Shown here: one piece after another, positions 1 to 59,958 of the stretch
How the letters are laid out: each line of letters starts with the position of its first letter
Numbering within the stretch: position 1 is the first letter of the stretch
DNA from: a virus
Reading direction: 5' to 3' (one strand)
Length of the DNA stretch: 59,958 nt
Virus record (IMG/VR): IMGVR_UViG_3300005584_000003
Coordinates: 1-59,958 of that record
Position numbers and translations under genes: made by a program
The notes under the pieces: generated by a model
What the model was told of the DNA's origin: nothing
The model's input: only the letters and a program-made list of their open reading frames with translations
The model's database searches: none

Positions 1-101
1 GATCATGCCTTAACTTGAATTAGGACTAAAACCGTAAGAGATAATGGACATTCCTGACCACACTGGACTCATAAAATGACTTACAATTTACTTACGGTAC
101 T

Positions 102-115
102 GAGTAAATTTACTC
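102..115. promoter_or_regulatory. 14-bp perfect palindrome, possible operator
   Basis: GAGTAAATTTACTC is a perfect inverted repeat in AT-rich DNA upstream of the first rightward operon. It has operator-like symmetry, but nothing shows which protein would bind it. The first 158 bases hold no convincing gene. Confidence 0.3.
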
Positions 116-158
116 CTTATAAGGGATAAAAGTAAAAACCCCGCTAAAGGTAGTAATC

Positions 159-230
159 ATGTGTAAAGAAAATGTCATATTTGATCTATAACGCACACAA
201 TGTGTAAACAAAATGTCATATTTGATCTAT
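159..230 (+). repeat. 31-bp direct repeat, period 41, before the first gene
   Basis: Two copies (159-189 and 200-230) differ at one base (TAAAG versus TAAAC), and the second copy ends one base before the ATG at 232. TTGATC of copy 1 (182-187) and TAAACA of copy 2 (205-210) are 17 bp apart, so the repeat could form a promoter with a leader of about 15 nt. It could also be a tandem operator. The duplication is seen; the function is inferred. Confidence 0.6.
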
Positions 231-231
231 T

Positions 232-702
232 ATGAATCAATTAGATTGTAATACACCTAATGGCAGAGCGTACATACAACATTCTATTTACGCCATTAAT
301 AAACTAGCCTCGCTCTATTGCGCACGCGCCGCCCACACATTAGACACAGGAATCGCCGATATAGATGCCATCCTAACACGTGATAACCTCGTTGTAGGCC
401 TAGTAGAGGCCAAGAGCCGCAATATGACCAAGCAACAGCTAAACGCCTTTGGATCATACTTAATAACGCACGATAAGCTATTACGCGGTATAGCCCTATC
501 AGTAGCCTTACAGGCACGCTTTGACGTTGTAGTTAATTTAATCCCGGACCACATAATAGCCGTTTGGAACATAACCACGCCCCGTGGAGAACTTATGTTG
601 GATCTTAACCCTAAAGAAACAATAACTCAAGCCACTTGCAATGGAGGATCCGCCCAACGGATTAACGCCTACCTTGCGGTAAACAAAGCCATCTTCATAT
701 AA
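232..702 (+). CDS. Putative PD-(D/E)XK nuclease-fold protein
   Basis: A 156-residue protein, first in a rightward operon of small genes. The motif IDAIL, about 13 residues, then VEAKSRN (D45...E59-A-K61) matches the D...ExK core of PD-(D/E)XK nucleases such as Holliday-junction or restriction-like enzymes, which cleave DNA using a divalent metal. An N-terminal helix with a Gln/His (QHSIYAINKL) precedes the core, as in several small family members. No other domain is visible. It could act in recombination or host DNA degradation. The fold is inferred from this motif alone. The ATG lies one base after a 31-bp direct repeat and has no clear ribosome binding site. Confidence 0.45.
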   Translation: MNQLDCNTPNGRAYIQHSIYAINKLASLYCARAAHTLDTGIADIDAILTRDNLVVGLVEAKSRNMTKQQLNAFGSYLITHDKLLRGIALSVALQARFDVVVNLIPDHIIAVWNITTPRGELMLDLNPKETITQATCNGGSAQRINAYLAVNKAIFI

Positions 703-711
703 CCGCCCACC

Positions 712-921
712 ATGCCCGACCCATATAATCATACCCCCTTCGACACCATCGTCGCCCTACAAGCCTCCATAGATAAGCATAAAGCCCTTATAGCCCACAT
801 ATCCAGTCAAACAGACACCCTACGCAAACTAGCCTTCCAACGTACCCCACCATCCACTACCAACAACGCGTACGCCATTACGTACCACTTCTCACCAACC
901 ACACCATCCTACCCACTATGA
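712..921 (+). CDS. Small hypothetical protein
   Basis: A 69-residue protein starting 9 nt after the preceding stop. The first half is predicted helical with acidic and basic residues; the C-terminus is Ser/Thr/Pro-rich and probably disordered. Its stop overlaps the next start as ATGA, so the two are probably translationally coupled. No family is recognised. It is kept as a gene because of its tight operon spacing and same-strand coupling on both sides. Confidence 0.45.
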   Translation: MPDPYNHTPFDTIVALQASIDKHKALIAHISSQTDTLRKLAFQRTPPSTTNNAYAITYHFSPTTPSYPL

Positions 922-1178
922 GCATTCCCTCTCAGAACGATTTTGTACCCCTCCCATCTGCTCCTATGAAGGTTAATAAAGTACGCACAGAGAGGGACAG
1001 TTTAGTGCTAGCAGCGATGATCAGGTACGGTGGAAGCTTCGCAAGTGCCATAGCAGTAGCGGCGATGTGTGCTGATAGTGGTAATCTGCTTAGGTTGAAG
1101 GTGGCGTTTAAGGATTTGTGGGAGCAATACGATGAGATGGCGAAGATGTCTAGTAAACTGGAGGTCAAAGACTTATGA
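918..1178 (+). CDS. Small hypothetical protein
   Basis: An 86-residue protein overlapping its upstream neighbour by ATGA. A Pro-rich N-terminus (about 1-20) is followed by an Ala-rich segment containing IRYGGSFASAIAVAAMCADSG, which looks like a helix-turn-helix without strong motif support, and then an amphipathic C-terminal helix. A possible DNA-binding role is only a guess. It is coupled to a further 23-codon frame downstream. Confidence 0.45.
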   Translation: MSIPSQNDFVPLPSAPMKVNKVRTERDSLVLAAMIRYGGSFASAIAVAAMCADSGNLLRLKVAFKDLWEQYDEMAKMSSKLEVKDL

Positions 1179-1246
1179 AGATAATCCTAATCAAGATGTG
1201 GCATGATCTACTCCGGGTGCTTGGTATCGGTAAGAGGTGGAAGTAG
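1175..1246 (+). CDS. Very short ORF coupled to the upstream gene
   Basis: A 23-residue basic peptide (begins MKIILIKMWHDLL) whose ATG overlaps the previous stop as ATGA. The coupling and an amphipathic basic character are the only support. It may be spurious. Confidence 0.2.
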   Translation: MKIILIKMWHDLLRVLGIGKRWK

Positions 1247-1732
1247 GGCCGGGAATGGGCTAGGATAGGGTCCGGGGTGGACGATAAGCGGATATGGCGT
1301 AAACCCAATTATATAGTCAATCGTGTAAGATGCGCGTATAGCGATACTTGCAGATGTTGACCCGGGTTCTGTACGGTGGGAAAGGTACACCTGAATTGAA
1401 TCGTCTATCAACGACTTACGCAAGTTTGATAGGCAATTCCCACCTATTGTGGTGGAATAGCTGGGAATCCCAATCCCAATCCGGGTGAATCCCAATCCCC
1501 AATTCCAATCCAATTGGCCCAATCTCAATCCCGGGCGCCAATCTCAATCCCAATCGAATCCAATCCCAATCCAATCCCAATGCTCAATCCCTATCCCTAT
1601 CCCAATCGTTTGATCAATTACTTGAGGTCATGTAGTTGATCGTTGGTCAATCGGTTGTTCATTGTTGGTTCATTGGTCTGTTAGTCGGTCTGTCCGGGGT
1701 TGTTTGATTGTTTGGGAAACATTGGGAAATAA
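1247..1732. other. Intergenic region with a repeat array; no gene seen
   Basis: No credible coding sequence. The opposite-strand frame across 1208-1528 is low complexity and runs into the repeat. Contents are the CAATCCC-type array (1464-1607) and then a T/G-rich stretch (about 1615-1730) with recurrent GTTGGTCAATCGG-like words that reappear near 3160. Confidence 0.6.
1464..1607 (-). repeat. Degenerate AATCCC array (GGGATT on the minus strand), copy 1
   Basis: Closely spaced CAATCCC/AATCCAATCCC units. On the minus strand this reads as repeated GGGATTGG with G-tracts three bases long and loops mostly of three (GGGATAGGGATAGGG near the right end), a pattern able to form G-quadruplexes. Similar arrays lie near 3022-3150 and 4600-4785, always between leftward transcription units. 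Confidence 0.75.
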
Positions 1733-1734
1733 GC

Positions 1735-1775
1735 AAAAAAAACCCCACTCAAGCCGTTGTCAGACCTGAGTGGGG
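1735..1775 (-). terminator. Rho-independent terminator (distal of three)
   Basis: A 9-bp stem (CCCCACTCA/TGAGTGGGG, 1743-1751 with 1767-1775) is followed on the minus strand by eight T residues (1742-1735). It is the last of three tandem terminators for the leftward unit ending at 1920. Confidence 0.8.
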
Positions 1776-1802
1776 AAAAACCTCTGTCAGTCCAGACAGA
1801 GG
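1776..1802 (-). terminator. Rho-independent terminator (middle of three)
   Basis: A perfect 8-bp stem CCTCTGTC/GACAGAGG with a 6-nt loop is followed by TTTTT on the minus strand (1780-1776). It lies between two other terminators of the same orientation. Confidence 0.8.
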
Positions 1803-1822
1803 AGATAACGCAACAGACGCAA

Positions 1823-1852
1823 GGTTGCGAACGGTTGCGAACGGTTGCAAGC
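1823..1852. repeat. Three tandem decamers
   Basis: GGTTGCGAAC, GGTTGCGAAC, GGTTGCAAGC in direct tandem between two terminators. It is iteron-like, but no replication protein or AT-rich unwinding element is next to it. It could be a slippage product. Confidence 0.5.
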
Positions 1853-1871
1853 GTAATCTTGCATCATTGCA

Positions 1872-1902
1872 TAAAAAAGCCCGTAGCGGTTAGGCCACGG
1901 GC
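1872..1902 (-). terminator. Rho-independent terminator (proximal of three)
   Basis: The minus strand reads AGCCCGTGG-loop-CTACGGGCT followed by six T residues, directly after the stop of the gene at 1920-2189. Confidence 0.85.
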
Positions 1903-1919
1903 TCGCGCGAGGGGCTCGC

Positions 1920-2189
1920 CTACTTGTTGAGCTTGTCTATTACCTTGGTAATCTTCTCGCAGAGGGTTGTGTCGGCCTTGTTATAGGAGCCGTCGCCAAG
2001 ATACCCGCCAGACCATTTCGGTGATCCGTCGTACTTATGAACGGTTCCGTCAGCCCATATTTCTTCGTCAATTTCTTGGGTGCATATCGTGCCGTCGGGG
2101 AAAAGCGCCTCCTCCTTGTCGTAGTCGTGCGACCATTGCTTGGTTGCTGAGTCATAGGAGAGGATGAAGTAATGTGTACTAGAGGGCAT
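1920..2189 (-). CDS. Hypothetical protein, 89 residues
   Basis: A small acidic protein beginning MPSSTHYFILSYD. It has several aromatic/acidic beta-type segments (WSHDYD, EEIWADGTVHKYD) and a C-terminal Lys-rich helix ending VIDKLNK. It starts 4 nt after the stop of the GP88-family gene and ends 18 nt before a strong terminator, so it is the last gene of a two-gene leftward unit. No family is recognised. Confidence 0.6.
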   Translation of the reverse strand: MPSSTHYFILSYDSATKQWSHDYDKEEALFPDGTICTQEIDEEIWADGTVHKYDGSPKWSGGYLGDGSYNKADTTLCEKITKVIDKLNK

Positions 2190-2193
2190 GGGA

Positions 2194-2919
2194 TTAGTTG
2201 GTTAAGATGAATGATGAAGACGTGTTGCGGGCTTTCCCCTTAGCGCGTAGGCCCACGACGCAACCTTTAGGGTCAAGGAAGCGCAGGTCGTGCTCGTCGC
2301 CGTTAATAACGGGAAGCTCGACGTTAAGAGCGGTCGTGAAGAGCGGAAGCTCCTGCTTCTTGGCGATAGCGAAGACAGCTGCGATATTTACACCATTAGC
2401 CGCCAGCTTAATAGCTTGGGCTTTGTTCTTCTCGCTGAGGGAGAATGTAAGAGTGTAGTTAGAGGGAAGCTTACCCGTTGCGGACGCGTAGGCGCGCGTA
2501 GGGTTCTTCGTGTAGTCATAGAAGGGAACGGAAGGGAAACGGTTCATTAAGTTGATCTTCTTCTCCCCGCCAAATGATTCCCAAGAGATGTCCGATGTCC
2601 CGTTAAGACGGACGGCAGGCTTTAAACCAAGCCGCTTGGCTTTACGTTGTAGGGCCTCGATATCGCAGGCCAGTACTTCGACGAAGTTAACCGGATCGCT
2701 GGCAAAAATCTGCGTCTTACGTTTGCGTGCGTCTTGCACGTTTTTGAAGATACCCATGCCAGCCGTGTAGAGGCAGAGGCGGGCGCATTCGGGAGAAGCG
2801 AACTTGCAGACGTTCATCACTCCCGACTGTGTATGTGGCGCAAGATAGAGAATGCCGGTTAGGTAACCTAGCTCTTCCCCCTTGGTGGTCTTAGCGTTTT
2901 CAATCGTTAACAGTTGCAT
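2194..2919 (-). CDS. GP88-family phage protein
   Basis: A 241-residue protein resembling the phage family called gene product 88 (function unknown, common in tailed phages). Recognisable features are an early Lys/Thr segment, the Cys cluster CKFASPECARLC, a DARKRKTQIF segment, RLNGTSDISWE, and a Tyr-rich FYDYTKNPTRA. The conserved Cys residues suggest metal or cluster binding, but no chemistry is established. The start is placed at 2919 (MQLLTIENAK), where family-like sequence begins. An upstream in-frame start would add residues encoded by the GGGATT repeat array and is rejected. No Shine-Dalgarno sequence is evident. The array at 3022-3150 would lie in its 5' leader. Confidence 0.7.
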   Translation of the reverse strand: MQLLTIENAKTTKGEELGYLTGILYLAPHTQSGVMNVCKFASPECARLCLYTAGMGIFKNVQDARKRKTQIFASDPVNFVEVLACDIEALQRKAKRLGLKPAVRLNGTSDISWESFGGEKKINLMNRFPSVPFYDYTKNPTRAYASATGKLPSNYTLTFSLSEKNKAQAIKLAANGVNIAAVFAIAKKQELPLFTTALNVELPVINGDEHDLRFLDPKGCVVGLRAKGKARNTSSSFILTN

Positions 2920-3021
2920 TTTTTTATGGCTCGCTTCGCGGAATTGCTGGCGAGTTGCGCTTATAATCGAATGCAGGGCACTATCGTCAAGCACATAATT
3001 AATTATTAATTGAATTCTTAA

Positions 3022-3150
3022 CTCAATCCGCCAATCCCAATCCCCAATCCCAATCCGCACGAATTCAATCCCAATGCCCAATCGCCAATCCCAATCCTCA
3101 ATCGCAATCCGTTAAATCAATCGCAATCGCTATCCTATGCGCTATCCTAT
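3022..3150 (-). repeat. Degenerate AATCCC array, copy 2
   Basis: CAATCCC units upstream of the GP88-family gene. The minus strand carries runs such as GGGATTGGGGATTGGG. It is followed to the right by GGTTGGTCAATCG, also found beside copy 1, so the spacers are homologous. Confidence 0.75.
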
Positions 3151-3547
3151 CCGGTTGGTCAATCGCTTGGCGTTTCTTGTTTGTTTGTGGTTGACGGCTT
3201 TGTTTGGGTCGTTAGTCCGTTTGTATTACTAACCGCACGGGATAACCTGATCGCGACGTATTCCATCACTTTCGACCTGTGCAAGGCGGGACGGGTGGGC
3301 ATCGGTTACCCGGAGCGTCGAACGCCTTAACTCCAACCGGGTTTAATTATTAGGCGCAAGCCTGAGCCGACCACCGTTGACCGTGTAACCTTTGGACAAG
3401 CCGAGCGGGGTGGTCGATATCGCAACCCCAGCTTCCCAGTACGTTGTCCGTCACGCGAACAGCTCCCCGCTCTGCGGGTGAGCTATCGACCCGCTGATAC
3501 CCGAACCGTTATCCGTTACCCGAACACCGGAAGACGGAGCAGAACAT
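3151..3547. other. Non-coding spacer with a strong hairpin
   Basis: About 400 bases without a credible gene. It includes T/G-rich repeat-like DNA (3160-3220) and then GC-richer DNA with a hairpin at 3461-3484 (AGCTC and CCCGC pairing with GCGGG and GAGCT across a short loop) that has no T-run. A structured RNA in the leader of the GP88 unit is possible. No known RNA family was recognised. Confidence 0.4.
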
Positions 3548-3574
3548 AAAAAAGGCCCACCGTTTCCGGTGAGC
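3548..3574 (-). terminator. Rho-independent terminator after the DUF932 gene
   Basis: The minus strand reads GGCTCACCG-loop-CGGTGGGCC followed by TTTTTT. It starts 24 nt past the stop of the gene at 3598-4551. Confidence 0.85.
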
Positions 3575-3597
3575 CAGTGTTGAGGTTATTATTTTAG

Positions 3598-4551
3598 TTA
3601 GGCCGTTAACAGTTCGAAGGCTTTGGACTTCATCGCGTCACCTGACCCGAGAAGGGAAGATTCAAACCGGACTTCAGTTTTATCCCGACCAGCAGCCACG
3701 CGAACCGTGCGCGAGTGGTCCACATATTCCGTCACGGCGTTAAACGCGTCCCAACGGGTGGCGCCTTTGTTACCCGTGCCACCACGGAACAGGTCAACGA
3801 TATCGTTATACTGGTTGCGGGCCCGTGTAGACGTTTGCAGGGCTTGCGTATCAAAGCCCGTCAGCTTGCCCACGAAGGCGGAAACCTCAGCGGTCGACAT
3901 CTCGATGGTGGCCATGCGCTGAACCTTGGCGCGCTCGATCTCCTCAGCTTTATTCACGCCCATCAGGAGGTTAACGGCTGCGGTAATGCCATCGCTGACG
4001 TTGACCGTGTGACGAACGCCAAACACTCTGTCCCGACTGTTACCGATGGCCGTCTTCCATGTGTTGGCGCAGACAACGCGCGTGTTGGTCCGGTGCAACT
4101 CAAAGCACCCCGACCCATCGTGGCGATTGATCCACAGATCATATGATTTAATTAAGTCACCACCGACCGCCCACCTTGTCCCGTTCGCAAGGACCCAGAT
4201 ACGCCGACCATTGTTCAACGTGCCCGCCGTCTCGATGCAGGCCTGCCCGTTGTAAACACCGTCCAACGTCTTGAACGTGTTCTCATCGCTCACCAGACCG
4301 TAGTCTTCACCCACGATGCTCAGAGGAGTGCGCGCACCGTTAACATAATTGCCGACGATTGTTTTATACCCGTCGATGCGCAGACCGTCTTCGGTGAATA
4401 CGGGAAGCTGCTCCATGGTGCGAGCACCAACGCCCTCAGCGAAGCAACGCAACGGTGAGAGAAGGCCTGCAAACACTTTGCCCAGCCCGTGCCAAGCGAC
4501 CGTGTTGCTGCCGAGAACTACCTGATCATTCGATTCAATTTCATGTGCCAT
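3598..4551 (-). CDS. DUF932 / phage-plasmid-like protein
   Basis: A 317-residue protein resembling DUF932 (phage/plasmid-like family TIGR03299), which has no established biochemical function and is common in large phages and plasmids. Typical features are the start MAHEIESNDQVV, the W-H-GLGK segment near residue 20, SIVGEDYGLVSDENTF near 80, RIWVLANG, and RTNTRVVCANTW near 155. The start at 4551 matches the usual MAHEI beginning; an upstream TTG at 4584 is rejected. A TTGATT-17-AATAAA promoter-like pair overlaps this region 4 nt before the ATG. It is a single-gene unit between a repeat array (5' side) and a terminator (3' side). Confidence 0.8.
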   Translation of the reverse strand: MAHEIESNDQVVLGSNTVAWHGLGKVFAGLLSPLRCFAEGVGARTMEQLPVFTEDGLRIDGYKTIVGNYVNGARTPLSIVGEDYGLVSDENTFKTLDGVYNGQACIETAGTLNNGRRIWVLANGTRWAVGGDLIKSYDLWINRHDGSGCFELHRTNTRVVCANTWKTAIGNSRDRVFGVRHTVNVSDGITAAVNLLMGVNKAEEIERAKVQRMATIEMSTAEVSAFVGKLTGFDTQALQTSTRARNQYNDIVDLFRGGTGNKGATRWDAFNAVTEYVDHSRTVRVAAGRDKTEVRFESSLLGSGDAMKSKAFELLTA

Positions 4552-4599
4552 CTGATTTATTTTTTGTTGAGTTATCGGAATCAAATTAACTCCGATTCA

Positions 4600-4785
4600 T
4601 TTAATCTAATCCAATCCGCTTATACGTCAAGCGCATTATTCCAATTGATTTGAGTGAATCCCAATCGCGCCAATCCCAATCAATCCCCGCCAATCCCAAT
4701 CAATTTCAATTCAATCCCAATCCACGCCAATCAATCGCAATCCCTATCAATCCCCATCACCATTCAATCGATGGCCAATCCGTTC
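4600..4785 (-). repeat. Degenerate AATCCC/CAATC array, copy 3
   Basis: Repeated CCAATCCCAATC words upstream of the DUF932 gene. The minus strand carries GATTGGGATTGG units. This is the longest of three related intergenic arrays. Confidence 0.75.
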
Positions 4786-4902
4786 GGTTATCGTTAGGTT
4801 ATTGTCAGGTTATTGTCAGGTTACGCTCCGGTTATGTGTAGGTTATGTGTAGGTTAGGCTTAGGTTATGCTTAGGTTATCGTTAGGTTATGCTCCGGTTA
4901 TG
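4786..4902 (+). repeat. Tandem GGTTAT repeat array
   Basis: About eleven GGTTA(T/C/G) words at spacings of 10-12 nt (GGTTATTGTCA, GGTTATGTGTA, GGTTATGCTCC and similar). The roughly helical spacing could place binding sites on one face of the DNA. The array adjoins the CAATC array and a terminator. Confidence 0.75.
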
Positions 4903-4913
4903 CAGGCGGACAT

Positions 4914-4947
4914 AAAAAAGCCCCACCCGCGCGAGCGGGCAGGGCCT
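4914..4947 (-). terminator. Rho-independent terminator
   Basis: The minus strand reads GAGGCCCTGCCCGC-loop-GCGGGTGGGGC followed by six T residues. It ends the leftward five-gene unit whose last gene stops at 4962. Confidence 0.85.
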
Positions 4948-4961
4948 CGGGACCGTCTGGC

Positions 4962-5249
4962 CTAGGGCAGGGGAAGTGACGGGTAACCCATAAGCTGAGA
5001 GAGCTTGCCTATGTATTGGCTAGGGATGTACCAAGCCTCGGGCGCTGCGCTGCCCCCGTAGTTGATCCCGTTATATGAGTCAATGAAGGCTCCGGGATCA
5101 CCGAGGACAATCGTCAACCGGACTTGAGCCGATTTCTTGGCGCCCTCCTTGTGGAGCTTTATGGCGGCTTCCTTTATAGAATCCGCCTTAGCCCAGTTTC
5201 CATAAAATCCTCCCGTAGCTAGTATGAACGTAACCGATTGGTTTTTCAT
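4962..5249 (-). CDS. Hypothetical protein, 95 residues
   Basis: A protein beginning MKNQSVTFILATGGFYGNW. An N-terminal beta strand and a Lys/Ala-rich helix (DSIKEAAIKLHKEG) are followed by another strand and a Gly/Ser/Tyr-rich C-terminus. No family is recognised. The start overlaps the stop of the 30-residue membrane ORF as TAATG, indicating translational coupling. It is the last gene before the terminator at 4914-4947. Confidence 0.6.
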   Translation of the reverse strand: MKNQSVTFILATGGFYGNWAKADSIKEAAIKLHKEGAKKSAQVRLTIVLGDPGAFIDSYNGINYGGSAAPEAWYIPSQYIGKLSQLMGYPSLPLP

Positions 5250-5341
5250 TAGTCGCGGGAGTTAAGGGAACAGACGCCCACCACCGTAGCGGCGAACAGG
5301 GCGAGCAAGACGATGCAGAGTAAGACGGCGTCAAAGCTCAT
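5249..5341 (-). CDS. 30-residue membrane peptide
   Basis: A short ORF coupled on both sides: its ATG overlaps the upstream stop (ATGA at 5338-5341) and its stop overlaps the downstream start (TAATG). The sequence begins MSFDAVLLCIVLL and is one hydrophobic helix of about 20 residues with a short polar end, so a single-pass membrane peptide is likely. The double overlap makes translation plausible. Function is unknown. Confidence 0.5.
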   Translation of the reverse strand: MSFDAVLLCIVLLALFAATVVGVCSLNSRD

Positions 5342-5538
5342 TTGGCTCCCTCCTTGAATTGGTTCGGATTGTTTTTGTGTACCAATAGAGCGGCGGTGCG
5401 ATCAACCATGGCAGCAAGGCGGAACAGTTCCGCTTCCGCAGCTTTGCGGGCGGGAACGTTCTTGTGCTGCTTAAGAGCGTTGATATATATCGGGAGGACG
5501 GCTGTCCACGTGGGCGGGTTGTTTAGTTCGTTATCCAT
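5338..5538 (-). CDS. Hypothetical helical protein, 66 residues
   Basis: A small, mostly helical protein beginning MDNELNNPPTW, with a Lys/Ala/Glu-rich middle (ARKAAEAELFRLA) and a Lys-rich end. Its stop overlaps the start of the membrane peptide as ATGA. No family is recognised. Confidence 0.55.
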   Translation of the reverse strand: MDNELNNPPTWTAVLPIYINALKQHKNVPARKAAEAELFRLAAMVDRTAALLVHKNNPNQFKEGAK

Positions 5539-5582
5539 ATTATGAGGCGACTAGGTTGCGGGATTGCATCCGGAGTTGCATG

Positions 5583-5603
5583 GAGCCCCCTGTCACGGGG
5601 CTC
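5583..5603 (-). other. Intercistronic hairpin
   Basis: GAGCCCC/GGGGCTC stem with a short loop between two leftward genes and no T-run. It resembles the hairpin at 6016-6041 in the same operon (minus strand GAGC..CCCC...GGGG..GCTCCA), so it may be an RNA processing or stability element. Confidence 0.5.
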
Positions 5604-5611
5604 GAGCAACC

Positions 5612-5971
5612 TCAGATGAGGCCACCCATTAACTGCTTTGCCACTGCTTTGACTGCGATCTCTTCGATCCACCCCTTGCAGGTGTTGCTCCGGATCTCGG
5701 CAACCACACTTCCGGTAATTGTCGTCCGGTTATCTTTGTAGGCGGCGTCCTTGATCGCGTCAGCAACTAAGCTTTCAATGTCCAGACCGCGCACGTGATC
5801 GTCAATGGCGTCAGCGACTAAGGTTTCAACGTCTACGCTGCGCACGGCAACGTCTACGGCGTTATCGACTAGGTCCTTGATATCCATCTGCGCAAACCTC
5901 CATTCAATGCGCTCTTGGATGTATGTGCTCAGGGCCTCTGCTAGCGGTTCAATATCTCTAGGGTTGTTCAT
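5612..5971 (-). CDS. Hypothetical repeat-containing protein, 119 residues
   Basis: An acidic, mostly helical protein. The segment from about residue 30 to 75 carries an imperfect repeat: DIKDLVDNAVDVAV, DVETLVADAIDDHV, DIESLVADAIKDA, each about 18 residues. This suggests a repeated helical hairpin or coiled coil. Similar repeats occur in phage proteins of unknown function. It is flanked by two similar intercistronic hairpins. Confidence 0.55.
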   Translation of the reverse strand: MNNPRDIEPLAEALSTYIQERIEWRFAQMDIKDLVDNAVDVAVRSVDVETLVADAIDDHVRGLDIESLVADAIKDAAYKDNRTTITGSVVAEIRSNTCKGWIEEIAVKAVAKQLMGGLI

Positions 5972-6015
5972 TTTTTTAGTGCTGCGTTGCGGCGGGATTG
6001 CCTTGGCGCTGCTTG

Positions 6016-6041
6016 GAGCCGCCCCACTTAAGGGGCAGCTC
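6016..6041 (-). other. Intercistronic hairpin
   Basis: GAGCcGCCCC-acttaa-GGGGCaGCTC stem between two leftward genes, without a T-run. It is similar in stem sequence to the element at 5583-5603. Confidence 0.5.
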
Positions 6042-6057
6042 GGGGCAGAGTCAGAGG

Positions 6058-6351
6058 TTATTCGTTGTGCCAGTCGTAAGCTTCGCGGGGCTCGAACCGT
6101 TTAACCCACGCCCAAGCTAACTGGTGAGCGTGCTCGATATAAGCAGGATAGTTAACGCCCTCGTTGCGGCGTTCCTCTAGCTCGGTGTTGTCGATCCACT
6201 CGCCACCGATACACACTCTGAAGTAACCTATGTAGCCAGAGCGCTCGTGTTCGTTGCGGACATCATCGACCTCCATCAGCCGGAGGTTAACTTCACGCGC
6301 TTCTGCTAGATCAGCAGCGCTCACGTGTTGGATTTGCGTCATGATTTTCAT
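6058..6351 (-). CDS. Hypothetical protein, 97 residues
   Basis: A protein beginning MKIMTQIQHVSAADLAEAR; a second ATG (6342) would give 94 residues. It has an N-terminal helix, a central beta segment (GYIGYFRVCIGGEWI) and an Arg/Glu/His-rich C-terminal helix with many Trp residues. No family is recognised. It is the first gene of the leftward five-gene unit; the 5' side is the gene-free region 6352-6739. Confidence 0.55.
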   Translation of the reverse strand: MKIMTQIQHVSAADLAEAREVNLRLMEVDDVRNEHERSGYIGYFRVCIGGEWIDNTELEERRNEGVNYPAYIEHAHQLAWAWVKRFEPREAYDWHNE

Positions 6352-6739
6352 TCTATTTTTTGGGGTTTGTCAGAGGGGAAATCCGTCTGATGTGAATATA
6401 CTCTGAAATTATTATGAAACGATCAAGCACTAAATGAGGGCATGCATCAAATAGTTTCGCCCCCTGTTTACCCCTGATCCGGATCGATTCCCCTGCTACC
6501 TGAATCAATCCAATCGGCTGGCGCAGCGCAGCCAGCGTGCGCGCCTATAGCGCGCCCCTGCGCGCGCAGCTAGGCACCTGCCACCCCCTGCCCATAGGCT
6601 ACCCCCCGCCCTGACCTGACCCATCGGTCGGCTTCCTACTCGCACCAGTAACCCAGCTACACCCAATCATTATGTGCATGACAGTGCAAGAAGCATGACC
6701 CACCCCCTGCCCCCCCATGCATGCTACTGTCTGCCCCTA
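6352..6739. other. Gene-free region with a GC palindrome cluster and C-rich tracts
   Basis: No credible gene. Three hairpins or palindromes lie side by side: GCTGGC/GCCAGC (6517-6536), GCGCGC/GCGCGC around CTATA (6539-6555) and the 12-bp palindrome CTGCGCGCGCAG (6558-6569). To the right are repeated CACCCCCTGCCC-type C-rich tracts up to 6735. It separates the GroEL unit from the next leftward unit and could be a strong transcription barrier, an origin or a packaging site. Confidence 0.5.
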
Positions 6740-6928
6740 CTATACATTATGAGCACTACGCTGTGGTAAAGGGAAGCTGTTGGTGGGTGTATCGAGCTTA
6801 TCGGCTCTTTGAAAGAATTCCTTGGCGTAGGCCTGAAATATCATTCGGGCCGTTGTAGATGTAAGGAAGAGGGAACCGTTCCACAGGGCATAGGCAATAC
6901 GGCGGTAGTCATCGGCGTCTGGGCTCAT
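6740..6928 (-). CDS. Small protein coupled to GroEL
   Basis: A 62-residue protein whose ATG overlaps the GroEL stop (ATGA, 6925-6928). It begins [16 protein letters not shown] and is mainly helical with a basic/aromatic middle. It has no GroES mobile loop or beta-barrel pattern, so it is not a co-chaperonin by sequence. A longer frame starting at 6988 would overlap GroEL and is rejected. The tight coupling suggests a related role or simple operon packing. Confidence 0.5.
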   Translation of the reverse strand: MSPDADDYRRIAYALWNGSLFLTSTTARMIFQAYAKEFFQRADKLDTPTNSFPLPQRSAHNV

Positions 6929-8529
6929 GATTCTCGGAATGGGTTTTCTTCGGTTGGGGCGTTGGTTGGGGCAATAATGATCATGCACTCCGTTGTTAGC
7001 AGCAATCCAGCGATGCTAGCGGCGTTTTGCAGGGCATTTCTGGTGACTTTGGTAGGATCTACCACCCCGGCCTTCAATAGGTCCTCAATTTGACCCGTAG
7101 CCACGTTGTAGCCCATGTCCTGTGATGCAAGGGTTACGTCGCGGACAATGATCTGTTCGTCGACGCCAGCATTGCGGCACAGTTGGCGCAGCGGTGCTTC
7201 AATTGCGAGCATGACAATAGTGCGGCCAATGTCCTCATCGGGCGTCAGGTTGAGACAAAAAGCAGCATTGCTAGCGCGTATTAGGGCAATACCACCCCCC
7301 GCCACTATGCCCTCAGCCACAGCAGCCCGGGTTGCATGCAGCGCGTCCTCCACCCGGTCTTTCTTCTCACGCATTTCAGCTTCCGTAGGGGCGCCCACAC
7401 TGATAACAGCAATGCCACCCGACAGTTTGGCCAAACGACTAACAAAATGAGCCCGCTCAAAATCTGATTCCGAGCCCTTGACAAGTGAACGAATGTGAGC
7501 ACAGCGCGCTTCGACCTTTGCTTTATCGCCACTGCCCTTAACTATCGTAGTGCCATCCTCTTCTACCAAAATTCGAACAGCTGAACCAAGAGTTTTCTCA
7601 GTTACTGACTCAATTTTGTTAATTACATCATCAAAAACCAGCCCGCCCGTCATGACAGCAACGTCAGCAAGGATATCCGAGCGCAATTTGCCAAACGATG
7701 GGGATTTGATCACGGCAATATTGAGTTTGCCCCGTGATTTGTTCATGATAAGCGTATTAAGCGTCTCTGGATCAATGTCTTCGGCAATAATAAGCAGTGA
7801 TCGACCGTTAGATAGCTGGAGTGCAGGCAATATCTGAGAAATATTGGTGATCTTGCGCTCATAAATCAACACAAGCGCATCATCAAGAACGCATTGAGCT
7901 GTTTCTGCATTGGTTGCAAAGTGCGTACTAACATAACCACGATCTAATTGCATCCCTTCGACCACATCAAGCGTAGTTTCAATGGACTTGGCTTCTTCGA
8001 CCGTAATAGTACCGTCTTTGCCAACTCGCTCCATAGCATCAGCTATTAAATGACCAATCATTTCGTCCCAGTTGGCAGAAACGGTTGCTACTTGGCGGAT
8101 CTCTTCAGTGTTCTCAACGGGTTTGCTGATTTTTGCTAGATAGGCAACAGTTGCTTCAACCGTTTTATCAATTCCGCGTTTAATATGGACAGGACTGGCG
8201 CCACCATTGACCGCCTTTATGCCCTCCCGATAAATTGCTTCAGCCAAAACAGTAGCCGTGGTAGTGCCATCACCCGCAGCGTCTGAAGTTTTCATAGCAA
8301 CCTCTCGTACCAACTGGGCTCCTAAGTTTTCGTACTTGTCGGCCAGTTCAACTTCTTTGGCAACCGATACACCGTCCTTTGTTACGGTTGGCGGACCATA
8401 TGGCTTTTCAATAATAACATTACGGCCTTTAGGTCCAAGGGTTACAGCGACAGCGCGTGCAAGAGTTTGCACACCAGTCAGAATTTTAGCGCGAGCAGCG
8501 TCATTAAATAGCAATTGTTTAGCGGGCAT
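6925..8529 (-). CDS. groEL: GroEL-type chaperonin (Hsp60)
   Basis: A 534-residue, apparently complete group I chaperonin. The family forms double-ring ATPases that fold proteins in a closed cavity. Visible hallmarks are [18 protein letters not shown], the ATP motif [11 protein letters not shown] (near 85-95), [10 protein letters not shown], the apical segment [21 protein letters not shown] with the catalytic Asp near 395, VAGGG and DPTKVTR. Hydrophobic apical positions that bind substrate and GroES are largely kept. The GGM-repeat tail of bacterial GroEL is missing; the end is ENPFRES. No GroES gene is seen in the window. The phage may use host GroES, or the chaperonin may act alone as reported for some phage GroELs. 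The start at 8529 ([10 protein letters not shown]) matches the family; no Shine-Dalgarno sequence is seen. Confidence 0.95.
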
Positions 8530-8553
8530 AGTATTAAAAGAAAATAGTTATAA

Positions 8554-8889
8554 TTATTCAGTAAAAGGCACAATCATCGGGCGACGATAGTCAACAATGA
8601 CACCAGCGGCCCGGGCAATATTCTTATGGTCTTCAACATAGCGATGACACTCATGGCAAGTCGCTATCCATGTCTCTACTTTGTTGAGGCAAGGACCCCG
8701 TTTCTGCATGTGATGAATCTGGGTTGCCCGTTTTGTGCAAAGATGGATTGTGGGCATTTTTTTTGATACCTCGCACCACGGATGCTGTTGCAAGTAGATC
8801 TTCCTCAGTAAGGAATATCGGGATAGAGCCGCCCTGTGTTTCGTGCTGATAGGAGAGAGTCTCCCGTTCTTTTTCTTTGAGTTTTCCAC
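8554..8889 (-). CDS. HNH endonuclease
   Basis: A metal-dependent DNA nuclease of the HNH type, as found in phage homing endonucleases and near terminases. Visible: [21 protein letters not shown] (helical lead-in), PWCEV, a Cys, ATQIHHM with the catalytic His pair, [17 protein letters not shown] (second Cys pair and final His), and a short tail. The family-like sequence starts near NGRLSPIS, so a GTG at 8889 (111 residues) is chosen. A longer frame to 9072 adds unrelated residues. It overlaps the upstream ORF (8651-9181) by about 240 nt in another frame and ends 24 nt before GroEL. Confidence 0.75.
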
Positions 8890-9181
8890 GGTATGTTGGT
8901 TTGGTATTAGCAGGCAATTGCGGATTATCCCAGTCTTTAATGATGGCGCCTTTGCGAATGGCGCGTTCCCGGAATACAGGAGTGCATAAATAATAAGGCA
9001 GGCTTTCACCATCTTGGCGCCATAGCCATGTTTTACCCCGAATATTGTTCCAGAACTCAGACATCTCTTCAAAGGAACGATCCGACCACAAACGACACCA
9101 TTGATAATCCCATCGACGAGCTATTTCAAGCAGTCCCTCTTGCTCGGGTTGCCAACGGAAAACATGTCCGACGTATATCAT
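8651..9181 (-). CDS. Hypothetical protein overlapping the HNH gene
   Basis: A 176-residue frame, Trp/Arg-rich at the N-terminus (WDYQWCRLWSDRSFEE, WNNIRGKTWLW), which looks like real protein up to about residue 100. From about residue 98 it overlaps the HNH gene in another frame and becomes low-quality. Either the two genes truly overlap, or a mutation extended this frame. No family is recognised. Its start overlaps the stop of the next upstream gene (ATGA at 9178-9181). Confidence 0.5.
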   Translation of the reverse strand: MIYVGHVFRWQPEQEGLLEIARRWDYQWCRLWSDRSFEEMSEFWNNIRGKTWLWRQDGESLPYYLCTPVFRERAIRKGAIIKDWDNPQLPANTKPTYRGKLKEKERETLSYQHETQGGSIPIFLTEEDLLATASVVRGIKKNAHNPSLHKTGNPDSSHAETGSLPQQSRDMDSDLP

Positions 9182-9498
9182 GATTTATAGGAGATGGCGT
9201 AGCGCACAAGATGGTAGGGAAGGTTCATATCGTTGCAAATGTCCTTGATCGGTGTTTTGCGAATGCGAGCTTCTTTAATAATTTTAATAATATTAAAAGT
9301 TAAAGTAGGATTATACGGTTTGTAAGGCTGATTCTTTATTAAACCATCAGTCCTAGCTTTAGCGACTAATTGCTGAATTTCTTCTTTATTAAAAAAAACC
9401 TTTTCAGTTTCTTTAACTGGTTCTATTTTTTCAAATTTAGATTCAAAATATCTAAGGCAGGAGTGTCTTTCAGTTTGAGAAGAGTTGTATAGCGTCAT
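9178..9498 (-). CDS. Putative helix-turn-helix protein
   Basis: A 106-residue basic protein. The C-terminal part (NIIKIIKEARIRKTPIKDI, then CNDMNLPYHLVRYAI) looks like a helix-turn-helix with a sequence-reading helix. The start at 9498 (MTLYNSSQTERH) is preferred over an upstream TTG at 9534 because TTGTCA lies exactly 36 bases before it, the geometry seen at other phage promoters here. It could regulate the divergent gene pair. Its stop overlaps the next start. Confidence 0.5.
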   Translation of the reverse strand: MTLYNSSQTERHSCLRYFESKFEKIEPVKETEKVFFNKEEIQQLVAKARTDGLIKNQPYKPYNPTLTFNIIKIIKEARIRKTPIKDICNDMNLPYHLVRYAISYKS

Positions 9499-9505
9499 GC
9501 CAAAC

Positions 9506-9556
9506 ATATCCGGGTATTTTAATGCGCTTGACAAGATAAAAATGTAACTGGAGGTA
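9506..9556. promoter_or_regulatory. Divergent promoter region sharing one -35 box
   Basis: CTTGACAAG (9527-9535) reads TTGACA rightward and TTGTCA leftward. Each is 36 bases from the assigned start codon (9564 rightward, 9498 leftward). The -10 hexamers at 17 bp are poor on both sides (GAGGTA; GGATAT), and the rightward gene has an SD-like GGAGG. The site is suggestive rather than proven. Confidence 0.4.
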
Positions 9557-9563
9557 TATTAAC

Positions 9564-10385
9564 GTGAAAGGAATCGATACAATGCCAAAGGGCCCCGTAA
9601 ATTGGGACTACAAATTTGATATTGTTTATTACACCGCGCCACTTGGTGGAAGATATCGAGCAATCATTGAAGACAGGTTAAAATCCGGGATCCCCGCAAG
9701 TATGGCTGGTGATGGACTACCGATTGCGTTCAGTACCGTCAGAACTATTGCAATGTTAATAAGGATTAACAGATCTCACGCAAAATACGAAAATTTTAGG
9801 ATTGGAGATAACTCTATGAACGCATATGACGTTGTAGAGCACTACTTAATAAACAATTTAAGCATGATGGACATTGGGAAGAAGGCTGGGTGCAGCGAAG
9901 GAAAGATAAAAAAGATCTTAATGGCTATGGGCGTTGAAAATCTGCGAGCTTATCGAAAAGGAAAACGCACAAAACGTCAGCAACGGGCTGATAAACCTAC
10001 AAATATGGAGGTTAATAAAAAATGGAAACCTCAGCGTAACGTTTTTTTAGCAAAATGGAGACAAAAGTACTGGCACAAATACGGAAAAGCATACGAAGAA
10101 GTAGCAAAGGGTGCGACAATAAAGCAAACATGCAAAAAACACGGAGTTGATATTAATTTAGCCTATTATCATTTTAAACGGTTACAGATAAATCAATTGG
10201 CCTATCTTGATTGGGGGCAAAAGAGGGCAATGCCTATCTATATTTCAAAGGCTAGGCTTAAACAATGGGAATACGTGGCAAAATTAAGTCACAATAGTGT
10301 GCTTGACTGGGCTCTGCATACGTTAAATGCTATAGCCGATAGGGAAGACAACATGAACGACTCCGTTAGAACCAACAACGCTTAA
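9564..10385 (+). CDS. Putative DNA-binding protein with helix-turn-helix segments
   Basis: A 273-residue basic protein. It has at least two helix-turn-helix-like stretches: MMDIGKKAGCSEGKIKKIL near residue 100-120 and ATIKQTCKKHGVDINLAYYHF near 190-210. A Lys/Arg-rich linker lies between them. It starts with GTG at 9564, preceded by GGAGG at 9 nt spacing, the clearest ribosome binding site in this half of the window. As first gene before the packaging genes it could be a regulator or a DNA-recognition subunit for packaging. No named family is recognised. Confidence 0.55.
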   Translation: MKGIDTMPKGPVNWDYKFDIVYYTAPLGGRYRAIIEDRLKSGIPASMAGDGLPIAFSTVRTIAMLIRINRSHAKYENFRIGDNSMNAYDVVEHYLINNLSMMDIGKKAGCSEGKIKKILMAMGVENLRAYRKGKRTKRQQRADKPTNMEVNKKWKPQRNVFLAKWRQKYWHKYGKAYEEVAKGATIKQTCKKHGVDINLAYYHFKRLQINQLAYLDWGQKRAMPIYISKARLKQWEYVAKLSHNSVLDWALHTLNAIADREDNMNDSVRTNNA

Positions 10386-10386
10386 C

Positions 10387-11085
10387 ATGCCAGAGATAAA
10401 CGACGATAACATACAGGATAATCCGCCAGACATGCCGGTTAGCCGCACGCAGCGCACGCCAGAACAGAAAGCCGTGCTTCATTCGCAGGCATTTGACATG
10501 TACATGAATGATCCCCGCCATCTTAATGCGGTACAGATCGCTAGGGAGCTTAAAATGGAGCCAGCGGCTCTGCTACGGTATGCCCAGAACAAGGGATGGG
10601 AGCAATTGCGCTTACAACAGCGGTCAATTATTAGCACGGTACAAAACGAACGTCGTCTTTCAACCGCAAAACGTGTAGATGAGCGTATTGTAGAGGCCGC
10701 TGATGAGGCAATTAAGGTCGCATCGGGCACATATTTGGACATTATTAACAAGATTGGCAACATGCCGTTAGATCCATTGTTAATTCCTGATGATGAACTT
10801 GATAAAGACGACCACGGTAACGTAAAAAGACGCCCAAAAAGAGCAAAATTACTAGAGGAAAAAGTGTTTTTATTAAATCAAGCTATGGATGGCTTTATGA
10901 AAATGTCATCTGGAGCCCAAGGCATAGGTCTTGTCTTAAACAACAAGGGCATTGACGGTAAAAGCACTAGCGATGACTTGCAAAAGCTAACGCAATTGAA
11001 TGTTTTGCTTCTAAATATTCAAAAGGGCAAAGGGGATTCGGCAATAAAAGCTGTAACCGAAATAACCGGTGAATTAATCGCATAA
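10387..11085 (+). CDS. terS: Putative small terminase subunit
   Basis: A 232-residue protein two genes before the large terminase. The N-terminus is disordered; near residues 45-75 a helix-turn-helix is seen (LNAVQIARELKMEPAALLRY, then QNKGWEQLR), as in small terminase subunits that recognise phage DNA. The middle is helical and could oligomerise; the C-terminus is variable. The position and the HTH support the call. The family is divergent, so the function is inferred. Confidence 0.5.
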   Translation: MPEINDDNIQDNPPDMPVSRTQRTPEQKAVLHSQAFDMYMNDPRHLNAVQIARELKMEPAALLRYAQNKGWEQLRLQQRSIISTVQNERRLSTAKRVDERIVEAADEAIKVASGTYLDIINKIGNMPLDPLLIPDDELDKDDHGNVKRRPKRAKLLEEKVFLLNQAMDGFMKMSSGAQGIGLVLNNKGIDGKSTSDDLQKLTQLNVLLLNIQKGKGDSAIKAVTEITGELIA

Positions 11086-11087
11086 CA

Positions 11088-11327
11088 ATGAGCAAACAAA
11101 ACATGAAAGTTATAATTAAAAAGCTATCTCGGCAACGGCGTTGGCAAAATAAACGACTTGCAGACGGTAAATGCGTCCGTTGCGGAGCATCAAGAACCCT
11201 CTATGCTCAACGTTGTGATGAATGTCAGGCAGAAGAAACCAAACGATCCCGAGAAAAGAATGGATGCGGTGAATGGAAGGCCGGTGGCCGTGGCAGAAAG
11301 CCAAAGTGCAACCAAATTGCCGCATGA
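11088..11327 (+). CDS. Small zinc-finger-like protein
   Basis: A 79-residue, very basic protein with CVRCG and CDEC (Cys-x2-Cys pairs near 27-30 and 44-47), which suggests a zinc-binding module. Its Lys/Arg-rich ends could bind nucleic acid. It sits between the putative small and large terminase genes and its stop overlaps the terminase start (ATGA). No named family is recognised. Confidence 0.55.
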   Translation: MSKQNMKVIIKKLSRQRRWQNKRLADGKCVRCGASRTLYAQRCDECQAEETKRSREKNGCGEWKAGGRGRKPKCNQIAA

Positions 11328-13309
11328 CGGGACCGGAAAAACATAGTTTGGTTCAGATAAACAGGAATTTAGAGTACGCTAAAGACCCGCATAGCCCTGA
11401 TCGGTTCAAATATCTTACCGATGCAATCTATGGCATTCTTGGGGATCCGGTTTTTGCCGATATTCTAAAGAAAAATGATAAACAAATACAATTAACGTCT
11501 GAATTGGATTTATACGGTATTGCTTTTACGTACTTGCGAATGTTTTTGATGCGTAGAGACTATGAATCAGCAGCAACTTTGCTTTGGGGAGAGGAGACAT
11601 TCACGTATGAGCCAAGATCGGTAAAAATGGTGTGGAATGGCATCATGAATAACCATTTACTCAATATTCTTGGGGCCGCATCAATGGGTAAAACCTATTC
11701 AGCGTCTGCATGGATGCTTTTAGATTGGGTTCTTGATCCCGATTGGACTTTGGTGCGGGTAATGTCTACAAAAGAAGAGCATGTTAAAAAGAATCTTTTT
11801 GGTGATATGCAACGTTTGTATCAAAACGCTGTTATTCCCCTTCCCGGTAAAGCCGATAGTGAATCTATTGCTACCGAACAAGGAAAACGCGGTGGTATGG
11901 GTATATTTATTTTAACTATTTCACGTGGTACAGAAGCAAGAGGCGCCATCAAGGGCGCTAAAATAAAACCAAGACCGGCGCATCCATTATTTGGAACGTC
12001 GTCAAGATCAAGATTGTTAATTGATGAAGCTCAGGAGGTTCCAGCGAATGCTTTTGAAGAAATACCCAATTTGTATTCGTCTATGGAAGAAGGTGATATA
12101 GAACACACCAAAATCGTAATGGCGGCTAATCCAAAAGACCCTTATTCAGAGTATGGAAAGAATTGTACTCCTGAAAAAGGATGGGAAGACATACAAACAA
12201 TTGATTCTGTCACCGATTTATGGACCAGTACGACTGGTTGGTCATGCGTAAGATTAAACGCAATGAAATCGGAGAATGTTATTAACAAACAAGACGTGTA
12301 TAAACGGTTTTTTACTTGGAATGGATTCAAGATGAAACTTCGTCAATACAACGGAGATCCCGATCACCCAATGATGTGGTCAGAAGTCTATGGCATGTTC
12401 CCGCCAAAGGGTAATAAATCGGCCATTATTCAAAAACACTGGGTTGATCGTAATTATGGTGAATGGATATTTGATGGACCAACTCAAACGATAGCAGCCC
12501 TTGATCCAGCGTACACGGGAGATATGCCAGCAATGGCTACGGGCAGGGCTGGACATGCTGTTGCATGGAGAACGTCCGATGGCGTAAGACATGACCTTAA
12601 ACTGTCGGGAATGAGGATACAAATAGACGCTGTTGGCATATTACCGCACGGCGACACTCAAGATCTTGCAGATGAAACAATGAGCCGGTTAAAAGAACTT
12701 GGGGTTGCCCCCGAAAACTTTGCTATTGATAGAACGGGTATTGGCCAAGGAACACACGACAATATACGTCGACAATGGCATCAAAAAGTCATGGGTGCGT
12801 CCCAGACAAGATCAACAGATTCGGTGTCTATTATGGGCATCAACTATGCTGAATCAGCTACGGAATTTACTATCTGCCAAGAAGATACAAAAACGCCCAA
12901 ACAATTATATGACGGTGTAAGGTCAGAAGTATGGTATGCAACCGGACGGTTTTTTGAGTACGATTACGTCAAAATAGGCGCCGGGGTTGATCTTGATAGC
13001 ATACAAGAGCTAGTAGATCGCAGGGGTGGCTCACCAGTAGGTAAAGGCAAATTGCTACAGGTCGAAAGCAAAGACAGTTATAAGTCGCGGGGTAACCACA
13101 GTCCCGACAGAGCAGATGCCGTAACCATGCTGGTGCAGTGCGCGCGTATAAGTGTTAGTATAAAGCCAATATCACCTGATTCTCCACCTGTGGAAGAGGC
13201 ACCAACCCTGTCAGAAATGTCAGGATCTTTTAGCATGAAAATGGGGGAACCAGTAAACCTTGGATTTAATTACAAGTTACCCGCAGAGCTTAATATTAAC
13301 AAAGACTAA
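11324..13309 (+). CDS. terL: Terminase large subunit
   Basis: A 661-residue packaging motor and headful/cos nuclease that drives DNA into the prohead through the portal. ATPase part: Walker A GAASMGKT (about 117-124) and Walker B LLIDEAQE (about 230-237), with a downstream coupling region AANPKDP. Nuclease part (RNase H fold): AALDPAYTG with Asp 394, DRTGIGQG near 470 and SPDRADAV near 595, giving the acidic triad. The start at 11324 overlaps the preceding stop (ATGA); the upstream in-frame start at 11273 is rejected because it lies inside that gene. A small-terminase candidate precedes it and head genes follow. Confidence 0.9.
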   Translation: MTGPEKHSLVQINRNLEYAKDPHSPDRFKYLTDAIYGILGDPVFADILKKNDKQIQLTSELDLYGIAFTYLRMFLMRRDYESAATLLWGEETFTYEPRSVKMVWNGIMNNHLLNILGAASMGKTYSASAWMLLDWVLDPDWTLVRVMSTKEEHVKKNLFGDMQRLYQNAVIPLPGKADSESIATEQGKRGGMGIFILTISRGTEARGAIKGAKIKPRPAHPLFGTSSRSRLLIDEAQEVPANAFEEIPNLYSSMEEGDIEHTKIVMAANPKDPYSEYGKNCTPEKGWEDIQTIDSVTDLWTSTTGWSCVRLNAMKSENVINKQDVYKRFFTWNGFKMKLRQYNGDPDHPMMWSEVYGMFPPKGNKSAIIQKHWVDRNYGEWIFDGPTQTIAALDPAYTGDMPAMATGRAGHAVAWRTSDGVRHDLKLSGMRIQIDAVGILPHGDTQDLADETMSRLKELGVAPENFAIDRTGIGQGTHDNIRRQWHQKVMGASQTRSTDSVSIMGINYAESATEFTICQEDTKTPKQLYDGVRSEVWYATGRFFEYDYVKIGAGVDLDSIQELVDRRGGSPVGKGKLLQVESKDSYKSRGNHSPDRADAVTMLVQCARISVSIKPISPDSPPVEEAPTLSEMSGSFSMKMGEPVNLGFNYKLPAELNINKD

Positions 13310-13311
13310 TT

Positions 13312-13905
13312 ATGAAGATTAACAAAGGCATGATTCCTCCAAACGGCTATCATTTTCCAATAGCTGAAGGAGTTAGATTAAATGCGGCAACATATGATCT
13401 TTTAATTGAATTAATACAAACTTGGAGAACACAAAGCGGCATTCCAATTGGAGACGCTCACAAAGATGTTGATGATTACGTGTGCGCAAAATGGCCGAAT
13501 GCCTGCCAACCTGAGTCGCATGAATACCCTAGCCAACCACCTCAAAACACAATGTTACGCCGGGTTAATGGTTGGGCCGCTATAATGATGCGAAATCTAC
13601 CAAGGGGTGGGTATGAACTCGTTGATCAGGGTACGGCTACCGAGAGGGCCGCAACGTGCAGCGACTGTCCCTTTAAAAAAGCATGGAGAAGTGAATGTAA
13701 TGCGTGCATGGTTTCCACAGATGCGGTATTGTCTAGGGTCAGGCAGTTGCGTAAAATTACGCTTGACGATTCATGCTTGGGATGTTCCATAAATGGATTC
13801 GACAACAAAACTGCTATTCACATGCCTATTTCTTCTTTAAATATACCTGAAGAACAAAAAAATAAACTACCACAAAACTGCTGGATTAAAAAATCAACCT
13901 CATAA
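13312..13905 (+). CDS. Cys-rich hypothetical protein
   Basis: A 197-residue protein directly after the terminase. The C-terminal half has Cys-x2-Cys pairs CSDCPF, CNACM and CLGCS plus a late Cys, which suggests two zinc sites. The N-terminal half is helical (TYDLLIELIQTWRTQ). Similar Cys-pair proteins follow at 15073 and precede at 11088. No named family is recognised. The role may be head assembly or nucleic-acid binding. Confidence 0.55.
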   Translation: MKINKGMIPPNGYHFPIAEGVRLNAATYDLLIELIQTWRTQSGIPIGDAHKDVDDYVCAKWPNACQPESHEYPSQPPQNTMLRRVNGWAAIMMRNLPRGGYELVDQGTATERAATCSDCPFKKAWRSECNACMVSTDAVLSRVRQLRKITLDDSCLGCSINGFDNKTAIHMPISSLNIPEEQKNKLPQNCWIKKSTS

Positions 13906-13909
13906 TAAT

Positions 13910-14137
13910 ATGCCTATTCGCTCTAAAGCCCAACAACGTTATATTTTTTCGCAAGCTCAAGGTGGTTCCGCAGGCGGCGGTTCTTCAAACCCCCTTACAA
14001 ATCCAGCGTCTAAAATGACCCCGGAGCGCGCTCAACCAAAGGGCACGTATAAAAACAAACCAGTCAAAGGTTTTAAACGTAAAGTTAAACCAATGTCTGT
14101 TTTATCTAGTTATGACGATACATATCCAACCATGTGA
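13910..14137 (+). CDS. Small basic protein
   Basis: A 75-residue basic, Gly/Ser/Pro-rich protein beginning MPIRSKAQQRYIF. The SKAQQRY start resembles a short motif common in small phage proteins, but no function is known. It is probably largely disordered. Its stop overlaps the next GTG start. Confidence 0.5.
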   Translation: MPIRSKAQQRYIFSQAQGGSAGGGSSNPLTNPASKMTPERAQPKGTYKNKPVKGFKRKVKPMSVLSSYDDTYPTM

Positions 14138-14406
14138 AAACCGTTTCTCCAAAACCATTTGGTAGAACTAAAGATTCTTGGTCGCAAGAAGGGGAAAAGA
14201 TTAAAAACACTGAGTCTTATTTTAACGGATACGACAAAGCGTTTAAAGATCGTCAACCCGCTCACGGACACACTAAAATTATTTACACTAACGGTAAAAG
14301 ATATGTTGTTCCAAATTCTTCAACAAACGGAGAAGAAAACACAGCGGCAATGGACAAGTTTATATTTGAAACGGGCGGTTTAACAATTAAAGCACAAACA
14401 CTATGA
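14134..14406 (+). CDS. Hypothetical protein, 90 residues
   Basis: It starts with GTG overlapping the previous stop (GTGA). It has a Lys/Tyr-rich middle (SYFNGYDKAFKDRQ), a beta-like segment (HTKIIYTNGKRYVV) and a Thr-rich end. No family is recognised. It is in the tightly coupled packaging-to-portal operon. Confidence 0.5.
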   Translation: MKTVSPKPFGRTKDSWSQEGEKIKNTESYFNGYDKAFKDRQPAHGHTKIIYTNGKRYVVPNSSTNGEENTAAMDKFIFETGGLTIKAQTL

Positions 14407-14732
14407 GCGAAAATGATGCAGGCGCACAAGATATCCCGGAAAAGAAAATATCTGTTTTATGCGCACCGGTTTTAACATTTACGCAAGCCGACGCAGATCA
14501 TGTTTCTGGATTATGCCCTGTTGAATATGTCGATGGTAAGAGCAATATTGTTATTGTTGTTCCCGCCCTTAGCAAAGAAATGATCAATGATAGAAAAGGT
14601 CAGCTCCATATTGTTCATTTAGTTAAAGATTTAGTGACTGATGAAGAGAAAGTTGTTGGAGAATGGCAGGTATTTGTTCCTATTGATCAAACGATAAACA
14701 AAAATATTTTCTACGTTAAACTAGCGTTATGA
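14403..14732 (+). CDS. Hypothetical beta-rich protein, 109 residues
   Basis: Alternating hydrophobic strands (SVLCAPVLTF, NIVIVVPAL, LHIVHLVKDL, EWQVFVPI, IFYVKLAL) suggest a small beta-sandwich or head-associated protein. It overlaps its neighbours by ATGA on both sides. No family is recognised. Confidence 0.5.
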   Translation: MSENDAGAQDIPEKKISVLCAPVLTFTQADADHVSGLCPVEYVDGKSNIVIVVPALSKEMINDRKGQLHIVHLVKDLVTDEEKVVGEWQVFVPIDQTINKNIFYVKLAL

Positions 14733-15076
14733 TCCCACGCAGAGCTAACGGAATTGATGCATCTATCCCTGTAGGTACGGGTCAGTTACCAACAATCCCC
14801 GATAAGGCATTGGCAGCTGCTGTCACATTAGATGATGTTACGATTCCAGCAGGTTCTAATATTTTACTTAGTGCTTCGCTTTCAGAAAACAAAACGTCTC
14901 TTTATCCATTAATTATGGAAGGTTTACAGGTATTTCAAAAAGCTTGTAAAAAAACATCTGTTTCTGAGAACGTTATTCGTATATTAATTGAACGAAAGTT
15001 GATTGTTCAATCTGGCGATTATTGCGTAACCAGCGAAAAAGGCTTAACTTACTTAATCGACTTTGGAATCCTGTGA
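14729..15076 (+). CDS. Hypothetical protein, 115 residues
   Basis: The first half is Pro/Ala/Thr-rich with beta character (IPAGSNILLSASL). The second half (VSENVIRILIERKLIVQSG, then DYCVTSEKGLTYLID) looks like a small winged-helix fold. No family is recognised. Its stop overlaps the next GTG start. Confidence 0.5.
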   Translation: MIPRRANGIDASIPVGTGQLPTIPDKALAAAVTLDDVTIPAGSNILLSASLSENKTSLYPLIMEGLQVFQKACKKTSVSENVIRILIERKLIVQSGDYCVTSEKGLTYLIDFGIL

Positions 15077-15312
15077 TTATTAAGTGGAAAAGTCCTATAA
15101 TTTTTTTGACCGCTTTATGGCGTGTTATTAAACAAAAATTCCACGGCAACATCGTTATTTTACCGCCCCATATGATCGATATTCGCCTTGAAGCCTGTTC
15201 AATGTGTTACCGCAATTACGACGGTCAATGCCTTGAGTGTGCGTGCTTCATTTCGATTAAAAGCTTGTTGAAAACAGAAAAGTGCCCTATCGGACGCTGG
15301 CCTGAGACATAA
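15073..15312 (+). CDS. Small Cys-rich protein
   Basis: A 79-residue protein starting at a GTG overlapping the upstream stop (GTGA). Upstream starts in the same frame lie inside the previous gene and are rejected. A short hydrophobic N-terminus is followed by a Cys cluster: CSMC, CLECAC and a later CPIGRW, six Cys in about 33 residues. This pattern of phage Cys-rich proteins suggests zinc or cluster binding. It precedes the portal gene by 21 nt. Confidence 0.55.
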   Translation: MIIKWKSPIIFLTALWRVIKQKFHGNIVILPPHMIDIRLEACSMCYRNYDGQCLECACFISIKSLLKTEKCPIGRWPET

Positions 15313-15326
15313 ATCTTTGGTATAGT
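15298..15326 (+). promoter_or_regulatory. Possible promoter for the portal gene
   Basis: TATAGT at 15321-15326 lies 7 nt before the portal ATG, matching the -10 position seen at other units, but the -35 position (15298) reads TGGCCT, a weak match. If used, the transcript would begin at the ATG. Confidence 0.35.
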
Positions 15327-15333
15327 AAGCAAT

Positions 15334-17805
15334 ATGGCATCCTACGCTCCCCAAGACTCCACAATCCCGCCGACAAAAAGTCCGCAGACCTCGGGGACCG
15401 TCACTATTGAGGCCCCGCCGCTTACGGGCGGCAATAACCCTAAGCTAGACTTAGAGGCACGTTCAATTAGGACTACCGATCAAGCGTGGAACCTATGTAA
15501 ATCGACAGAATCCGCCAATAAGACGCGTTCTCAACGGGCAACCGTAATGGAGTTGGAATACACGGGTCAGGCGCCATATTCACAGGCAGATCAAGTTGAA
15601 AAAGCCAATAGTTGGCAGTCTAACACTAATACTGGCATTTTATCGGGAATTGTTGATAGAAAGACACTTAGGTTTATTAATGCAATTACAACTCAAGTGT
15701 ATTTAAGCCGGTCATCTCTTCCAACTACATGGCCAGATTGGAAGAAAAAAAGCGATCAATTTTGTATTCATACTACCCGAATGATTCAAGGGTGGAAGAA
15801 GTACTCTACCTTTGTTCCTGCTTTGGCGCGTGAAAACGTGTTACATGGTTATGCGTATGGCATTTTTATGGATCCATATACGTGGACACCCCGCATGTTT
15901 AAACAGGATGTTGCGTATGTACCCGATGAAGCCTCTCAGTACGCAAACGAACTTCAGTTTTTTGTCATTAAACAAGACTTTCTTCTCCATGAATTCATCG
16001 ATATGTTTAAAGATGAAACTGCGGCAGAAGACATGGGGTATAACCTAAAGAATTGTATTGAGGCTGCCAATAAATCGGAGGTTAAGAACCCCCGTGAGGA
16101 CATGTTAACTACGGAATTCCGCAAATTTGCTGAATTTATTAGCGATGGTGTACTTGGTTTGACGTATTCTGTTAGCGGCCCACGCGTAGTTAAGACGTAT
16201 TTGTTGTGGAACCGGGAATATGACGGCAAGGTATCGTTTTGGATCCTACTTCGCGACAATGGTAAACTATTACGCTTTGCAGAGAAGATCTACAATAGTT
16301 TTGATGACGTTGTAACGCTATTTAGCTTCCAACCCGGCAATGGTCATTTGCATTCCTCTAAGGGCATTGGTCGCATGATCATTGGTAATGTTAAAATTGC
16401 CGAAAAGATCCGTAACAAGATGGTGGACAACATTAATATGTCCTCGCTTGTTATTTTAAAGGCCGACACTGCTAATAGAAACAAGCTACAACCTGTTGTA
16501 CATGCGCCATTTGTAGTTATTGATAAATCTATTGAGGTTGATCAACAGCGGTTTAGTGCAGACGGTGACATGTACGCCAATTTGGATCAACGGTTGGTAA
16601 ATTACATGGAGCAAACTGCTGGCGCGTATATTAGCGCCAATCCTAATGGCTTGGGTCAGCCGGTTACGGCTACGGAGGCCTCGCAGGACGCAAAACGCGA
16701 ACAAGAGAACTCCGATATTACCGAAACGCGTTGGCGCGATCAAATATCGCAGCTTGTTCAATCAATGCAAATGCGTGCATTCTCTGATGATAACGTCAGT
16801 GAGGCTAAACGTGTATTTACCGCTCTTACTAAAGAATTTGTAGGTCAAATTGATCAAACGGGCGCAGAAAACCCAGAAGATAAGCCAACGGTTAATAAAA
16901 CGCTCACCAAGTTGTTAGGTAACAACGACGAAGACAATCAGCCTATCCGGGTTCTTGTTAATATGTTTATTGACGGGTTAACGGAGCAAGAAATCAAACT
17001 CCTGCGTGATGCCCCCACTTCCGGTTATGCTCATACAGATGATGCCATTGTGGCGCAGGGCATTCTGGCGGTCGGTAAGATGTACGCCGGAAACCCCAAT
17101 CTGGACCAATCTGAGCTTACCCGTCGTGGTGTTGAGGCCTTGGCTGGCCCTGATGCCGCAAAGGCCCTTATTATCCCTAACGTTGACCAGACGATTACTG
17201 CTGAAGCTGGTCGTATGCAGCAGCAAGAGATTGTTACTATGATGAGTTTAATGCAGCCAGTTGCTGTATCTCCTCGCGATAATCATCTTATTCATGCTCA
17301 AGTTACTCAGGGCATGCTAGTTATTAATGGTCAGAAACTTAGCGACCTTAAAGAAGGCGAACGTTTTCTTAAGCCCACCGAGTTGTTGATCAATCATATG
17401 GCGGAACATTTGGCTCAATATTTGGCCCAAGGTAATCCTAGCCAAAACCCTGATTTCAAGAAACTTAACGATTTCTATAAACAATTTAAGGTGGATTTTG
17501 CCAAAGCAGTACAAATCCACGAAAAGAACAAGGCCATGAATCAAATGGCACAACAGGGTTATTCACCAGAAGCTATTGAGGCAATGTCTAACATGCAGGA
17601 AGATCTTCCCGGCGATATTGGTGGTGGCATTGGCGCCCCACCTAATTCTCCTGATCAAGGCATGAAACAAGGTGGACCTGACGTTGAAGCGGTACAAACT
17701 GCACTTGCTCGCGAAGCAGGGGAACTATCTCCCGATAAAATAGAAGAACGTCAAAAGCGTACATATACCCGTCAAATCACCCCGACTGAGCCAGCCGCAC
17801 AATGA
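15334..17805 (+). CDS. Portal protein
   Basis: An 823-residue protein after the terminase and before the scaffold, as expected for the portal, the dodecameric ring at the head vertex through which DNA is packaged and ejected. Features are an N-terminal Gly/Pro-rich arm, a long alpha/beta body including GIGRMIIGNVKIAEKI, TEASQDAKREQ near 445-460, and a helical region through 650-750 with a Gln/Pro/Gly-rich C-terminus. The size is that of podovirus-type portals. Assignment rests on gene order, size and overall pattern; no single invariant motif decides it. Confidence 0.65.
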   Translation: MASYAPQDSTIPPTKSPQTSGTVTIEAPPLTGGNNPKLDLEARSIRTTDQAWNLCKSTESANKTRSQRATVMELEYTGQAPYSQADQVEKANSWQSNTNTGILSGIVDRKTLRFINAITTQVYLSRSSLPTTWPDWKKKSDQFCIHTTRMIQGWKKYSTFVPALARENVLHGYAYGIFMDPYTWTPRMFKQDVAYVPDEASQYANELQFFVIKQDFLLHEFIDMFKDETAAEDMGYNLKNCIEAANKSEVKNPREDMLTTEFRKFAEFISDGVLGLTYSVSGPRVVKTYLLWNREYDGKVSFWILLRDNGKLLRFAEKIYNSFDDVVTLFSFQPGNGHLHSSKGIGRMIIGNVKIAEKIRNKMVDNINMSSLVILKADTANRNKLQPVVHAPFVVIDKSIEVDQQRFSADGDMYANLDQRLVNYMEQTAGAYISANPNGLGQPVTATEASQDAKREQENSDITETRWRDQISQLVQSMQMRAFSDDNVSEAKRVFTALTKEFVGQIDQTGAENPEDKPTVNKTLTKLLGNNDEDNQPIRVLVNMFIDGLTEQEIKLLRDAPTSGYAHTDDAIVAQGILAVGKMYAGNPNLDQSELTRRGVEALAGPDAAKALIIPNVDQTITAEAGRMQQQEIVTMMSLMQPVAVSPRDNHLIHAQVTQGMLVINGQKLSDLKEGERFLKPTELLINHMAEHLAQYLAQGNPSQNPDFKKLNDFYKQFKVDFAKAVQIHEKNKAMNQMAQQGYSPEAIEAMSNMQEDLPGDIGGGIGAPPNSPDQGMKQGGPDVEAVQTALAREAGELSPDKIEERQKRTYTRQITPTEPAAQ

Positions 17806-18071
17806 GTAACCCGTATTTCTTAGATGATAGCCTAAAGGTCGAAGTTGCAAAGATGCAGCAGACAACAGCATTCAAAGAGATGCTATCAGTCGCCAAGTAT
17901 CGCACCCCTGATTACGCTGAAAGTTCAGATAGCATTAATCAAATAGCTGCACAGGCTAAATTAAGGCAGGGGTATGAAATGGCATTGGCAACACTAAGTG
18001 CTATGATTTTTGAAGCTCCACCTAGAGAAAATGATAATGCTGACGCTATTTTGTTAGATCCTAGGGACTAA
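17802..18071 (+). CDS. Hypothetical protein, 89 residues
   Basis: A helical protein overlapping the portal stop by ATGA and ending 49 nt before the scaffold start. It begins MSNPYFLDDSLKVE; the centre is Gln/Ala-rich (SINQIAAQAKLRQGYEMA). No family is recognised. A portal or scaffold accessory role is a guess from position. Confidence 0.5.
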   Translation: MSNPYFLDDSLKVEVAKMQQTTAFKEMLSVAKYRTPDYAESSDSINQIAAQAKLRQGYEMALATLSAMIFEAPPRENDNADAILLDPRD

Positions 18072-18120
18072 AATACGCTTGACGTAATGCGTTGATCATT
18101 AGATGGTGGGGATATTCTTT

Positions 18121-19527
18121 ATGGATACTAATCCCGACCAAGACATTGTTGAACAGGAACCTACGGAGCAAAATGCTTCTATTGTTGATGAAGGCAGTCA
18201 GGCATCTCCCGAAGAGCTTGGCGTGGGAAAACGGCAATCCAATGAACCGTTTAGTCCAATTAATTTTGAACAAATCATTGACAAGGCGATGGACGAAAAG
18301 AAAGCGGCTGATGAAAATCCTCCAGAAAAAGCAGTTGATGAAAACAAAGAGCCCTCTGAGAAGAAGGAAGAGATTGCTGACCTTGCTAAAATTGCAAAAG
18401 GTGAATCTTCCGAGGAAACCCCCAAAGAAGAAAAAACAGAAGAGCCCAAGGCCGAAGATAAGAAAGAAGAAATAGTAGAGAAGTCTAAGATCGACGAGAT
18501 TGAGGCTAAATTAGGTCAGAATGCTTCTCCTAAAACTAAAAAACTTTTTAACGAAGTAAAAGAGCAAGTTGCTCGCGAGAAAACCGAACGTGAAAAGGTC
18601 GCCAAGGAATTGGCAGATGTCCGTACTCAATTTGAAGAACTAAAAAAGAATTCTTTACCAAAAGAAGTTTCTGAAGAGATGGCAGAGCTGCGTGATCGCT
18701 TGCGCAAATTTGATGCTAACGCCGATCCAGAGATTATCAATAAGTACGACAAGAAGATGTCGGCTAACAGCGATAATATTATTGAGACGTTAACGAAGAA
18801 TGGTCTGCCCAAAGAACACGCCGATAGGTTAAAAGCCAATGGCGTAACAATGGCAACATTGAAGCCCTATCTTGAGACTTTAGAAACGGGTAAGGGCGCC
18901 GACGGTAATCAATATGATGCCGACCCGGACACGGCTGAATTGGTTCGTGAATCCCTGAGAGAGAATCTTCGTCTTGCTAAAGATAAAGATCGCGAGATAA
19001 CGGATTGGCGGGCTGGTTATGAAACTCGCACAAAGCAAACTGAAGAGAAACAAAAGGCTGATCTTGAACAGGCCTCACAGCGGTTAAGCAAAGAATTTGA
19101 AGGTCATCTTGGTAAATGGGATTTTTTGAAGAAACCAACCGATATTTCGGATAGCGACATTCCTGCCGTGCGTAAACAAAAAGAACAGGCCATCCGGGAA
19201 TACAACGAAAGTGGTCTTAAATTTGCCGATACTATCAAGAAGGAAACGGGATCACCGCTTGATACGCAGATTACTGCCCGGGTAGGCATCCTTTATCGCG
19301 ATCATATTGCGCCAAAGCTTGCTAATCAATTGCAAGCCTCTCAGAAAGAGATTGAAACGCTTCGTTCACAACTTGCTAACATGAGAAAAGCTGGATCCGC
19401 ATCAAAGACTATTGGTACAAGCAATGTTGCTCGCACCAAGGTTTCTGAACCCCAATCGGGTGCAGGATTTGATGATATCCTTGATAGCATGACTGCTGAC
19501 GCAATGGCTTCAAAATCATCTGAATAA
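18121..19527 (+). CDS. Putative scaffolding protein
   Basis: A 468-residue, strongly charged, Glu/Lys-rich protein after the portal. Long stretches predict coiled coil (KSKIDEIEAKLG, EKTEREKVAKELADVRTQF, KQTEEKQKADLEQ). There is an acidic disordered N-terminus of about 120 residues and a basic C-terminal region, where scaffolds contact the capsid protein. This matches internal scaffolds of tailed phages. The start at 18121 is used; 18103 would add six hydrophobic residues. The capsid gene it would serve is not adjacent. Confidence 0.6.
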   Translation: MDTNPDQDIVEQEPTEQNASIVDEGSQASPEELGVGKRQSNEPFSPINFEQIIDKAMDEKKAADENPPEKAVDENKEPSEKKEEIADLAKIAKGESSEETPKEEKTEEPKAEDKKEEIVEKSKIDEIEAKLGQNASPKTKKLFNEVKEQVAREKTEREKVAKELADVRTQFEELKKNSLPKEVSEEMAELRDRLRKFDANADPEIINKYDKKMSANSDNIIETLTKNGLPKEHADRLKANGVTMATLKPYLETLETGKGADGNQYDADPDTAELVRESLRENLRLAKDKDREITDWRAGYETRTKQTEEKQKADLEQASQRLSKEFEGHLGKWDFLKKPTDISDSDIPAVRKQKEQAIREYNESGLKFADTIKKETGSPLDTQITARVGILYRDHIAPKLANQLQASQKEIETLRSQLANMRKAGSASKTIGTSNVARTKVSEPQSGAGFDDILDSMTADAMASKSSE

Positions 19528-20495
19528 TGTCTATTGATATCAAGAAGTTCGTTATCGATTATGTTGCTCGTAACGGTATAGATCATACATCCAAATTAAC
19601 CGGTAAAGGCGTTTCTGCCGTATCGTCTTGGGGAATTACTAAAAATCCCTCGTTAGACGATATTCAGTTAATGCTTAACAAAGATGATGTAAAAGCTGTC
19701 GAAAAGCAGGAGGCTTTAGCACCGGCAATTTCTCCCTATACCTTCCTTGAGGGTAAACGAGTGATGATATTAATGCCATCGGTTAGACCGATTCATATTG
19801 GGGTATTAAAATCATTTGCCGCCCTTTACGAAAAGGACAAGATGCAGTTTTACACCAATCCGCCAGATAACTCTTACGTGCGGGCTAGGAATAATTGTGC
19901 GGCTAAGTTCTTGGAAAGTGGATGTGAATATGCGTTTTGGTTAGACGACGATACCATTGTTCCCCATGGAGATGTTGAATATTTTCGCCGTATATCAAAT
20001 AACCCGCAATTTCCTGTTAATTACATCATGATCAACCCAATAGCTCGTTTAATGCAAACGGGCAAAACATTGATTGGTGGATGTTACTTTGGCCGCAATC
20101 CACGTGGTGTTGCACAGTTCCAAGAGGCTTATCAGTCAGTAAACACTAATTTTACGGCGCATACGGGTCCGCGTGATGTTGTTACGCAGGCTGGATGGAT
20201 TGGATTTGGCTGTACTCTTGTACACCGTAAAGTGTTTGAAGACATTATCAAAACTCAGCCAGAAATTGCCGTAAAGAATGCCGCGTTTGCTAAATCATTT
20301 AATTATAACTGGGGGTTCTTTAATTTTATTGACGAGGAGCATTCTGAAGATGCTTCTTTCTGTCATAGAGCAATGATTGCAGGCCATAGCACGTTTGTTG
20401 ATTTTGCCGTAATGCCAGTACATATGGGCGAAATGGGATATTCGTATCTCAACACCGCCTCAGCCATGAAACCGTTATTTCAACCAAAATATTAA
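19527..20495 (+). CDS. GT-A type glycosyltransferase-like protein
   Basis: A 322-residue protein. It resembles GT-A fold glycosyltransferases that transfer sugars from nucleotide sugars: ARNNCAAKFLESG, then a hydrophobic strand ending in WLDDDTIV (about 136-143), a DxD-type metal/nucleotide-sugar motif, and a late EDASFCHRA plus HMG. A short N-terminal extension (1-70) with an HTH-like segment precedes the domain. The start abuts the scaffold stop. With the next two genes it forms a glycosyltransferase cluster where a capsid gene would be expected. Confidence 0.65.
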   Translation: MSIDIKKFVIDYVARNGIDHTSKLTGKGVSAVSSWGITKNPSLDDIQLMLNKDDVKAVEKQEALAPAISPYTFLEGKRVMILMPSVRPIHIGVLKSFAALYEKDKMQFYTNPPDNSYVRARNNCAAKFLESGCEYAFWLDDDTIVPHGDVEYFRRISNNPQFPVNYIMINPIARLMQTGKTLIGGCYFGRNPRGVAQFQEAYQSVNTNFTAHTGPRDVVTQAGWIGFGCTLVHRKVFEDIIKTQPEIAVKNAAFAKSFNYNWGFFNFIDEEHSEDASFCHRAMIAGHSTFVDFAVMPVHMGEMGYSYLNTASAMKPLFQPKY

Positions 20496-20496
20496 T

Positions 20497-21909
20497 ATGA
20501 TCCACGGAGAAGAAAGAAAGAAACGTAAATTTCTAGTAGTTTTAAATTACTACGTTAATGACCGAGATATGGCTAAGGCCGTTGCCGAGCTTATTTCCGA
20601 CCTAGAAACAAAGAAGAATGATGACGTTGATTTTCTGTTTTTCCGCCGCTGGGACTCAGAAAAGATGCCGGTTGTTCTAATTAACCGTCTACAAGAAAAG
20701 TTTGATAAGGTCCATGAGCTTAAATGTCGTCGAATGAATGCCGTTGGATACCCATATGGCCCCAACGAGATGTTCTATGATTTGCTGGAGCGTATGAGTA
20801 ATAACGACTGGCGCGGCGATTATTATGCGTTTCTTAACATGGAGGCCGATTGCTGTCCATTAAACCCTGATTGGTTGGAAAAACTCATTGGTGAATATGA
20901 TTCCGCCTACCAAGAAGGGAAAAGCGCCGTTGGGCATATTGTTAACGATCCTCGCTTAACTCATTTAAATGGAGCCGCGATTTATTCTACGGACTTTTGG
21001 TTTAAAGCTGGATCAATGAATATTATCGGTGGACCAGCTAACGTTGCATACGACATACATCATGCGCAACGCGTGGTTCCTATCTCTAAGGATAGCCCAT
21101 ACATGCTATTGGATTTCAATCGCAAAACCATTACGGAAGACGATTTATTTTCTCTTACAAAAGGAAATAACAACGTTCGCTATTTTCACGGCGTGAAAGA
21201 TATGTCGGCAATTTATCACGTGCGTAATCGTTTCATTACCCCAACCAATTTGGTTTCCGGTACTGCGTTAAAGCTTAAAACGATTTGTACGTATCAAGAT
21301 CAAATTGCTGATAGCGGCCAGCGTGAGCAAAACGCCATTCTTGAATTGTGGAAAGAGACGTGGAAACGCTACGGATATAACCCCGTGGTATTTACAGAAT
21401 GGGATGCTAGCAAAAACCCACTATACACGGAGATCAGGAATAAACTAAAAGCGATTAGCGGAGCATCAAATCGCAAGCTTTCCAACGCACTTATTTATCG
21501 GTGGCTTGCGCTTGAGCATGCTGGTGGTGGATTTTTTACTGAGTATGATGTATTCCCGGGCAATAATTTTACAAGTGATAGTCTACCTAGAAATGAAGCC
21601 GTAAACTTACTGAATGGTGGACAATACAACTCAATGATTGCCGACCGCCGTGGACTTAAATTCCTGACAGGTTGGATCAAAGACGCTAAGATGGATAATC
21701 TTAACGAGATTCCAACTGACAAAGAAATTATGAAGGATGCGGAAGAAGAATTCTGGATCCACAAACACGCTGTTACGGCGTCATGGAATACCCCAAAGTG
21801 GCCCGAAGCAAAATTAGTTCACTTCTCGCATGAGGCCTGTCGTACCGTATCCGGTAATCCTAATAAATACGCGATTATCGAACAGTACGTTAAGACGCTT
21901 AATCCTTAA
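20497..21909 (+). CDS. Two-domain glycosyltransferase-like protein
   Basis: A 470-residue protein. The N-terminal half has a strand followed by YYAFLNMEADCCPL (about 110-125) resembling a GT-A donor-site region. The C-terminal half has YRWLALEHAGGGFFTEYDVF, matching glycosyltransferases with a sugar-binding DXD-type region. It may be a fusion of two transferases. It overlaps the convergent gene 21906-22781 by 4 bp, sharing TTAA as both stops. Substrate is unknown; fibre decoration is a hypothesis. Confidence 0.6.
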   Translation: MIHGEERKKRKFLVVLNYYVNDRDMAKAVAELISDLETKKNDDVDFLFFRRWDSEKMPVVLINRLQEKFDKVHELKCRRMNAVGYPYGPNEMFYDLLERMSNNDWRGDYYAFLNMEADCCPLNPDWLEKLIGEYDSAYQEGKSAVGHIVNDPRLTHLNGAAIYSTDFWFKAGSMNIIGGPANVAYDIHHAQRVVPISKDSPYMLLDFNRKTITEDDLFSLTKGNNNVRYFHGVKDMSAIYHVRNRFITPTNLVSGTALKLKTICTYQDQIADSGQREQNAILELWKETWKRYGYNPVVFTEWDASKNPLYTEIRNKLKAISGASNRKLSNALIYRWLALEHAGGGFFTEYDVFPGNNFTSDSLPRNEAVNLLNGGQYNSMIADRRGLKFLTGWIKDAKMDNLNEIPTDKEIMKDAEEEFWIHKHAVTASWNTPKWPEAKLVHFSHEACRTVSGNPNKYAIIEQYVKTLNP

Positions 21910-22781
21910 GCGAGCATTTGCTCGATTTGCTGTTTGTATTCCGGGGTTACGCCTTTGCGTGACCAGAAATAGCGAATTGGGCAACATAGCTCATGTTTCT
22001 CTACGGATCCATCGTCCATGTGCCATAACCAATGCCATGGACCTTTTTCAACGGGGACGTAATTGTGATCGCGCTGAAATGGTTTAATGCCATGTTGCCG
22101 CCACTTCTCATCGTTCCAATAGGGCCCCGGAGTGGTAACAGCAGTTATGATGCGATAACGTTCTGGTTCATATTCTAAACAAAACCCACCAAGCGCCGGG
22201 AACTCACAAAAAGACATTGGGAATGATTCTTTTTGCAGGATTACATATTGATGGAATGACATTCTATTCTTTTGTTCCACCTTATCTCTGAACCGACGAT
22301 AAAGATTAAAATGATAAACGTTAGGGTGGCGCACCATTGTTTCCCATTCAGGATTAACACCAATAGCATTAATGACATTTGTCTTCCATGAATAACGCGC
22401 TGGGTAATGTCTAAAATCCTCAAAGTGTTCGCGCACCAATATTGGTTTACCTCCGTGCATAAATGTTTCTGGTGTAAATGATTCGCCAAAAACACAATCA
22501 GCGTCGATGTGAACAATAAGGTCGGTATCTGGTGGGCACCATAAATCGGCTTCACACTTAGCAATCATGTGATGAAGGAATCCTTTGCTGGGATGCACTA
22601 AGTACTTACAAAGCTTCCAACCATATTGATCAGTTAATGGTTTAAACTTTTCGTAATCTTCATATGGCACTAACATTGTCATCCCGGAAAATCCGCTACT
22701 AAAACGTTTAATGGATCGTAACGTGTAAGTACACCATTCATAATCGACGGCATACGTAACCAGAAAAATCTCTGTTTTCAT
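21906..22781 (-). CDS. Glycosyltransferase-like protein (DUF6492 type)
   Basis: A 291-residue protein with an N-terminal strand MKTEIFLVTYAVDYEW, a hydrophobic strand LIVHIDADCVF containing the DxD motif (about 88-98), a His/Trp-rich C-terminus (GPWHWLWHM) and FPALGGFC. The layout resembles the DUF6492 glycosyltransferase group. It is read leftward, opposite to its neighbours, and ends tail to tail with the previous glycosyltransferase. No strong leftward promoter is seen in the 65-bp gap. Confidence 0.6.
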   Translation of the reverse strand: MKTEIFLVTYAVDYEWCTYTLRSIKRFSSGFSGMTMLVPYEDYEKFKPLTDQYGWKLCKYLVHPSKGFLHHMIAKCEADLWCPPDTDLIVHIDADCVFGESFTPETFMHGGKPILVREHFEDFRHYPARYSWKTNVINAIGVNPEWETMVRHPNVYHFNLYRRFRDKVEQKNRMSFHQYVILQKESFPMSFCEFPALGGFCLEYEPERYRIITAVTTPGPYWNDEKWRQHGIKPFQRDHNYVPVEKGPWHWLWHMDDGSVEKHELCCPIRYFWSRKGVTPEYKQQIEQMLA

Positions 22782-22810
22782 AATGTAATGCCTACACGAC
22801 TCTTATAGGG

Positions 22811-22839
22811 TTGCGCCAGCCTTAATTAATACGTATTAT
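22811..22839 (+). promoter_or_regulatory. Promoter giving a leaderless transcript
   Basis: TTGCGC-17-TATTAT, with 7 nt between the -10 hexamer and the ATG at 22847. The predicted transcription start is at or within one base of the ATG. Confidence 0.5.
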
Positions 22840-22846
22840 ATCGGCT

Positions 22847-23704
22847 ATGGCTGACTCTTGCATCATCCCACCCACAGTTGCGTACCTTTTTAGGGGTGTT
22901 GTCGGACCAACAGGCATTGCTGGTCCAGCGGGCGCCACAGGCCCTGCTGGAGGCCCTAGCGGCCCTTCTGGGCCTTCTGGAGCCACTGGTCCACTCGGAC
23001 CTACCGGTCCCCTTGGTACAACAGGTGCAACAGGGGCCGTTGGTCCCACGGGTCCTTCAGGGGCACAGGGCATTCAAGGACCAAGTGGTAGTATCGGTGC
23101 TTCGGGAGCTACTGGTTCTATTGGGGCGACTGGAGGAGCTGGAGCCAGTGGTTCAGTTGGTCCACAAGGCCCCGCTGGACCTACTGGAGCTACTGGAGTT
23201 GGGTTTACTGGTTCAACGGGACCATCAGGCGGTCCATCCGGTCCTACCGGCCCACTAGGCCCAACAGGTCAAACCGGCCCCGCCCCACTAATGACAGGAG
23301 TAGCAGGACAAATTAACATAACGGCAAGTGGCGCTACTTATACGTTTGGATTCCCGACAAATGTTGGCGTAAGCGGTTCAATTACCTCACAAAGAATGAT
23401 TAGTAGCGTTGTATCAGCTGCTTATGGGCCAACAAGTGTTATTAATTTTGCGGCTGGTGACGCTCAACTATTATCCCTTTCTGGGAATACAATTATCGCC
23501 ACCTCCAACCTTACTCAAGGTCAATGCACGCTTATCAGGATTAATTGCGATGCAACCCCACGTGGACTGACGTTCCCGGCTGGTTGGGTATGGGTTCCAT
23601 CAACGGGTATGCCTACCGGAATTACGGCCAATAGCACTGCAATGCTGGCATTAATGTCATGGACTAACGTTGATTCAGGGGTTGTCGCGTCATGGGCGCA
23701 ATAA
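22847..23704 (+). CDS. Collagen-like phage protein
   Basis: A 285-residue protein. After a short N-terminus (MADSCIIPP with one Cys), residues about 19-145 are uninterrupted Gly-X-Y triplets rich in GPTG, GATG and GPSG, a collagen-like triple-helix region. Residues 146-285 form a globular beta-rich domain ([22 protein letters not shown]), probably the trimerising or receptor end. In phages such proteins form fibres or head spikes. Thr in the Y position is the site glycosylated in bacterial BclA. It has a leaderless-type promoter. Antisense reading frames over it are artefacts of the repeats. Confidence 0.8.
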
Positions 23705-23705
23705 G

Positions 23706-24068
23706 ATGCGCGCAATGAATCCAGCTTTTTTTGGGAGCCTGCAAAACCCGCTTGCTGTATCACTTAGCGATACAGTGGCATACGGTTTTATTTTGATCGA
23801 GCATCCGCCATCACCATCAACGGCTTTTACTAATAATATCGTTGTTTCCGTCTATGGAGGTTATCCGCCCTATACTCTCAATTGGACACGCGTATCTGGT
23901 AGTAACGAACCCGTCGTATCACTTATTTCAGGATACGATGTCGTATGGGCGTTAGCTAAAGGAACAAATACCTTAATAAATTCTGTATGGCATTGCACAG
24001 TAACCGATTCTGTTGCTAATATGGTTGCATCCGACAACGTTAGCGTAGAGTTAGAATTTGAAGCATAA
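23706..24068 (+). CDS. Ig-like fibre accessory protein
   Basis: A 120-residue protein between two collagen-like genes. Its alternating strands ([45 protein letters not shown]) look like one Ig-like or PKD-like beta sandwich. The WHCTVTDS segment is typical of Ig-like repeats. It may be a fibre or decoration subunit. The start at 23706, one base after the preceding stop, is preferred over an upstream in-frame start. Confidence 0.55.
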
Positions 24069-24070
24069 TC

Positions 24071-27000
24071 ATGGCACAAAACACACTAAACTACATCCAG
24101 CAACCGATTACGGCTACTGCTGAAAGCACATTAGGGGCTACCGGTGCAACTGGTCCTATTGGGCAGACGGGTGCGCGTGGACCGGCTGGTGATAGCACGG
24201 CTGGCAGTGGTAATGGTTCGACGGGTGCAACTGGCGTGATGGGTCCTAGTGGCCCTACGGGTCCAAATGGCGCTACTGGTGCTGGTGTAACAGGTGCTAC
24301 GGGCATTATGGGTCCAACGGGCTCAAATGGGGCTACAGGCCCTGCTGGTGCTACTGGTACTCCGGGTCCTGCGGCAACACAGGGTGCCACCGGAGCAACG
24401 GGCATTCAAGGCCCCAGTGGTTCTACGGGAGTAGCGGGTCCATCGGGCCCAACAGGTCCTAGCGGTGCATTAGGTACAACTGGTCCCACTGGTGTTGCTG
24501 GTGCCACTGGTATTGCTGGAGCAACCGGCCCATCCGGTCTTCAGGGACCCACCGGCACACAAGGCCCAACCGGATCCTATGGTAATGCGGGTGTAACAGG
24601 AGCAACCGGTTCATCAGGCGCCACCGGAGCACAGGGTATTCAAGGACTTCAGGGAGGAACTGGATCTACTGGCGTGCAAGGTGTTCAAGGTATAACAGGG
24701 GCAACTGGTGTTCAAGGAGTACAGGGCGTTACCGGTATAACCGGAGCAACAGGCGCTGGTATTACTGGAGTAACAGGTCCGGTTGGTGTAACTGGCGCTA
24801 CCGGTCCACAAGGACCAACAGGTACGGGTTTAGCAGATGTTACAACAATTGATTACCTTCTTTCTGATGGTACAGATAATTACGCCTATACATCAAATCC
24901 TTCTTTATACTCAATTAATTCATACAGGCTTTCAGAAACTCTTTGTGGTGATGCCGCGCAAACCGGATATGGAATTGAAGAGGTATTATTAACAGAAGGT
25001 GGAGACGGATACACTAACAGTGCTCCAGTCGTTTCGTTTACTGGTGGTGGCGGCTCAGGCGCTGTTGCAGTAGCAACCGTTGCCGGTGGTTTTGTAACCG
25101 GAATAGGAATTAGAAACGGTGGCAGCGGTTACGGTTCTGCTCCGGGAGTTGTGTTTACTGGTGGTGGAGGCAGTGGTGCAACAGCAACAGCAACCATTTC
25201 GGGCGGTTCCGTAAACTCAATAACAATCACAAGTGGAGGAAGTGGTTATGATTCATATATCGGTACTTTTATTGGTGGAACCGGAACTGGAGCAAGTTGC
25301 AATATTTCTGTAGCGAATAATAAAGTTGTTTTGGTTCAAGTAACGGCTACCGGTTCAGGTTATCGCCATATTCCGGGACAAATTCAATACACTGGAAGCA
25401 TTTTTATATTAAACGTAGGAGATCGAGGAATAACTGACAATACGGCAATGAACGCATTGCTTCCAAATGGTGTTAACGTATTGGCATTATCATTATTTCC
25501 AGAAGGGACCACTTTAACAGGAAAAACTTGGAATGGCACTAAGTGGGTTCTTACATTTTCACAATCACCTATTGGTGGTGCTACTTATTATGAGTGCGTT
25601 TTTGGTATTCCAACTATTTCCCCAAATAGATCAATGGGAAGCGGTGGAGGGTGGGATTATCGAGTTGTTCAAGGTCCACGAAGAAAATATCGAATCCCAC
25701 CCGGTAATTATAGATTTGAAGCTGGAATCCCATTGCAGGGCATAACAAATGCCGTTTTAGACTGTACGGGAGTTGTTATTTATGCTTACAATAGTACGGC
25801 TAATCCCAGCCCGCCGCCATCTTCATTTGCCGGAAATGGACCTTGGACCGAAATTTCAGACACTAGCACTAAATTTGAATTAATTAATTTAACTTCATCC
25901 GGTAGATCTACATTAGGCACTTTAAATCCATATACAAGGGGAGACAGTATGCCCCTATCAATTAGGGGTTCATATAATATTATACGTGGTTGCACGCTGA
26001 CATCGGGAGGGGATTTCGGGCTACGCGTTGGCGGGAGTTCTATGCGTTCATATGGGTTAAGGGTATACGAATATAATTCAGATTGTTCGTGGGGTGATTT
26101 CTGTCATTTTGGAAACGTAGACGGATGTCTTTTTACTGATTTTAATGGTAATCAAGCGGGCGATGATGGTTTAGCTTTGTACAGTGACGTATATTCTGTT
26201 GTAGCCCAACCAACGCTTATTGGTTTTGTAACTTATGCTAATAGGAATAGTGCTGGCTCTGGATACAATAACGGTACTTTTTTATGTACCGCAGTTTCTG
26301 GTGGAGCACAAGCCAACATAACCGTTTCTGGTGGATCTATCACTAATAGTAATCCTGTCACTAATGGTGGAAGCGGATATACCAGTGGGCCAATGTTCGA
26401 TTTAAGTCCACTTGGTGGCGGGAGCGGCGGAGCAGTTCAGGGTCATTTAACATGGAATGGTATCTCTGGATCATGGGGGGTTCAAAATAGTAATTTGTAT
26501 AAAAAATACGGGTATCAGACCGAAATGAAATTTATTGATGGTTCTACTAGAAAAGAAATTTCTTTTGCTCTTTCAAATACTAATGGTGGCTCTCTTGGGT
26601 CTACAATTATAACGGGTAGTTTTGGGTGGACCGGTCAGCCATCATTAGAATATTCTACTGGCGGAAGAAATTTAGTAATTTCTAACGGAATATTTAAAAA
26701 GTGCGGCTGGCGGGGTATGTTAATTGGCCCATATAATTGGGAAAATATTGCAATTTCTAATGTTTCTTTTGATGGAGTCGGTGGACACGGCATTGCAATA
26801 GGAGACGGTGCCGATTCCGACTTTGGATCTCTGCCAGTTCAAAAAAACATATCAATAACCGGTATTGTTTTTAAAGGAATTGGAGTTCCTCAATACCGGA
26901 GTGATGAAGACAGAAATATTGCTCAAATTTTTAACCTTAATAGCGGTAATTTTGAATTATTTTGCATAAAAAATCCATCGGATTCTAGCACCATAGCGAT

Positions 27001-27112
27001 CTACAATTCCAGCAACCTTGTCTTTAATTGCATGATGGATACGGGCGTCGTTACCTATTCTAAATCTAATTCAACAAATGTTAACAAGGTGGCCCTAACC
27101 GCCATTACATAG
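24071..27112 (+). CDS. Collagen-like tail spike with beta-helix
   Basis: A 1013-residue protein. Residues about 20-255 are Gly-X-Y repeats (GATGATG, GPTG). About 290-430 holds GGSGY repeats ([13 protein letters not shown]) common in aquatic phage structural proteins. From about 540 a Gly/Asn-rich right-handed beta-helix follows, starting [15 protein letters not shown], with repeated ISNV/VISN turns, as in tail spikes and pectate-lyase folds that bind or cleave surface glycans. A second GSGY segment lies near 730-790. No catalytic residues can be assigned. It likely acts in host recognition. Confidence 0.75.
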
Positions 27113-27116
27113 TTAA

Positions 27117-27144
27117 TTGCCCTAAAACCCTTCTAACTGATACC
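27117..27144 (+). promoter_or_regulatory. Possible leaderless-type promoter
   Basis: TTGCCC-16-GATACC; TTG is exactly 36 bases before the ATG at 27153. The -10 match is weak (3 of 6). Confidence 0.35.
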
Positions 27145-27152
27145 ATCCCCCC

Positions 27153-27860
27153 ATGCCCACATGTTGTACCCCCACTGGCTGCTGTAGCTCCGTCGATTCG
27201 ATGTGCGCTCCTCCCGTACCCGTAGCGACTGTCGTTGCTGGCCCAATGGGTCCGTCGGGTCCAGCAGGGCCAACCGGCCCACAGGGGTTGCGTGGCTTTA
27301 GCGGTGCAACAGGCGCTGGACAAACCGGCCCACAAGGTCCTATTGGCTTGCAGGGTGTTACCGGGATTACGGGAGCCACTGGCGTGGCTGGTACTAGTCC
27401 AATATTGGCACTATTTACCGGTTATCGCTGGAATCCCAATACGCCATATACTAACGCGCTTTTAGAATTAGCCGATCAAAGACTCATAAATATGGGAGCA
27501 ATCCCATTTGCAAGCGGAACTTATTTGTTCCATGTTGAAATGCAACTTGGGTGGACCGGTAACGGTACTGAAAGTCAAAATGGAGATGTTTGGCTGCAAA
27601 ATGGTCTTTATAATACTGTAGCTACATTCAAATGGGCTCGGCTTCGCCCGACAAGCGCGCTAACAAACGATAATTATGGAACGGTATCTAGTTATGGGCA
27701 TTGGGTTCAAGCCGGGGTAACACAATTTAATAATTTGATCCTAAACTCAGGGGATGATGTCTTTTTGCTAGGCGCTCAAATCACCGCTTACGCTGCTCCT
27801 GCCAATGTAATAATTTCGCCCGGATTTACCAATGGAAACAATGATGGAACTACGGTATAA
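27153..27860 (+). CDS. Cys-rich collagen-like protein with jelly-roll-like end
   Basis: A 235-residue protein. The N-terminus has six Cys in the first 25 residues ([18 protein letters not shown]), then a Gly-X-Y region (about 30-80), then a beta-rich C-terminal domain of about 150 residues ([40 protein letters not shown]), resembling C1q/TNF-like trimeric heads at the end of collagen stalks. The Cys cluster could cross-link the three chains or anchor the fibre. A similar Cys-rich start occurs in the fibre at 42975. Confidence 0.7.
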
Positions 27861-27880
27861 TTTTAACCAATTAACAACCC

Positions 27881-28291
27881 ATGAATGAATCAGAAAGAGA
27901 AGCAGCGTTCCCCATCCATATTGAGCTTGGTTCTAAACGACCAGATATGTTTGGCGTTTCTAATATGAAGTCTAATAAAGAAGATAAGCCAAAGAAGGTT
28001 TATCCCCGTCTGTTTTTGAGCAACGTTGAAGGTCTTGAGAAACTACCGGAAGAAGGCTGCATGCTCGTTGATTTCAAAATTAAAAATATGAGCGTTAGCA
28101 AGAATGATGAAGATGAGCCCAACACCACCGTTGAGCTGGAAATCCATACCATTTGTTTACAAGACGATGAATCGGATGATCCTGATGACATCATTGATGA
28201 AATGACCGCCAAGGTCATGAAGAAGAAAAACCGCAATGAAGACTACGACTCATCTGAAGACGAAGGTGAGGACGACGAAACCGAAGAATAA
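27881..28291 (+). CDS. Acidic hypothetical protein
   Basis: A 136-residue protein. A beta-type body (PIHIELGSKRPDMFG, CMLVDFKIKNMSV, TTVELEIHTICL) is followed by an acidic, disordered tail (DDPDDIIDEM, then SSEDEGEDDETEE). It lies 3 nt before the neck-like gene. No family is recognised; a virion or assembly role is suggested by position only. A TATAAT at 27856-27861, 19 nt upstream, could be a promoter. Confidence 0.5.
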   Translation: MNESEREAAFPIHIELGSKRPDMFGVSNMKSNKEDKPKKVYPRLFLSNVEGLEKLPEEGCMLVDFKIKNMSVSKNDEDEPNTTVELEIHTICLQDDESDDPDDIIDEMTAKVMKKKNRNEDYDSSEDEGEDDETEE

Positions 28292-28293
28292 CC

Positions 28294-29277
28294 ATGCTGA
28301 CTCACGGGCAAGCCTCACTCGGTCCTCCGACGCTCGGTGAAATCATTACGGCTTCAAAGAGCCGCGATGTACTCGGCATTGATAATCGCGATGCCATCAT
28401 TGATTATATACAGCGAGCAATTGAACTGGCGACGTATCGCGCCCAATGGGATCCGTTATTGGGTACGATGGACATATGCAGCGATGAATGCGGTCTGGTT
28501 ACCCTTCCATCAGAAGTTGGTACTATTTTAGCATGTAACGTTGGTGGATTCCCGGCCCTATTTAGGAATTCATGGTTTCAATACCACATCAATGGTCCGG
28601 GCTCTGAACGTGGTCCCGGGGTTGGCGCCATGTGCGATTATACGTGGGACGATCAGGGTTTTAGTCCCGTCTTCCAGAACCTTAACGGATGGTCGTATGT
28701 TGCCGCATTTGTTGAAGATACCGACGACGGGCAAGGCAACTTGTCCCTTCAAGTGTACGGAGACACGATGGACAGCAACTATAACGAGAAGTTTGTTATG
28801 GTAAACGTCCCGTTATTAAATGGTTATGCGGCTACGGACCCTAACGCGACCCAATTTAAACGTATTACACGTGTAGTTAAGCCAGTAACAGCTGGGTACA
28901 TAAAGCTCATCGCATTCCCCGGTGTACAGCAGGCAAATGGCCGCACGCTTGGTTATTACGCCCCTAACGAGACACAACCACAGTATCGTCGCATTCGTGT
29001 TAACGCGGCCTGCAAATGGGTCAGGGTTAAGTATAGACGCAGTGAAATCAAACTCGTTTATGACACGGACCTTGTTCCATTCCCATCAAAGCAAGCTATG
29101 TTGTTCTTATTGAAGTCAATACGACTATTTGAAACGAATAACTTAGAAATTGCACAGGCTTACGAAAACAAAGCAATTCAGATTCTATTGGATATGGATT
29201 TTATTCAGAACGGCCCCGCAACCTTCAAATTACAGGTAGAACCCGGCTATGGACTTGGATGCATCGACTACCGCTAA
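28294..29277 (+). CDS. Putative neck/tail connector protein
   Basis: A 327-residue protein placed before the nozzle-like gene. The N-terminal helix region (GEIITASKSRDVLGIDNRD) and helical C-terminus (LFLLKSIRLFETNNLEIAQAYENKA) bracket a beta-rich middle. This matches podovirus head-to-tail connector proteins (gp11-like, a ring below the portal) in size and order. No invariant motif is visible, so the role is inferred from context. Confidence 0.5.
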   Translation: MLTHGQASLGPPTLGEIITASKSRDVLGIDNRDAIIDYIQRAIELATYRAQWDPLLGTMDICSDECGLVTLPSEVGTILACNVGGFPALFRNSWFQYHINGPGSERGPGVGAMCDYTWDDQGFSPVFQNLNGWSYVAAFVEDTDDGQGNLSLQVYGDTMDSNYNEKFVMVNVPLLNGYAATDPNATQFKRITRVVKPVTAGYIKLIAFPGVQQANGRTLGYYAPNETQPQYRRIRVNAACKWVRVKYRRSEIKLVYDTDLVPFPSKQAMLFLLKSIRLFETNNLEIAQAYENKAIQILLDMDFIQNGPATFKLQVEPGYGLGCIDYR

Positions 29278-29283
29278 TATAAT
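29255..29283 (+). promoter_or_regulatory. Promoter giving a leaderless transcript
   Basis: TTGGAT-17-TATAAT with a perfect -10, ending 6 nt before the ATG at 29290. The predicted start site falls on the A of the ATG. Confidence 0.55.
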
Positions 29284-29289
29284 CAACCC

Positions 29290-31329
29290 ATGCAATCAGT
29301 CCCGCAAACACGCACGTTTAAGGACTTCATCGGGTTCACTGATGGGGTTGACAGCTATTTAGATCAGCAATACATCAAGGACACACAGGTTCGATGGGCT
29401 GAAAACGCCGTTAATAAGGGTGGTATTTGGCAAACTCGTCCGGGTTATGATTCTGTACTTAGTCTTGATTATGAAGCTGGGACTGAATTCTACACGTGGT
29501 GGCATGATCCAGCTGGCAATAACGAACAAGTTGTTTATCCGCAGTTCTTTACGATATTTGAGACAACGTCTGGCGATAATCAATTTATCTTTGGGGTGTC
29601 TGGTGCCGTATTCTATTGTTCGATTGATTCCAATGGAGGGATCCAGCCACCCCGATTAATTACTGCATTAAGATTTAGTCGTAATGCCGATCAAATAAAC
29701 ACGGCTGCTACGGTAAAGACATCTGACATACAATCTGGAATTATTGTAGTAACTCCGCCCCGTAATATTCTTATTATTCAAGACGGTGTATCTCGCGCTG
29801 GTTATTGGGACGGAACATCGGGCGGTCACTTAAATCCAACAAAACGTTGGGAAACGGACAGTCTTGGCAGCACGATTTATATCGATGGATATAATCAAAC
29901 ACGTATTGGCCAATACATGGCTTGGAGTAATAATCGGCTTTGGATATTTAGCGGTAAAGAAGGCTATGCTTCAGATCTTAATGATCCACTGCACTTTACA
30001 GAAGAAACTGTATTGGTTAACGTTCCAAGCTTTACTTTTCCTGATGACGTAACCGGCGCCATTGATCGTGGAACTTCAGGTGTTTTAGAAAACATGCTGT
30101 TTGTGGGAACTAAAGGCGGTATTTTTACTTTGTGGTCAGGCGTAACAGACCGAACACAATGGAGATACACAGTTGATTTTAAAAGAAAAGTATTCTCCGG
30201 TTTATCATGCGTATCTCATAAATCAATGATCGCCCATATGGGCCTATTGTACTGGTATTCCGATAGCGGCATTGTATCTCTTGATTCTCTTGGCACGCAG
30301 ACCATAACGCAGGCGTTGCCGCCTATTGATAGCGAAATGGTCTATTCCAAGAACAAGATGTCGGGTGATCGTTCTAGGATTTGTGCCGGTAAATTTGACT
30401 CCTATATATGGTGGTCGGTTCCCGTTGCCGTAAACGGTCCAGAATCTAATTACCCTTCTATGTATCACGGGAGGGTCTATAATGGTCATACTCAAGTGTT
30501 AGATCGCATTGTTACCCCAGTGCCATTTACGTATGCTCAGCCAAGTGCTTACAGCGTAACGGCGTGGCAAGGGGTATGGACGGGTCTTCGTCCTGTTGAA
30601 TGGGCTACAAATGAGATTAATGGCGTAATACGAACATACTGCTTATCTCTTGATTATGATGGTGTTATGCGCATTTGGGAAGGTTTCAACGGTAATCGTG
30701 CTGATAACGGCAACCCAATTACGTGGGCTATTGAAACAAAAGCTCATGCTGTTACCGATTCGCCATTTTCTAAATCTATATTTAGGCATTTTCGTATACT
30801 AATTACACAACTTTACGGCAATTTGAGCGTTGAAGGTTATTGGAAGGGTTTACGCGGTCAATATCATCAATTGATGGATACATCGGTATCAGCGACTCCG
30901 GGATCTATTCTTCTCAATAATCCAGATTATTTCCCACTTAAAAATAATACAGTATCGACGAGTTTTACCAAACAAGTTCGCGATCTTCTATCCAAGGATA
31001 ATAGAGATCCAGAGGCATGCACGTCCGCTAACGTAGAAAGTAAATATCAAGACGACATTGATACCGCCTTTAGCTTATACTTCACTTTTACTGGTGTAGG
31101 CGCCTTAAAGGCCTACCGTCTTGCAACGGACATTAACCCCGACAATACGGAGGGCGAAGTTCTTGCGGCGGAAACCGGTCAGCGCATTCTACCAGAAGAA
31201 GGATGTCCTGAATTTGTTGCTGGTAATCTCCCCGCATATACCCTAGTAAAACGCCCAGCAAAGGATGCCCTCTCGCCCACCGTAAATACCTTCACAGAGA
31301 CAGGATACCAACTTCCCTTGTCACAATAA
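29290..31329 (+). CDS. Putative tail nozzle / beta-propeller protein
   Basis: A 679-residue protein. The early segment AVNKGGIWQTRPGYDSV resembles the RGG-QTRPG start of podovirus nozzle proteins (T7 gp12-like), which form the distal tail tube. Beta-propeller-like blades follow with Trp/Tyr-rich strands (WSNNRLWIFSG, LYWYSDSGIVSL, SYIWWSVPV). It sits just downstream of the connector-like gene, the usual order. The C-terminus is less structured. It has a leaderless-type promoter. Confidence 0.6.
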   Translation: MQSVPQTRTFKDFIGFTDGVDSYLDQQYIKDTQVRWAENAVNKGGIWQTRPGYDSVLSLDYEAGTEFYTWWHDPAGNNEQVVYPQFFTIFETTSGDNQFIFGVSGAVFYCSIDSNGGIQPPRLITALRFSRNADQINTAATVKTSDIQSGIIVVTPPRNILIIQDGVSRAGYWDGTSGGHLNPTKRWETDSLGSTIYIDGYNQTRIGQYMAWSNNRLWIFSGKEGYASDLNDPLHFTEETVLVNVPSFTFPDDVTGAIDRGTSGVLENMLFVGTKGGIFTLWSGVTDRTQWRYTVDFKRKVFSGLSCVSHKSMIAHMGLLYWYSDSGIVSLDSLGTQTITQALPPIDSEMVYSKNKMSGDRSRICAGKFDSYIWWSVPVAVNGPESNYPSMYHGRVYNGHTQVLDRIVTPVPFTYAQPSAYSVTAWQGVWTGLRPVEWATNEINGVIRTYCLSLDYDGVMRIWEGFNGNRADNGNPITWAIETKAHAVTDSPFSKSIFRHFRILITQLYGNLSVEGYWKGLRGQYHQLMDTSVSATPGSILLNNPDYFPLKNNTVSTSFTKQVRDLLSKDNRDPEACTSANVESKYQDDIDTAFSLYFTFTGVGALKAYRLATDINPDNTEGEVLAAETGQRILPEEGCPEFVAGNLPAYTLVKRPAKDALSPTVNTFTETGYQLPLSQ

Positions 31330-31346
31330 CCCTTTACTGATAAACT
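31318..31346 (+). promoter_or_regulatory. Promoter giving a leaderless transcript
   Basis: TTGTCA-17-TAAACT with 7 nt to the ATG at 31354. The -35 matches 5 of 6 consensus bases and overlaps the 3' end of the nozzle gene. Confidence 0.55.
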
Positions 31347-31353
31347 AGAATCC

Positions 31354-32064
31354 ATGGCACAGAATATCCCTATTACTCTTACGGCAACGCCTGTCCCGGT
31401 TGGAGTACAGGCCGTGAACATGGATGACTTAATGGAAATCATTGCCGATAGCATCGGCGGTTCAATTTCGGCTGACGTAAGTTTCTTTATTCAGGGATCC
31501 TCCGCCCCAGAAAGCGATCAAGGCATTTTCTACAATACCATTTCTCGTCGTTTTGAGGACTGGAATGGTACGCTTGGGTCGTATACCCCTGTCAGTGAAT
31601 TGCAAGTTGGCGACTTAAAGGCCGCAATTCGCAATTCTGATGATCTTGCCAATGGTTGGGTCTTACTTAACGGGCGCGCAATTACCAATAGTGTCATGCC
31701 CAGCCTTACACAGGTACAAAGATCCAACCTATTGACATTATTTACAACTGGTGCATTGCCCACCTATTCATTCCTGAGCGGTCTTTCAGGGCTTCCCGCT
31801 AATACGGCAATTACCAGTATATCGAATCCTCCTGCGCTACCGACCGCTGGAACGATTAGTTCGCTTCCTATCAGCGAAACGTACTCGCAATTGCAGGTAC
31901 AGGCTTTGCGCGATCAAACGGAAATCCTGTCGGGTTCCAATACTTCTGTTCAGGCCGCGACCACTTCACTTATCTCCGCCTCCGCCACCATATTGGCAGT
32001 TTTAAATAATACCAATGCCGTTGTAGGTCCTCGGTGGTTTGTATTCTGTGGTTACCCAACCTAA
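31354..32064 (+). CDS. Tail-collar-like fibre accessory protein
   Basis: A 236-residue protein. After a helical start it carries QVGDLKAAIRNSDDLANGWVL with NGRAI, resembling the GW-L-C-DGR core of phage tail-collar domains, and ends WFVFCGYPT, also collar-like. The middle is helical and Ser/Thr-rich. It probably forms a small tail structural or fibre-attachment part. The next gene starts one base after its stop. Confidence 0.55.
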   Translation: MAQNIPITLTATPVPVGVQAVNMDDLMEIIADSIGGSISADVSFFIQGSSAPESDQGIFYNTISRRFEDWNGTLGSYTPVSELQVGDLKAAIRNSDDLANGWVLLNGRAITNSVMPSLTQVQRSNLLTLFTTGALPTYSFLSGLSGLPANTAITSISNPPALPTAGTISSLPISETYSQLQVQALRDQTEILSGSNTSVQAATTSLISASATILAVLNNTNAVVGPRWFVFCGYPT

Positions 32065-32065
32065 T

Positions 32066-32548
32066 ATGTCAGCCCAATTAGAATCATTGATGGAAGTCGC
32101 CCCCTGCGTTAACGTTGAGCAGGAGGAAGCAGCGCGTCATGACAAAATCAATCGATTAGAGGCAGAGATTTATAAGCTACCGAAGGCTGATATTAAGATT
32201 ACGCATCACTTCTCAAATGGTGTTTATGCACGTGAGATGTTCTGCCCAGCGGGTTCTGTTATTACCGGGAAGATCCACAAGACCCGCCACCTTAATATCG
32301 TATCATCGGGCCGTCTTACCGTTTATAACGAAATAGGTGACTTGCGTGAAATAAAGGCTCCCTATACCTTCGTATCAGAAGCAGGCACACGTCGTGCGGC
32401 TCTCGTACACGAAGACACCACATGGACGACGATACACCCCAATCTGGATGAAGAAACTAACATTGTTAAGCTTGAGGAATCACTGGTAGAGAACTATCAG
32501 AATCCACTTATCCAAAACACAACTCAACCATGTCATTCATTGTCGTAG
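32066..32548 (+). CDS. Cupin-fold virion-associated protein
   Basis: A 160-residue protein. Residues about 50-135 match a cupin barrel common in podoviruses: REMFCPAGSVITGKIHKT, HLNIVSSGRLTVYN, and AALVHEDTTWTTIHP with His residues placed as in metal-binding cupins. A helix precedes the barrel. Catalysis is not established; these are usually annotated as structural or unknown. The start at 32066 avoids overlap with the previous gene. It overlaps the next gene by 19 nt. Confidence 0.65.
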   Translation: MSAQLESLMEVAPCVNVEQEEAARHDKINRLEAEIYKLPKADIKITHHFSNGVYAREMFCPAGSVITGKIHKTRHLNIVSSGRLTVYNEIGDLREIKAPYTFVSEAGTRRAALVHEDTTWTTIHPNLDEETNIVKLEESLVENYQNPLIQNTTQPCHSLS

Positions 32549-33348
32549 GCGGAACTATTATAGCAGGAGGCACGGCGGCTGTAACTGGAGGCATAGTTGC
32601 TGCTGGCGCACTAGCAGCATCGGCTGTTGGTGGTGGCCTTATGGCCAAAAATGCGGCCAGTGCTAACGCCAAGAATATTGCTAATTTACAGTACAAGCCC
32701 ATCGATTTGCAGGCTTTGCAAGAACAGGCTCAGGTTAATGCTAAAGAGAATTTAGTAAAATCAATCGAGCTTGAGAAGCAGTACATGCCCGACTTGTCGG
32801 CGGCACGTTTTGGCGTACAGAAACAAGTAGCTGAAGATCTTTCCCGTGGTGGCCAACTTCCTGTTGATGTTCAGAATGCCGTTACTCGTTCTGCGATGAC
32901 AAGTGCTGGTGCGGGTGGGTTTGGTGCCGGTCCATTGACCGCCGCCCAACTTGGTCTTACCTCTTACGATATCCGTAATCAGAATCAAGCAAAGGCCGCA
33001 GCATTATCCGCCGCTAATCCCTTGCCAACCTCGGGTCTTGATCCGGGCTCACTTGCTAGTGCCGCTATTGGCCAGAATACGGCTCAGAATCAATTTAATG
33101 TTGATAAGACAACGGCATCCAATCAAGCACGCTCGGCTAGTGCAGCGGCAAATGCTCAAATCCTTGGTGGTATCACTGGGGCATTTAGCAGCGGGTTTAG
33201 TAATGGTTTTGGTAAAATTCCCGTAGCTCAAAATACGCCTTGGAATACACCTACCACAATGGTAACGAATTTTAGTACAAATGCGCCCAAATATACAAAT
33301 TCGTTCACCCCTCCATCAGGAGCCGTTTCGTCATATTTCAAAAGATAA
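32530..33348 (+). CDS. Putative internal virion / ejection protein (short)
   Basis: A 272-residue, Ala/Gly-rich protein. The first 40 residues are a hydrophobic Gly/Ala helix (GGIVAAGALAASAVGGGLMA), followed by Gln/Ala-rich helices and a Ser/Asn/Gly-rich tail. Size and composition recall ejection proteins of P22-like phages, which leave the head with the DNA and insert into the envelope. Two larger candidates follow. The role is inferred from composition and position. Confidence 0.5.
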   Translation: MSFIVVGGTIIAGGTAAVTGGIVAAGALAASAVGGGLMAKNAASANAKNIANLQYKPIDLQALQEQAQVNAKENLVKSIELEKQYMPDLSAARFGVQKQVAEDLSRGGQLPVDVQNAVTRSAMTSAGAGGFGAGPLTAAQLGLTSYDIRNQNQAKAAALSAANPLPTSGLDPGSLASAAIGQNTAQNQFNVDKTTASNQARSASAAANAQILGGITGAFSSGFSNGFGKIPVAQNTPWNTPTTMVTNFSTNAPKYTNSFTPPSGAVSSYFKR

Positions 33349-33360
33349 ACTTTAATAATT

Positions 33361-35343
33361 ATGGCCACTAGCCCAACAGCCGGTTTTTCACTTAGCGCGC
33401 TCCCCACATCGATAAATGTGAAGGATCAGCTTGGTATGGACTATTCGCCCAATATTCGGGCTGGGTTTACTGGTGGATTGAAGTCCTATCAGGATGCTAT
33501 GTCGGTCGGTCCACAAACAAAGGCTATTGTTGCTAAAGCACAATATGAAAAGGCTGCTGATGAGCAAAAGGGACGATTGCTTGCCCCAGAAGAAGAAGTA
33601 TTGATTCAGGACTATCGTAATAAGAAAGCTCAAGGTGTATTAGCTGCCCGTTCAATCGGAGCAATTTCTGCTTTAGATCCGAATGCAATAGGGAGCGTAG
33701 AACAAATTGCGGCGGATCAAAATCGTGGTGTAGGGGCTACAGCGCAAGGTACTTCCGGTTCTGGATTTCGCAATATTGCCGGACCCGGAATGCCTCCATT
33801 AATTCAAACGGCAAATGGAGTAATTACCCAAGGATATCCAGCCGCATTTATGAACAAGGGCATGCCGGGATCTATTACTACTATGGAAGCAGGATCCGCA
33901 GCAGATAATGCTCAAGGAGAGCAAATGGTTTATGTTCAACAATATAGTGCCAATGCGCTTGGACAACCAATTCCCATTGGCGGCAAAACGTTAATAACTA
34001 GATCCAGTCTTGCTGCATTACAGGCATCAAATCAATTTTTAGCCCCGCAACCCGCACCGGTAGCTACAGCAGCTCCAGCTCCAGCAGCAGCTCCAGCACC
34101 GGGGGCATCGTTATTAGGGTCATTTGCGACGCCTCCAGCCGCTGCGGCAACTCCTGTTAATGTTGCAGCGGTTCCTCTTGTCACTTCTTCTGTTGACGGC
34201 ACCGCTGGCACTCCCATTGCCACTCCTGCTGCCACTCCTGCTGTCACTTCTGCTGTCACTCCACCACCACCCGCTCTTGTTTTACCGACACCGGCAAATT
34301 CTGCCGTTAATCCAACAACGCCAAATAACCCTCCATTTGTTCAAGGGTTTGGATATTTAAATAGTAAACAAGATACTGTTTGGGGACCGGGTAAAAACCC
34401 TGAAGATGCAACCAAGCGAGCTATTGTTGGTGGGTATCCAGCAACAGTCAAAAACATCAATTGGCAATCAACGCCCGGATCCGCAAACTCTCGTTTACTT
34501 TCCGAACAAAATGAAGCAAGTAAAGAACTGAAGGGTGCTGGTGAAACAATTGCTACTCTTCAAAAAGTTAATTCAATGATAGGTCGGTCATTAAATATTG
34601 GAGATAAAGTATCTACTTATGCAAAATTGCCATTTATTGGTGGATTTATTAATGATATTCGCAGAGTAATTAATCCTGACATACAAGCCCTTGAGGGATT
34701 GCAGGCACAGGCTGGTCAAAGTCAAGCTAAGGGCATTGTTGGTGGTCGTGTTGCCGTAACAGAAATGCAACAAATTACACAAGCCCTTGGCGGCTTAAAC
34801 GTAACAAATGACGTCAGAAAAGAATTAGGATTGGCTTTTATTGTTGGAAATCAAGATGCAATAGATTATTTTAGGGCTAAAGAAAAATACGCCAATGCTT
34901 ATGGTGTAATTACGGGATTTGACGATAAATACGATGAGTATTCAACTCTTAATCCATTGGGAAGCAGTGATTTACTTCCGGGTGATAAAGATTGGAAACT
35001 TAACGAAAACAGAATTACTTGGAATTTGTATAATGCTTTAAAAAACAAGGGTTATTCAAATCCGAATGAAATTGCCCTTCAGCATGATGAACTTATAAAC
35101 AGAAAAACGGGTCAGTTTAATTATAATGCTCTTCCCGATGGACCGGATGCTCCATGGACACCGGCAGATGTATTACCTCTTGCCAACAAACCGTCTGCGG
35201 AAGGTCCTATTAGCAACGCAACTTCTAAGCAGCCACAAGACCTAAAGAGTTTTATTGACCTTAATCTTAGAGGCCTTGATGGAAAAATTAGATCTAAAGA
35301 AGATATTCTTAAATTATTTAATGAAGCAACGGGTGGGAAATAA
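33361..35343 (+). CDS. Putative internal virion protein (660 residues)
   Basis: An Ala/Pro/Gln-rich protein. The first 200 residues are helical and Gly-rich; about 225-320 is an Ala/Pro linker (APAPAAAPAPGASLLG); from about 375 a helical domain follows (ASKELKGAGETIATLQKVN, LEGLQAQAGQSQAKGIVGG). Such architecture fits podovirus ejection proteins. No catalytic motif is visible. It sits between the short and the large candidates. Confidence 0.45.
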   Translation: MATSPTAGFSLSALPTSINVKDQLGMDYSPNIRAGFTGGLKSYQDAMSVGPQTKAIVAKAQYEKAADEQKGRLLAPEEEVLIQDYRNKKAQGVLAARSIGAISALDPNAIGSVEQIAADQNRGVGATAQGTSGSGFRNIAGPGMPPLIQTANGVITQGYPAAFMNKGMPGSITTMEAGSAADNAQGEQMVYVQQYSANALGQPIPIGGKTLITRSSLAALQASNQFLAPQPAPVATAAPAPAAAPAPGASLLGSFATPPAAAATPVNVAAVPLVTSSVDGTAGTPIATPAATPAVTSAVTPPPPALVLPTPANSAVNPTTPNNPPFVQGFGYLNSKQDTVWGPGKNPEDATKRAIVGGYPATVKNINWQSTPGSANSRLLSEQNEASKELKGAGETIATLQKVNSMIGRSLNIGDKVSTYAKLPFIGGFINDIRRVINPDIQALEGLQAQAGQSQAKGIVGGRVAVTEMQQITQALGGLNVTNDVRKELGLAFIVGNQDAIDYFRAKEKYANAYGVITGFDDKYDEYSTLNPLGSSDLLPGDKDWKLNENRITWNLYNALKNKGYSNPNEIALQHDELINRKTGQFNYNALPDGPDAPWTPADVLPLANKPSAEGPISNATSKQPQDLKSFIDLNLRGLDGKIRSKEDILKLFNEATGGK

Positions 35344-35350
35344 TATTTCC

Positions 35351-38300
35351 ATGAGTACTACAGCAACAAATACTGCTGGAGCAGCAGATTTTGATAAATT
35401 TTACAATGAGGCGGTTGCTAAAGCTAACGGTGGTGCAGCAACACTTGTTGATAAAAACAAAAAAGAAAATGATTTTGATTTGGAATATGGCCAAAAGCTT
35501 AATCGTGAACTACAGGCCGACCCAGATAATAAGGAAATTGGGGATGCATATGAAAAACATATGGCCGATTACTATAAACGTAATCCCGGGGCGTTAAAAA
35601 GATTTTCAAATGAGTACATACCGGATAGTTTGGATTCTGCTAAGGAATCCCTAAAGAAAACCGGATCAGTCATTAGTGGAATGGCTTTGTCGGCAAGTAA
35701 GCGAATTGGTGAAGCCTCTGAGCAAGTTATTAAAAACCCCGTTGATGCACTCACTGGTGCGGCCAGTGGTTCTTTGGCTGGGGTGGCATCATTGGTCCCA
35801 ATGGGACTTAATGCGCTTGGCGGAGTAAAACAGCAAATTGCGGCTTCTCGCGGTAATTATGAGGAGGCGGCAATAGTTGCAAGAGAGAGAGCCCAAGATG
35901 AAGCTAAATACGCTCGTTGGATAAATAATAATATAAAGAGCCTGAATACGGGTGGGCCTGATAATCCTATGGCCGACGTAGCCGAAGTAATTGCCCCAAT
36001 GTTTATTCCTGCTTCGGTAGCAGGAAAGGCCACCGCTAGGGTTCTGACAGAAGAACAATCAACTGCCGCCGCCGCCAAAGCTCTTTCAGGAAGAACTGGC
36101 TTATCTAAAGTAACAATGTCTGCTGCTGATTTAGCAACGGGCGGAAAAGCCAGTCGTGTGGCTGATCTACTTGGCGATAAACCATCGGGTTATGCTTTTA
36201 GGAGCGCAGCAGAGGTTAATCGAGAGATTACACTTCGTACCGGTGAAGTTGCTGAAGCTATACAGGACATAAAATTAGCCAACTCGGCACAGGATTTAAA
36301 GGCTCTTAATATTGCAAACGCAAAATATGTAAGGGCTCAAAATGCCCTTGATGAAGCCACTAGAGCCAATCTTTCGGTTGAAAAAGAATTAGCAAAACAA
36401 ACAAGCAAGCTACAACCTACGACATCAGGCACAGCGATTAAACAGGGAACTGCTGGCGGTGTTCTTGGCGCTGGTTACGGTGGTTTAACCGGGGCTCCCG
36501 GATCAGATAAAACTCAACCGGCGGTTGCTGGTGCGGCCTTTGGTACGGGTGCTGCGCTTGCCCCTCGCGCTACGGCGCTTGCTGCAAAAACAAAAAATTA
36601 TGTCACCGAAAAAGCGCGTGGTCTTAGTGATGAATGGCGCAAGGATTGGTCCGCTGGTCCATTTAATTTTAAAGCGAGAGATGTAGTTGAAGGAGTTCCT
36701 GCGGAAGCTCGTAATGTAACGCCATTAAATGAGCGTGATGTTACTCCGCCACAACCTCCGCCACCGTCGACGCCAGCCCCAGAGGTCGTGGTGGAACAAC
36801 CCAAGCCAGCAGCCCCTGCTGCGGCTGCTGCTGCGGCTCCTGCTGCGGCTGCTAAATCGACAGAAGCTGCGCCTGTTGCTACTGAGGCGCCTGCGGCAAA
36901 GCCTGCTCCTGTTGCTCCTGTTGCTCCTGTTGCTGAAACCCCTAATCCAGCTGCACCTCCCGTTGAAAGACCACAGAACTATGTGGCCGGTTCGTTTAAA
37001 GATTTTGTTGCGAACAAAGTTGCTGTTATGAGCGGAGATGCTGTTGGAACACCAAGAAATTCTGCAAATGGTCAATTTGCTGCTTATGATGCTAAGACAA
37101 ATGTTATGGCTGTTCAATTTCAGGGCAGAACGTATTACTTCCAAAATGTGCCCAAGGATATTTATGAGGGGTACATAAATTCGCATAAAAACGTCGCCGA
37201 AGTTGATGGGCAAGCCCTTCTTGATCAAGCAAAGTCACTTGGCATTGATGTAGATAAAAAATCAATGGTAAGTGAAGATATTTTAGCGGGCGATAAAAAA
37301 GCTATTGAAAAATTAAGGGGTAAAATTACAAGCGCAGGAACTTATTTTAATAATAACATTAGGGGAAAGTTTAAGTCCGAAAGCTATTCGGATACGCTTG
37401 AGGGGGTGGCTAATATGCCAGAAGTCGAAAAACCAAGCGCATTAGCAACTATGCCAGCACCCGTTGCAGCCGTTGCCAAGCCCCTTGCGGCTGTTGAGAC
37501 ACCAGCGGCTCCTGTTGTGGCTGAAAAGCCCGCTATTGCGCCCGTAGAGGCATCCGCGCCACTAACTGGTAAGGCTCTGGCCGATAGAGCGGTTGAACTG
37601 GGTCTTAATATTGATGCGGGTAATCGTTATTTGATAGAGAAAGGCAACTCAATGGTTACAAAAATAATGCAGGATAAGGTTGCAAAGCTTGAGCAGGGAT
37701 TACCCCCCAAGGAACCCCCAGCAGCAGCTCCAGCGGTTAAAGAAACCCCACCAGAGCCACCAAAGGCACCAGCGGCTAAAGTAGCGCCAAAAGTAGAGCC
37801 CAAGGTAGAGGAAGCACTAGCTCCTGTTGCGGAAAAACCGGTTGTTAAGTCTAAGGGCAAGGCGCTTGCTTCGTTGCCACCGGTTGAAGCACAGATCGTT
37901 AAAACGAAGGCTGGTACTACTGCTGCGCCATCAGCTGAACTTAATAAAAAGGTTTCGTCATTATCCACGAAGAAACAATTAGACGCTCAAAAGGATTATT
38001 TAATTGATGCTGTTGCAAAGTTGAAAGAACAGGCCCCTGAAGTTCCTGATATTAAGGACGCAAAGTTGAAGGCTGAATATGAAAATCATTTAATGGATAT
38101 TAGGGTGTACGAAGGCAAGGGTGGAGCCGAAGGTAAAAGAAAGGTTGAGCGCGCTATTGCCGGTATTAATTTAATTCTTAGAGACAGCGGATTACCTAAA
38201 TTAACAATTGAGGTTCCGGGCGACGGTCAATTTACGGTCAATAATACTAAGAGAAGTCTTGCGTCATTTGAAGGCGCAATAGCTAAGAAATTTGGCAAAG

Positions 38301-38467
38301 GGATCGCTCCCAATAAACCTAAATCCAATGTTGCAGTTGAGAAATTTTCTGAGCTTACCCAAGCACAACTTGACGAGTACAAAATAAAGCGCATGACGGA
38401 AGAAGAAGCCGCTGCCCTCGACATAGAAATGGCTGCTAAAGAAACGCCCAATAAAAAAAGTAAATGA
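35351..38467 (+). CDS. Large internal virion protein with KTSC-like domain
   Basis: A 1038-residue protein, the last and largest in the candidate ejection block. The N-terminal 450 residues are helical with a hydrophobic Gly/Ala segment (SGSLAGVASLVPMGLNALGG); Ala/Pro linkers are near 467-536 and 690-830. Between about 545 and 675 is a KTSC-like domain with an insertion: NVMAVQFQGRTYYFQNVP, then DIYEGYI, and, after a spacer, GTYFNNNIRGKF. KTSC domains often occur in phage lysozyme-related proteins and bind or accompany peptidoglycan factors. The ATG at 35351 is used; an upstream in-frame start lies inside the previous gene. Confidence 0.55.
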   Translation: MSTTATNTAGAADFDKFYNEAVAKANGGAATLVDKNKKENDFDLEYGQKLNRELQADPDNKEIGDAYEKHMADYYKRNPGALKRFSNEYIPDSLDSAKESLKKTGSVISGMALSASKRIGEASEQVIKNPVDALTGAASGSLAGVASLVPMGLNALGGVKQQIAASRGNYEEAAIVARERAQDEAKYARWINNNIKSLNTGGPDNPMADVAEVIAPMFIPASVAGKATARVLTEEQSTAAAAKALSGRTGLSKVTMSAADLATGGKASRVADLLGDKPSGYAFRSAAEVNREITLRTGEVAEAIQDIKLANSAQDLKALNIANAKYVRAQNALDEATRANLSVEKELAKQTSKLQPTTSGTAIKQGTAGGVLGAGYGGLTGAPGSDKTQPAVAGAAFGTGAALAPRATALAAKTKNYVTEKARGLSDEWRKDWSAGPFNFKARDVVEGVPAEARNVTPLNERDVTPPQPPPPSTPAPEVVVEQPKPAAPAAAAAAAPAAAAKSTEAAPVATEAPAAKPAPVAPVAPVAETPNPAAPPVERPQNYVAGSFKDFVANKVAVMSGDAVGTPRNSANGQFAAYDAKTNVMAVQFQGRTYYFQNVPKDIYEGYINSHKNVAEVDGQALLDQAKSLGIDVDKKSMVSEDILAGDKKAIEKLRGKITSAGTYFNNNIRGKFKSESYSDTLEGVANMPEVEKPSALATMPAPVAAVAKPLAAVETPAAPVVAEKPAIAPVEASAPLTGKALADRAVELGLNIDAGNRYLIEKGNSMVTKIMQDKVAKLEQGLPPKEPPAAAPAVKETPPEPPKAPAAKVAPKVEPKVEEALAPVAEKPVVKSKGKALASLPPVEAQIVKTKAGTTAAPSAELNKKVSSLSTKKQLDAQKDYLIDAVAKLKEQAPEVPDIKDAKLKAEYENHLMDIRVYEGKGGAEGKRKVERAIAGINLILRDSGLPKLTIEVPGDGQFTVNNTKRSLASFEGAIAKKFGKGIAPNKPKSNVAVEKFSELTQAQLDEYKIKRMTEEEAAALDIEMAAKETPNKKSK

Positions 38468-39126
38468 AGATTACCAAGGAAGGAGTAGCCGTCGTCGAAA
38501 GAGATAGTCATCTTGGTAAGTGGGTACAGGAATGGGGCAGGCTCGATTTTGATCAGCACGCACTGAAGACCTACCTCAATTACTTCAAGGATGGCGGCGT
38601 CATGTTAAACGTGGGCGCCAACATTGGTTGTTACGCCAAAGCATTTGTTGATAAGGCAAAGAAGGTCATATGCTTTGAGCCAAACAAGGAGGCCTATGAA
38701 TGCCTCGTCTACAATCTAGGTAAGTACGATAACGTGGACATCCATAATCTCGCGGTGTCCATGTTTCCACATAAGTACAAAGTGAAATGCGATAACGACA
38801 ATATCGGTATGGCTTACATCGAGAAGTCGGACGATGGTGAGTTTGAAACCACGACCATTGATAGCCTGTCACTAACTGAGCTTGATTTCATCCTAATGGA
38901 TTGCGAAGGCTTTGAGCTTGATGTGTTGAAGGGTGGCGAAAAAACCATTAATGCTTTAAGGCCAATAATGGTTATTGAAATCAACACTCATACCCTCAAA
39001 CGAGTTGGCGTGGATAAGTCAGCAATCTTTGACTGGTTAACAAATCACAAATACTCTTACCGGAACATATATATGAACGTCAATATGGACGGGGACCAGT
39101 TTGACATCATTTGCTTAAATGCCTAG
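38464..39126 (+). CDS. FkbM-family methyltransferase
   Basis: A 220-residue SAM-dependent methyltransferase of the FkbM type, which O-methylates sugars or natural products. Visible are GVMLNVGANIGCYAKAF (SAM motif I, about 40-56), CFEPNKEAYECL (motif II, Glu binding the SAM ribose), TTIDSL, FILMDCEGFELDVLKGG (FkbM hallmark) and IMVIEIN. It overlaps the preceding stop by ATGA. It lies close to a second methyltransferase and a GT4 glycosyltransferase, which suggests glycan modification. Confidence 0.85.
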   Translation: MKITKEGVAVVERDSHLGKWVQEWGRLDFDQHALKTYLNYFKDGGVMLNVGANIGCYAKAFVDKAKKVICFEPNKEAYECLVYNLGKYDNVDIHNLAVSMFPHKYKVKCDNDNIGMAYIEKSDDGEFETTTIDSLSLTELDFILMDCEGFELDVLKGGEKTINALRPIMVIEINTHTLKRVGVDKSAIFDWLTNHKYSYRNIYMNVNMDGDQFDIICLNA

Positions 39127-39330
39127 TTACTGGATCTTGCTTGAGCTGAATCGACCCTTGATATAAGTGGCTAGGAATCGCCCCTTACTACCGGAAGCCA
39201 TGAAGTCATCGTAAACGTTAGCCGGGACACCGAAATATTGATAGGCGCTGGTGTTATTAAACACGACCACCATGGTAAAGGTCTTTTCGTCGTAGTTGAC
39301 TTCTGAAATATTTGATGAGTTAACTTTCAT
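39127..39330 (-). CDS. KTSC-domain protein
   Basis: A 67-residue protein that is essentially one KTSC domain: MKVNSSNISEVNYDE, MVVVFNNTSAYQYFGVP, VYDDFMASGSKGRF and YIKGRF. KTSC proteins are small and often phage-encoded, with unclear function. The start at 39330 (not 39345) fits the family start and puts a TTGCTG-17-CCTAAT promoter 6 nt upstream. It is the only leftward gene in this stretch and abuts the FkbM stop. A divergent copy of the domain is in the large virion protein at 35351. Confidence 0.8.
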   Translation of the reverse strand: MKVNSSNISEVNYDEKTFTMVVVFNNTSAYQYFGVPANVYDDFMASGSKGRFLATYIKGRFSSSKIQ

Positions 39331-39332
39331 GC

Positions 39333-39361
39333 TTGTATTAGGCATGACAACGACTTATACA
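39333..39361 (+). promoter_or_regulatory. Possible promoter for the methyltransferase/GT4 pair
   Basis: TTGTAT-17-TATACA, predicted start about 39368, five nt before the ATG at 39373. It overlaps the leftward promoter at 39337-39365. Confidence 0.4.
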
Positions 39362-39365
39362 GCAA
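39337..39365 (-). promoter_or_regulatory. Leaderless-type promoter for the KTSC gene
   Basis: On the minus strand TTGCTG-17-CCTAAT, with 6 nt to the ATG at 39330. Confidence 0.4.
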
Positions 39366-39372
39366 GTCATAA

Positions 39373-39915
39373 ATGGAACTCACCGAAAAGTGTAACTATG
39401 AGAAGATCCTTGATGAAGAGACACCACAGGCTGAACGTATTGCTGAATATCTCATGGGGTATGGCGTTACTGACGTCCTCGATGTCGGTTGCGGGCCCGG
39501 GAATTACGTTAAAGAAATGCGTAAGCGTGGAATCAACGCATTTGGCGTGGATATCGATGACCGCGCCATTAATGAAGAGCATTGCATCATTTCCGATATT
39601 ACCAACGAGGATCCACTCCACAAATACGCCGTTGTATTGTCGTTAGAGGTGGGTGAGCATATCCCGGAGGATAAATCATGGGACTATATCCGATATATCG
39701 CTCGATGTGAGCCGACCATGATTATGTTTTCCGCCGCTCTACATGGACAGGGTGGCGACGGGCATATTAACTGCCAGAACAAGTCATATTGGGCTGCTCG
39801 CTTCCGTTGGTATGGCTACAAGTACGATCCAATTGCCACAGAAGATTTCGTCAACTATATGCGCAACGGCTACCACATGGGTTGGCTACTGCAAAATGTA
39901 ATGATATTCAATTAA
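39373..39915 (+). CDS. Class I SAM-dependent methyltransferase
   Basis: A 180-residue methyltransferase: VLDVGCGPGNYVKEM (SAM motif I, about 35-50), FGVDIDD (motif II), VLSLEVGEHIPED (motif IV/post-IV, as in small-molecule methylases) and a C-terminal Trp/Tyr-rich part. The substrate is not evident; sugar methylation is suggested by the adjacent GT4 and FkbM genes. The stop overlaps the next start (TAATG). Confidence 0.8.
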   Translation: MELTEKCNYEKILDEETPQAERIAEYLMGYGVTDVLDVGCGPGNYVKEMRKRGINAFGVDIDDRAINEEHCIISDITNEDPLHKYAVVLSLEVGEHIPEDKSWDYIRYIARCEPTMIMFSAALHGQGGDGHINCQNKSYWAARFRWYGYKYDPIATEDFVNYMRNGYHMGWLLQNVMIFN

Positions 39916-41090
39916 TGAAGCCCACACTACATATCCTTGTTCCGTTCCACACCATTCCCGATACGGAGCATCATCATTGTGCCTTCACGCAGAAGGCTTT
40001 GCGCATACCTAAGATGATGCAACCGCTTGGGTATGAGTGCTTTGAGTACGCCAATGGCGAATCAGAATCAGACGCTAATAACAAGGTTATGATTCTTTCT
40101 AAGGATGAATTACACTTATTGGCTGGAAAGCGGGAACATGCTGGCTTCCATGGTAATACAGCAGTTGTTGGCTCGCCCCACTGGATAGAATTTGATAAGC
40201 GATTAAAGGTAGAGTTAAACAAAAGGGTTAAAAAGCACGATATCATCTGCCATCCCTTTGGTCGGGCTCACGCAGATCTCGTTAAACTCTACTCGGAGCA
40301 ATATCACGTTGAAACTGGCATTGGATATCCTGACGTAGACTTTGGCGCCTTTCGTATCTTTGAATCATCGGCATGGATGCACTATCACTTGGGTAAGAAG
40401 CTTCATTTTGATGGGTCGGGCAGGATCATCCATAATTCGGACAATTTACCGGTAGTTGGTGAAGGTGGAAAAGACTACATGTGGATAGTACCTAACTACT
40501 TCGACCTTAATGACTGGCCGTTTAATCCCAATAAGGGAGAATACCTCCTCTATTATGGCCGCATATGCCCAGAGAAGGGCCTCGATGTCGTAAAGGCTAT
40601 TGCCGACAACATCAACGAAAAGATCATCCTAGCGGGCCAAGGAGACGCCTCTACGTGGAAGCACAAGAACCTTGAGTACATTGGACCGGTTGTGGGCGCA
40701 GAACGCGGCAAATTGCTTGGAAAGGCCAAAGCACTGCTAATGCCGACCCGTTATATTGAGCCATTTGGTGGAGCAGGCGTTGAGGGTCAATTATGCGGTG
40801 CCGCTCTATTAGCGTCTAGCTTTGGTTGTTTCTCGGAAACCCTTGCACACGGCCTTACTGGTTATAACTGCCATACGTTGGGCGATTGGCTGGATGCCAT
40901 TAATAACGTCAATGCGGGTAAAATCGACCGCCAATATACTTCTGATCGAGCAACGAGACTATATTCTCTGCAAACATGCGCTAAACGATTTGATGCTATT
41001 TTTATGCAAATAAACGATTTATCGTTACCGGCTAATGCTCCTGAAGGCAGTGGTTGGTATCATTTGAATGGCCATATGGTTCACGTATAG
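39915..41090 (+). CDS. GT4-like glycosyltransferase
   Basis: A 391-residue GT-B fold protein. The C-terminal domain shows typical GT4 features: LYYGRICPEKGLDVV (about 213-227), IILAGQGD, YIGPVVG, ALLMPTRYIEPFGGAGVEG with the conserved Glu pair region (EPFGxxxxE), and LAHGLTGY. The enzyme would transfer a sugar from a nucleotide donor to a glycan or protein acceptor. The start at 39915 follows directly on the methyltransferase stop; the longer in-frame extension overlaps that gene and is rejected. Confidence 0.8.
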   Translation: MKPTLHILVPFHTIPDTEHHHCAFTQKALRIPKMMQPLGYECFEYANGESESDANNKVMILSKDELHLLAGKREHAGFHGNTAVVGSPHWIEFDKRLKVELNKRVKKHDIICHPFGRAHADLVKLYSEQYHVETGIGYPDVDFGAFRIFESSAWMHYHLGKKLHFDGSGRIIHNSDNLPVVGEGGKDYMWIVPNYFDLNDWPFNPNKGEYLLYYGRICPEKGLDVVKAIADNINEKIILAGQGDASTWKHKNLEYIGPVVGAERGKLLGKAKALLMPTRYIEPFGGAGVEGQLCGAALLASSFGCFSETLAHGLTGYNCHTLGDWLDAINNVNAGKIDRQYTSDRATRLYSLQTCAKRFDAIFMQINDLSLPANAPEGSGWYHLNGHMVHV

Positions 41091-41094
41091 GCAT

Positions 41095-41128
41095 AAAAAA
41101 GGGGAGGGACTTTTGATCCCCCCCCTTT
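41095..41128. terminator. Terminator between convergent genes
   Basis: GGGGAGGG/CCCCCCCC stem between the GT4 stop and the capsid stop. The minus strand ends in TTTTTT and is a good terminator for the leftward capsid transcript. The plus strand has only TTT after the stem and may be weaker. Confidence 0.75.
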
Positions 41129-41145
41129 GAATTATTACCTAGCTA

Positions 41146-42408
41146 TTAGGCATTAAGGCCAGATACGCCCGAGCAAGAAGCAAGGGTGTCATCAGCCAAG
41201 CAACGCTTGTAGACGATAGGCAGAACGAACCAAGGATAGATCGGGCGGAACGCACGACCAATTTGGAACGCCAGAACTCCGTAGTTACGGAAGAAGTTCT
41301 GCACCATGTCAGGATAGGCACCGAAGATAACTTCGCCACCGAACATCTGTTGAGCCCATTTAACGCGACCTTCGCCAACGTACTTGGCAGGAACCTGACG
41401 CTCGAAAGACTGACGAGCGAACAAGAAGCCAACTTCGTGAGAAGCGACCAGCCAACCGGGATTAACGACTTCAATGGTGCCAGTGGTGCCAGCGACGGAC
41501 GCATAAGGCTCCACAGCAACATAGGTCGAACCATTCCAGTTGTAACGGAGGGGACGTTGATCCTCACCGAAGTCAATACCACGGAACATCGGTTTGAAGA
41601 TGTAACCCGTCATGCCTTTCTTGGCTTCTGAGTCGCCAGAAATTGCATTAACTGCAAGAGGACCAACTGGGTAGGTAACATAAGCACCCGGGCCAGCCGC
41701 CCCACCTAAGTCCTGACGCATTGACTCAAGGATGTCAGCGGAACCGATAAAGCGCACGTGTGCGCCTTCGCCTTCGCCGAACTTCCAAGCAAGAAGATCT
41801 TGCGTGAGAAAACGAGCATAATGATGCAACAGTTCAAACGACAGACGCGTATCCGAATGGGTATTCGGCAGCGCGACATCGATCTGCTGTTGACCACCGG
41901 AGATGGTGGAGTAGAAGTTAACACCGCTCTGCACGATGGCCTTCACACCAGAACGGGTGAAGATTTCAGCGCGCGTATCAGCGTTAATCAGCTCGGTCGA
42001 GTACTGTTGCACCGAATTCAACTGAGTCGTAAGGGACTCCTTGAACGCGTTATAAGCAACATTCAGCGCGATCACATCAGAGAAATCCTGATAGATCTTA
42101 GCAGAATACTGATAGCTTGAGGTGCCTGATTTGCTGTTACCAGCATTAGGCCCAATATTGGTAACGTTACCCATCGTGGTGAACGTTGGGAACGTCATCG
42201 ACGTACCGGGGACCGTGCGGCCCTGAATAGTCGAAACGTGAACTGGGGAAACCTGAGCTTCAAAGGTCTTTTGAGAAAGAACAGAGAGATAAGGTACATT
42301 GGCAGCAAGTGCGGCACCAATCGGCGCAATGATGCGCGAAGGGTCGCTTGCGAAGATCTGAACCGCTGTGGGTAGATCGATGAATGCAGCTGTGGGAGTA
42401 ATAGGCAT
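41146..42408 (-). CDS. Major capsid protein
   Basis: A 420-residue protein with the expected size and a balanced, Cys-poor composition except near the end. It has a helical N-terminal arm, a spine-like helix region (AYNAFKESLTTQLNSVQQY, STELINADTRAEIF, about 120-150), and a late region typical of HK97-fold capsid proteins (YPDMVQNFFRNYGVLAFQIG, then FRPIYPWFVLPIVY). No other protein in the window is a better candidate. It is leftward, about 22 kb from portal and scaffold, with its own promoter, a leader of about 145 nt and a terminator. Assignment is by size and overall pattern. Confidence 0.65.
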   Translation of the reverse strand: MPITPTAAFIDLPTAVQIFASDPSRIIAPIGAALAANVPYLSVLSQKTFEAQVSPVHVSTIQGRTVPGTSMTFPTFTTMGNVTNIGPNAGNSKSGTSSYQYSAKIYQDFSDVIALNVAYNAFKESLTTQLNSVQQYSTELINADTRAEIFTRSGVKAIVQSGVNFYSTISGGQQQIDVALPNTHSDTRLSFELLHHYARFLTQDLLAWKFGEGEGAHVRFIGSADILESMRQDLGGAAGPGAYVTYPVGPLAVNAISGDSEAKKGMTGYIFKPMFRGIDFGEDQRPLRYNWNGSTYVAVEPYASVAGTTGTIEVVNPGWLVASHEVGFLFARQSFERQVPAKYVGEGRVKWAQQMFGGEVIFGAYPDMVQNFFRNYGVLAFQIGRAFRPIYPWFVLPIVYKRCLADDTLASCSGVSGLNA

Positions 42409-42556
42409 GGGAATCTAGTTTAGTTGTTGTACGCGTGGATAAGCAGCCACTACTTCTGCCGCTCGGTGGGTAGTTCCAAGCGCGCTAGACCCGTTTGCTC
42501 ACAGCGGGTATGCCTTGCGGCGAGCCGACCTAACGGTTAGACCCCTGATGATCAGA
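42409..42556 (-). promoter_or_regulatory. Structured leader of the capsid mRNA
   Basis: About 145 nt between the predicted start site and the ATG. In the RNA sense it holds a near-palindrome CTAACCGTTAG (42540-42530), a GCC-GCAA-GGC hairpin with a GNRA-type loop (42521-42512) and an ACCCG/CGGGT stem (42509-42489). No known riboswitch was recognised. Most other units here have no leader, so this one stands out. Confidence 0.4.
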
Positions 42557-42585
42557 CAGTAACATTAATATTATGTACTTGTCAA
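42557..42585 (-). promoter_or_regulatory. Capsid-gene promoter
   Basis: On the minus strand TTGACA (perfect -35) -17- TTACTG, similar to the TTACCT -10 at 57213. The -35 overlaps a rightward TTGTCA box. Confidence 0.5.
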
Positions 42586-42607
42586 TAGGGTGTTAATGCT
42601 ATCATAA
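42579..42607 (+). promoter_or_regulatory. Possible promoter for the gene at 42620
   Basis: TTGTCA with a TCATAA -10 at 17 bp; predicted start about 42613, a few nt before the ATG. It shares its -35 with the leftward capsid promoter. Confidence 0.4.
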
Positions 42608-42619
42608 GTCCTTGATGAC

Positions 42620-42946
42620 ATGAATAATGAGTTTTATACCTCCCCGGAAAGAAAATGTAGATTTTCTATTGATTATGTTACCCCCGGGGCACAAGGGCTG
42701 GCGTGGGCGATCCTATTAAAAGCCGTTGAGGATGGGTGTTCTAAGGAGTGGTTAGTCGCTATTGTTCAATATTATGGAATTGATTTTGATGAAAAATTAT
42801 TTGAACGCCTCCCTATGAATAAAATTAAAATGATGAATAAAAATCACGAAATGATTGGCATTCAATTTTCCGCCCCCAAGGAAAAGGAATGTTTGTTAAG
42901 TATGCACGACGGTCTTCATATCAGAGGCTTACTGGACCTTGCCTGA
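42620..42946 (+). CDS. Hypothetical protein, 108 residues
   Basis: A protein beginning [19 protein letters not shown] with a helical middle ([27 protein letters not shown]) and a beta-rich end. No family is recognised. It lies between the capsid promoter region and the S74 collagen fibre; the fibre's -35 box lies in its last codons. A fibre-associated role is possible from position only. Confidence 0.5.
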
Positions 42947-42967
42947 TGATGGGGCTTTTGTTAATCT
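42939..42967 (+). promoter_or_regulatory. Leaderless-type promoter for the S74 fibre
   Basis: TTGCCT-17-TAATCT with 7 nt to the ATG at 42975. The TTG could be mistaken for a start codon in frame; the promoter geometry argues that ATG 42975 is the start. Confidence 0.45.
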
Positions 42968-42974
42968 AACCAGC

Positions 42975-45900
42975 ATGTCTTGTACATCTTGCGCAACTCC
43001 TGTTTGGTGTACCCCGCCTAATTTTGATATTATATTTCCTGATCTGATTGGGCCGACCGGCGCATCTGGTTGTACTGGATCAACTGGGCCTATCGGTCCT
43101 ACAGGTCCACAAGGGACAACTGGTCCCACAGGTATCATGGGGCCTAGTGGTCCGACTGGTACGACAGGTCCAACAGGTCCGCAAGGAACGACAGGTCCTA
43201 CGGGCTTACAGGGCACTACAGGTCCTACCGGAACTACCGGCCCGACTGGAACGACGGGTCCGACCGGACCCATGGGTACAACAGGTCCGACGGGCACCAC
43301 AGGCCCAACCGGGCCACAAGGTACGACGGGTCCAATGGGTACTACCGGTCCTACGGGGCTTATGGGGCCAACAGGACCACAGGGTACTACTGGGCCTACT
43401 GGTTTGATTGGACCGACAGGATTGCAGGGTACAACCGGCCCTACGGGTGGAACAGGTCCAATTGGTTCAACCGGCCCAACAGGTGCTAGCGGTATTCAGG
43501 GCGTACAAGGCACCACTGGACCAACGGGTATTCAAGGTGAGCAAGGTACTACGGGTGCTACTGGTGTACAGGGCACGACGGGACCAACAGGCTTACAAGG
43601 TACGACTGGACCCACCGGCCCGCAGGGTGATCGTTATTCGACCATTAGTACAACCAGTTTAGCCATTCCATCAATTGGTAATACAGTTACATTAACCGTT
43701 GAAGTTGGATTGGCTTATACGGCGGCTCAAGAAGTTGTCGTTCAATATGACGAAACAAATCATTTTAATTTAGACCTAACGAGCTATAATTATGCTACAG
43801 GTGTTATGGTTGGCGTGGTTACGCACACTGCTGGTAGCGGTACGTATGCATCATGGACGGTTAATCTATCTGGTATTGTCGGCGCACCCGGTGCAACCGG
43901 CGTAACAGGTCCAACGGGTATCGCTGGTCCAACAGGACCAGAAGGAAGCACTGGCCCAACTGGATTACAAGGATCTACGGGACCACAGGGTATTACCGGC
44001 CCACAAGGAACTACTGGGGCTACTGGGTCTACTGGTGCTGGTGTGACGGGCGCTACTGGTCCTACAGGTGTTAACGGAGCAGTCGGTGCAACCGGTGTTA
44101 TGGGACCAACTGGCACGCAAGGTGTTACAGGACCTGTTGGTGTTACTGGAGCTACCGGTGTCATTGGTCTTACCGGTGGTACGGGCGCAACCGGCGTACA
44201 GGGCATACAGGGCGCCACGGGCATACAAGGCCCATCAGGTGCTACTGGTGCGACGGGTGTCGTTGGCATTAGCGGTGCTACGGGTATTGCGGGTCCTACT
44301 GGTCCATCGGGGGCTACGGGTGCTGCTGGTCCGGGGACTACCATTACAACCACGGATGATTTGGCCTCAACGGCACTCTATCCGGTGATGGTAACGGCGG
44401 TTGGATCCGCCACCACTCCAAAGACAACGGCTAGCAAATTATCATTTAATGCTAGTACGGGCGCACTCGCAATCACTGGCACCGTCAGCGCGGTCGGCGG
44501 CTTTGGCACGATACAGATGCTAAAGTCCTCTAATTTTGGTTATAGCACCTCTTATGGTGCCGCCGTTATTGGTGCTACTTCGGGTAGCGTGACAGTATGT
44601 TTAGGTGTGGACCCTATCGCAAATGCATCAGGATCATTTAATGGAAATGGCAGCGAGATAATGGTCAGGAATGTTGGATCGTTTATATCACCAACGGCAG
44701 CCAATACCTCTTATTATGGTATTATGTCATGGGGTGCGGGGACTGTTACTTTCCCGAATACGGTAACAGCAAATATCACGGGATCGTCAGGTTCCTGCAC
44801 GGGTAATGCGGCAACGGCTACTCTAGCAGCAAACTCAACGTTGGCCGGTGGATTTACTCCGACAACCGCTGGTACAGCATCAACTATTTGTGTAAGGGAT
44901 GGTGGTAATCACTTAACCATTGGCGGGTATTATTTTGGGCAGTATATCAATACTACGGATAACGTAGAGACAGGGACCATAACTCACATTATGGCTAAGT
45001 TTGGGGATAATTATCATCGTTCTGCAACAGCCGCAAAGGTTGCTACTTTTATAAGTGGGCAAAGCATGAACATCAGCGGAAGCTCAACTTCCTGCTCGGG
45101 TAATGCTGCAACGGCTACCACGGCTACCACCTCATCTGGACTTAACGGGACCGCCACCGCGACTAGGTTCTCATGGACTGCGGCACAAGTATACCAAATA
45201 GACAACTCCGGTGGTGGCCTCGGTGGATTCGAGGTAACCGGTGGGGGTGCGTCGTACCCCGCATTCATTTCGTTCCATCGTCCCGGTGCCTTCGCAGGCT
45301 ACTTCGGATTGGATACCGATAATCAATGGACCTACGGCGGCTGGTCGTGGGGCGCGGCAAAATACAAGTTCCTGACCTCGGCTAACTATACTACATACGC
45401 GCTTCCGTTGAGTGGCGGCACGCTAACTGGTGCATTAACGATCAACGGAACCACGCTTACTGTTGGCAATACTTCGTCCAGCAATATTAACATGGTGGAC
45501 ACGGATGAGGGCACACGAACCATCCACTGTAATTCTAATCGCATTGGTTTTCTGAATCAAGCTGGTGGATGGGGCGCGTACTGCGACGATTCTGGCAACT
45601 GGGCAGCAAACAACTTATCAGGAACGAACACTGGGGATCAGACCAATATTAGCGGCAGTGCGGCTTCGGCTACTTTCTTAAATAGCAGCAATTATATTAA
45701 TCGATGTGGTTCGAGCGGAAACGCAAATACCGATTTCAATAACTCACCAGCAGGGGCAGTTCGTCATAATGGCGACGACGCGAATTTAACAAATAGCCCC
45801 GGTGGCACTTGGTGGTTTTACGACAACTATCGCCACTCTAACAGCAGTAATTATTGGGGAACTCAAGTAGCTTGGGGTTGGGAAGATAATTCTGCCAGAT

Positions 45901-46295
45901 TATGTCAAAGAAATGTTAGTGGAGGAAGCTGGGGCGCATGGGTTGAGTATTTAAACACTGGGGGAAGAACATTTAGCGGAAGCCTTACAATGTCGGCCAA
46001 CATAACCGCTTATTCTGATTTATCATTGAAGGAGAATATAGAGTTAATCCCCAATGCGTTAAACAAATTAAAAACTTTACGCGGCGTTACATTTACGAGG
46101 AACGATCTCGAAGATAAAACCAAACGCCACACTGGTATTATTGCTCAAGAGGTTGAAGCAATTCTGCCCGAAGCAGTGCTCACTGACGAAAAAGGGATCA
46201 AGAGTGTTGCTTATGGCAACATGGTTGGGCTGCTGATCGAAGCCATCAAGGAACTCCACGCAGAAGTTGCCGCGCTAAAGAAGGGCGACTGCTGA
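42975..46295 (+). CDS. Collagen-like tail fibre with S74 chaperone domain
   Basis: An 1106-residue protein. The start is Cys-rich ([12 protein letters not shown]), followed by two Gly-X-Y blocks (about 26-219 and 303-456, mostly GPTG and GTTG) separated by a beta domain of about 85 residues. Fibre repeats follow with [14 protein letters not shown] and [10 protein letters not shown] motifs. The last ~95 residues match the intramolecular chaperone auto-processing domain (peptidase S74): [10 protein letters not shown] with the Ser1014-Lys1019 pair, [17 protein letters not shown] and a coiled-coil end. S74 domains trimerise fibres and then cleave themselves off just before the Ser. It is a probable receptor-binding fibre. 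An in-frame TTG at 42939 would overlap the upstream gene and is rejected. Confidence 0.85.
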
Positions 46296-46345
46296 AATGA
46301 CGATGCCAATGAATCGTCTTAATAAACTAGAGAACAACTAATTTA

Positions 46346-47242
46346 ATGACGTTACCATTAGGCACAATTTCGATGTCTCTGGTGAATATTGAACTGGGAT
46401 TAAGTGCAACCGCAACCATTTCACTCAATCAGGCTGCGGTTCGCACACTTGCTGGTGTTCCAAGTGGAGCAATATCAATGTCTAATCTACAGGGTAAATC
46501 CAACACTTATGTTGTTAATTACGTGATAGTTGCTGGGGGCGGAGGGGGCGGGATGCAACATGCAGGAGGCGGAGGTGGTGGTGGTCTTATAAGTGGTTCT
46601 GCAAACGTAAGCCCCGGAACAGCTTACGCTTTGAATGTTGGCGGAGCGGGAACGGGATGCACCGGATATAATGCTCAAGGTGGAGCATGGCTGGGATTCA
46701 ACGGCGGTAACTCATCTGGATTTGGAGTTACCTGCTATGGCGGTGGCACCGGCAATGGTGGCCCCGGGGCGGCTGGCGGATGCGGTGGTGGTGGTGGTTA
46801 TCCGAATGAAACTAGCGGCGGAGCTGGAGTTGCTGGTCAGGGGTTTGCGGGAAATACAGCTAGCACTGGTAGTATATACAACGGTGGTGGTGGAGGTGGC
46901 GGAGAACAAGCCGGTCAAGGTCAGAATGGAGGAACGGGCGCCGTTGGGTGGTGGACACGATATACCGGAGGTGGCGGTGGCGGATACGGCGGAGGAACGG
47001 GCGGATCATACGGCGGCGGCAATGGCGGAGGCGGGTCAGCTTCTGGTCAGGCCGCATTTAATTGGGGTTGCGGTGGTGGCGGTGGCGGCAATTTAGGTGT
47101 TGGCCAAGGCGGCAATGGCTATCAAGGTGTTTGCCGACTTTACTACGCTGGCAACCAAAGGGGAACCGGTGGTCAATCAATATATACAACCGGAGGTAAC
47201 ACTTATCATGATTTTGGTGCTTCGGGAAACTACACAGCTTAA
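46346..47242 (+). CDS. Glycine-rich adhesin-like protein
   Basis: A 298-residue protein. After about 60 ordinary residues (MTLPLGTISMSLVNIE), residues 62-290 are dominated by runs of Gly (GGGGGGG, GGGSGGG) between short variable loops. This resembles the glycine-rich domain of phage adhesins and gp38-type fibre tips, where polyglycine helices pack into a sheet and variable loops bind receptor. It directly follows the S74 fibre and is likely a fibre tip or adhesin. Antisense frames over it are artefacts of the repeats. Confidence 0.75.
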   Translation: MTLPLGTISMSLVNIELGLSATATISLNQAAVRTLAGVPSGAISMSNLQGKSNTYVVNYVIVAGGGGGGMQHAGGGGGGGLISGSANVSPGTAYALNVGGAGTGCTGYNAQGGAWLGFNGGNSSGFGVTCYGGGTGNGGPGAAGGCGGGGGYPNETSGGAGVAGQGFAGNTASTGSIYNGGGGGGGEQAGQGQNGGTGAVGWWTRYTGGGGGGYGGGTGGSYGGGNGGGGSASGQAAFNWGCGGGGGGNLGVGQGGNGYQGVCRLYYAGNQRGTGGQSIYTTGGNTYHDFGASGNYTA

Positions 47243-47253
47243 TATTTATCATT

Positions 47254-47640
47254 ATGAATGCTCCTCCTATATCTCAAACAGTTAACTTTGCTTACGTTGG
47301 TGAGGACAGCATTGTTAAAAATGTTGCATGTCTTCCTAACTATACGCCGACCAAAGAAGGCATTGAATATTTAATTTCCGCCCATGCTCATGAGGAAGAA
47401 TACAATGTTCCGAATGGCGCTTGGTATCGTCAGGATTTAACAGATCCTAAAAGAAAGGCTGCTGGAATTGGGGCGACGTATGATTCAGAATTAGATGCAT
47501 TTATTCCCGTATCTTTTTTTCCTTCATGGACGCTTAACAAAGAAACATACGAATGGACTCCTCCTACGCCACAGCCATCACCATTTCATGCTTGGGATGA
47601 GAAAACTCAAAGTTGGGTGAAGGTATACCCGGACGTTTAA
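47254..47640 (+). CDS. Fibre-region hypothetical protein
   Basis: A 128-residue protein with VNFAYVGEDSIVKNV, a His/Glu-rich middle (AHAHEEEYNVPNGAWYRQDL) and a C-terminus in the style of aquatic phage proteins: FPSWTLNKETYEWTPPTP followed by WDEKTQSWV. This W-rich PP-WDE ending recurs next to fibre genes in cyanophages and similar phages. Function is unknown; it may bind or assemble fibres. Confidence 0.55.
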   Translation: MNAPPISQTVNFAYVGEDSIVKNVACLPNYTPTKEGIEYLISAHAHEEEYNVPNGAWYRQDLTDPKRKAAGIGATYDSELDAFIPVSFFPSWTLNKETYEWTPPTPQPSPFHAWDEKTQSWVKVYPDV

Positions 47641-47650
47641 CTTCGTCGTT

Positions 47651-47830
47651 ATGCTTGAGACGTATACACGTACGTTATTGCGTACTCTATCTTACCGAAT
47701 CTTAGCTTTATTGATTACTGCTGCTTGGACTGGTCTTGGAAGTGCGTTAATGATTCACTTTGTTCTTTTTCTGATGCAATATGTTGTTGAAAGAATTTGG
47801 CTTAAAATTCATTGGGGTCTAAACAAATAG
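47651..47830 (+). CDS. DUF2061-like small membrane protein
   Basis: A 59-residue membrane protein too short for usual ORF cut-offs. The order TRTLLRTLSYRILA, LITAAWTGLGSALMI, FLMQYVVERIWLKI and HWG matches DUF2061: a Lys/Arg-Thr start, a Tyr/Trp-Arg motif, two hydrophobic segments and an (E)R-(I/V)W-xxI-WG end. DUF2061 proteins occur in bacteria near sulfate assimilation genes and in marine phages; the function is unknown. It sits immediately before the halogenase gene. A TTGGGT-17-TTTAAC pair lies upstream. Confidence 0.7.
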   Translation: MLETYTRTLLRTLSYRILALLITAAWTGLGSALMIHFVLFLMQYVVERIWLKIHWGLNK

Positions 47831-47835
47831 GCGCG

Positions 47836-49395
47836 ATGAAAACTCTAAACGATAAAGATTTTAATTTTGTTGTTGTTGGTGGTGGCGTGGCTGGATGGTT
47901 TGCAGCCCTTACCCTGCAAAAATCATATCCCGGAACAACAATTACCGTTGTTGAGAGTTCTAAGATTGGTTCAGTTGGTGTCGGGGAAAGCACAACCCCG
48001 CAGATCATTCAACTTTTTGATGAGCTTGGTATTTCTGTTTCCGACCTATTGAAACATACGAATGCTACCATCAAGAATGGCATTAAGTTTACTAACTGGC
48101 ATGGGGACGGTAAACACTTCTTTCATGGATTTGGCTCGATCCCAGAGTTAAGCTACGAGCATTCAACTCTATTGAATCATTGTGATGTGCCACTCCTTGC
48201 CCTGCAAGCAATTGCTTCTGGCAATTCTTTAGATGAGGTTGAGCTTTCCGCAATTGCATCAGAAAAGAATCAATTAAAATTCATCAAAAATGGAAGCATT
48301 GATTCAAACTCGAATAAGATATTTCACTTCAAAAACCTTGGAAACTTTGCTGTTCATTTTGATGCGGATCAAATGATCAAATACCTGAGAAGCATTGGGG
48401 TTGATAGGGGAATCAACACTGTTGATGCCATTGTTTTGGGGGCCGAAGAAAACAGCGAAGGTTATATAAAGAAAATACTTTTGAAAGGTGGATCAATGAA
48501 ATGCGATTTTGTAATAGACGCATCTGGCTTTAGTCGTCTTTTGATCGGCAAGCACTTTAATGGTTTTTGGAAGAGCTACCGCGCCCATCTTCCAATTAAA
48601 CGAGCTATTCCTTTCCATCTTCCCATCGATGCTGAAAAGATCCCGCCTTATACGGAAGCGGTTGCAATGAAGTATGGGTGGATGTGGAAGATTCCGGTTC
48701 AGGATCGATTTGGGTGTGGTTACACATTTGATTCGGACTATATCTCCGATGAAGAAGCCCATAGTGAAATCGAGGAAGCAGTAGGGCAGAAAGTAGACGT
48801 TCGTAAGATCCTTGATTTTGATGGCGGCGCCTACACTCGCCCTTGGGTAAAAAACTGTATGGCCATTGGTCTTGCATCGGCCTTTATTGAGCCACTTGAA
48901 TCAACGGCTATTTGGATCGGCATACAAACGATGAAGAGCTTCCTAGCGAACATAAAAGGACTTACGCATTGTTCTCAGGCTCATATAGATCAACATAACA
49001 GCCGAGTTAATGTTATGGCCGATGAAGTTCTTACATTCGTACATCTTCACTATTTAACTGAAAGAAGTGACACTAAGTTTTGGCGTGATTTTAAGGTAAA
49101 TAACAGCCCACCCGAAATGATCTGTCGATTAAATGATGCCAATCGTGATATAACTCTTTTTTCGGATATTATGACTGGGTTCACTAATTCATTTACATTT
49201 GGCAGTTGGCAACACGTTGGCGCCGGGGTTCGTTTCTTCAATAAAGAACACGCAACTGCATCTTTGGAATCTTTTGTACTCGGAAATAGAATAAATCAGT
49301 ATCGCTATAAGTATGATTCACTTACAATGAACCTCAACTTTGTGAGAAATTCAATGGTTCATCACAGCGACTTCATTAAATACCTTAAATCTTAA
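47836..49395 (+). CDS. Flavin-dependent tryptophan-type halogenase
   Basis: A 519-residue FAD enzyme of the PrnA/RebH family, which uses reduced flavin, oxygen and halide to make hypohalous acid that halogenates an aromatic substrate. Visible: VVGGGVAGW (GxGxxG, about 14-21), VGVGESTTP, TIKNGIKF with Lys80 at the position of the catalytic Lys79, KYGWMWKIP (GWxWxIP hallmark, 281-287), and FIEPLESTAI with Glu355-Ser356 at the catalytic Glu/Ser position. All catalytic residues are present. No flavin reductase is seen, so the host would supply FADH2. The ATG at 47836 is preferred over a TTG at 47812. Cyanophages carry homologues, including a characterised viral halogenase. The substrate here is unknown. 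Confidence 0.9.
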   Translation: MKTLNDKDFNFVVVGGGVAGWFAALTLQKSYPGTTITVVESSKIGSVGVGESTTPQIIQLFDELGISVSDLLKHTNATIKNGIKFTNWHGDGKHFFHGFGSIPELSYEHSTLLNHCDVPLLALQAIASGNSLDEVELSAIASEKNQLKFIKNGSIDSNSNKIFHFKNLGNFAVHFDADQMIKYLRSIGVDRGINTVDAIVLGAEENSEGYIKKILLKGGSMKCDFVIDASGFSRLLIGKHFNGFWKSYRAHLPIKRAIPFHLPIDAEKIPPYTEAVAMKYGWMWKIPVQDRFGCGYTFDSDYISDEEAHSEIEEAVGQKVDVRKILDFDGGAYTRPWVKNCMAIGLASAFIEPLESTAIWIGIQTMKSFLANIKGLTHCSQAHIDQHNSRVNVMADEVLTFVHLHYLTERSDTKFWRDFKVNNSPPEMICRLNDANRDITLFSDIMTGFTNSFTFGSWQHVGAGVRFFNKEHATASLESFVLGNRINQYRYKYDSLTMNLNFVRNSMVHHSDFIKYLKS

Positions 49396-49401
49396 AAAAT
49401 C

Positions 49402-49554
49402 ATGAACGCACTAGATTTGATAATGAAAGCATGGCCTATCTTGTTGGGTATCATAACTTTAATCATAGTATTGTCTAAACTTGATCTGCGAGTTGCTGTG
49501 TTAGAAGAAAAGGCTAAGGCGTTATTTGATTTAATTAACAAGAAAAAACCATGA
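49402..49554 (+). CDS. Small membrane protein, possible lysis accessory
   Basis: A 50-residue protein (begins MNALDLIMKAW) with one hydrophobic segment (PILLGIITLIIVLS) followed by a short helical, charged tail (LEEKAKALFDLI). One transmembrane span with a cytoplasmic or periplasmic coiled tail resembles small phage membrane or lysis proteins. It lies 6 nt after the halogenase in a run of small genes before the holin. Confidence 0.45.
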   Translation: MNALDLIMKAWPILLGIITLIIVLSKLDLRVAVLEEKAKALFDLINKKKP

Positions 49555-49584
49555 ATCATAACTCAATACAAAAATTGTAATTAC

Positions 49585-49827
49585 ATGAATATACGTGATT
49601 TAGCATGCAATAGCCCTAGACGAGAGATTAAGGGAGGGAAGAAATCCGTTGTTAAGGCCTGCCAGAACGGACAGGAGCGCATCGTGCGTTTTGGAGATGC
49701 TAACATGACAATTAAGAAATCTTCTCCCGCTAATAAAAAGAGTTATTGTGCTCGTTCGGGGGGCATTAAGGGCACGTTAAACAAGCTATCTGCAAACTTC
49801 TGGTCACGCAGGGCTTGGGATTGCTAA
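49585..49827 (+). CDS. Small basic phage protein
   Basis: An 80-residue basic protein with the pattern GGKKSVVKAC, RIVRFGDANM, NKKSYCARSGG and SANFWSRRAW. This K-A-C...RFGD...RKSF-ARH...W(S)xxxW arrangement recurs in uncharacterised phage proteins. Function is unknown; a virion-associated role has been suggested for similar proteins but is not shown here. Confidence 0.55.
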   Translation: MNIRDLACNSPRREIKGGKKSVVKACQNGQERIVRFGDANMTIKKSSPANKKSYCARSGGIKGTLNKLSANFWSRRAWDC

Positions 49828-49847
49828 TCATAATACATCTTCCTTCT

Positions 49848-50078
49848 ATGAATTACGACCCAAATTCCACTGACTCGATGCTTTCGCGAATCCTTGAACG
49901 TATGGACGCACAAGACGCAAAATTGGAGAGCATTCATGTACAGGTTGTCTTGACAAATGGCAGGGTTAAAATGCTTGAAGTATGGAGGGATGAGTTAAAA
50001 GGGAAAGTAACTATATTGGCCGGTATTCTATCTGTTGGTATTTCAACATTGACACACTGGTTCTTAAAACGTAGTTAA
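49848..50078 (+). CDS. Small membrane-anchored coiled-coil protein
   Basis: A 76-residue protein. It has an N-terminal helix of heptad character (SMLSRILERMDAQDAKLESI) followed by LTNGRVKMLE and a hydrophobic C-terminal segment (VTILAGILSVGISTLTHWF). The pattern recalls XhlA-type holin accessory proteins. The start at 49848 is chosen; the upstream in-frame start adds a hydrophobic stretch without support. Confidence 0.5.
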   Translation: MNYDPNSTDSMLSRILERMDAQDAKLESIHVQVVLTNGRVKMLEVWRDELKGKVTILAGILSVGISTLTHWFLKRS

Positions 50079-50083
50079 ATTTT

Positions 50084-50224
50084 ATGAATAACGAACAAGC
50101 ATTGCAAAACCTGTTTGCAGCCGCCCGTCAAGCCCCCCTAAATGCGGAAACGCATGATCTTATTCGCAAGTGCGCAGAGCAGCTTGTTGAAGCCTTAAAA
50201 TCTATTCCAGAGAAAAAGGAATAG
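50084..50224 (+). CDS. Small helical protein
   Basis: A 46-residue Ala/Glu-rich helical peptide (begins MNNEQALQNLFAAAR) whose stop lies 2 nt before the next ATG. No family is recognised. It is retained because it fills an otherwise empty space in a compact operon. Confidence 0.4.
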   Translation: MNNEQALQNLFAAARQAPLNAETHDLIRKCAEQLVEALKSIPEKKE

Positions 50225-50226
50225 AT

Positions 50227-50856
50227 ATGAATCCAGATGGCACACAAGATTCTTTTGGTGTGGCGTTTCGCGGTGACGATGCTGGCAACATTTGGCAGGA
50301 CGGTGTGCAGATATTCTTTGCGGGCGATAAAGTTATTAGGCAGGTTGTTCTGGGCGATATTTCATCTACGACATCCACCGATCTTTTAAAGATTAGCGGA
50401 TGTGTTCGCCTAAGAGTAATCGTTGATTGCCTGTACGCTTCTAGCTGTCTTGAAGATGCTATTGATATCAATCATAGCCATGACATCGAAGTACTAGTTA
50501 ACGATCTCTTTGCTGCTAAGAACTATTGTGCGACGATAAAAGGTGGCTCAACTAACATCCGTATTGTGGTGGCTCGCCAACATGGTCATGGCGGAGAAAC
50601 TGATTACGACCTTGGTAACTTTTCTGATCAGTCTAATGCCCGCACCAAAAACGTTAGCCTGCACATCAATACTGAAGACCATAGCTCGGTACGCGTCCGG
50701 GTATTGAGCGCCGACAAACCAAAGTTAGAGAACGACGATAAAATCACTTATTTTAAGCCACAGCTTTATAGTGTTAGGCTTTTTAATCAAGGTTGGTTTT
50801 ATCATGTCTACAATTTTTTTAAGGATTTCTTGAAGAACTTTCACATCTACATTTAA
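50227..50856 (+). CDS. Hypothetical beta-helix-like protein
   Basis: A 209-residue protein. A short lead is followed by regular strands with turns (VRLRVIVDCLYASSC, DIEVLVNDLFAAK, NIRIVVARQHGHG, NVSLHINTEDHS), reading like a parallel beta-helix, and then a hydrophobic/aromatic C-terminus (FYHVYNFFKDFLKNFHIYI). Similar proteins sit near the holin in aquatic phages. No function is known. Confidence 0.5.
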   Translation: MNPDGTQDSFGVAFRGDDAGNIWQDGVQIFFAGDKVIRQVVLGDISSTTSTDLLKISGCVRLRVIVDCLYASSCLEDAIDINHSHDIEVLVNDLFAAKNYCATIKGGSTNIRIVVARQHGHGGETDYDLGNFSDQSNARTKNVSLHINTEDHSSVRVRVLSADKPKLENDDKITYFKPQLYSVRLFNQGWFYHVYNFFKDFLKNFHIYI

Positions 50857-50860
50857 TCTT

Positions 50861-51307
50861 ATGTTTAGTTTTATCAGCTCTGCTCTTGGTGGATCGCTTC
50901 TTGGTGGTGTCCTAAGTCTATTTCAAAAATGGGCTGATGTTAAGGCCAAGGGTATGGAAGCTGACATTGAGATACGCAAAATGGAAAGCATAGCGCGGCT
51001 TAAGGTGACAGAGGGTGAGTTAGCGGCCTTTACAACGTCTCAGCAGGCCAATGAAGACATTGCCATCCCTGAAAACACTCCTGTTTGGGTGTCAGCTATT
51101 CGTGTGTTAGTAGACGCTTTTAGGGCATTTACCCGTCCCGGCCTTACTTGGGCCATGATTATTACGCTCAGTTGTGTTATATTTGGCGATAAACTAAGTA
51201 TAACTGCTACGGAGGCGGTTATCTCAGACTTCGTATTTACTACGAGTACAGCAATAATGTGGTGGTTTGGTAGTCGCCCATTGGCGAGAACGGCCAACAG
51301 CAAATAA
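50861..51307 (+). CDS. Holin, three-transmembrane type
   Basis: A 148-residue protein. An N-terminal amphipathic segment and a cytoplasmic helix (MEADIEIRKMESIARLKV) precede two or three hydrophobic segments (about 80-145) with RPGLTWAMIITLSCVIF and TAIMWWFGSRP, as in the three-TM phage holin family. Holins oligomerise in the inner membrane and open it at lysis. The context of small membrane proteins nearby fits. The endolysin candidate is in another operon (53101). Confidence 0.75.
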   Translation: MFSFISSALGGSLLGGVLSLFQKWADVKAKGMEADIEIRKMESIARLKVTEGELAAFTTSQQANEDIAIPENTPVWVSAIRVLVDAFRAFTRPGLTWAMIITLSCVIFGDKLSITATEAVISDFVFTTSTAIMWWFGSRPLARTANSK

Positions 51308-51311
51308 CTGG

Positions 51312-52049
51312 TTGAAAGCGAAAAAATTCATCGTTTGTTCCGACATACACGGTGACATGCGCGATGAGCATGCGGTAGACGCATTGCTTCGTTTTACCGC
51401 CGACTTCCAGCCAGAGATAAGGGTTATCAATGGCGACTTATGGGACTTCCGTAATTTACGTAAGGGCGCAAGCGACGACGAGAAAGCGGCATCAATGGCC
51501 GACGATTGGGAGGCTGGCATAGACTTCGCTAGTAGGTTCTTTAAGGGCGGATCAGAGAATCACTTCTTGCGGGGCAATCATGATGAGCGCATCTGGGACT
51601 TCTCCGGGTCAGCTACCGGCCTACTTCGCGATTACGCTAACGATGGCATCCGCGCCATTAATGGCTACGTTAAGAACTGGAAGGCCAAGATGCTTCCTTA
51701 TGACGCTGCCCTAGGGGTCTTAGAGCTTGGTAAGTTGCGCGTTGTGCATGGGTACTTTGCTGGTCAGAATGCGGCACAGGCTCACGCCAGAGTCTATCGC
51801 AACTGCCTTTTTGGGCATACGCACGCTATTGAAGTAGGCGCCATTGCATCCCTTGAGCCAGAAGAAGCCCGTGGTATTGGGTGCTTATGTAAGAGGGATA
51901 TGGACTACGTTAACAAGAAGACCGGCAAGCTTAGGTGGAGCCAAGGATGGGCTTATGGCTTTCTGTTTGACAACGGATCCTATCAATTATTTCAAGCCAG
52001 ACGAATTAACGGAATATTCCATGTCGCTACCCAAATCAAAGATTACTGA
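51312..52049 (+). CDS. Calcineurin-like metallophosphoesterase
   Basis: A 245-residue, two-metal phosphoesterase. The order of motifs is complete: CSDIHGD (Asp/His), NGDLWDF (Asp), RGNHDE (Asn-His), VHGY (His) and FGHTH (His-x-His). Family members hydrolyse phosphoesters, from cyclic nucleotides to nucleic-acid ends; the substrate is unknown. No ATG precedes the first motif, so a TTG at 51312, 4 nt after the holin stop, is chosen; another TTG (51267) would overlap the holin. The last 29 nt overlap the next gene. Confidence 0.8.
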   Translation: MKAKKFIVCSDIHGDMRDEHAVDALLRFTADFQPEIRVINGDLWDFRNLRKGASDDEKAASMADDWEAGIDFASRFFKGGSENHFLRGNHDERIWDFSGSATGLLRDYANDGIRAINGYVKNWKAKMLPYDAALGVLELGKLRVVHGYFAGQNAAQAHARVYRNCLFGHTHAIEVGAIASLEPEEARGIGCLCKRDMDYVNKKTGKLRWSQGWAYGFLFDNGSYQLFQARRINGIFHVATQIKDY

Positions 52050-52278
52050 CTGGGTTCACTTGCTCACGGAGAGCATGTCTAACAGTGAGGTTAGGCCGGT
52101 TGGAAAAGGCTGGTATACCTCAAAAGAGATTGCCAAGCTTTGGGGCACCGGCAAAGTAAAGACGCATACGACATTATCTGCTTTGCTTAAAAAGGGCAAA
52201 GTTGATAGATTCAATGGTCGGTGTTTGAACGAACGTGGTCGTAACGTTCAGAACTGTTGGTATCGGATCAAAAAGTAA
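52021..52278 (+). CDS. Small helix-turn-helix-like protein
   Basis: An 85-residue protein (begins MSLPKSKITDWVHLL). The segment WYTSKEIAKLWGTGKVKTH, then TTLSALLKKGKVDRF, resembles a winged helix-turn-helix. It could be a small regulator. The ATG at 52021 overlaps the previous gene by 29 nt; longer frames are its shadow. It is followed by a bidirectional terminator. Confidence 0.55.
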   Translation: MSLPKSKITDWVHLLTESMSNSEVRPVGKGWYTSKEIAKLWGTGKVKTHTTLSALLKKGKVDRFNGRCLNERGRNVQNCWYRIKK

Positions 52279-52309
52279 CCCCCGCCAGTGGTCAAACTGG
52301 TCGGGGGGT
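52276..52309. terminator. Bidirectional terminator
   Basis: ACCCCCG and CCAGT pair with ACTGG and CGGGGGGT (52278-52309). On the minus strand the stem is followed by TTACTTTTT, a usable T-tract for the leftward unit; on the plus strand it is followed by GTT only. It lies between the convergent genes 52021-52278 and 52407-52892. The next 100 bases hold nothing recognisable. Confidence 0.65.
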
Positions 52310-52406
52310 GTTAAGGCATTCGTGGTACGAGTGACGCCGCTGTTAGACGGGCCTGCCCCAATCTGTTTGCATTATGCATCAGGTTGGGGTCCCGCGTCAA
52401 GCACAA

Positions 52407-52892
52407 TTATCCTTGCTTATCGCAGAAGTATCTGGCCATCAACAGTCCATCGGCATCCCCGTGCTTCTTTATCTGGGCTGCGAACTGTGGGTACATCTGC
52501 ATCCCCCGGAGCATGCTAGCCTCCTTGAGATTAGCAGATCCCTTGATCTTACCAAGCATTTCAAGCTGCCACTCTTTGGAATCAACGATTGTAAAGCCGA
52601 TTCCAAGCAATTCTAGGCCTATTAGGGTGGCTTCCAGCGTCCTTTGAGCCGGTAGTACCGCATTAAGGAATTTGCCCGTAAAAGGCCGTTCTACGTAGGC
52701 ATAGGCGTTATTGGTGTAGGTATACGGTTTTAATAGTTCCGTAAGGGCTGATAAATCAACCCGGGTGACTTTTTTGCCAGCTCGCCCCATTAATGATTGT
52801 TTTGTAGGCATTACTTCAAACAGGGATCCTTCCTCATGAATAATCCCGATGGTGCCCGTGCAACCGTTGTCTATTCCAATAATAGTTTTCAT
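52407..52892 (-). CDS. RuvC-like Holliday junction resolvase
   Basis: A 161-residue RNase H-fold nuclease. Visible are GIDNG with Asp8, AYVERPF with Glu68, and KKHGDADGLLMARY with His144, Asp146 and Asp148, the acidic set typical of RuvC and of phage resolvases. Length and KEWQLEMLG fit. It would resolve branched DNA before packaging. The start overlaps the upstream stop (ATGA), last gene of the replication operon. Confidence 0.8.
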   Translation of the reverse strand: MKTIIGIDNGCTGTIGIIHEEGSLFEVMPTKQSLMGRAGKKVTRVDLSALTELLKPYTYTNNAYAYVERPFTGKFLNAVLPAQRTLEATLIGLELLGIGFTIVDSKEWQLEMLGKIKGSANLKEASMLRGMQMYPQFAAQIKKHGDADGLLMARYFCDKQG

Positions 52893-53104
52893 TTATTCTT
52901 CCTAGCGGTTTTAAAGACCTCCCCGCAATCGGGGCATTCGTAGCCGGTCTTCTGATTGGTTTTCCAGTCGTAGCATTCGACTAGGCGTGTGTAGTGAGAT
53001 CTATTACCAAACTCCTTGCGGAGTGCTTCCGGTATTTCATTACCGATTAATGATGCCCCGCAAACAGGGCAATTTTGTTTGTTTAGTATGTTTTCGTGGC
53101 TCAT
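52889..53104 (-). CDS. Small zinc-ribbon protein
   Basis: A 71-residue protein with CPVCG near the start and CPDCG near the end (two Cys-x2-Cys pairs), a rubredoxin-like zinc ribbon. The middle is helical and basic (ALRKEFGNRSHYTRL). It may bind DNA or a partner. The start at 53104 is chosen (MSHENIL), overlapping the previous stop by 4 nt. Confidence 0.65.
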   Translation of the reverse strand: MSHENILNKQNCPVCGASLIGNEIPEALRKEFGNRSHYTRLVECYDWKTNQKTGYECPDCGEVFKTARKNK

Positions 53105-53517
53105 TTGTAGTAACAATTATGTACTCTATCGGCGTAATCTAAAGTGCTCATCTTAAACTGCGTGGCATTTGGTCCAGCATTCCACATGAGTGCTAACTCA
53201 CGCGGCATAGGATTAATGCCCCTCAGATCTAATATCCATGAATAGTGTCTTAGTATTCTTAGGGCTACGTTCTTCTGAGTTTGCAGTGAGGCGCCCCGGA
53301 ATGACATAGAGGTGTGTTCGTGCCATGTTGACGGCATGATCTGCCATGGCGATCTTTCACCATAACGACCGATACGGCCAACGCTGTTTTCCACGTCACT
53401 AATAGCCTGTAGCATTAACTCTTCGTTAACCCGACTACATGGCGGATATGCTGACGCCTTTAAACTAGCAAATACACTACACATGATTAATAGAACTGTT
53501 TTACTGATACGGATCAT
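53101..53517 (-). CDS. Lytic transglycosylase-like endolysin with signal peptide
   Basis: A 138-residue protein. A signal peptide-like N-terminus (about 1-23: MIRISKTVLLIMCSVFASLKA) is followed by VENSVGRIGRYGERSPWQIMPSTW. This matches small phage transglycosylase domains where Glu of V-E-N is the catalytic acid. LALMWNAGPNA and YADRVHNCYY are also typical. It would cleave peptidoglycan at lysis and may be exported by the signal peptide instead of needing the holin. It lies inside the replication operon, not with the holin. It overlaps the SWIM gene by 17 nt. Confidence 0.7.
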   Translation of the reverse strand: MIRISKTVLLIMCSVFASLKASAYPPCSRVNEELMLQAISDVENSVGRIGRYGERSPWQIMPSTWHEHTSMSFRGASLQTQKNVALRILRHYSWILDLRGINPMPRELALMWNAGPNATQFKMSTLDYADRVHNCYYK

Positions 53518-53788
53518 TTTTAATTTTGTGTTGGATAACTTGATCGGCTAAATATAGCAGAGCCGAATTAATATGTTTGCAGCGAGTAGCGTTGGGGTAT
53601 CCGTGGTTTATGATGTTCCCATCATTTAAACGTAACTGCTTTAGCTTTACGCATGTAAAATCACCACAGGTACATTCACCGTTACCATGAAGTTCAACAA
53701 CATCGACAAGATATGGTTCTCCATCGACGCTCGATTCTACCCAGTAACGGTACGCTTCGCCAACAACTGGTTCAACGCTCTTGGGCAT
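53501..53788 (-). CDS. SWIM zinc-finger protein
   Basis: A 95-residue protein. CTCGDFTCVKLKQL followed by TRCKH gives the C-x-C...C-x-H pattern of SWIM zinc fingers, which bind DNA or protein. The strands before it (YRYWVESSVDGEPYLVDVV) add a beta layer. The start at 53788 (MPKSVEPVVG) is chosen; it overlaps the primase-helicase stop by 17 nt. A role in replication is suggested by position. Confidence 0.65.
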   Translation of the reverse strand: MPKSVEPVVGEAYRYWVESSVDGEPYLVDVVELHGNGECTCGDFTCVKLKQLRLNDGNIINHGYPNATRCKHINSALLYLADQVIQHKIKNDPYQ

Positions 53789-55598
53789 GCTTAAAATAGT
53801 GATAACGTTCGTGCTGTTTAGGCCAGAACTGCCAGCTTGTTTTGTCGAAGAACAATGGCATGTCCTTGTCCTCGCCTTCACCAAACCTTTGTTTGTCTAG
53901 GCGGATCCGACCATCAAACCATCCTTCTATTTCAACGGCTTTGATTGGTTCGCCAGCTTGTATAGCCTCGTCATACCTCCGGGTCTTTAGCTTATTACGC
54001 CATACGATAACCACGTTAAAAGCGGCGTTGTTAATATCCTGTGAACCAGCAATGTCCGTCTTGGTTGGGACGCGGTCCTCGTTTTCGCTCTTACGAGAGT
54101 GCGATACAAGAATCACGTGCGCGCCAGTATCGTTAACAAACGATGTAAGCTCGTCCATAAAGGTACGTTGACCGTTAAGATCGTCGCCAGATATACCGCA
54201 CTTGAATAAGGAATCGATAACGAACACATCAATACCAAAACGCTTACGGGCATACGCCATGGCCTCAGTTATCTTAGTCTTCTGAGCAACACCAACGTGA
54301 TCATAAAACCACAGTGAACCGTTGAGCCAGTCAAGACACGCATCCATCTCTGCACGATTATCAGGAACTTTCTTGGCAAGAGCAGACCTTACCATCATCT
54401 GGATTGTCTTGTGTGGCTTAACCTCAAGCGAAGCGTCAAATACTTTGGCGCCATTGCTAATGAGATGAACCATCAAATGATTAAGAAGCTGAGTCTTGCC
54501 GTGACCAGAATACCCAGAGAACACCGTGAACTCACCCGGACGTATGCGCAATGGCAGGTCGGGCCATGGCACCGCGAAGCCAGCCTGCCCGTGCCTGCCA
54601 TCATAAAGATCCCATACGGCATCGGAATATGATCCAGCGGATTTAATCTCCTCTAAATCGATCTGTGCGGATGATTCTAAGGCTTTCATGAAGCCAGCGC
54701 GGTCCAGACCCTGCTGCAAGCATTCGTTGGCGTCCTTGTGGGGTAGCGTGACGATATACGTGCGATGTAGCCCAAGGCGGCGTGCTAGCCTATCAGCGGC
54801 ATCACGACCAGCCCCGTCCATGTCGGTCGAGATATAAACCTTCTCAAACCGTTCCAACCATTCCCAGTCAAGTTCGATCCACTCTTGATCGCTGACCCCG
54901 TTAGGCATGCTGACGGCTGATATACCAACTGTCTGGTATGACATAGCATCAATTTCACCCTCGGTAATAACAAGCATACGCTCATCATCAGAAACGGTCA
55001 TCTTGCCGAACAAACACCTCTTGGTGCCGTCAGAAGACCACATCTTCTTCTTTCCCTTTACATCGCGCGCGATAGCTAAATACTTTATATGCACGGCCTT
55101 TTCGCCGTCATCGAAGTAAGGAAATACAATAACGTTACCACCATCAGTATCGGCGATCTTGTTATTAACGATGACCTCGTTACTTAGTCTTCTTGTGTCC
55201 TCCAAGTAATCCATAACGAGCGTGTTAATTTCTACACGCTTAACGCCTTTGCCCCTTATATCAGGCATCTGATAGACCTTTGGCTTATAACGGCTCACGT
55301 TATGGTCATCCTTCACACCCAACCATTCTTTAGCGGCTTTAACGGCCTCTTTGAACGTTATGTCCTTGGCCTTAGACCATAGAAACAATGGGGTGCCCCC
55401 ACGGTCCTCAGAACTAGCCCTGTCAACAAAGCAACCGATTCTAGAACCGGCTACGAATATATTAAAACTGTCACCAACTTCACCTTTGATAGATCCTAAA
55501 TGGGCTATGTCGCCCTTTATCGTCGCATTGGGGTAAAGCATAGCAACCATCTCTGGCATGCGCTGCTTGAGCGCATTATTCAACTCTGACGTGTCCAT
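53772..55598 (-). CDS. Primase-helicase (T7 gp4 / DnaB type)
   Basis: A 608-residue replication protein. N-terminal region (1-100): a primase-associated fold with GCFVDRASSEDRGGTPLFLW but without a CHC2 zinc finger. Toprim: ITEGEIDAMS (Glu213) and STDMDGAGRDAA (Asp259, Asp261). Helicase: Walker A GYSGHGKT (362-369), Walker B VFVIDSLF (about 458-465) and ILVSHSRK (about 496-503). It would unwind DNA and make primers. The missing zinc finger suggests Toprim without classic template recognition. Upstream AAAGGAT is a plausible ribosome binding site. Confidence 0.9.
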   Translation of the reverse strand: MDTSELNNALKQRMPEMVAMLYPNATIKGDIAHLGSIKGEVGDSFNIFVAGSRIGCFVDRASSEDRGGTPLFLWSKAKDITFKEAVKAAKEWLGVKDDHNVSRYKPKVYQMPDIRGKGVKRVEINTLVMDYLEDTRRLSNEVIVNNKIADTDGGNVIVFPYFDDGEKAVHIKYLAIARDVKGKKKMWSSDGTKRCLFGKMTVSDDERMLVITEGEIDAMSYQTVGISAVSMPNGVSDQEWIELDWEWLERFEKVYISTDMDGAGRDAADRLARRLGLHRTYIVTLPHKDANECLQQGLDRAGFMKALESSAQIDLEEIKSAGSYSDAVWDLYDGRHGQAGFAVPWPDLPLRIRPGEFTVFSGYSGHGKTQLLNHLMVHLISNGAKVFDASLEVKPHKTIQMMVRSALAKKVPDNRAEMDACLDWLNGSLWFYDHVGVAQKTKITEAMAYARKRFGIDVFVIDSLFKCGISGDDLNGQRTFMDELTSFVNDTGAHVILVSHSRKSENEDRVPTKTDIAGSQDINNAAFNVVIVWRNKLKTRRYDEAIQAGEPIKAVEIEGWFDGRIRLDKQRFGEGEDKDMPLFFDKTSWQFWPKQHERYHYFKHAQER

Positions 55599-55621
55599 GT
55601 TAATCCTTTTTTTGTTAATTA

Positions 55622-56440
55622 TCAGGCGGAATGCACTTTACCGTTAATCTGTGCATGCATCACCCACGGTTTCCAATTCGATACAGGCCAATAGTTCTTC
55701 GCGGCGAACCACAAGAATGCGGTAGCGAGAAACTCTGCATAGCCTTGCTCTTGCTCGGCGCGGGTATAAAACTTCCATATAGGAGCTTCCGGGGTTTCAC
55801 TGTTGATACCTAGGTTGGCGATCATTGGCGGTTCACTCAAGTTATTCATCTTCTGATAAGCCTTAGCATAGAAAGCTAACTGGCATATGTACGACGAATA
55901 AAAATTGGGTTTACCCTTCTTGAACTTAGATGTTTTGTAATCAATAATAACAGGACCGTATTCAAACGTGTCCGCTACTAAGTCGGTACGTCCCGCCACC
56001 CCGATGTCCATATCAACCAGCATAATTTCGCTAGCGATGCGCGACTTCACTACCTTGTCGTACTCAGGGCCAAACTTTAGGACATAATCCTGCAAATCGG
56101 ACTCTAGCGGTAGTTGTGGGTAATTATCTAACGCATCATGAAGGCGGGTGCCAAACTCTGCCGCCGCTTTACCTTTAGACGATGCGATAATATCGATGCG
56201 GTCTTTGTATGCATCAGGATCTTCACCGATAGCAGCAGGGTTTTTTACAACTGCCTCAAAGATCTGATTCTGCTTCCAAGTCTCAAGGAATGGGTTAGCC
56301 CGGGCTTTAAGAACCGTAGTTACAGAAGGGAATGCTTTAGCTTTTCTAGCCTCACGCAGACCAAAGTCGTGCGCGGGCGTAATAGTACCGTCAGCCGCTG
56401 GGATGTACCAGTGGCTGCTCTGCGAGAAAAATGAACTCAT
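55622..56440 (-). CDS. RecB/Cas4-type PD-(D/E)XK nuclease
   Basis: A 272-residue exonuclease-type protein. Motifs in order: GTRLHDAL (His101), SEIMLVD (Glu138), GVAGRTDLVAD (Asp153), VIIDYKTSK (Asp167-x-Lys169) and YICQLAFYAKAY (Gln/Tyr). This is the RecB/Cas4 arrangement used in recombination and end processing. Cas4-like Cys residues for an Fe-S cluster are not obvious. The ATG at 56440 is chosen, 4 nt after the preceding stop; the longer frame overlaps that gene. It forms a block with the primase-helicase and the putative DNA-binding protein. Confidence 0.8.
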   Translation of the reverse strand: MSSFFSQSSHWYIPAADGTITPAHDFGLREARKAKAFPSVTTVLKARANPFLETWKQNQIFEAVVKNPAAIGEDPDAYKDRIDIIASSKGKAAAEFGTRLHDALDNYPQLPLESDLQDYVLKFGPEYDKVVKSRIASEIMLVDMDIGVAGRTDLVADTFEYGPVIIDYKTSKFKKGKPNFYSSYICQLAFYAKAYQKMNNLSEPPMIANLGINSETPEAPIWKFYTRAEQEQGYAEFLATAFLWFAAKNYWPVSNWKPWVMHAQINGKVHSA

Positions 56441-56444
56441 TGGA

Positions 56445-57029
56445 TTATCCCAACACTGGTGGATTAACCGACAAGCCCTTACGATTAGCCTCAATGAAAA
56501 TGCAGGACACACACGACTGGAACTGATCGTCCGTCATCTTATGGTCATGCAACGTAATCAAGATCTCGCGAATATTGATCGCATGCCGTGTGGCGTGCAG
56601 ATACATTAACTGGATCTTACCCATACCATCATTGAAGCTTTCAGGCGCAGGCGCCTTATATGGCGAAGGAGAGTGCGGCATATGCTTACCGGCCTCTGGC
56701 TCGGCAGCGTCACCGAACGTGGTCAGGTTGGTCTTCTCACCAGCCGTCATCTGAGCTTTGCCCTTATAGTCAGTGCGCTTCATGCCAGCACCACTAAAAT
56801 TGACGACCTTGCCATCATACGGGCAGGGGTTCTTACCAAAGAATGAACACTCAATGCTGAGTGATGCATCATCCGGGTCTACAAGGACTCCTTTGCCGGG
56901 TTTACGGCCCTCTGGTGGGCGAGTTTGCGTTACGATAGCCTTGAAGGATCCATCGATCCAAACTGGCGTTTCTTCGGTACTAGCTGAGAGTGCTAGCACT
57001 CCTGCGATATTGGTTGTTTTATTGCTCAT
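56445..57029 (-). CDS. Putative single-strand DNA-binding protein
   Basis: A 194-residue protein. The first ~100 residues have beta-strand character (IDGSFKAIVTQTRPPEGRKPGKGVLVD, SLSIECSFFGKNPCPYDGKVVNFSG) consistent with an OB fold. A Pro/Ala linker follows, then a helical C-terminus with Cys/His (SCVSCIFIEANRKG). Position between a nuclease and a ribbon-helix-helix gene in a replication operon supports DNA binding. No named family was certain. The start at 57029 (MSNKTTNI) is used. Confidence 0.45.
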   Translation of the reverse strand: MSNKTTNIAGVLALSASTEETPVWIDGSFKAIVTQTRPPEGRKPGKGVLVDPDDASLSIECSFFGKNPCPYDGKVVNFSGAGMKRTDYKGKAQMTAGEKTNLTTFGDAAEPEAGKHMPHSPSPYKAPAPESFNDGMGKIQLMYLHATRHAINIREILITLHDHKMTDDQFQSCVSCIFIEANRKGLSVNPPVLG

Positions 57030-57037
57030 GGTTAAAA

Positions 57038-57205
57038 TTAACAAGACTGATTGACGAGTTGATCGATAACATTCCCGAGGCGTTTTTTACCAACGGGAAG
57101 AAGCGAGGCCTTTTTGTTTAAATATAAAAAAGACCCTGCCGAAATTGATACGCTAATTGCTACGCGTAGTTTTTTGCCCTGACGGGGGCGACCTAATTTA
57201 ATCAT
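57038..57205 (-). CDS. Ribbon-helix-helix-like protein
   Basis: A 55-residue basic protein below usual length cut-offs. It reads KLGRPRQGKKLRVAISVSI (strand and basic arm), then SFLYLNKKASLLPVG and RLGNVIDQLVNQ (two helices), the layout of ribbon-helix-helix DNA-binding proteins. A perfect TTGACA lies 36 nt before the ATG with TTACCT as -10 and 7 nt to the ATG, so the start is well supported. Its stop is 8 nt before the SSB-like gene. It may autoregulate the operon. Confidence 0.6.
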   Translation of the reverse strand: MIKLGRPRQGKKLRVAISVSISAGSFLYLNKKASLLPVGKKRLGNVIDQLVNQSC

Positions 57206-57212
57206 TTCTTAG

Positions 57213-57241
57213 AGGTAATTATTTTTCTGTAGTTATGTCAA
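57213..57241 (-). promoter_or_regulatory. Leaderless-type promoter
   Basis: On the minus strand TTGACA-17-TTACCT, 7 nt before the ATG at 57205. The -35 is perfect. Confidence 0.5.
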
Positions 57242-57248
57242 CGGAATA

Positions 57249-57506
57249 TTATGTCTGCAACAAATCGATGAAGCAGGGTGTGCCTTCACCGACGTATGCA
57301 CCCTTCTGATTAAACTCAAAATATTCCTCGGCCTCTTCCTCGGTCATATCGCGCATGAGTTGTTTGATAACTAACGCACGGTCATAGCACACAACGGGCT
57401 CCTCTAAGCCGCATCCTTCGACAACGCCTAGAATGCAGTCATTAAATCCGTCCATTGTTATGAGATCATCTCCATAACGCTCTAGCAGATCATCTATTTT
57501 AGCCAT
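57249..57506 (-). CDS. Small conserved phage protein
   Basis: An 85-residue acidic protein: MAKIDDLLERYGDD, DGFNDCILGV, VCYDRALVIKQLM and EEAEEYFEFNQKGAYVGEGTPCFI. This combination of G-F-D-D-C-I, YDRxxVIxxLM and FEFN-xx-GA-VGEGTPCF recurs widely in phages. Function is unknown. The start at 57506 is used; it follows the previous stop by 1 nt (TAACATG). Confidence 0.6.
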   Translation of the reverse strand: MAKIDDLLERYGDDLITMDGFNDCILGVVEGCGLEEPVVCYDRALVIKQLMRDMTEEEAEEYFEFNQKGAYVGEGTPCFIDLLQT

Positions 57507-57507
57507 G

Positions 57508-57729
57508 TTAGTTGTTTCCCGATGGCTTTGGCTCACTGCCCTCTTCGGCCCACTCAGAAATAGCTTTAATAGCAGCCATGGCAGCTACAGCAGCGTGCCC
57601 CGGGTATGATTTACCCGTAGGCTGCATAGGAAAGAAATCGGTGTTAACCTTGAGGGAGCTACCGTTTTCGCAAATAATGGTTATAACCGCTTTAGTTACT
57701 TCACCGTCTTGTGGATGTTCGTTTTTCAT
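57508..57729 (-). CDS. Small hypothetical protein, first of the replication operon
   Basis: A 73-residue protein (begins MKNEHPQDGEVT) with two strands (KAVITIICENGSSLKV) and a helix (HAAVAAMAAIKAISEWAEE). The ATG at 57729 is chosen because TTGACT-17-TTATCT ends 7 nt before it. An upstream TTG frame (57765) coincides with that -35 box. No family is recognised. Confidence 0.55.
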   Translation of the reverse strand: MKNEHPQDGEVTKAVITIICENGSSLKVNTDFFPMQPTGKSYPGHAAVAAMAAIKAISEWAEEGSEPKPSGNN

Positions 57730-57736
57730 CAAGCGC

Positions 57737-57765
57737 AGATAATTAATGTTTAATAATTGAGTCAA
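57737..57765 (-). promoter_or_regulatory. Leaderless-type promoter for the leftward operon
   Basis: On the minus strand TTGACT-17-TTATCT, 7 nt before the ATG at 57729. The -35 overlaps a rightward TTGAGT box (TTGAGTCAA, 57757-57765). Confidence 0.5.
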
Positions 57766-57785
57766 ACTAATTTCCTAAAAATAAT
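57757..57785 (+). promoter_or_regulatory. Promoter for the rightward small-gene operon
   Basis: TTGAGT-17-AATAAT; predicted start about 57792, 12 nt before the ATG at 57804. It shares the near-palindromic -35 with the leftward promoter. Confidence 0.45.
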
Positions 57786-57803
57786 GTTGCATTCCTACAG
57801 GAA

Positions 57804-58166
57804 ATGATGTTTGCTTTGTTCATAGGCACATTCCGTGTCTCACAAAAAATGCACATAACACAAAATGTTAGCTCACCGAAAGCCGCAGAGTTTTCGTTCT
57901 TAGATATCATAGCCCACAAGGGACCCACTGGAACAATCACGGTTGAAGACTACCAGCTCTTCTTTCGCGGCGACTGTTATTCACGTCTCGCTCTCCGCAA
58001 TTATGATCGTTACGTATCGGATCAAGCCGACCTCCATGCTTTAGGGGAAGCACTGGTAGTAGATCGCCGTGGGTTGGACCTACGCACGCTATCTGAACCC
58101 GTTACCTACAACCTGTCGGAAGCGGACGTTGATGAGATGTACCTGAAGCAGGAGGCCGCATCATGA
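57804..58166 (+). CDS. Hypothetical protein, up to 120 residues
   Basis: The start is uncertain: 57804 or 57807 have an AGGAA just upstream; 57849 (MHITQNV) would give 105 residues. The middle has ITVEDYQLFFRGDCYSRLALRNYD and the end is acidic and helical. It carries an AGGAGG inside its last codons for the next gene and overlaps it by ATGA. No family is recognised. Confidence 0.5.
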   Translation: MMFALFIGTFRVSQKMHITQNVSSPKAAEFSFLDIIAHKGPTGTITVEDYQLFFRGDCYSRLALRNYDRYVSDQADLHALGEALVVDRRGLDLRTLSEPVTYNLSEADVDEMYLKQEAAS

Positions 58167-58366
58167 TTAAGCATTTAGTAACAACCGTAAATTTTGCGCA
58201 GTCTACTGACTCGCAGATTATCGAAGCTGCCCGTGAGCTTCTGGCCCTCAAACTCAACCTTTCTGCAACGCACCGTCGCCTGCTTAAATCAAAACGGCCC
58301 GATGTTATGATTGCTGGAAAATTCCTGTGGTCTTACCTTTGCAAAACCAAAACCATAAACAACTAA
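58163..58366 (+). CDS. Small helical protein
   Basis: A 67-residue protein coupled to its upstream neighbour (ATGA) with AGGAGG 7 nt before the ATG. Mostly helical (IIEAARELLALKLNLSATHRRLL) and basic at the end. No family is recognised. Confidence 0.5.
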   Translation: MIKHLVTTVNFAQSTDSQIIEAARELLALKLNLSATHRRLLKSKRPDVMIAGKFLWSYLCKTKTINN

Positions 58367-58370
58367 CACC

Positions 58371-58616
58371 ATGATCGCCACCATCGAACAACAAGAACTC
58401 GACGTATACCTCGCTGCTAGGAATGCAGCGTTTGAGGCTGGGTGCATTGCTCGGGGCGCCACCTTCTATGCGGTTTGTGCTTTAACGGCAGATGATATGG
58501 CCAAGTATGGCGTGTACACCGTGGAGCAATTTAAGACATGGACCGCCGAGAATGAAGCCTTAGAGGATTTAAAAGAAGCTAGAAAGAATGGCTATTATCA
58601 GGAGGCACAACAATGA
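58371..58616 (+). CDS. Small hypothetical protein
   Basis: An 81-residue, acidic, Ala-rich helical protein (MIATIEQQELDVYLAARNA). It ends in AGGAGG context serving the next gene and overlaps it by ATGA. No family is recognised. Confidence 0.5.
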   Translation: MIATIEQQELDVYLAARNAAFEAGCIARGATFYAVCALTADDMAKYGVYTVEQFKTWTAENEALEDLKEARKNGYYQEAQQ

Positions 58617-59074
58617 GCGACAAACCCAACGCAATTAAAACAATGGCAGAATATGAGACTATCTTGGATCGCATTCACACTATTTTTTATGCCAAGCCAA
58701 ATACTCCAAAAGGCGACGAACTAAAGTCGCTTCTTAAATTGACCTACGATTACGAGGAAGGCATTTCTAACGATGACGAGTGCCAACAAATGAGCGACAC
58801 ACCACGGACAGATGCAGCAACCTATACTGCCGATTGTTTAGGCAAAACTTTGGTGGTTAACAGGGCTTGTGCTGCGGCACTTGAAACCGAACTCGCCGTT
58901 AGTAATGAGGAGATTGCGCGGTTGCGGGATCTGTTGCGTTTCGCATGGGCCGATGACGATACACTTGTCGTTCTCAACCAAGGCGTCCGCCGCGCCTACA
59001 TAGATGCAATTCGCGAAGAACTTGGCATGGACGCTAAAATATGGCCAGCATATGAACCTTTTCATACAGCCTGA
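58613..59074 (+). CDS. HigA-N-like fused to a conserved phage protein
   Basis: A 153-residue protein that looks composite. Residues about 10-50 (AEYETILDRIHTIF, PNTPKGDELKSLLKL) resemble the N-terminal part of HigA-type antitoxins. From residue 60 (MSDTPRTDAA) it resembles a small phage protein family that often begins exactly with MSDTPRTD and has a helical LETEL/ARLRDLL end. An internal ATG at 58790 could give that second part alone. No XRE domain is present. It has AGGAGG 8 nt upstream. Confidence 0.5.
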   Translation: MSDKPNAIKTMAEYETILDRIHTIFYAKPNTPKGDELKSLLKLTYDYEEGISNDDECQQMSDTPRTDAATYTADCLGKTLVVNRACAAALETELAVSNEEIARLRDLLRFAWADDDTLVVLNQGVRRAYIDAIREELGMDAKIWPAYEPFHTA

Positions 59075-59405
59075 GTTAGACTTTACGGCTAGTGCCTCCG
59101 TTGAGGCCTATTTGTCAGAGAAGCGGTCTGGACGCATTAGCAAGCGGGCCCAGATGGTGTTGGACATCCTACAGGGCGCCCCGTTCCCCTTAACGGCAAC
59201 GGAAGTCTGGAGGATCGCCCAACATAACGACCCAGACATGCGTAGGGACTCCATAGCGCCCCGTTTCGCACAATTAGCCGCCGCCCACCTCATCCATAAG
59301 GCAGGACGCGCCCCATGCTCAGAAACAGGCAAGAAGATCACCTGCTGGTCTATGGGTCCCGAAGAGGAGGAAGACGAAGAAGAACAGGATCCCATTGAAA
59401 CATGA
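59052..59405 (+). CDS. Putative winged-helix protein with acidic tail
   Basis: A 117-residue protein. Residues about 30-95 (RISKRAQMVLDILQ, LTATEVWRIAQH, SIAPRFAQLAAAHLIHKAG) read like a winged helix for DNA binding. The C-terminus is a run of Glu/Asp (EEEEDEEEQD). The start at 59052 overlaps the preceding stop by 23 nt; the longer frame is rejected. It overlaps the next start by ATGA. Confidence 0.55.
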   Translation: MNLFIQPELDFTASASVEAYLSEKRSGRISKRAQMVLDILQGAPFPLTATEVWRIAQHNDPDMRRDSIAPRFAQLAAAHLIHKAGRAPCSETGKKITCWSMGPEEEEDEEEQDPIET

Positions 59406-59958
59406 ACAAATCTATACCACAGCACATTTACGGGTTAGTTGACCAAGGTATTTTGAGCGGTAGTACTATTGATACTAGACAGTACGAGCGTTGCGTTATC
59501 TTTGGCGTCACATCGATTCCTTCACGCGCTTTGCACTTCTCTATTTTGTGCGAGTCAGGTGCGCAGTGGGCACGCATACCTTTACACAAATTAAGGCATG
59601 AGAAGCCAACCTCCGAACGCATTCACGAACTACCCCAGTTACAAAGCTGGGACTGTCACGGCTGGGATTTCTGCGCAGTGCAGTATGAGTATCTACGTGA
59701 AATGGGATGTAAATTTAAGACCCGGGATGGTGAGATGGTTTCCGGATCGTATTGGTTTACGCTCGACCACACGGATAATGGGTACTCTCAATATCCTCCC
59801 GAACATAAATGTTACCATGTGTTGTTGTTAGATGATGGCAGCGGTCAAATTGCCGCCCAACCCAACAATAGAATCGTATGGCGTGACGATAGCTTTGTAC
59901 GTGAAAACCAAGAGCAACTGAGTACTTACCGTGTGATGCCAGAGAAAACGTGGCACGC
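59402..59958 (+). CDS. Hypothetical protein, runs off the window edge
   Basis: An open frame of 185 codons with no stop before the end; the ATG overlaps the previous stop (ATGA). It has many Trp/His/Cys residues (SWDCHGWDFCAVQYEYL, GSYWFTLDHTDNGYSQYPPEHK) and reads like one folded domain. No family is recognised; the C-terminus lies outside the window. Confidence 0.6.
   Translation, partial: MNKSIPQHIYGLVDQGILSGSTIDTRQYERCVIFGVTSIPSRALHFSILCESGAQWARIPLHKLRHEKPTSERIHELPQLQSWDCHGWDFCAVQYEYLREMGCKFKTRDGEMVSGSYWFTLDHTDNGYSQYPPEHKCYHVLLLDDGSGQIAAQPNNRIVWRDDSFVRENQEQLSTYRVMPEKTWH

Follow-up and report, generated by a model that had tools for sequence, protein, structure and literature searches.

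The recurrence of a TTG box and a -10-like hexamer at nearly the same distance in front of many start codons of an uncultured phage raises the question of whether its messages begin at the start codon itself. The window, the whole stretch of DNA that was analysed, is a virus sequence of 59,958 nt (IMG/VR record IMGVR_UViG_3300005584_000003, positions 1 to 59,958). A preliminary description had named seven clear sites, and at all seven the boxes lie where it had placed them (Table 1). Starts were scored by a fixed two-box rule, a TTG starting at -36 or -35 and T[AT]nnnT ending 6-7 nt ahead of the start, on a hand-curated list of 67 starts from which one with a wrong codon was removed before counting. 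Both boxes were found at 7 of the 66 remaining starts (22847, 27153, 29290, 31354, 42975, 57205 minus and 57729 minus) versus 4 of 981 internal ATGs (Fisher P 8e-7), and shifting all starts by 5-30 nt either way gave a mean of 0.40 and a maximum of 3. TTG alone at -36/-35 precedes 11 of 66 starts and 5.0% of internal ATGs (P 8e-4). The starts of 27153 and 42975 had been reset by homology after the claim was read (the automatic caller had 27201 and 42939); when these two are left out the rule is passed by 5 of 64. The shared promoter-like geometry before starts in the window is real. The ranking of single sites had to be revised in two places: 27153, listed as a weak case, passes the fixed rule, whereas 39330 minus, listed as clear, fails it with its CCTAAT, although its geometry is conserved in a form of its own.

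Table 1. Positions of the promoter-like boxes and of the capsid-like gene in the window.
Feature	Position	Strand	Remarks
-35 box TTGCCC of 27153 promoter	27117..27122	+	TTG at -36; intergenic
Extended -10 TGATACCAT of 27153 promoter	27138..27146	+	ends 6 nt before ATG 27153
-35 box TTGTCA of 31354 promoter	31318..31323	+	within final codons of upstream gene in window
Extended -10 TGATAAACT of 31354 promoter	31338..31346	+	ends 7 nt before ATG 31354
-35 box TTGCCT of 42975 promoter	42939..42944	+	within final codons of upstream gene in window
Extended -10 TGTTAATCT of 42975 promoter	42959..42967	+	ends 7 nt before ATG 42975
-35 box TTGCGC of 22847 promoter	22811..22816	+	intergenic; TTGCG in 5/5 lineages
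-10 TATTAT of 22847 promoter	22834..22839	+	ends 7 nt before ATG 22847; without TGn
CTGGCC at -35 place of 15334	15297..15302	+	TTGGCC in A, B, C
Extended -10 TGGTATAGT of 15334	15318..15326	+	ends 7 nt before ATG 15334, portal-like gene
-35 box TTGCTG of 39330 minus promoter	39360..39365	-	overlaps upstream region of divergent gene 39373
-10-like CCTAAT within TGCCTAAT	39337..39342	-	ends 6 nt before ATG 39330
TTGGAT / TATAAT before 29290	29255..29283	+	right geometry; window only
TTGACA / TTACCT before 57205 minus	57213..57241	-	right geometry; not conserved
TTGACT / TTATCT before 57729 minus	57737..57765	-	right geometry
TTGACA-N18-(TGT)TACTGT promoter of capsid-like gene	42556..42585	-	contrast to start-fused form
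Conserved 5' leader of capsid-like gene	42409..42547	-	about 140 nt
Capsid-like gene	41146-42408	-	

A search for nucleotide relatives of the window gave no match for 24 kb of its DNA, a search with the portal-like protein likewise gave none, and the terminase-like protein matched one record, Streptomyces phage Marky, at 21%. The comparison set comprised the window (W) and four further lineages, A, B, C and D, which are 66-70% identical to it in nucleotides over the alignable parts. The promoters of 27153, 31354 and 42975 have a common form in the five lineages, TTGCC-N17/18-TGnTAnnnT-N5-7-ATG. At 27153 the -35 box is TTGCCC in W, A, B and C and TTGCTC in D, and the extended -10 has the same letters in the first four and reads TGCTAAACT in D. 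The -35 box of 31354 is TTGCCC, TTGCGT, TTGCCC and TTGCCT in the relatives; its extended -10 follows TGATAAAnT in W, A, B and D and is TGGTACACT in C. Across the five lineages 42975 keeps TTGCCT or TTGCCA together with TGnTAnnnT, its orthology in lineage A being based on position adjoining the capsid-like gene. 27153 and 42975 head similar fibre genes, and their promoters may share ancestry.

Three further promoters keep the geometry in forms of their own and complete a core of six. The -10 of 22847 is TAT(T/C)AT across the five lineages. For 15334, which had been described as having a -10 only, an extended -10 of the form TG(A/G)TATA(G/T)T is conserved in the five lineages, past the stop of the upstream gene. 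Its -35 place was rejected as clean promoter evidence: it lies within the final codons of that gene (stop at -21 in W, A, B and C and at -24 in D) and includes a Trp codon, so that its conservation may reflect coding constraint alone. At 39330 minus a TTG stands at -37 to -34 in all five lineages (TTGAAC in A), and the -10 is TGC(C/T)TA-like, a weak match. The TTG in front of 39373 plus, read on the other strand, coincides with conserved sequence adjoining the 39330 minus start. TAnnnT is placed at -13/-12 in 22847, 27153, 31354, 42975 and 15334; at 39330 minus the hexamer is CCTAAT.

Other sites are conserved in part or not at all. 29290 and 57205 minus were rejected as conserved promoters: the boxes of the former are missing from A, C and D, the three lineages in which its start could be used, and those of the latter from A, B and C. 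The 55-residue gene at 57205 minus, which a length cut-off had been said to hide, is real, being encoded by nine relative records in three lineages. No ortholog was found for the gene at 57729 minus. Before 9564, reported as having a -35 only, a TTGAC-like -35 is indeed kept in the five lineages, and only in lineage B is it joined by a -10 that stands six nt ahead of the ATG.

Scans made without gene calling, on one genome per lineage (five genomes), gave 467 sites for TTG..TAnnnT, 39 of them with an ATG 6-7 nt further on versus 17.8 expected from other offsets. The narrower TTGC..TGnTAnnnT, a form picked after the relatives were seen, gave 19 sites, 13 of them at 6-7 nt versus 0.27 per other offset; these 13 are three promoters, 27153 in five lineages and 31354 and 42975 in four each. 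In the distant genome G007, 9 of 64 TTG..TAnnnT sites lie at 6-7 nt (1.8 expected). In the five lineages neither TAnnnT alone (P 0.22) nor TTGAC..TAnnnT (1 of 21) gave a peak. The P-values of the analysis take no account of common ancestry. One of four control patterns, GTT..TAnnnT, was elevated, with 17 sites at 5 nt and 16 at 6 nt versus 8.5, and since 10 of these 33 sites begin GTTG, this control overlaps the signal in part. A generic sigma70 matrix made 26 hits, two of which are followed after 6-7 nt by an ATG that opens a reading frame (31354 in the window and the 9564 ortholog of G002).

With a matrix built from W and A and tested on B, C and D, the hits above 14 bits numbered 11 when registers of one site were counted apart, and 10 of them fell at 6-7 nt. 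When each promoter in turn was left out of the matrix, a threshold of 11.5 bits recovered the main form at 27153 in 5/5 lineages, at 31354 in 4/5 and at 42975 in 2/5, and the variants 15334, 22847 and 39330 minus in 1/5, 0/5 and 0/5; of the 41-67 new hits, only 2-8 lay 5-7 nt before an ATG. Pairwise identity over 60 pairs is 0.80 in the -35 and 0.76 in the extended -10, values inflated by the use of the matrix score to choose each register, versus 0.42 in the spacer, 0.46 in the gap and 0.43 upstream. In the TGn element, absent from 22847, 26 of the 30 sites have the T and 25 have the G. A TTG at -37 to -34 recurs in at least three lineages at 7 of the 39 genes having at least four lineages, namely five core genes, 9564 and 13312; the remaining 32 show it in one lineage at most. 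Chance coincidence among many upstream regions probably does account for 29290 and 57205 minus, neither of which is conserved. As an explanation of the whole pattern it is extremely improbable, in view of the enrichment over internal ATGs, shifted positions and other offsets and of the conservation across lineages, which already contradicts it for 27153, 31354 and 42975.

A conserved promoter that points at the start codon from a fixed distance suggests that messages probably begin at the first codon, with no leader. The leaderless interpretation advanced earlier holds up for the six promoters whose geometry is kept in diverged lineages, but not for 29290 and 57205 minus, which lack conserved boxes; judged by sequence comparison, the support appears most firmly placed at 27153, 31354 and 42975. 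We consider it probable that these start-codon-fused promoters set the transcription start at, or within 1-2 nt of, the start codon, which would yield leaderless or nearly leaderless mRNAs. In the mechanism that we propose, host RNA polymerase with a housekeeping sigma factor, possibly phage-modified, would recognize the TTGCC -35-like box at about -36/-35 and, after a 17-18 bp spacer, the TGnTAnnnT whose end is 5-7 nt from the ATG, and would initiate at the A of ATG; ribosomes would then load onto the 5'-terminal AUG. The promoters of 22847, 39330 minus and 15334 would be variants of this main form. Besides the portal-like 15334, the genes concerned are three fibre or collagen-like ones (22847, 27153 and 42975), 31354, which lies among virion genes and has no assigned function, and the small KTSC-domain gene 39330 minus. 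What we infer from the sequences is that the boxes work as promoters, where exactly the 5' ends lie, that expression is late and how the messages are translated.

Alternatively, these could be ordinary sigma70-type promoters with leaders of about 2-6 nt, the tight distance reflecting genome compactness and not leaderless translation. The gene 39373 plus may fit such an account, as TTGTAT-N17-TATACA, recognized by eye, ends 11 nt before its ATG. At the core genes, in contrast, the gap stays at 5-7 nt in all lineages despite a diverged spacer and flank, and all 28 core rows have a pyrimidine at -1, versus 119 of 200 other rows, as initiation at the A predicts. Short-leader promoters therefore seem unlikely to us, although the core genes could still carry a leader of 1-3 nt. 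The missing Shine-Dalgarno sequence, offered earlier as an argument for leaderless messages, has to be dropped: strict cores occur in 12 of 200 other start rows and in 1 of 28 core rows, and because they are rare at other genes too, their absence does not discriminate. The single core row with a strict Shine-Dalgarno is a mis-set start; correctly set core starts have none.

Instead of promoters, the boxes could mark where a phage regulator binds or serve as a processing signal, held at a fixed distance from the start. That the -35-like box reads TTGCC and not TTGACA, that 22847 and 39330 minus deviate from the common form and that two core sites sit between divergent genes would all suit such a site. 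We give this very little credence, as a 17-18 bp spacing with TGnTAnnnT is standard promoter geometry, and both boxes occur at 7 of the 35 starts that have 10 nt or more of room before the neighbouring gene and at 0 of the 31 that have less. Searches for a phage-encoded transcription apparatus, in records that may be fragments, matched Sigma70_r2 in 0 of 12 (a control matched in 10 of 14) and Sigma70_r4 in 0 of 12 over the cut-off, with two below it; the single-subunit RNA polymerase profile PF00940 matched in 0 of 12 records, its control likewise matching nowhere.

The capsid-like gene provides a contrast to the start-fused form. Its promoter, TTGACAAG in the five lineages, lies 173-185 nt upstream of the ATG, and the conserved 5' leader is probably structured. 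The leader has no Rfam match on its own strand and is flagged as a candidate new RNA structure. A TTGTCA before 42620 (+) was rejected as clean promoter evidence, being the TTGACA of the capsid-like gene on the opposite strand.

Leaderless phage mRNAs are already known from Thermus phages, and the promoters of the window are a variation on that theme. As far as the excerpted texts describe them, middle and late genes of the Thermus thermophilus phage P23-45 have extended -10 promoters (PMC7403470), and middle and late mRNAs of phiYS40, a phage of the same host, are mostly leaderless (PMC3594737). The window's family resembles them in placing extended -10 elements before phage genes and differs in a conserved -35-like box (0.80 identity, register chosen by score), the lack of a conserved -35 in the Thermus phages being our reading of "extended -10 class". 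The likeness is drawn from published descriptions, and leaderlessness is a prediction here. In bacteria, the excerpts consulted describe TA-led genes, above all in Actinobacteria and Deinococcus-Thermus, in which a TANNNT some 12 bp ahead of the start is read as the -10 of a leaderless gene (PMC3160421), and in D. radiodurans TANNNT 6-7 bp upstream of open reading frames (PMC12340547). The core starts share with them a -10-like TANNNT about 10-13 bp upstream, but the phage consensus includes TTGCC and TGn and stands ahead of few genes only. Among the publications listed, judged mostly by titles and the beginnings of abstracts, we found no description of leaderless promoters in uncultured phages.

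A scan of a viral collection with the ATG at +6 found at least 120 loci; a control with the ATG at +12 found 38, a complete count. Of the 120 loci listed, 71 belong to a second group of viral contigs, 7 to the window's family, one is L219, which has DUF932 alone in common, and 41 are others; we claim no excess outside the second group and the window's family. The open reading frame after the ATG has a median of 66 aa among the test loci listed versus 14 aa in the control (36 of 38 loci, two common to the test being excluded). The 71 loci of the second group carry CTTGCCCCTTTA...T.TAAATGATAGAAT-N6-ATG, a consensus found in 2 of 36 control sites. They have the same two boxes at an equal distance to the ATG as the window's family, with one strict site per locus, and non-seed sites in these loci gave no clear peak (51 sites, 3 at +6 and 2 at +7). 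Among the matches listed, L183 is the only locus of this group with a hit to a protein of the window, through DUF932 and at 27%, and at one locus half of the six proteins tried got no name.

Tentatively, and with considerable doubt, TTGCC..TGATAnnnT fused to the start codon may be common to two or more groups of environmental phages that are otherwise unlike each other, and a single host sigma factor or a phage-modified polymerase may recognize it; leaderless fibre and portal genes beside a structured capsid-like leader would then mean two translation modes per infection. If the distance from promoter to ATG is part of the signal, leaderless genes could be found, and wrong starts corrected, in uncultured phages without RNA data. 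Leaderless fibre genes and a long-leader capsid-like gene in one genome would offer a natural set for testing the choice of mode. In the search for a host, the capsid-like protein had no relative among genome contigs; the best 80 of 103 bacterial relatives of GroEL were 47-55% identical, and 257 of 258 phage records of GroEL fell below 60%.

The preliminary description held that a TTG box and a -10-like hexamer at a shared distance before the ATG imply leaderless mRNAs in this phage, and the seven sites that it considered clear, named here by start-codon coordinate (22847, 29290, 31354, 42975 and, on the minus strand, 57729, 57205 and 39330), were all located where it had placed them. Gene starts were set by a simple coding score and homology, giving 67, of which one wrong start was left out. 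Under a fixed rule (TTG from -36 or -35 and T(A/T)nnnT ending 6-7 nt before the start), both boxes preceded 7/66 starts and 4/981 internal ATGs, although two of the seven, 27153 and 42975, rest on starts moved by homology and their exclusion gives 5/64. All seven were among the 35 starts that have 10 nt or more free upstream (0/31 with less), and shifted positions gave a mean of 0.40 and a maximum of 3.

The primase, one virion protein and the portal-like and capsid-like proteins, used as queries against viral contigs, gathered relatives in four lineages beyond that of the window. Where they can be aligned, these share 66-70% identity with the window and with one another. The lineages are A (G001, G005, G013, G014 and short contigs), B (G002, G004, G006, G015), C (G003) and D (G008 and short contigs). 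G007 is more distant (primase 35%). The distance from boxes to ATG is kept at the six predicted core promoters of the table; for 42975 in A, orthology is assigned from its location, which like that in the window is about 580 bases away from the start of the capsid-like gene. Across 30 sites (six promoters in five lineages), with registers chosen by score, the -35 block read T30 T28 G30 C25 C19 C16 and the extended -10 block T26 G25 n T26 A23 n n n T27. Identity between lineages (60 pairs) was 0.80 and 0.76 in these blocks, values raised by that choice of register, and 0.42-0.46 in spacer, gap and flank. A register-free count gave the same result. Among the 39 genes represented in four or more lineages, TTG fell between -37 and -34 in three or more lineages for seven (five core, 9564 and 13312) and in one or none for the other 32.

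Conservation does not support every site proposed as a shared promoter. The boxes of 29290 are absent in A, C and D, those of 57205 minus are absent in A, B and C, and 57729 minus has no ortholog among the relative records; the 55-residue gene at 57205, suspected of being hidden by length cut-offs, is conserved in nine relative records across three lineages. All five lineages retain a TTGAC-like sequence at 9564, but a -10 stands six nt before the ATG in B only, and the window has GGAGGT in its place. The -35 of 15334 falls within the final codons of the gene upstream; at 31354 the longest open frame over the -35, which may not be the upstream gene, ends variously by lineage (-24, -25, -23, -18 and beyond). 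The lack of Shine-Dalgarno sequences carries little weight as an argument, as few other starts have a strict core either (12/200 start rows). Upstream sequence of other genes in the family is A-rich and G-poor.

Features of the window
Feature	Coordinates	Strand	Remarks
27153 promoter	27153	plus	TTGCCC..TGATACCAT-N6-ATG; both boxes identical in window, A, B, C
31354 promoter	31354	plus	TTGCCC/TTGCCT/TTGCGT/TTGTCA with TGATAAAnT; TGGTACACT in C
42975 promoter	42975	plus	TTGCCT/TTGCCA with TGnTAnnnT
22847 promoter	22847	plus	TTGCG with TAT(T/C)AT
39330 promoter	39330	minus	TTGCTG/TTGCCA/TTGCCT, TTGAAC in A, with TGC(C/T)TA
15334 promoter	15334	plus	TG(A/G)TATA(G/T)T
KTSC-domain small protein	39127-39330	minus	start-fused conserved promoter; divergent from 39373
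55-residue gene	57038-57205	minus	
Terminase relative	11324-13309		21% identity to terminase of Streptomyces phage Marky
Portal-like (inferred)	15334-17805	plus	
Capsid-like (inferred)	41146-42408		
Capsid-like 5' leader	42409-42547	minus	about 140 nt, conserved, covarying
Conserved box	42580-42585		TTGACA for capsid-like gene, TTGTCA at -40 before divergent 42620
GroEL	6925-8529	minus	47-55% identity to bacterial GroELs (best 80 of 103 relatives)
Tryptophan-halogenase-like	47836-49395		top phage match Pelagibacter phage HTVC008M, 38%

In a scan independent of gene calling, all box pairs on either strand of one genome from each lineage were collected, and the offset of the downstream ATG was recorded. 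TTG..TAnnnT gave 467 sites, with ATG after 6 nt at 20 and after 7 nt at 19, against an average of 8.9 at other offsets. TTGC..TAnnnT gave 112 (13 and 8, against 2.2) and TTGC..TGnTAnnnT 19 (11 and 2, against 0.27). The last 13 are 27153 in five lineages and 31354 and 42975 in four each, and thus represent three promoters kept, not 13 independent events. No start-distance peak was seen for TTGAC..TAnnnT (1/21 sites, one genome per lineage) or TAnnnT by itself (P 0.22), and TGnTAnnnT by itself gave a weak, broad excess (44 vs 29, P 0.006), both P values ignoring shared ancestry. Three of four control patterns were flat; the exception, GTT..TAnnnT, raised at 5 nt (17) and 6 nt (16) vs 8.5, touches the signal, since 10 of these 33 sites begin GTTG. 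In the distant G007, 9/64 TTG..TAnnnT sites stood 6-7 nt before ATG vs 1.8 expected. A matrix from the window and lineage A gave 11 matches scoring over 14 bits in lineages B, C and D, of which 10 sit 6-7 nt before ATG. Leaving out one promoter at a time recovered 27153 in 5/5, 31354 in 4/5, 42975 in 2/5, 15334 in 1/5, and 22847 and 39330 minus in 0/5, which points to three or four promoters that form a close group, the others being conserved in their own form only.

Because promoters have a standard spacing from -10 to +1, a -10 whose end lies 5-7 nt ahead of the ATG would place +1 at or beside the A. A pyrimidine stands at -1 in 28/28 core rows vs 119/200 other rows, consistent with a pyrimidine-purine start. 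In 12 records, of which some are fragments, no sigma-factor domain scored over the cut-off. A search for single-subunit polymerases matched 0/12, its positive control matching nowhere either, so such an enzyme may still be present. The promoters are likely read by the host polymerase, perhaps modified, and the gene functions suggest late timing.

According to published accounts, middle and late mRNAs of phiYS40 are mostly leaderless (PMC3594737), middle and late promoters of P23-45 are of an extended -10 class (PMC7403470), and leaderless genes carrying TANNNT near -12 occur widely among Actinobacteria and Deinococcus-Thermus (PMC3160421, PMC12340547). These parts are already known; in the literature on leaderless phage promoters, mostly titles and abstracts, we found no TTGCC consensus with start-codon-fused spacing. 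The promoters would thus be a variant of known leaderless ones, whose novelty, judged from sequence, appears to lie in that consensus and spacing, conserved in a Shine-Dalgarno-poor phage family.

Leaderless genes, as predicted here, and long-leader genes seem to coexist in this genome. In all five lineages TTGACAAG stands 173-185 nt upstream of the capsid-like gene, followed by a conserved leader. RNAalifold proposed 33 pairs, of which three extend into the promoter and so are impossible in the RNA. In six distinct sequences, from which the structure was itself derived, 95.4% of cells pair; slid versions pair at 26-44%. Two-sided changes occur at 9 pairs vs a shuffled mean of 5.8, and further pair types are not above shuffles (20 vs 20.4). 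Rfam gave no match on the leader's strand, and the motif occurs in seven viral contigs, every one a record of this family. The leader is a candidate for a new cis-acting RNA.

The window, a virus record of 59,958 bases, encodes a primase/helicase, an exonuclease, a Holliday junction resolvase, tail-fibre and collagen-like proteins, a GroEL and a tryptophan halogenase, and a search with 24 kb of it found no named phage that matches at the nucleotide level. The portal-like and capsid-like proteins are so called from position, size and sequence; no naming match was found for the former in PHROGs, Pfam or phage records, or for the latter in Pfam or PDB. Neither the GroEL, searched among the ORFs, nor the halogenase-like gene matched in 14 relative records, some of which are fragments.

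An exact viral-contig scan for TTGCCC-N14-TGATAnnnT-N6-ATG returned at least 120 loci, and a control with the ATG at +12 returned 38 in total. Among the matches listed, 41 remaining loci showed no claimable excess, and 71/120 formed a second virus group of low GC (median 38%; for example L246, L248, L250 and L251). Its consensus, CTTGCCCCTTTA...T.TAAATGATAGAAT-N6-ATG, is very constant and fronts several different genes, the 71 proteins beginning with 24 different hexapeptides, some clearly related. Because the pattern itself was used to select this group, its ATG at +6 follows in part from the search; the consensus occurs in 2/36 control loci, and a pyrimidine stands at -1 in 66/71.

Follow-up and report, generated by a model that had tools for sequence, protein, structure and literature searches.

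The halogenase gene and its neighbours

The window, by which we mean the whole stretch of DNA analysed, is the complete IMG/VR record of 59,958 bases. It contains a gene for a flavin-dependent halogenase (FDH) located behind a group of tail genes, in the following order:

42939–46295, + strand: collagen-like tail fibre with a C-terminal S74 chaperone (Pfam, PHROG)
46346–47242, + strand: Gly-rich tail-type protein (PF21722), N-terminus MTLPLGTISMSLVNIELG, 4 Trp and 16 Tyr; candidate substrate by analogy
47254–47640, + strand: PHROG 7759 protein of unknown function, 128 aa (PHROG 7759, E=1.4e-15)
47651–47830, + strand: DUF2061-like membrane ORF, 59 aa (leave-one-out profile E=3.5e-6)
47836–49395, + strand: flavin-dependent halogenase (PF04820), 519 aa, with K80, E355 and GWMWKIP intact

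The halogenase ORF is unbroken and yields 519 aa from the ATG at 47836, which makes the TTG start at 47812 proposed by the ORF finder unnecessary. The Pfam search matched residues 11–473 to positions 2–450 of the 458 in the PF04820 model (E=5e-105), and PHROG 2928 ("tryptophan halogenase") was matched with an E-value of 4e-101. The characteristic motifs were located at G15/G17/G20 (GxGxxG), K80, 281–287 (GWMWKIP) and 352–356 (EPLES, which includes E355). An AlphaFold model built from 34 sequences (pLDDT 91) had PyrH and PrnA as its top Foldseek matches (~4e-41), and VIA-align superimposed it on PyrH (2wes) with Z 43.0 over 482 residues, on PrnA with Z ~40, on MibH with Z 38.7 and on the viral enzyme VirX1 (6qgm) with Z 37.5. 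By its PF04820 match, motifs, Lys/Glu pair and predicted fold the protein is assigned to the variant A FDHs. Thus, at the level of sequence, the preliminary description of a real and complete halogenase in a phage is confirmed. In line with its remark that no flavin reductase is encoded nearby, a Pfam scan of roughly 30 proteins of the window found none.

Conservation was assessed in an alignment of halogenases from 80 IMG/VR loci, which comprised 84 viral sequences. Lys 80 and Glu 355 are kept in 84/84, and the loss of these residues in relatives, named earlier as a finding that would speak against the enzyme, did not occur. Among the hallmark residues listed in the preliminary description, GxGxxG, K80, GWMWKIP and E355 are indeed found at their sites, but the Ser of "PLES" corresponds to Ala in 83/84 viral relatives and, judging from this alignment, is no hallmark of the viral group. 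The free-Trp halogenases PyrH, AbeH and Th-Hal possess a C-terminal YYHG segment, which we take to be a substrate segment; it is found neither in the window halogenase nor in any of the 84 aligned viral relatives, and this suggests a substrate other than free tryptophan. Compared with PrnA, PyrH and RebH, the window enzyme has the same predicted fold (Z ~40–43 to PrnA and PyrH), the GxGxxG and WxWxIP motifs and the catalytic Lys and Glu, but it is only about 26–30% identical to them and lacks the YYHG of the free-Trp enzymes.

Fibre genes on one side and lysis genes on the other were originally named as the surroundings of the halogenase. Upstream, the collagen/S74 fibre and the Gly-rich tail protein are confirmed, but the region 3' of the halogenase contains small membrane-type ORFs and a PHROG of "unknown function", and no lysis family was confirmed there by search. 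The order Gly-rich protein, PHROG 7759 protein, halogenase is identical in the window and in loci L007, L008 and L169, with an S74-type fibre end farther upstream in the window, L007 and L008. Relatives of the PHROG 7759 protein have a Gly-rich protein immediately 5' in 51/71 loci; none of 80 other PHROG 7759 loci carries a halogenase within 3 kb, which rules this protein out as a specific halogenase partner. A 94-aa membrane protein that is not found in the window adjoins the halogenase at 69/80 viral loci. The reciprocal scan found a halogenase at just 9/80 of its loci, so that it is a general aquatic-phage family rather than an obligate partner. Conserved Trp-rich membrane proteins of 94–117 aa, without a Pfam match, are widespread in aquatic phages (L168–L247). 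Elsewhere, the window also encodes a GroEL (6925–8529, PHROG 5725, E=3e-159).

Eight related phage contigs, recognised by 73–76% identity over the 823-aa protein encoded at 15334–17805, show no halogenase (the set includes fragments, and the site is covered by five). In the five site-covering relatives the flanking genes are kept, and the interval from the collagen fibre to the downstream conserved genes is variable; one of the related phages (L343) has two 2OG oxygenases in the same slot (E about 1e-27). The GC content is 0.36 in the 59-aa ORF and 0.406 in the halogenase, against 0.462 in the window. Given the relatives without the gene, the variable interval and the lower GC content, the halogenase is an accessory gene that occupies a variable tail/adhesin slot. 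As to its source, no donor was identified among the sampled host halogenases, the nearest cellular loci (L088–L090) being 37–40% identical and the rest 35% or less.

The DUF2061-like ORF upstream of the halogenase

The stop codon of the 59-aa ORF lies 5 nt before the halogenase ATG. Neither NCBIfam nor Pfam gave a match (Pfam none even at E<=10, with the gathering score of PF09834 not reached). A profile of viral DUF2061 sequences built without the window copy finds the ORF with E=3.5e-6 (25.9 bits), the next best non-member having E=1, and PF09834 itself is matched by 14/16 aligned members of that viral set (best 8e-23). The DUF2061 call made in the preliminary description is therefore plausible by profile similarity, if remote.

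Its further proposal, that this protein is a partner of the halogenase, could not be upheld. It looked strong going forward, since in many WhiB-bearing loci of freshwater phages a DUF2061-like ORF stands immediately upstream of the halogenase. In the reciprocal scan of 80 viral DUF2061 loci, the constant neighbour turned out to be an APS kinase, present within 3 kb in 77/80, with a halogenase in 15/80. No DUF2061 gene was found near the halogenase at any of 80 cellular or six isolate loci, most loci of the window's own halogenase clade are without it, and it is missing from the related phages of the window. An APS kinase was not found in the window. Because APS kinase accompanies viral DUF2061 genes far more often than a halogenase does, we reject the partner claim; the 59-aa ORF is probably a neighbour and not a required functional partner.

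In the freshwater phages L249–L328, DUF2061 recurrently follows an APS kinase-like gene (77/80 loci), and behind this pair lies variable cargo, at times a sulfotransferase-like gene or a halogenase. One run (L185, 138–3333) consists of an APS kinase, a DUF2061-like protein, a 2OG oxygenase, a halogenase and a membrane protein of the 94-aa type, and is followed by sulfotransferase-like genes. DUF2061-type proteins at L015 (2096–2314) and in MW202753.1 (L248) have endolysin-like or holin/M15 peptidase genes as neighbours, a hint that they may act in lysis.

Viral relatives and RiPP-like cassettes of sister loci

As anticipated in the preliminary description, the window enzyme is related to cyanophage halogenases, although distantly. 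It falls into a virus-only clade (SH-aLRT 99) apart from VirX1, and its best isolate match is the halogenase of Pelagibacter phage HTVC008M (38% identity over 86%). In that phage a phytanoyl-CoA dioxygenase (2OG) gene comes before the halogenase, which, unlike that of the window, lies between terminase subunit genes; no rSAM or Cys-rich protein is annotated there. VirX1 of cyanophage Syn10 (6qgm) is likewise a viral FDH of the same fold, but it is just 26% identical and belongs to a different clade; it accepts many small aromatics in an open site and shows broad iodination in vitro, its native substrate not being given (PMC8407142). Other isolates have surroundings comparable to those of the window's clade: the halogenase is flanked by a tail fibre on one side and an adhesin tip on the other (S-SRM01), lies amid 2OG oxygenases (Sf-CH11) or stands behind collagen genes (DSL-LC01). 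Tandem halogenase genes occur in single phage loci, three in L058 and two in cyanophage Syn10 (L086).

Within the window's clade, 2OG oxygenases occur at 10/11 loci, and a tail-type protein with the motif "MTLPxSG", which was picked after inspection of the loci, lies within 3 kb at 8/11, versus 0–2 of 80 in controls. Linkage to a radical SAM (rSAM) gene was found for 29/35 rows of the clade, five of the 29 being the same sequence entered twice; Lys and Glu are kept in all sampled. Five clade loci have an operon that consists of a 2OG oxygenase, a Cys-rich small protein, an rSAM enzyme (PF04055), a protein of ~220 aa, the halogenase and a second 2OG oxygenase. The Cys-rich protein begins with MTLPxSG; its C-terminus is rich in Cys and has Trp as the last residue (..CACW or similar). 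The rSAM enzyme resembles RiPP maturases (PapB E=4e-23, CcpM 7.5e-18), with the cut-off reached by none.

Scans with the Cys-rich protein and with the rSAM enzyme gave a set in which 116 loci carry rSAM. Dereplication left 34 loci with a precursor upstream; among these, the C-terminal Trp and the halogenase occur together in 24/24 and are both missing in 10/10 (Fisher 7.6e-9). On the rSAM tree Trp and halogenase each change just twice, and the p-value therefore overstates independence; two founder events may lie behind the association. The halogenase of L436 is intact by tblastn. In L478 and L485 the Trp immediately precedes "SDDTLK", with which an S74-type chaperone domain begins, so that cleavage there would place it at the C-terminus, and the L485 precursor matches tail-fibre PHROGs. 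In L489 and L495 one protein unites the same N-terminus, a part rich in Gly and an end rich in Cys, and has neither the terminal Trp nor an accompanying halogenase.

Operons with a tail-type Cys-rich protein, an rSAM/SPASM enzyme and 2OG oxygenases were seen in L009, L013, L014, L020, L026 and ~25 further loci (L427–L515), and have a halogenase when the Cys-rich protein ends in Trp. Other viral rSAM loci (L497, L503, L506, L511 and others) have a Cys-rich domain downstream and no halogenase; this domain is fused to a longer C-terminal part (about 290–340 aa) that appears by eye to be of membrane type. A second radical SAM protein directly follows the halogenase in L013 (7523–9040, B12-type, best match TIGR04072) and in L434 (8934–10409, similar to that of L013 by eye).

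Possible role of the halogenase

We propose, with a probability of about 45%, that the halogenase is a working enzyme by which the phage tailors an aromatic residue of its own virion tail or adhesin protein. FADH2 made by the host would react with O2 to a flavin hydroperoxide, the halide would be oxidised and passed on via K80, and E355 would activate an aromatic side chain, that of a Trp or possibly a Tyr, in the virion protein, so that the tail tip would come to carry a halogenated residue. These steps are those established for the enzyme class: any reductase can supply the FADH2, a flavin hydroperoxide forms, the halide is oxidised, Lys transfers it and Glu activates the ring (PMC8407142). 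We infer catalysis, the macromolecular substrate and the action of the window enzyme on the adjoining Gly-rich or fibre protein.

A virion tail protein appears the likeliest target because of the sister cassettes and the precedent of SrpI, an FDH that brominates the C-terminal Trp of the Cys-rich RiPP core LCCCW (PMC10858898). This core is close to phage termini such as ..CACACW. The proteusin brominase SrpI and the lanthipeptide chlorinase MibH are both FDHs whose target Trp is in a ribosomal peptide; they differ in belonging to cellular RiPP pathways, whereas the precursor of the sister phages is a tail-type protein with rSAM. An adjacent precursor with a target Trp is present in 24 sister loci but absent from the window. 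Of the targets named in the preliminary description, a virion residue gains support from the relatives, but a peptidoglycan-linked one gains none. The Gly-rich protein (46346–47242) is the best candidate substrate in the window because of its position and of its N-terminal motif, which is common to the Cys-rich proteins of the sister loci. More tentatively, and possible rather than probable, the clade of aquatic-phage halogenases to which the window enzyme belongs may halogenate virion adhesins post-translationally, in the sister loci on the C-terminal Trp of an rSAM-matured Cys-rich tail-tip protein and in the window on an aromatic residue of the adjacent Gly-rich protein.

The tail-protein reading has to contend with the window itself, in which neither a Cys-rich precursor nor an rSAM enzyme or 2OG oxygenase was found and no complete ORF ends in Trp. 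It is also weakened by the fact that, in aquatic phages, tail regions serve generally as cargo-gene hotspots (PMC7029224), together with the 80 PHROG 7759 loci without a halogenase. The main rival makes use of exactly this: the halogenase would be an auxiliary metabolic gene acting during infection on a small molecule of the host, be it indole, free Trp, some pigment or a signal, and the tail site a mere cargo-accepting region. This is how phage halogenases are usually listed, with their role unknown (PMC10452541, PMC2984593), and it agrees with the small aromatics taken by VirX1 in its open site (PMC8407142), with the related phages that have no halogenase and with the deviating GC content. 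Against it stand the lack of biosynthetic partner genes nearby, the missing free-Trp C-terminal motif in all 84 viral relatives and the tie of the sister clade to peptide-maturation cassettes, and we regard a small-molecule role as possible but somewhat doubtful.

That the gene is a transient passenger without current use would fit its absence from the eight related phage records, five of them covering the site, but it is unlikely in view of an intact ORF with all catalytic residues retained and of a halogenase family broadly conserved in aquatic phages. Still less probable is a membrane module in which the DUF2061-like protein serves the halogenase as anchor or partner: the 5-nt spacing and the same arrangement in many freshwater, WhiB-bearing phages speak for it, but it is opposed by the reciprocal counts (77/80 with APS kinase, 15/80 with halogenase) and by the lack of DUF2061 at cellular and isolate halogenase loci and in most of the window's clade.

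Implications

Phage FDHs and FDHs acting on peptide Trp are already known separately. In the literature searched we found no description of a viral cassette joining an FDH to a tail-type Cys-rich protein, nor of halogenated residues on phage attachment proteins; one paper does mention that the host-recognition cluster of pelagiphages contains rSAM gene cassettes (PMC7029224). Ever since halogenases were first reported in cyanophages, the native substrate of such phage enzymes has been an open question, VirX1 having been described on non-native compounds, and the tie between the halogenase and the C-terminal Trp of a Cys-rich tail-type protein offers a concrete, testable substrate for the clade. 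If the proposal for tail proteins is true, halogenated residues, together with rSAM and perhaps 2OG chemistry, would be installed on phage attachment proteins, and aquatic phages would modify the organelle by which they attach with RiPP-like chemistry.
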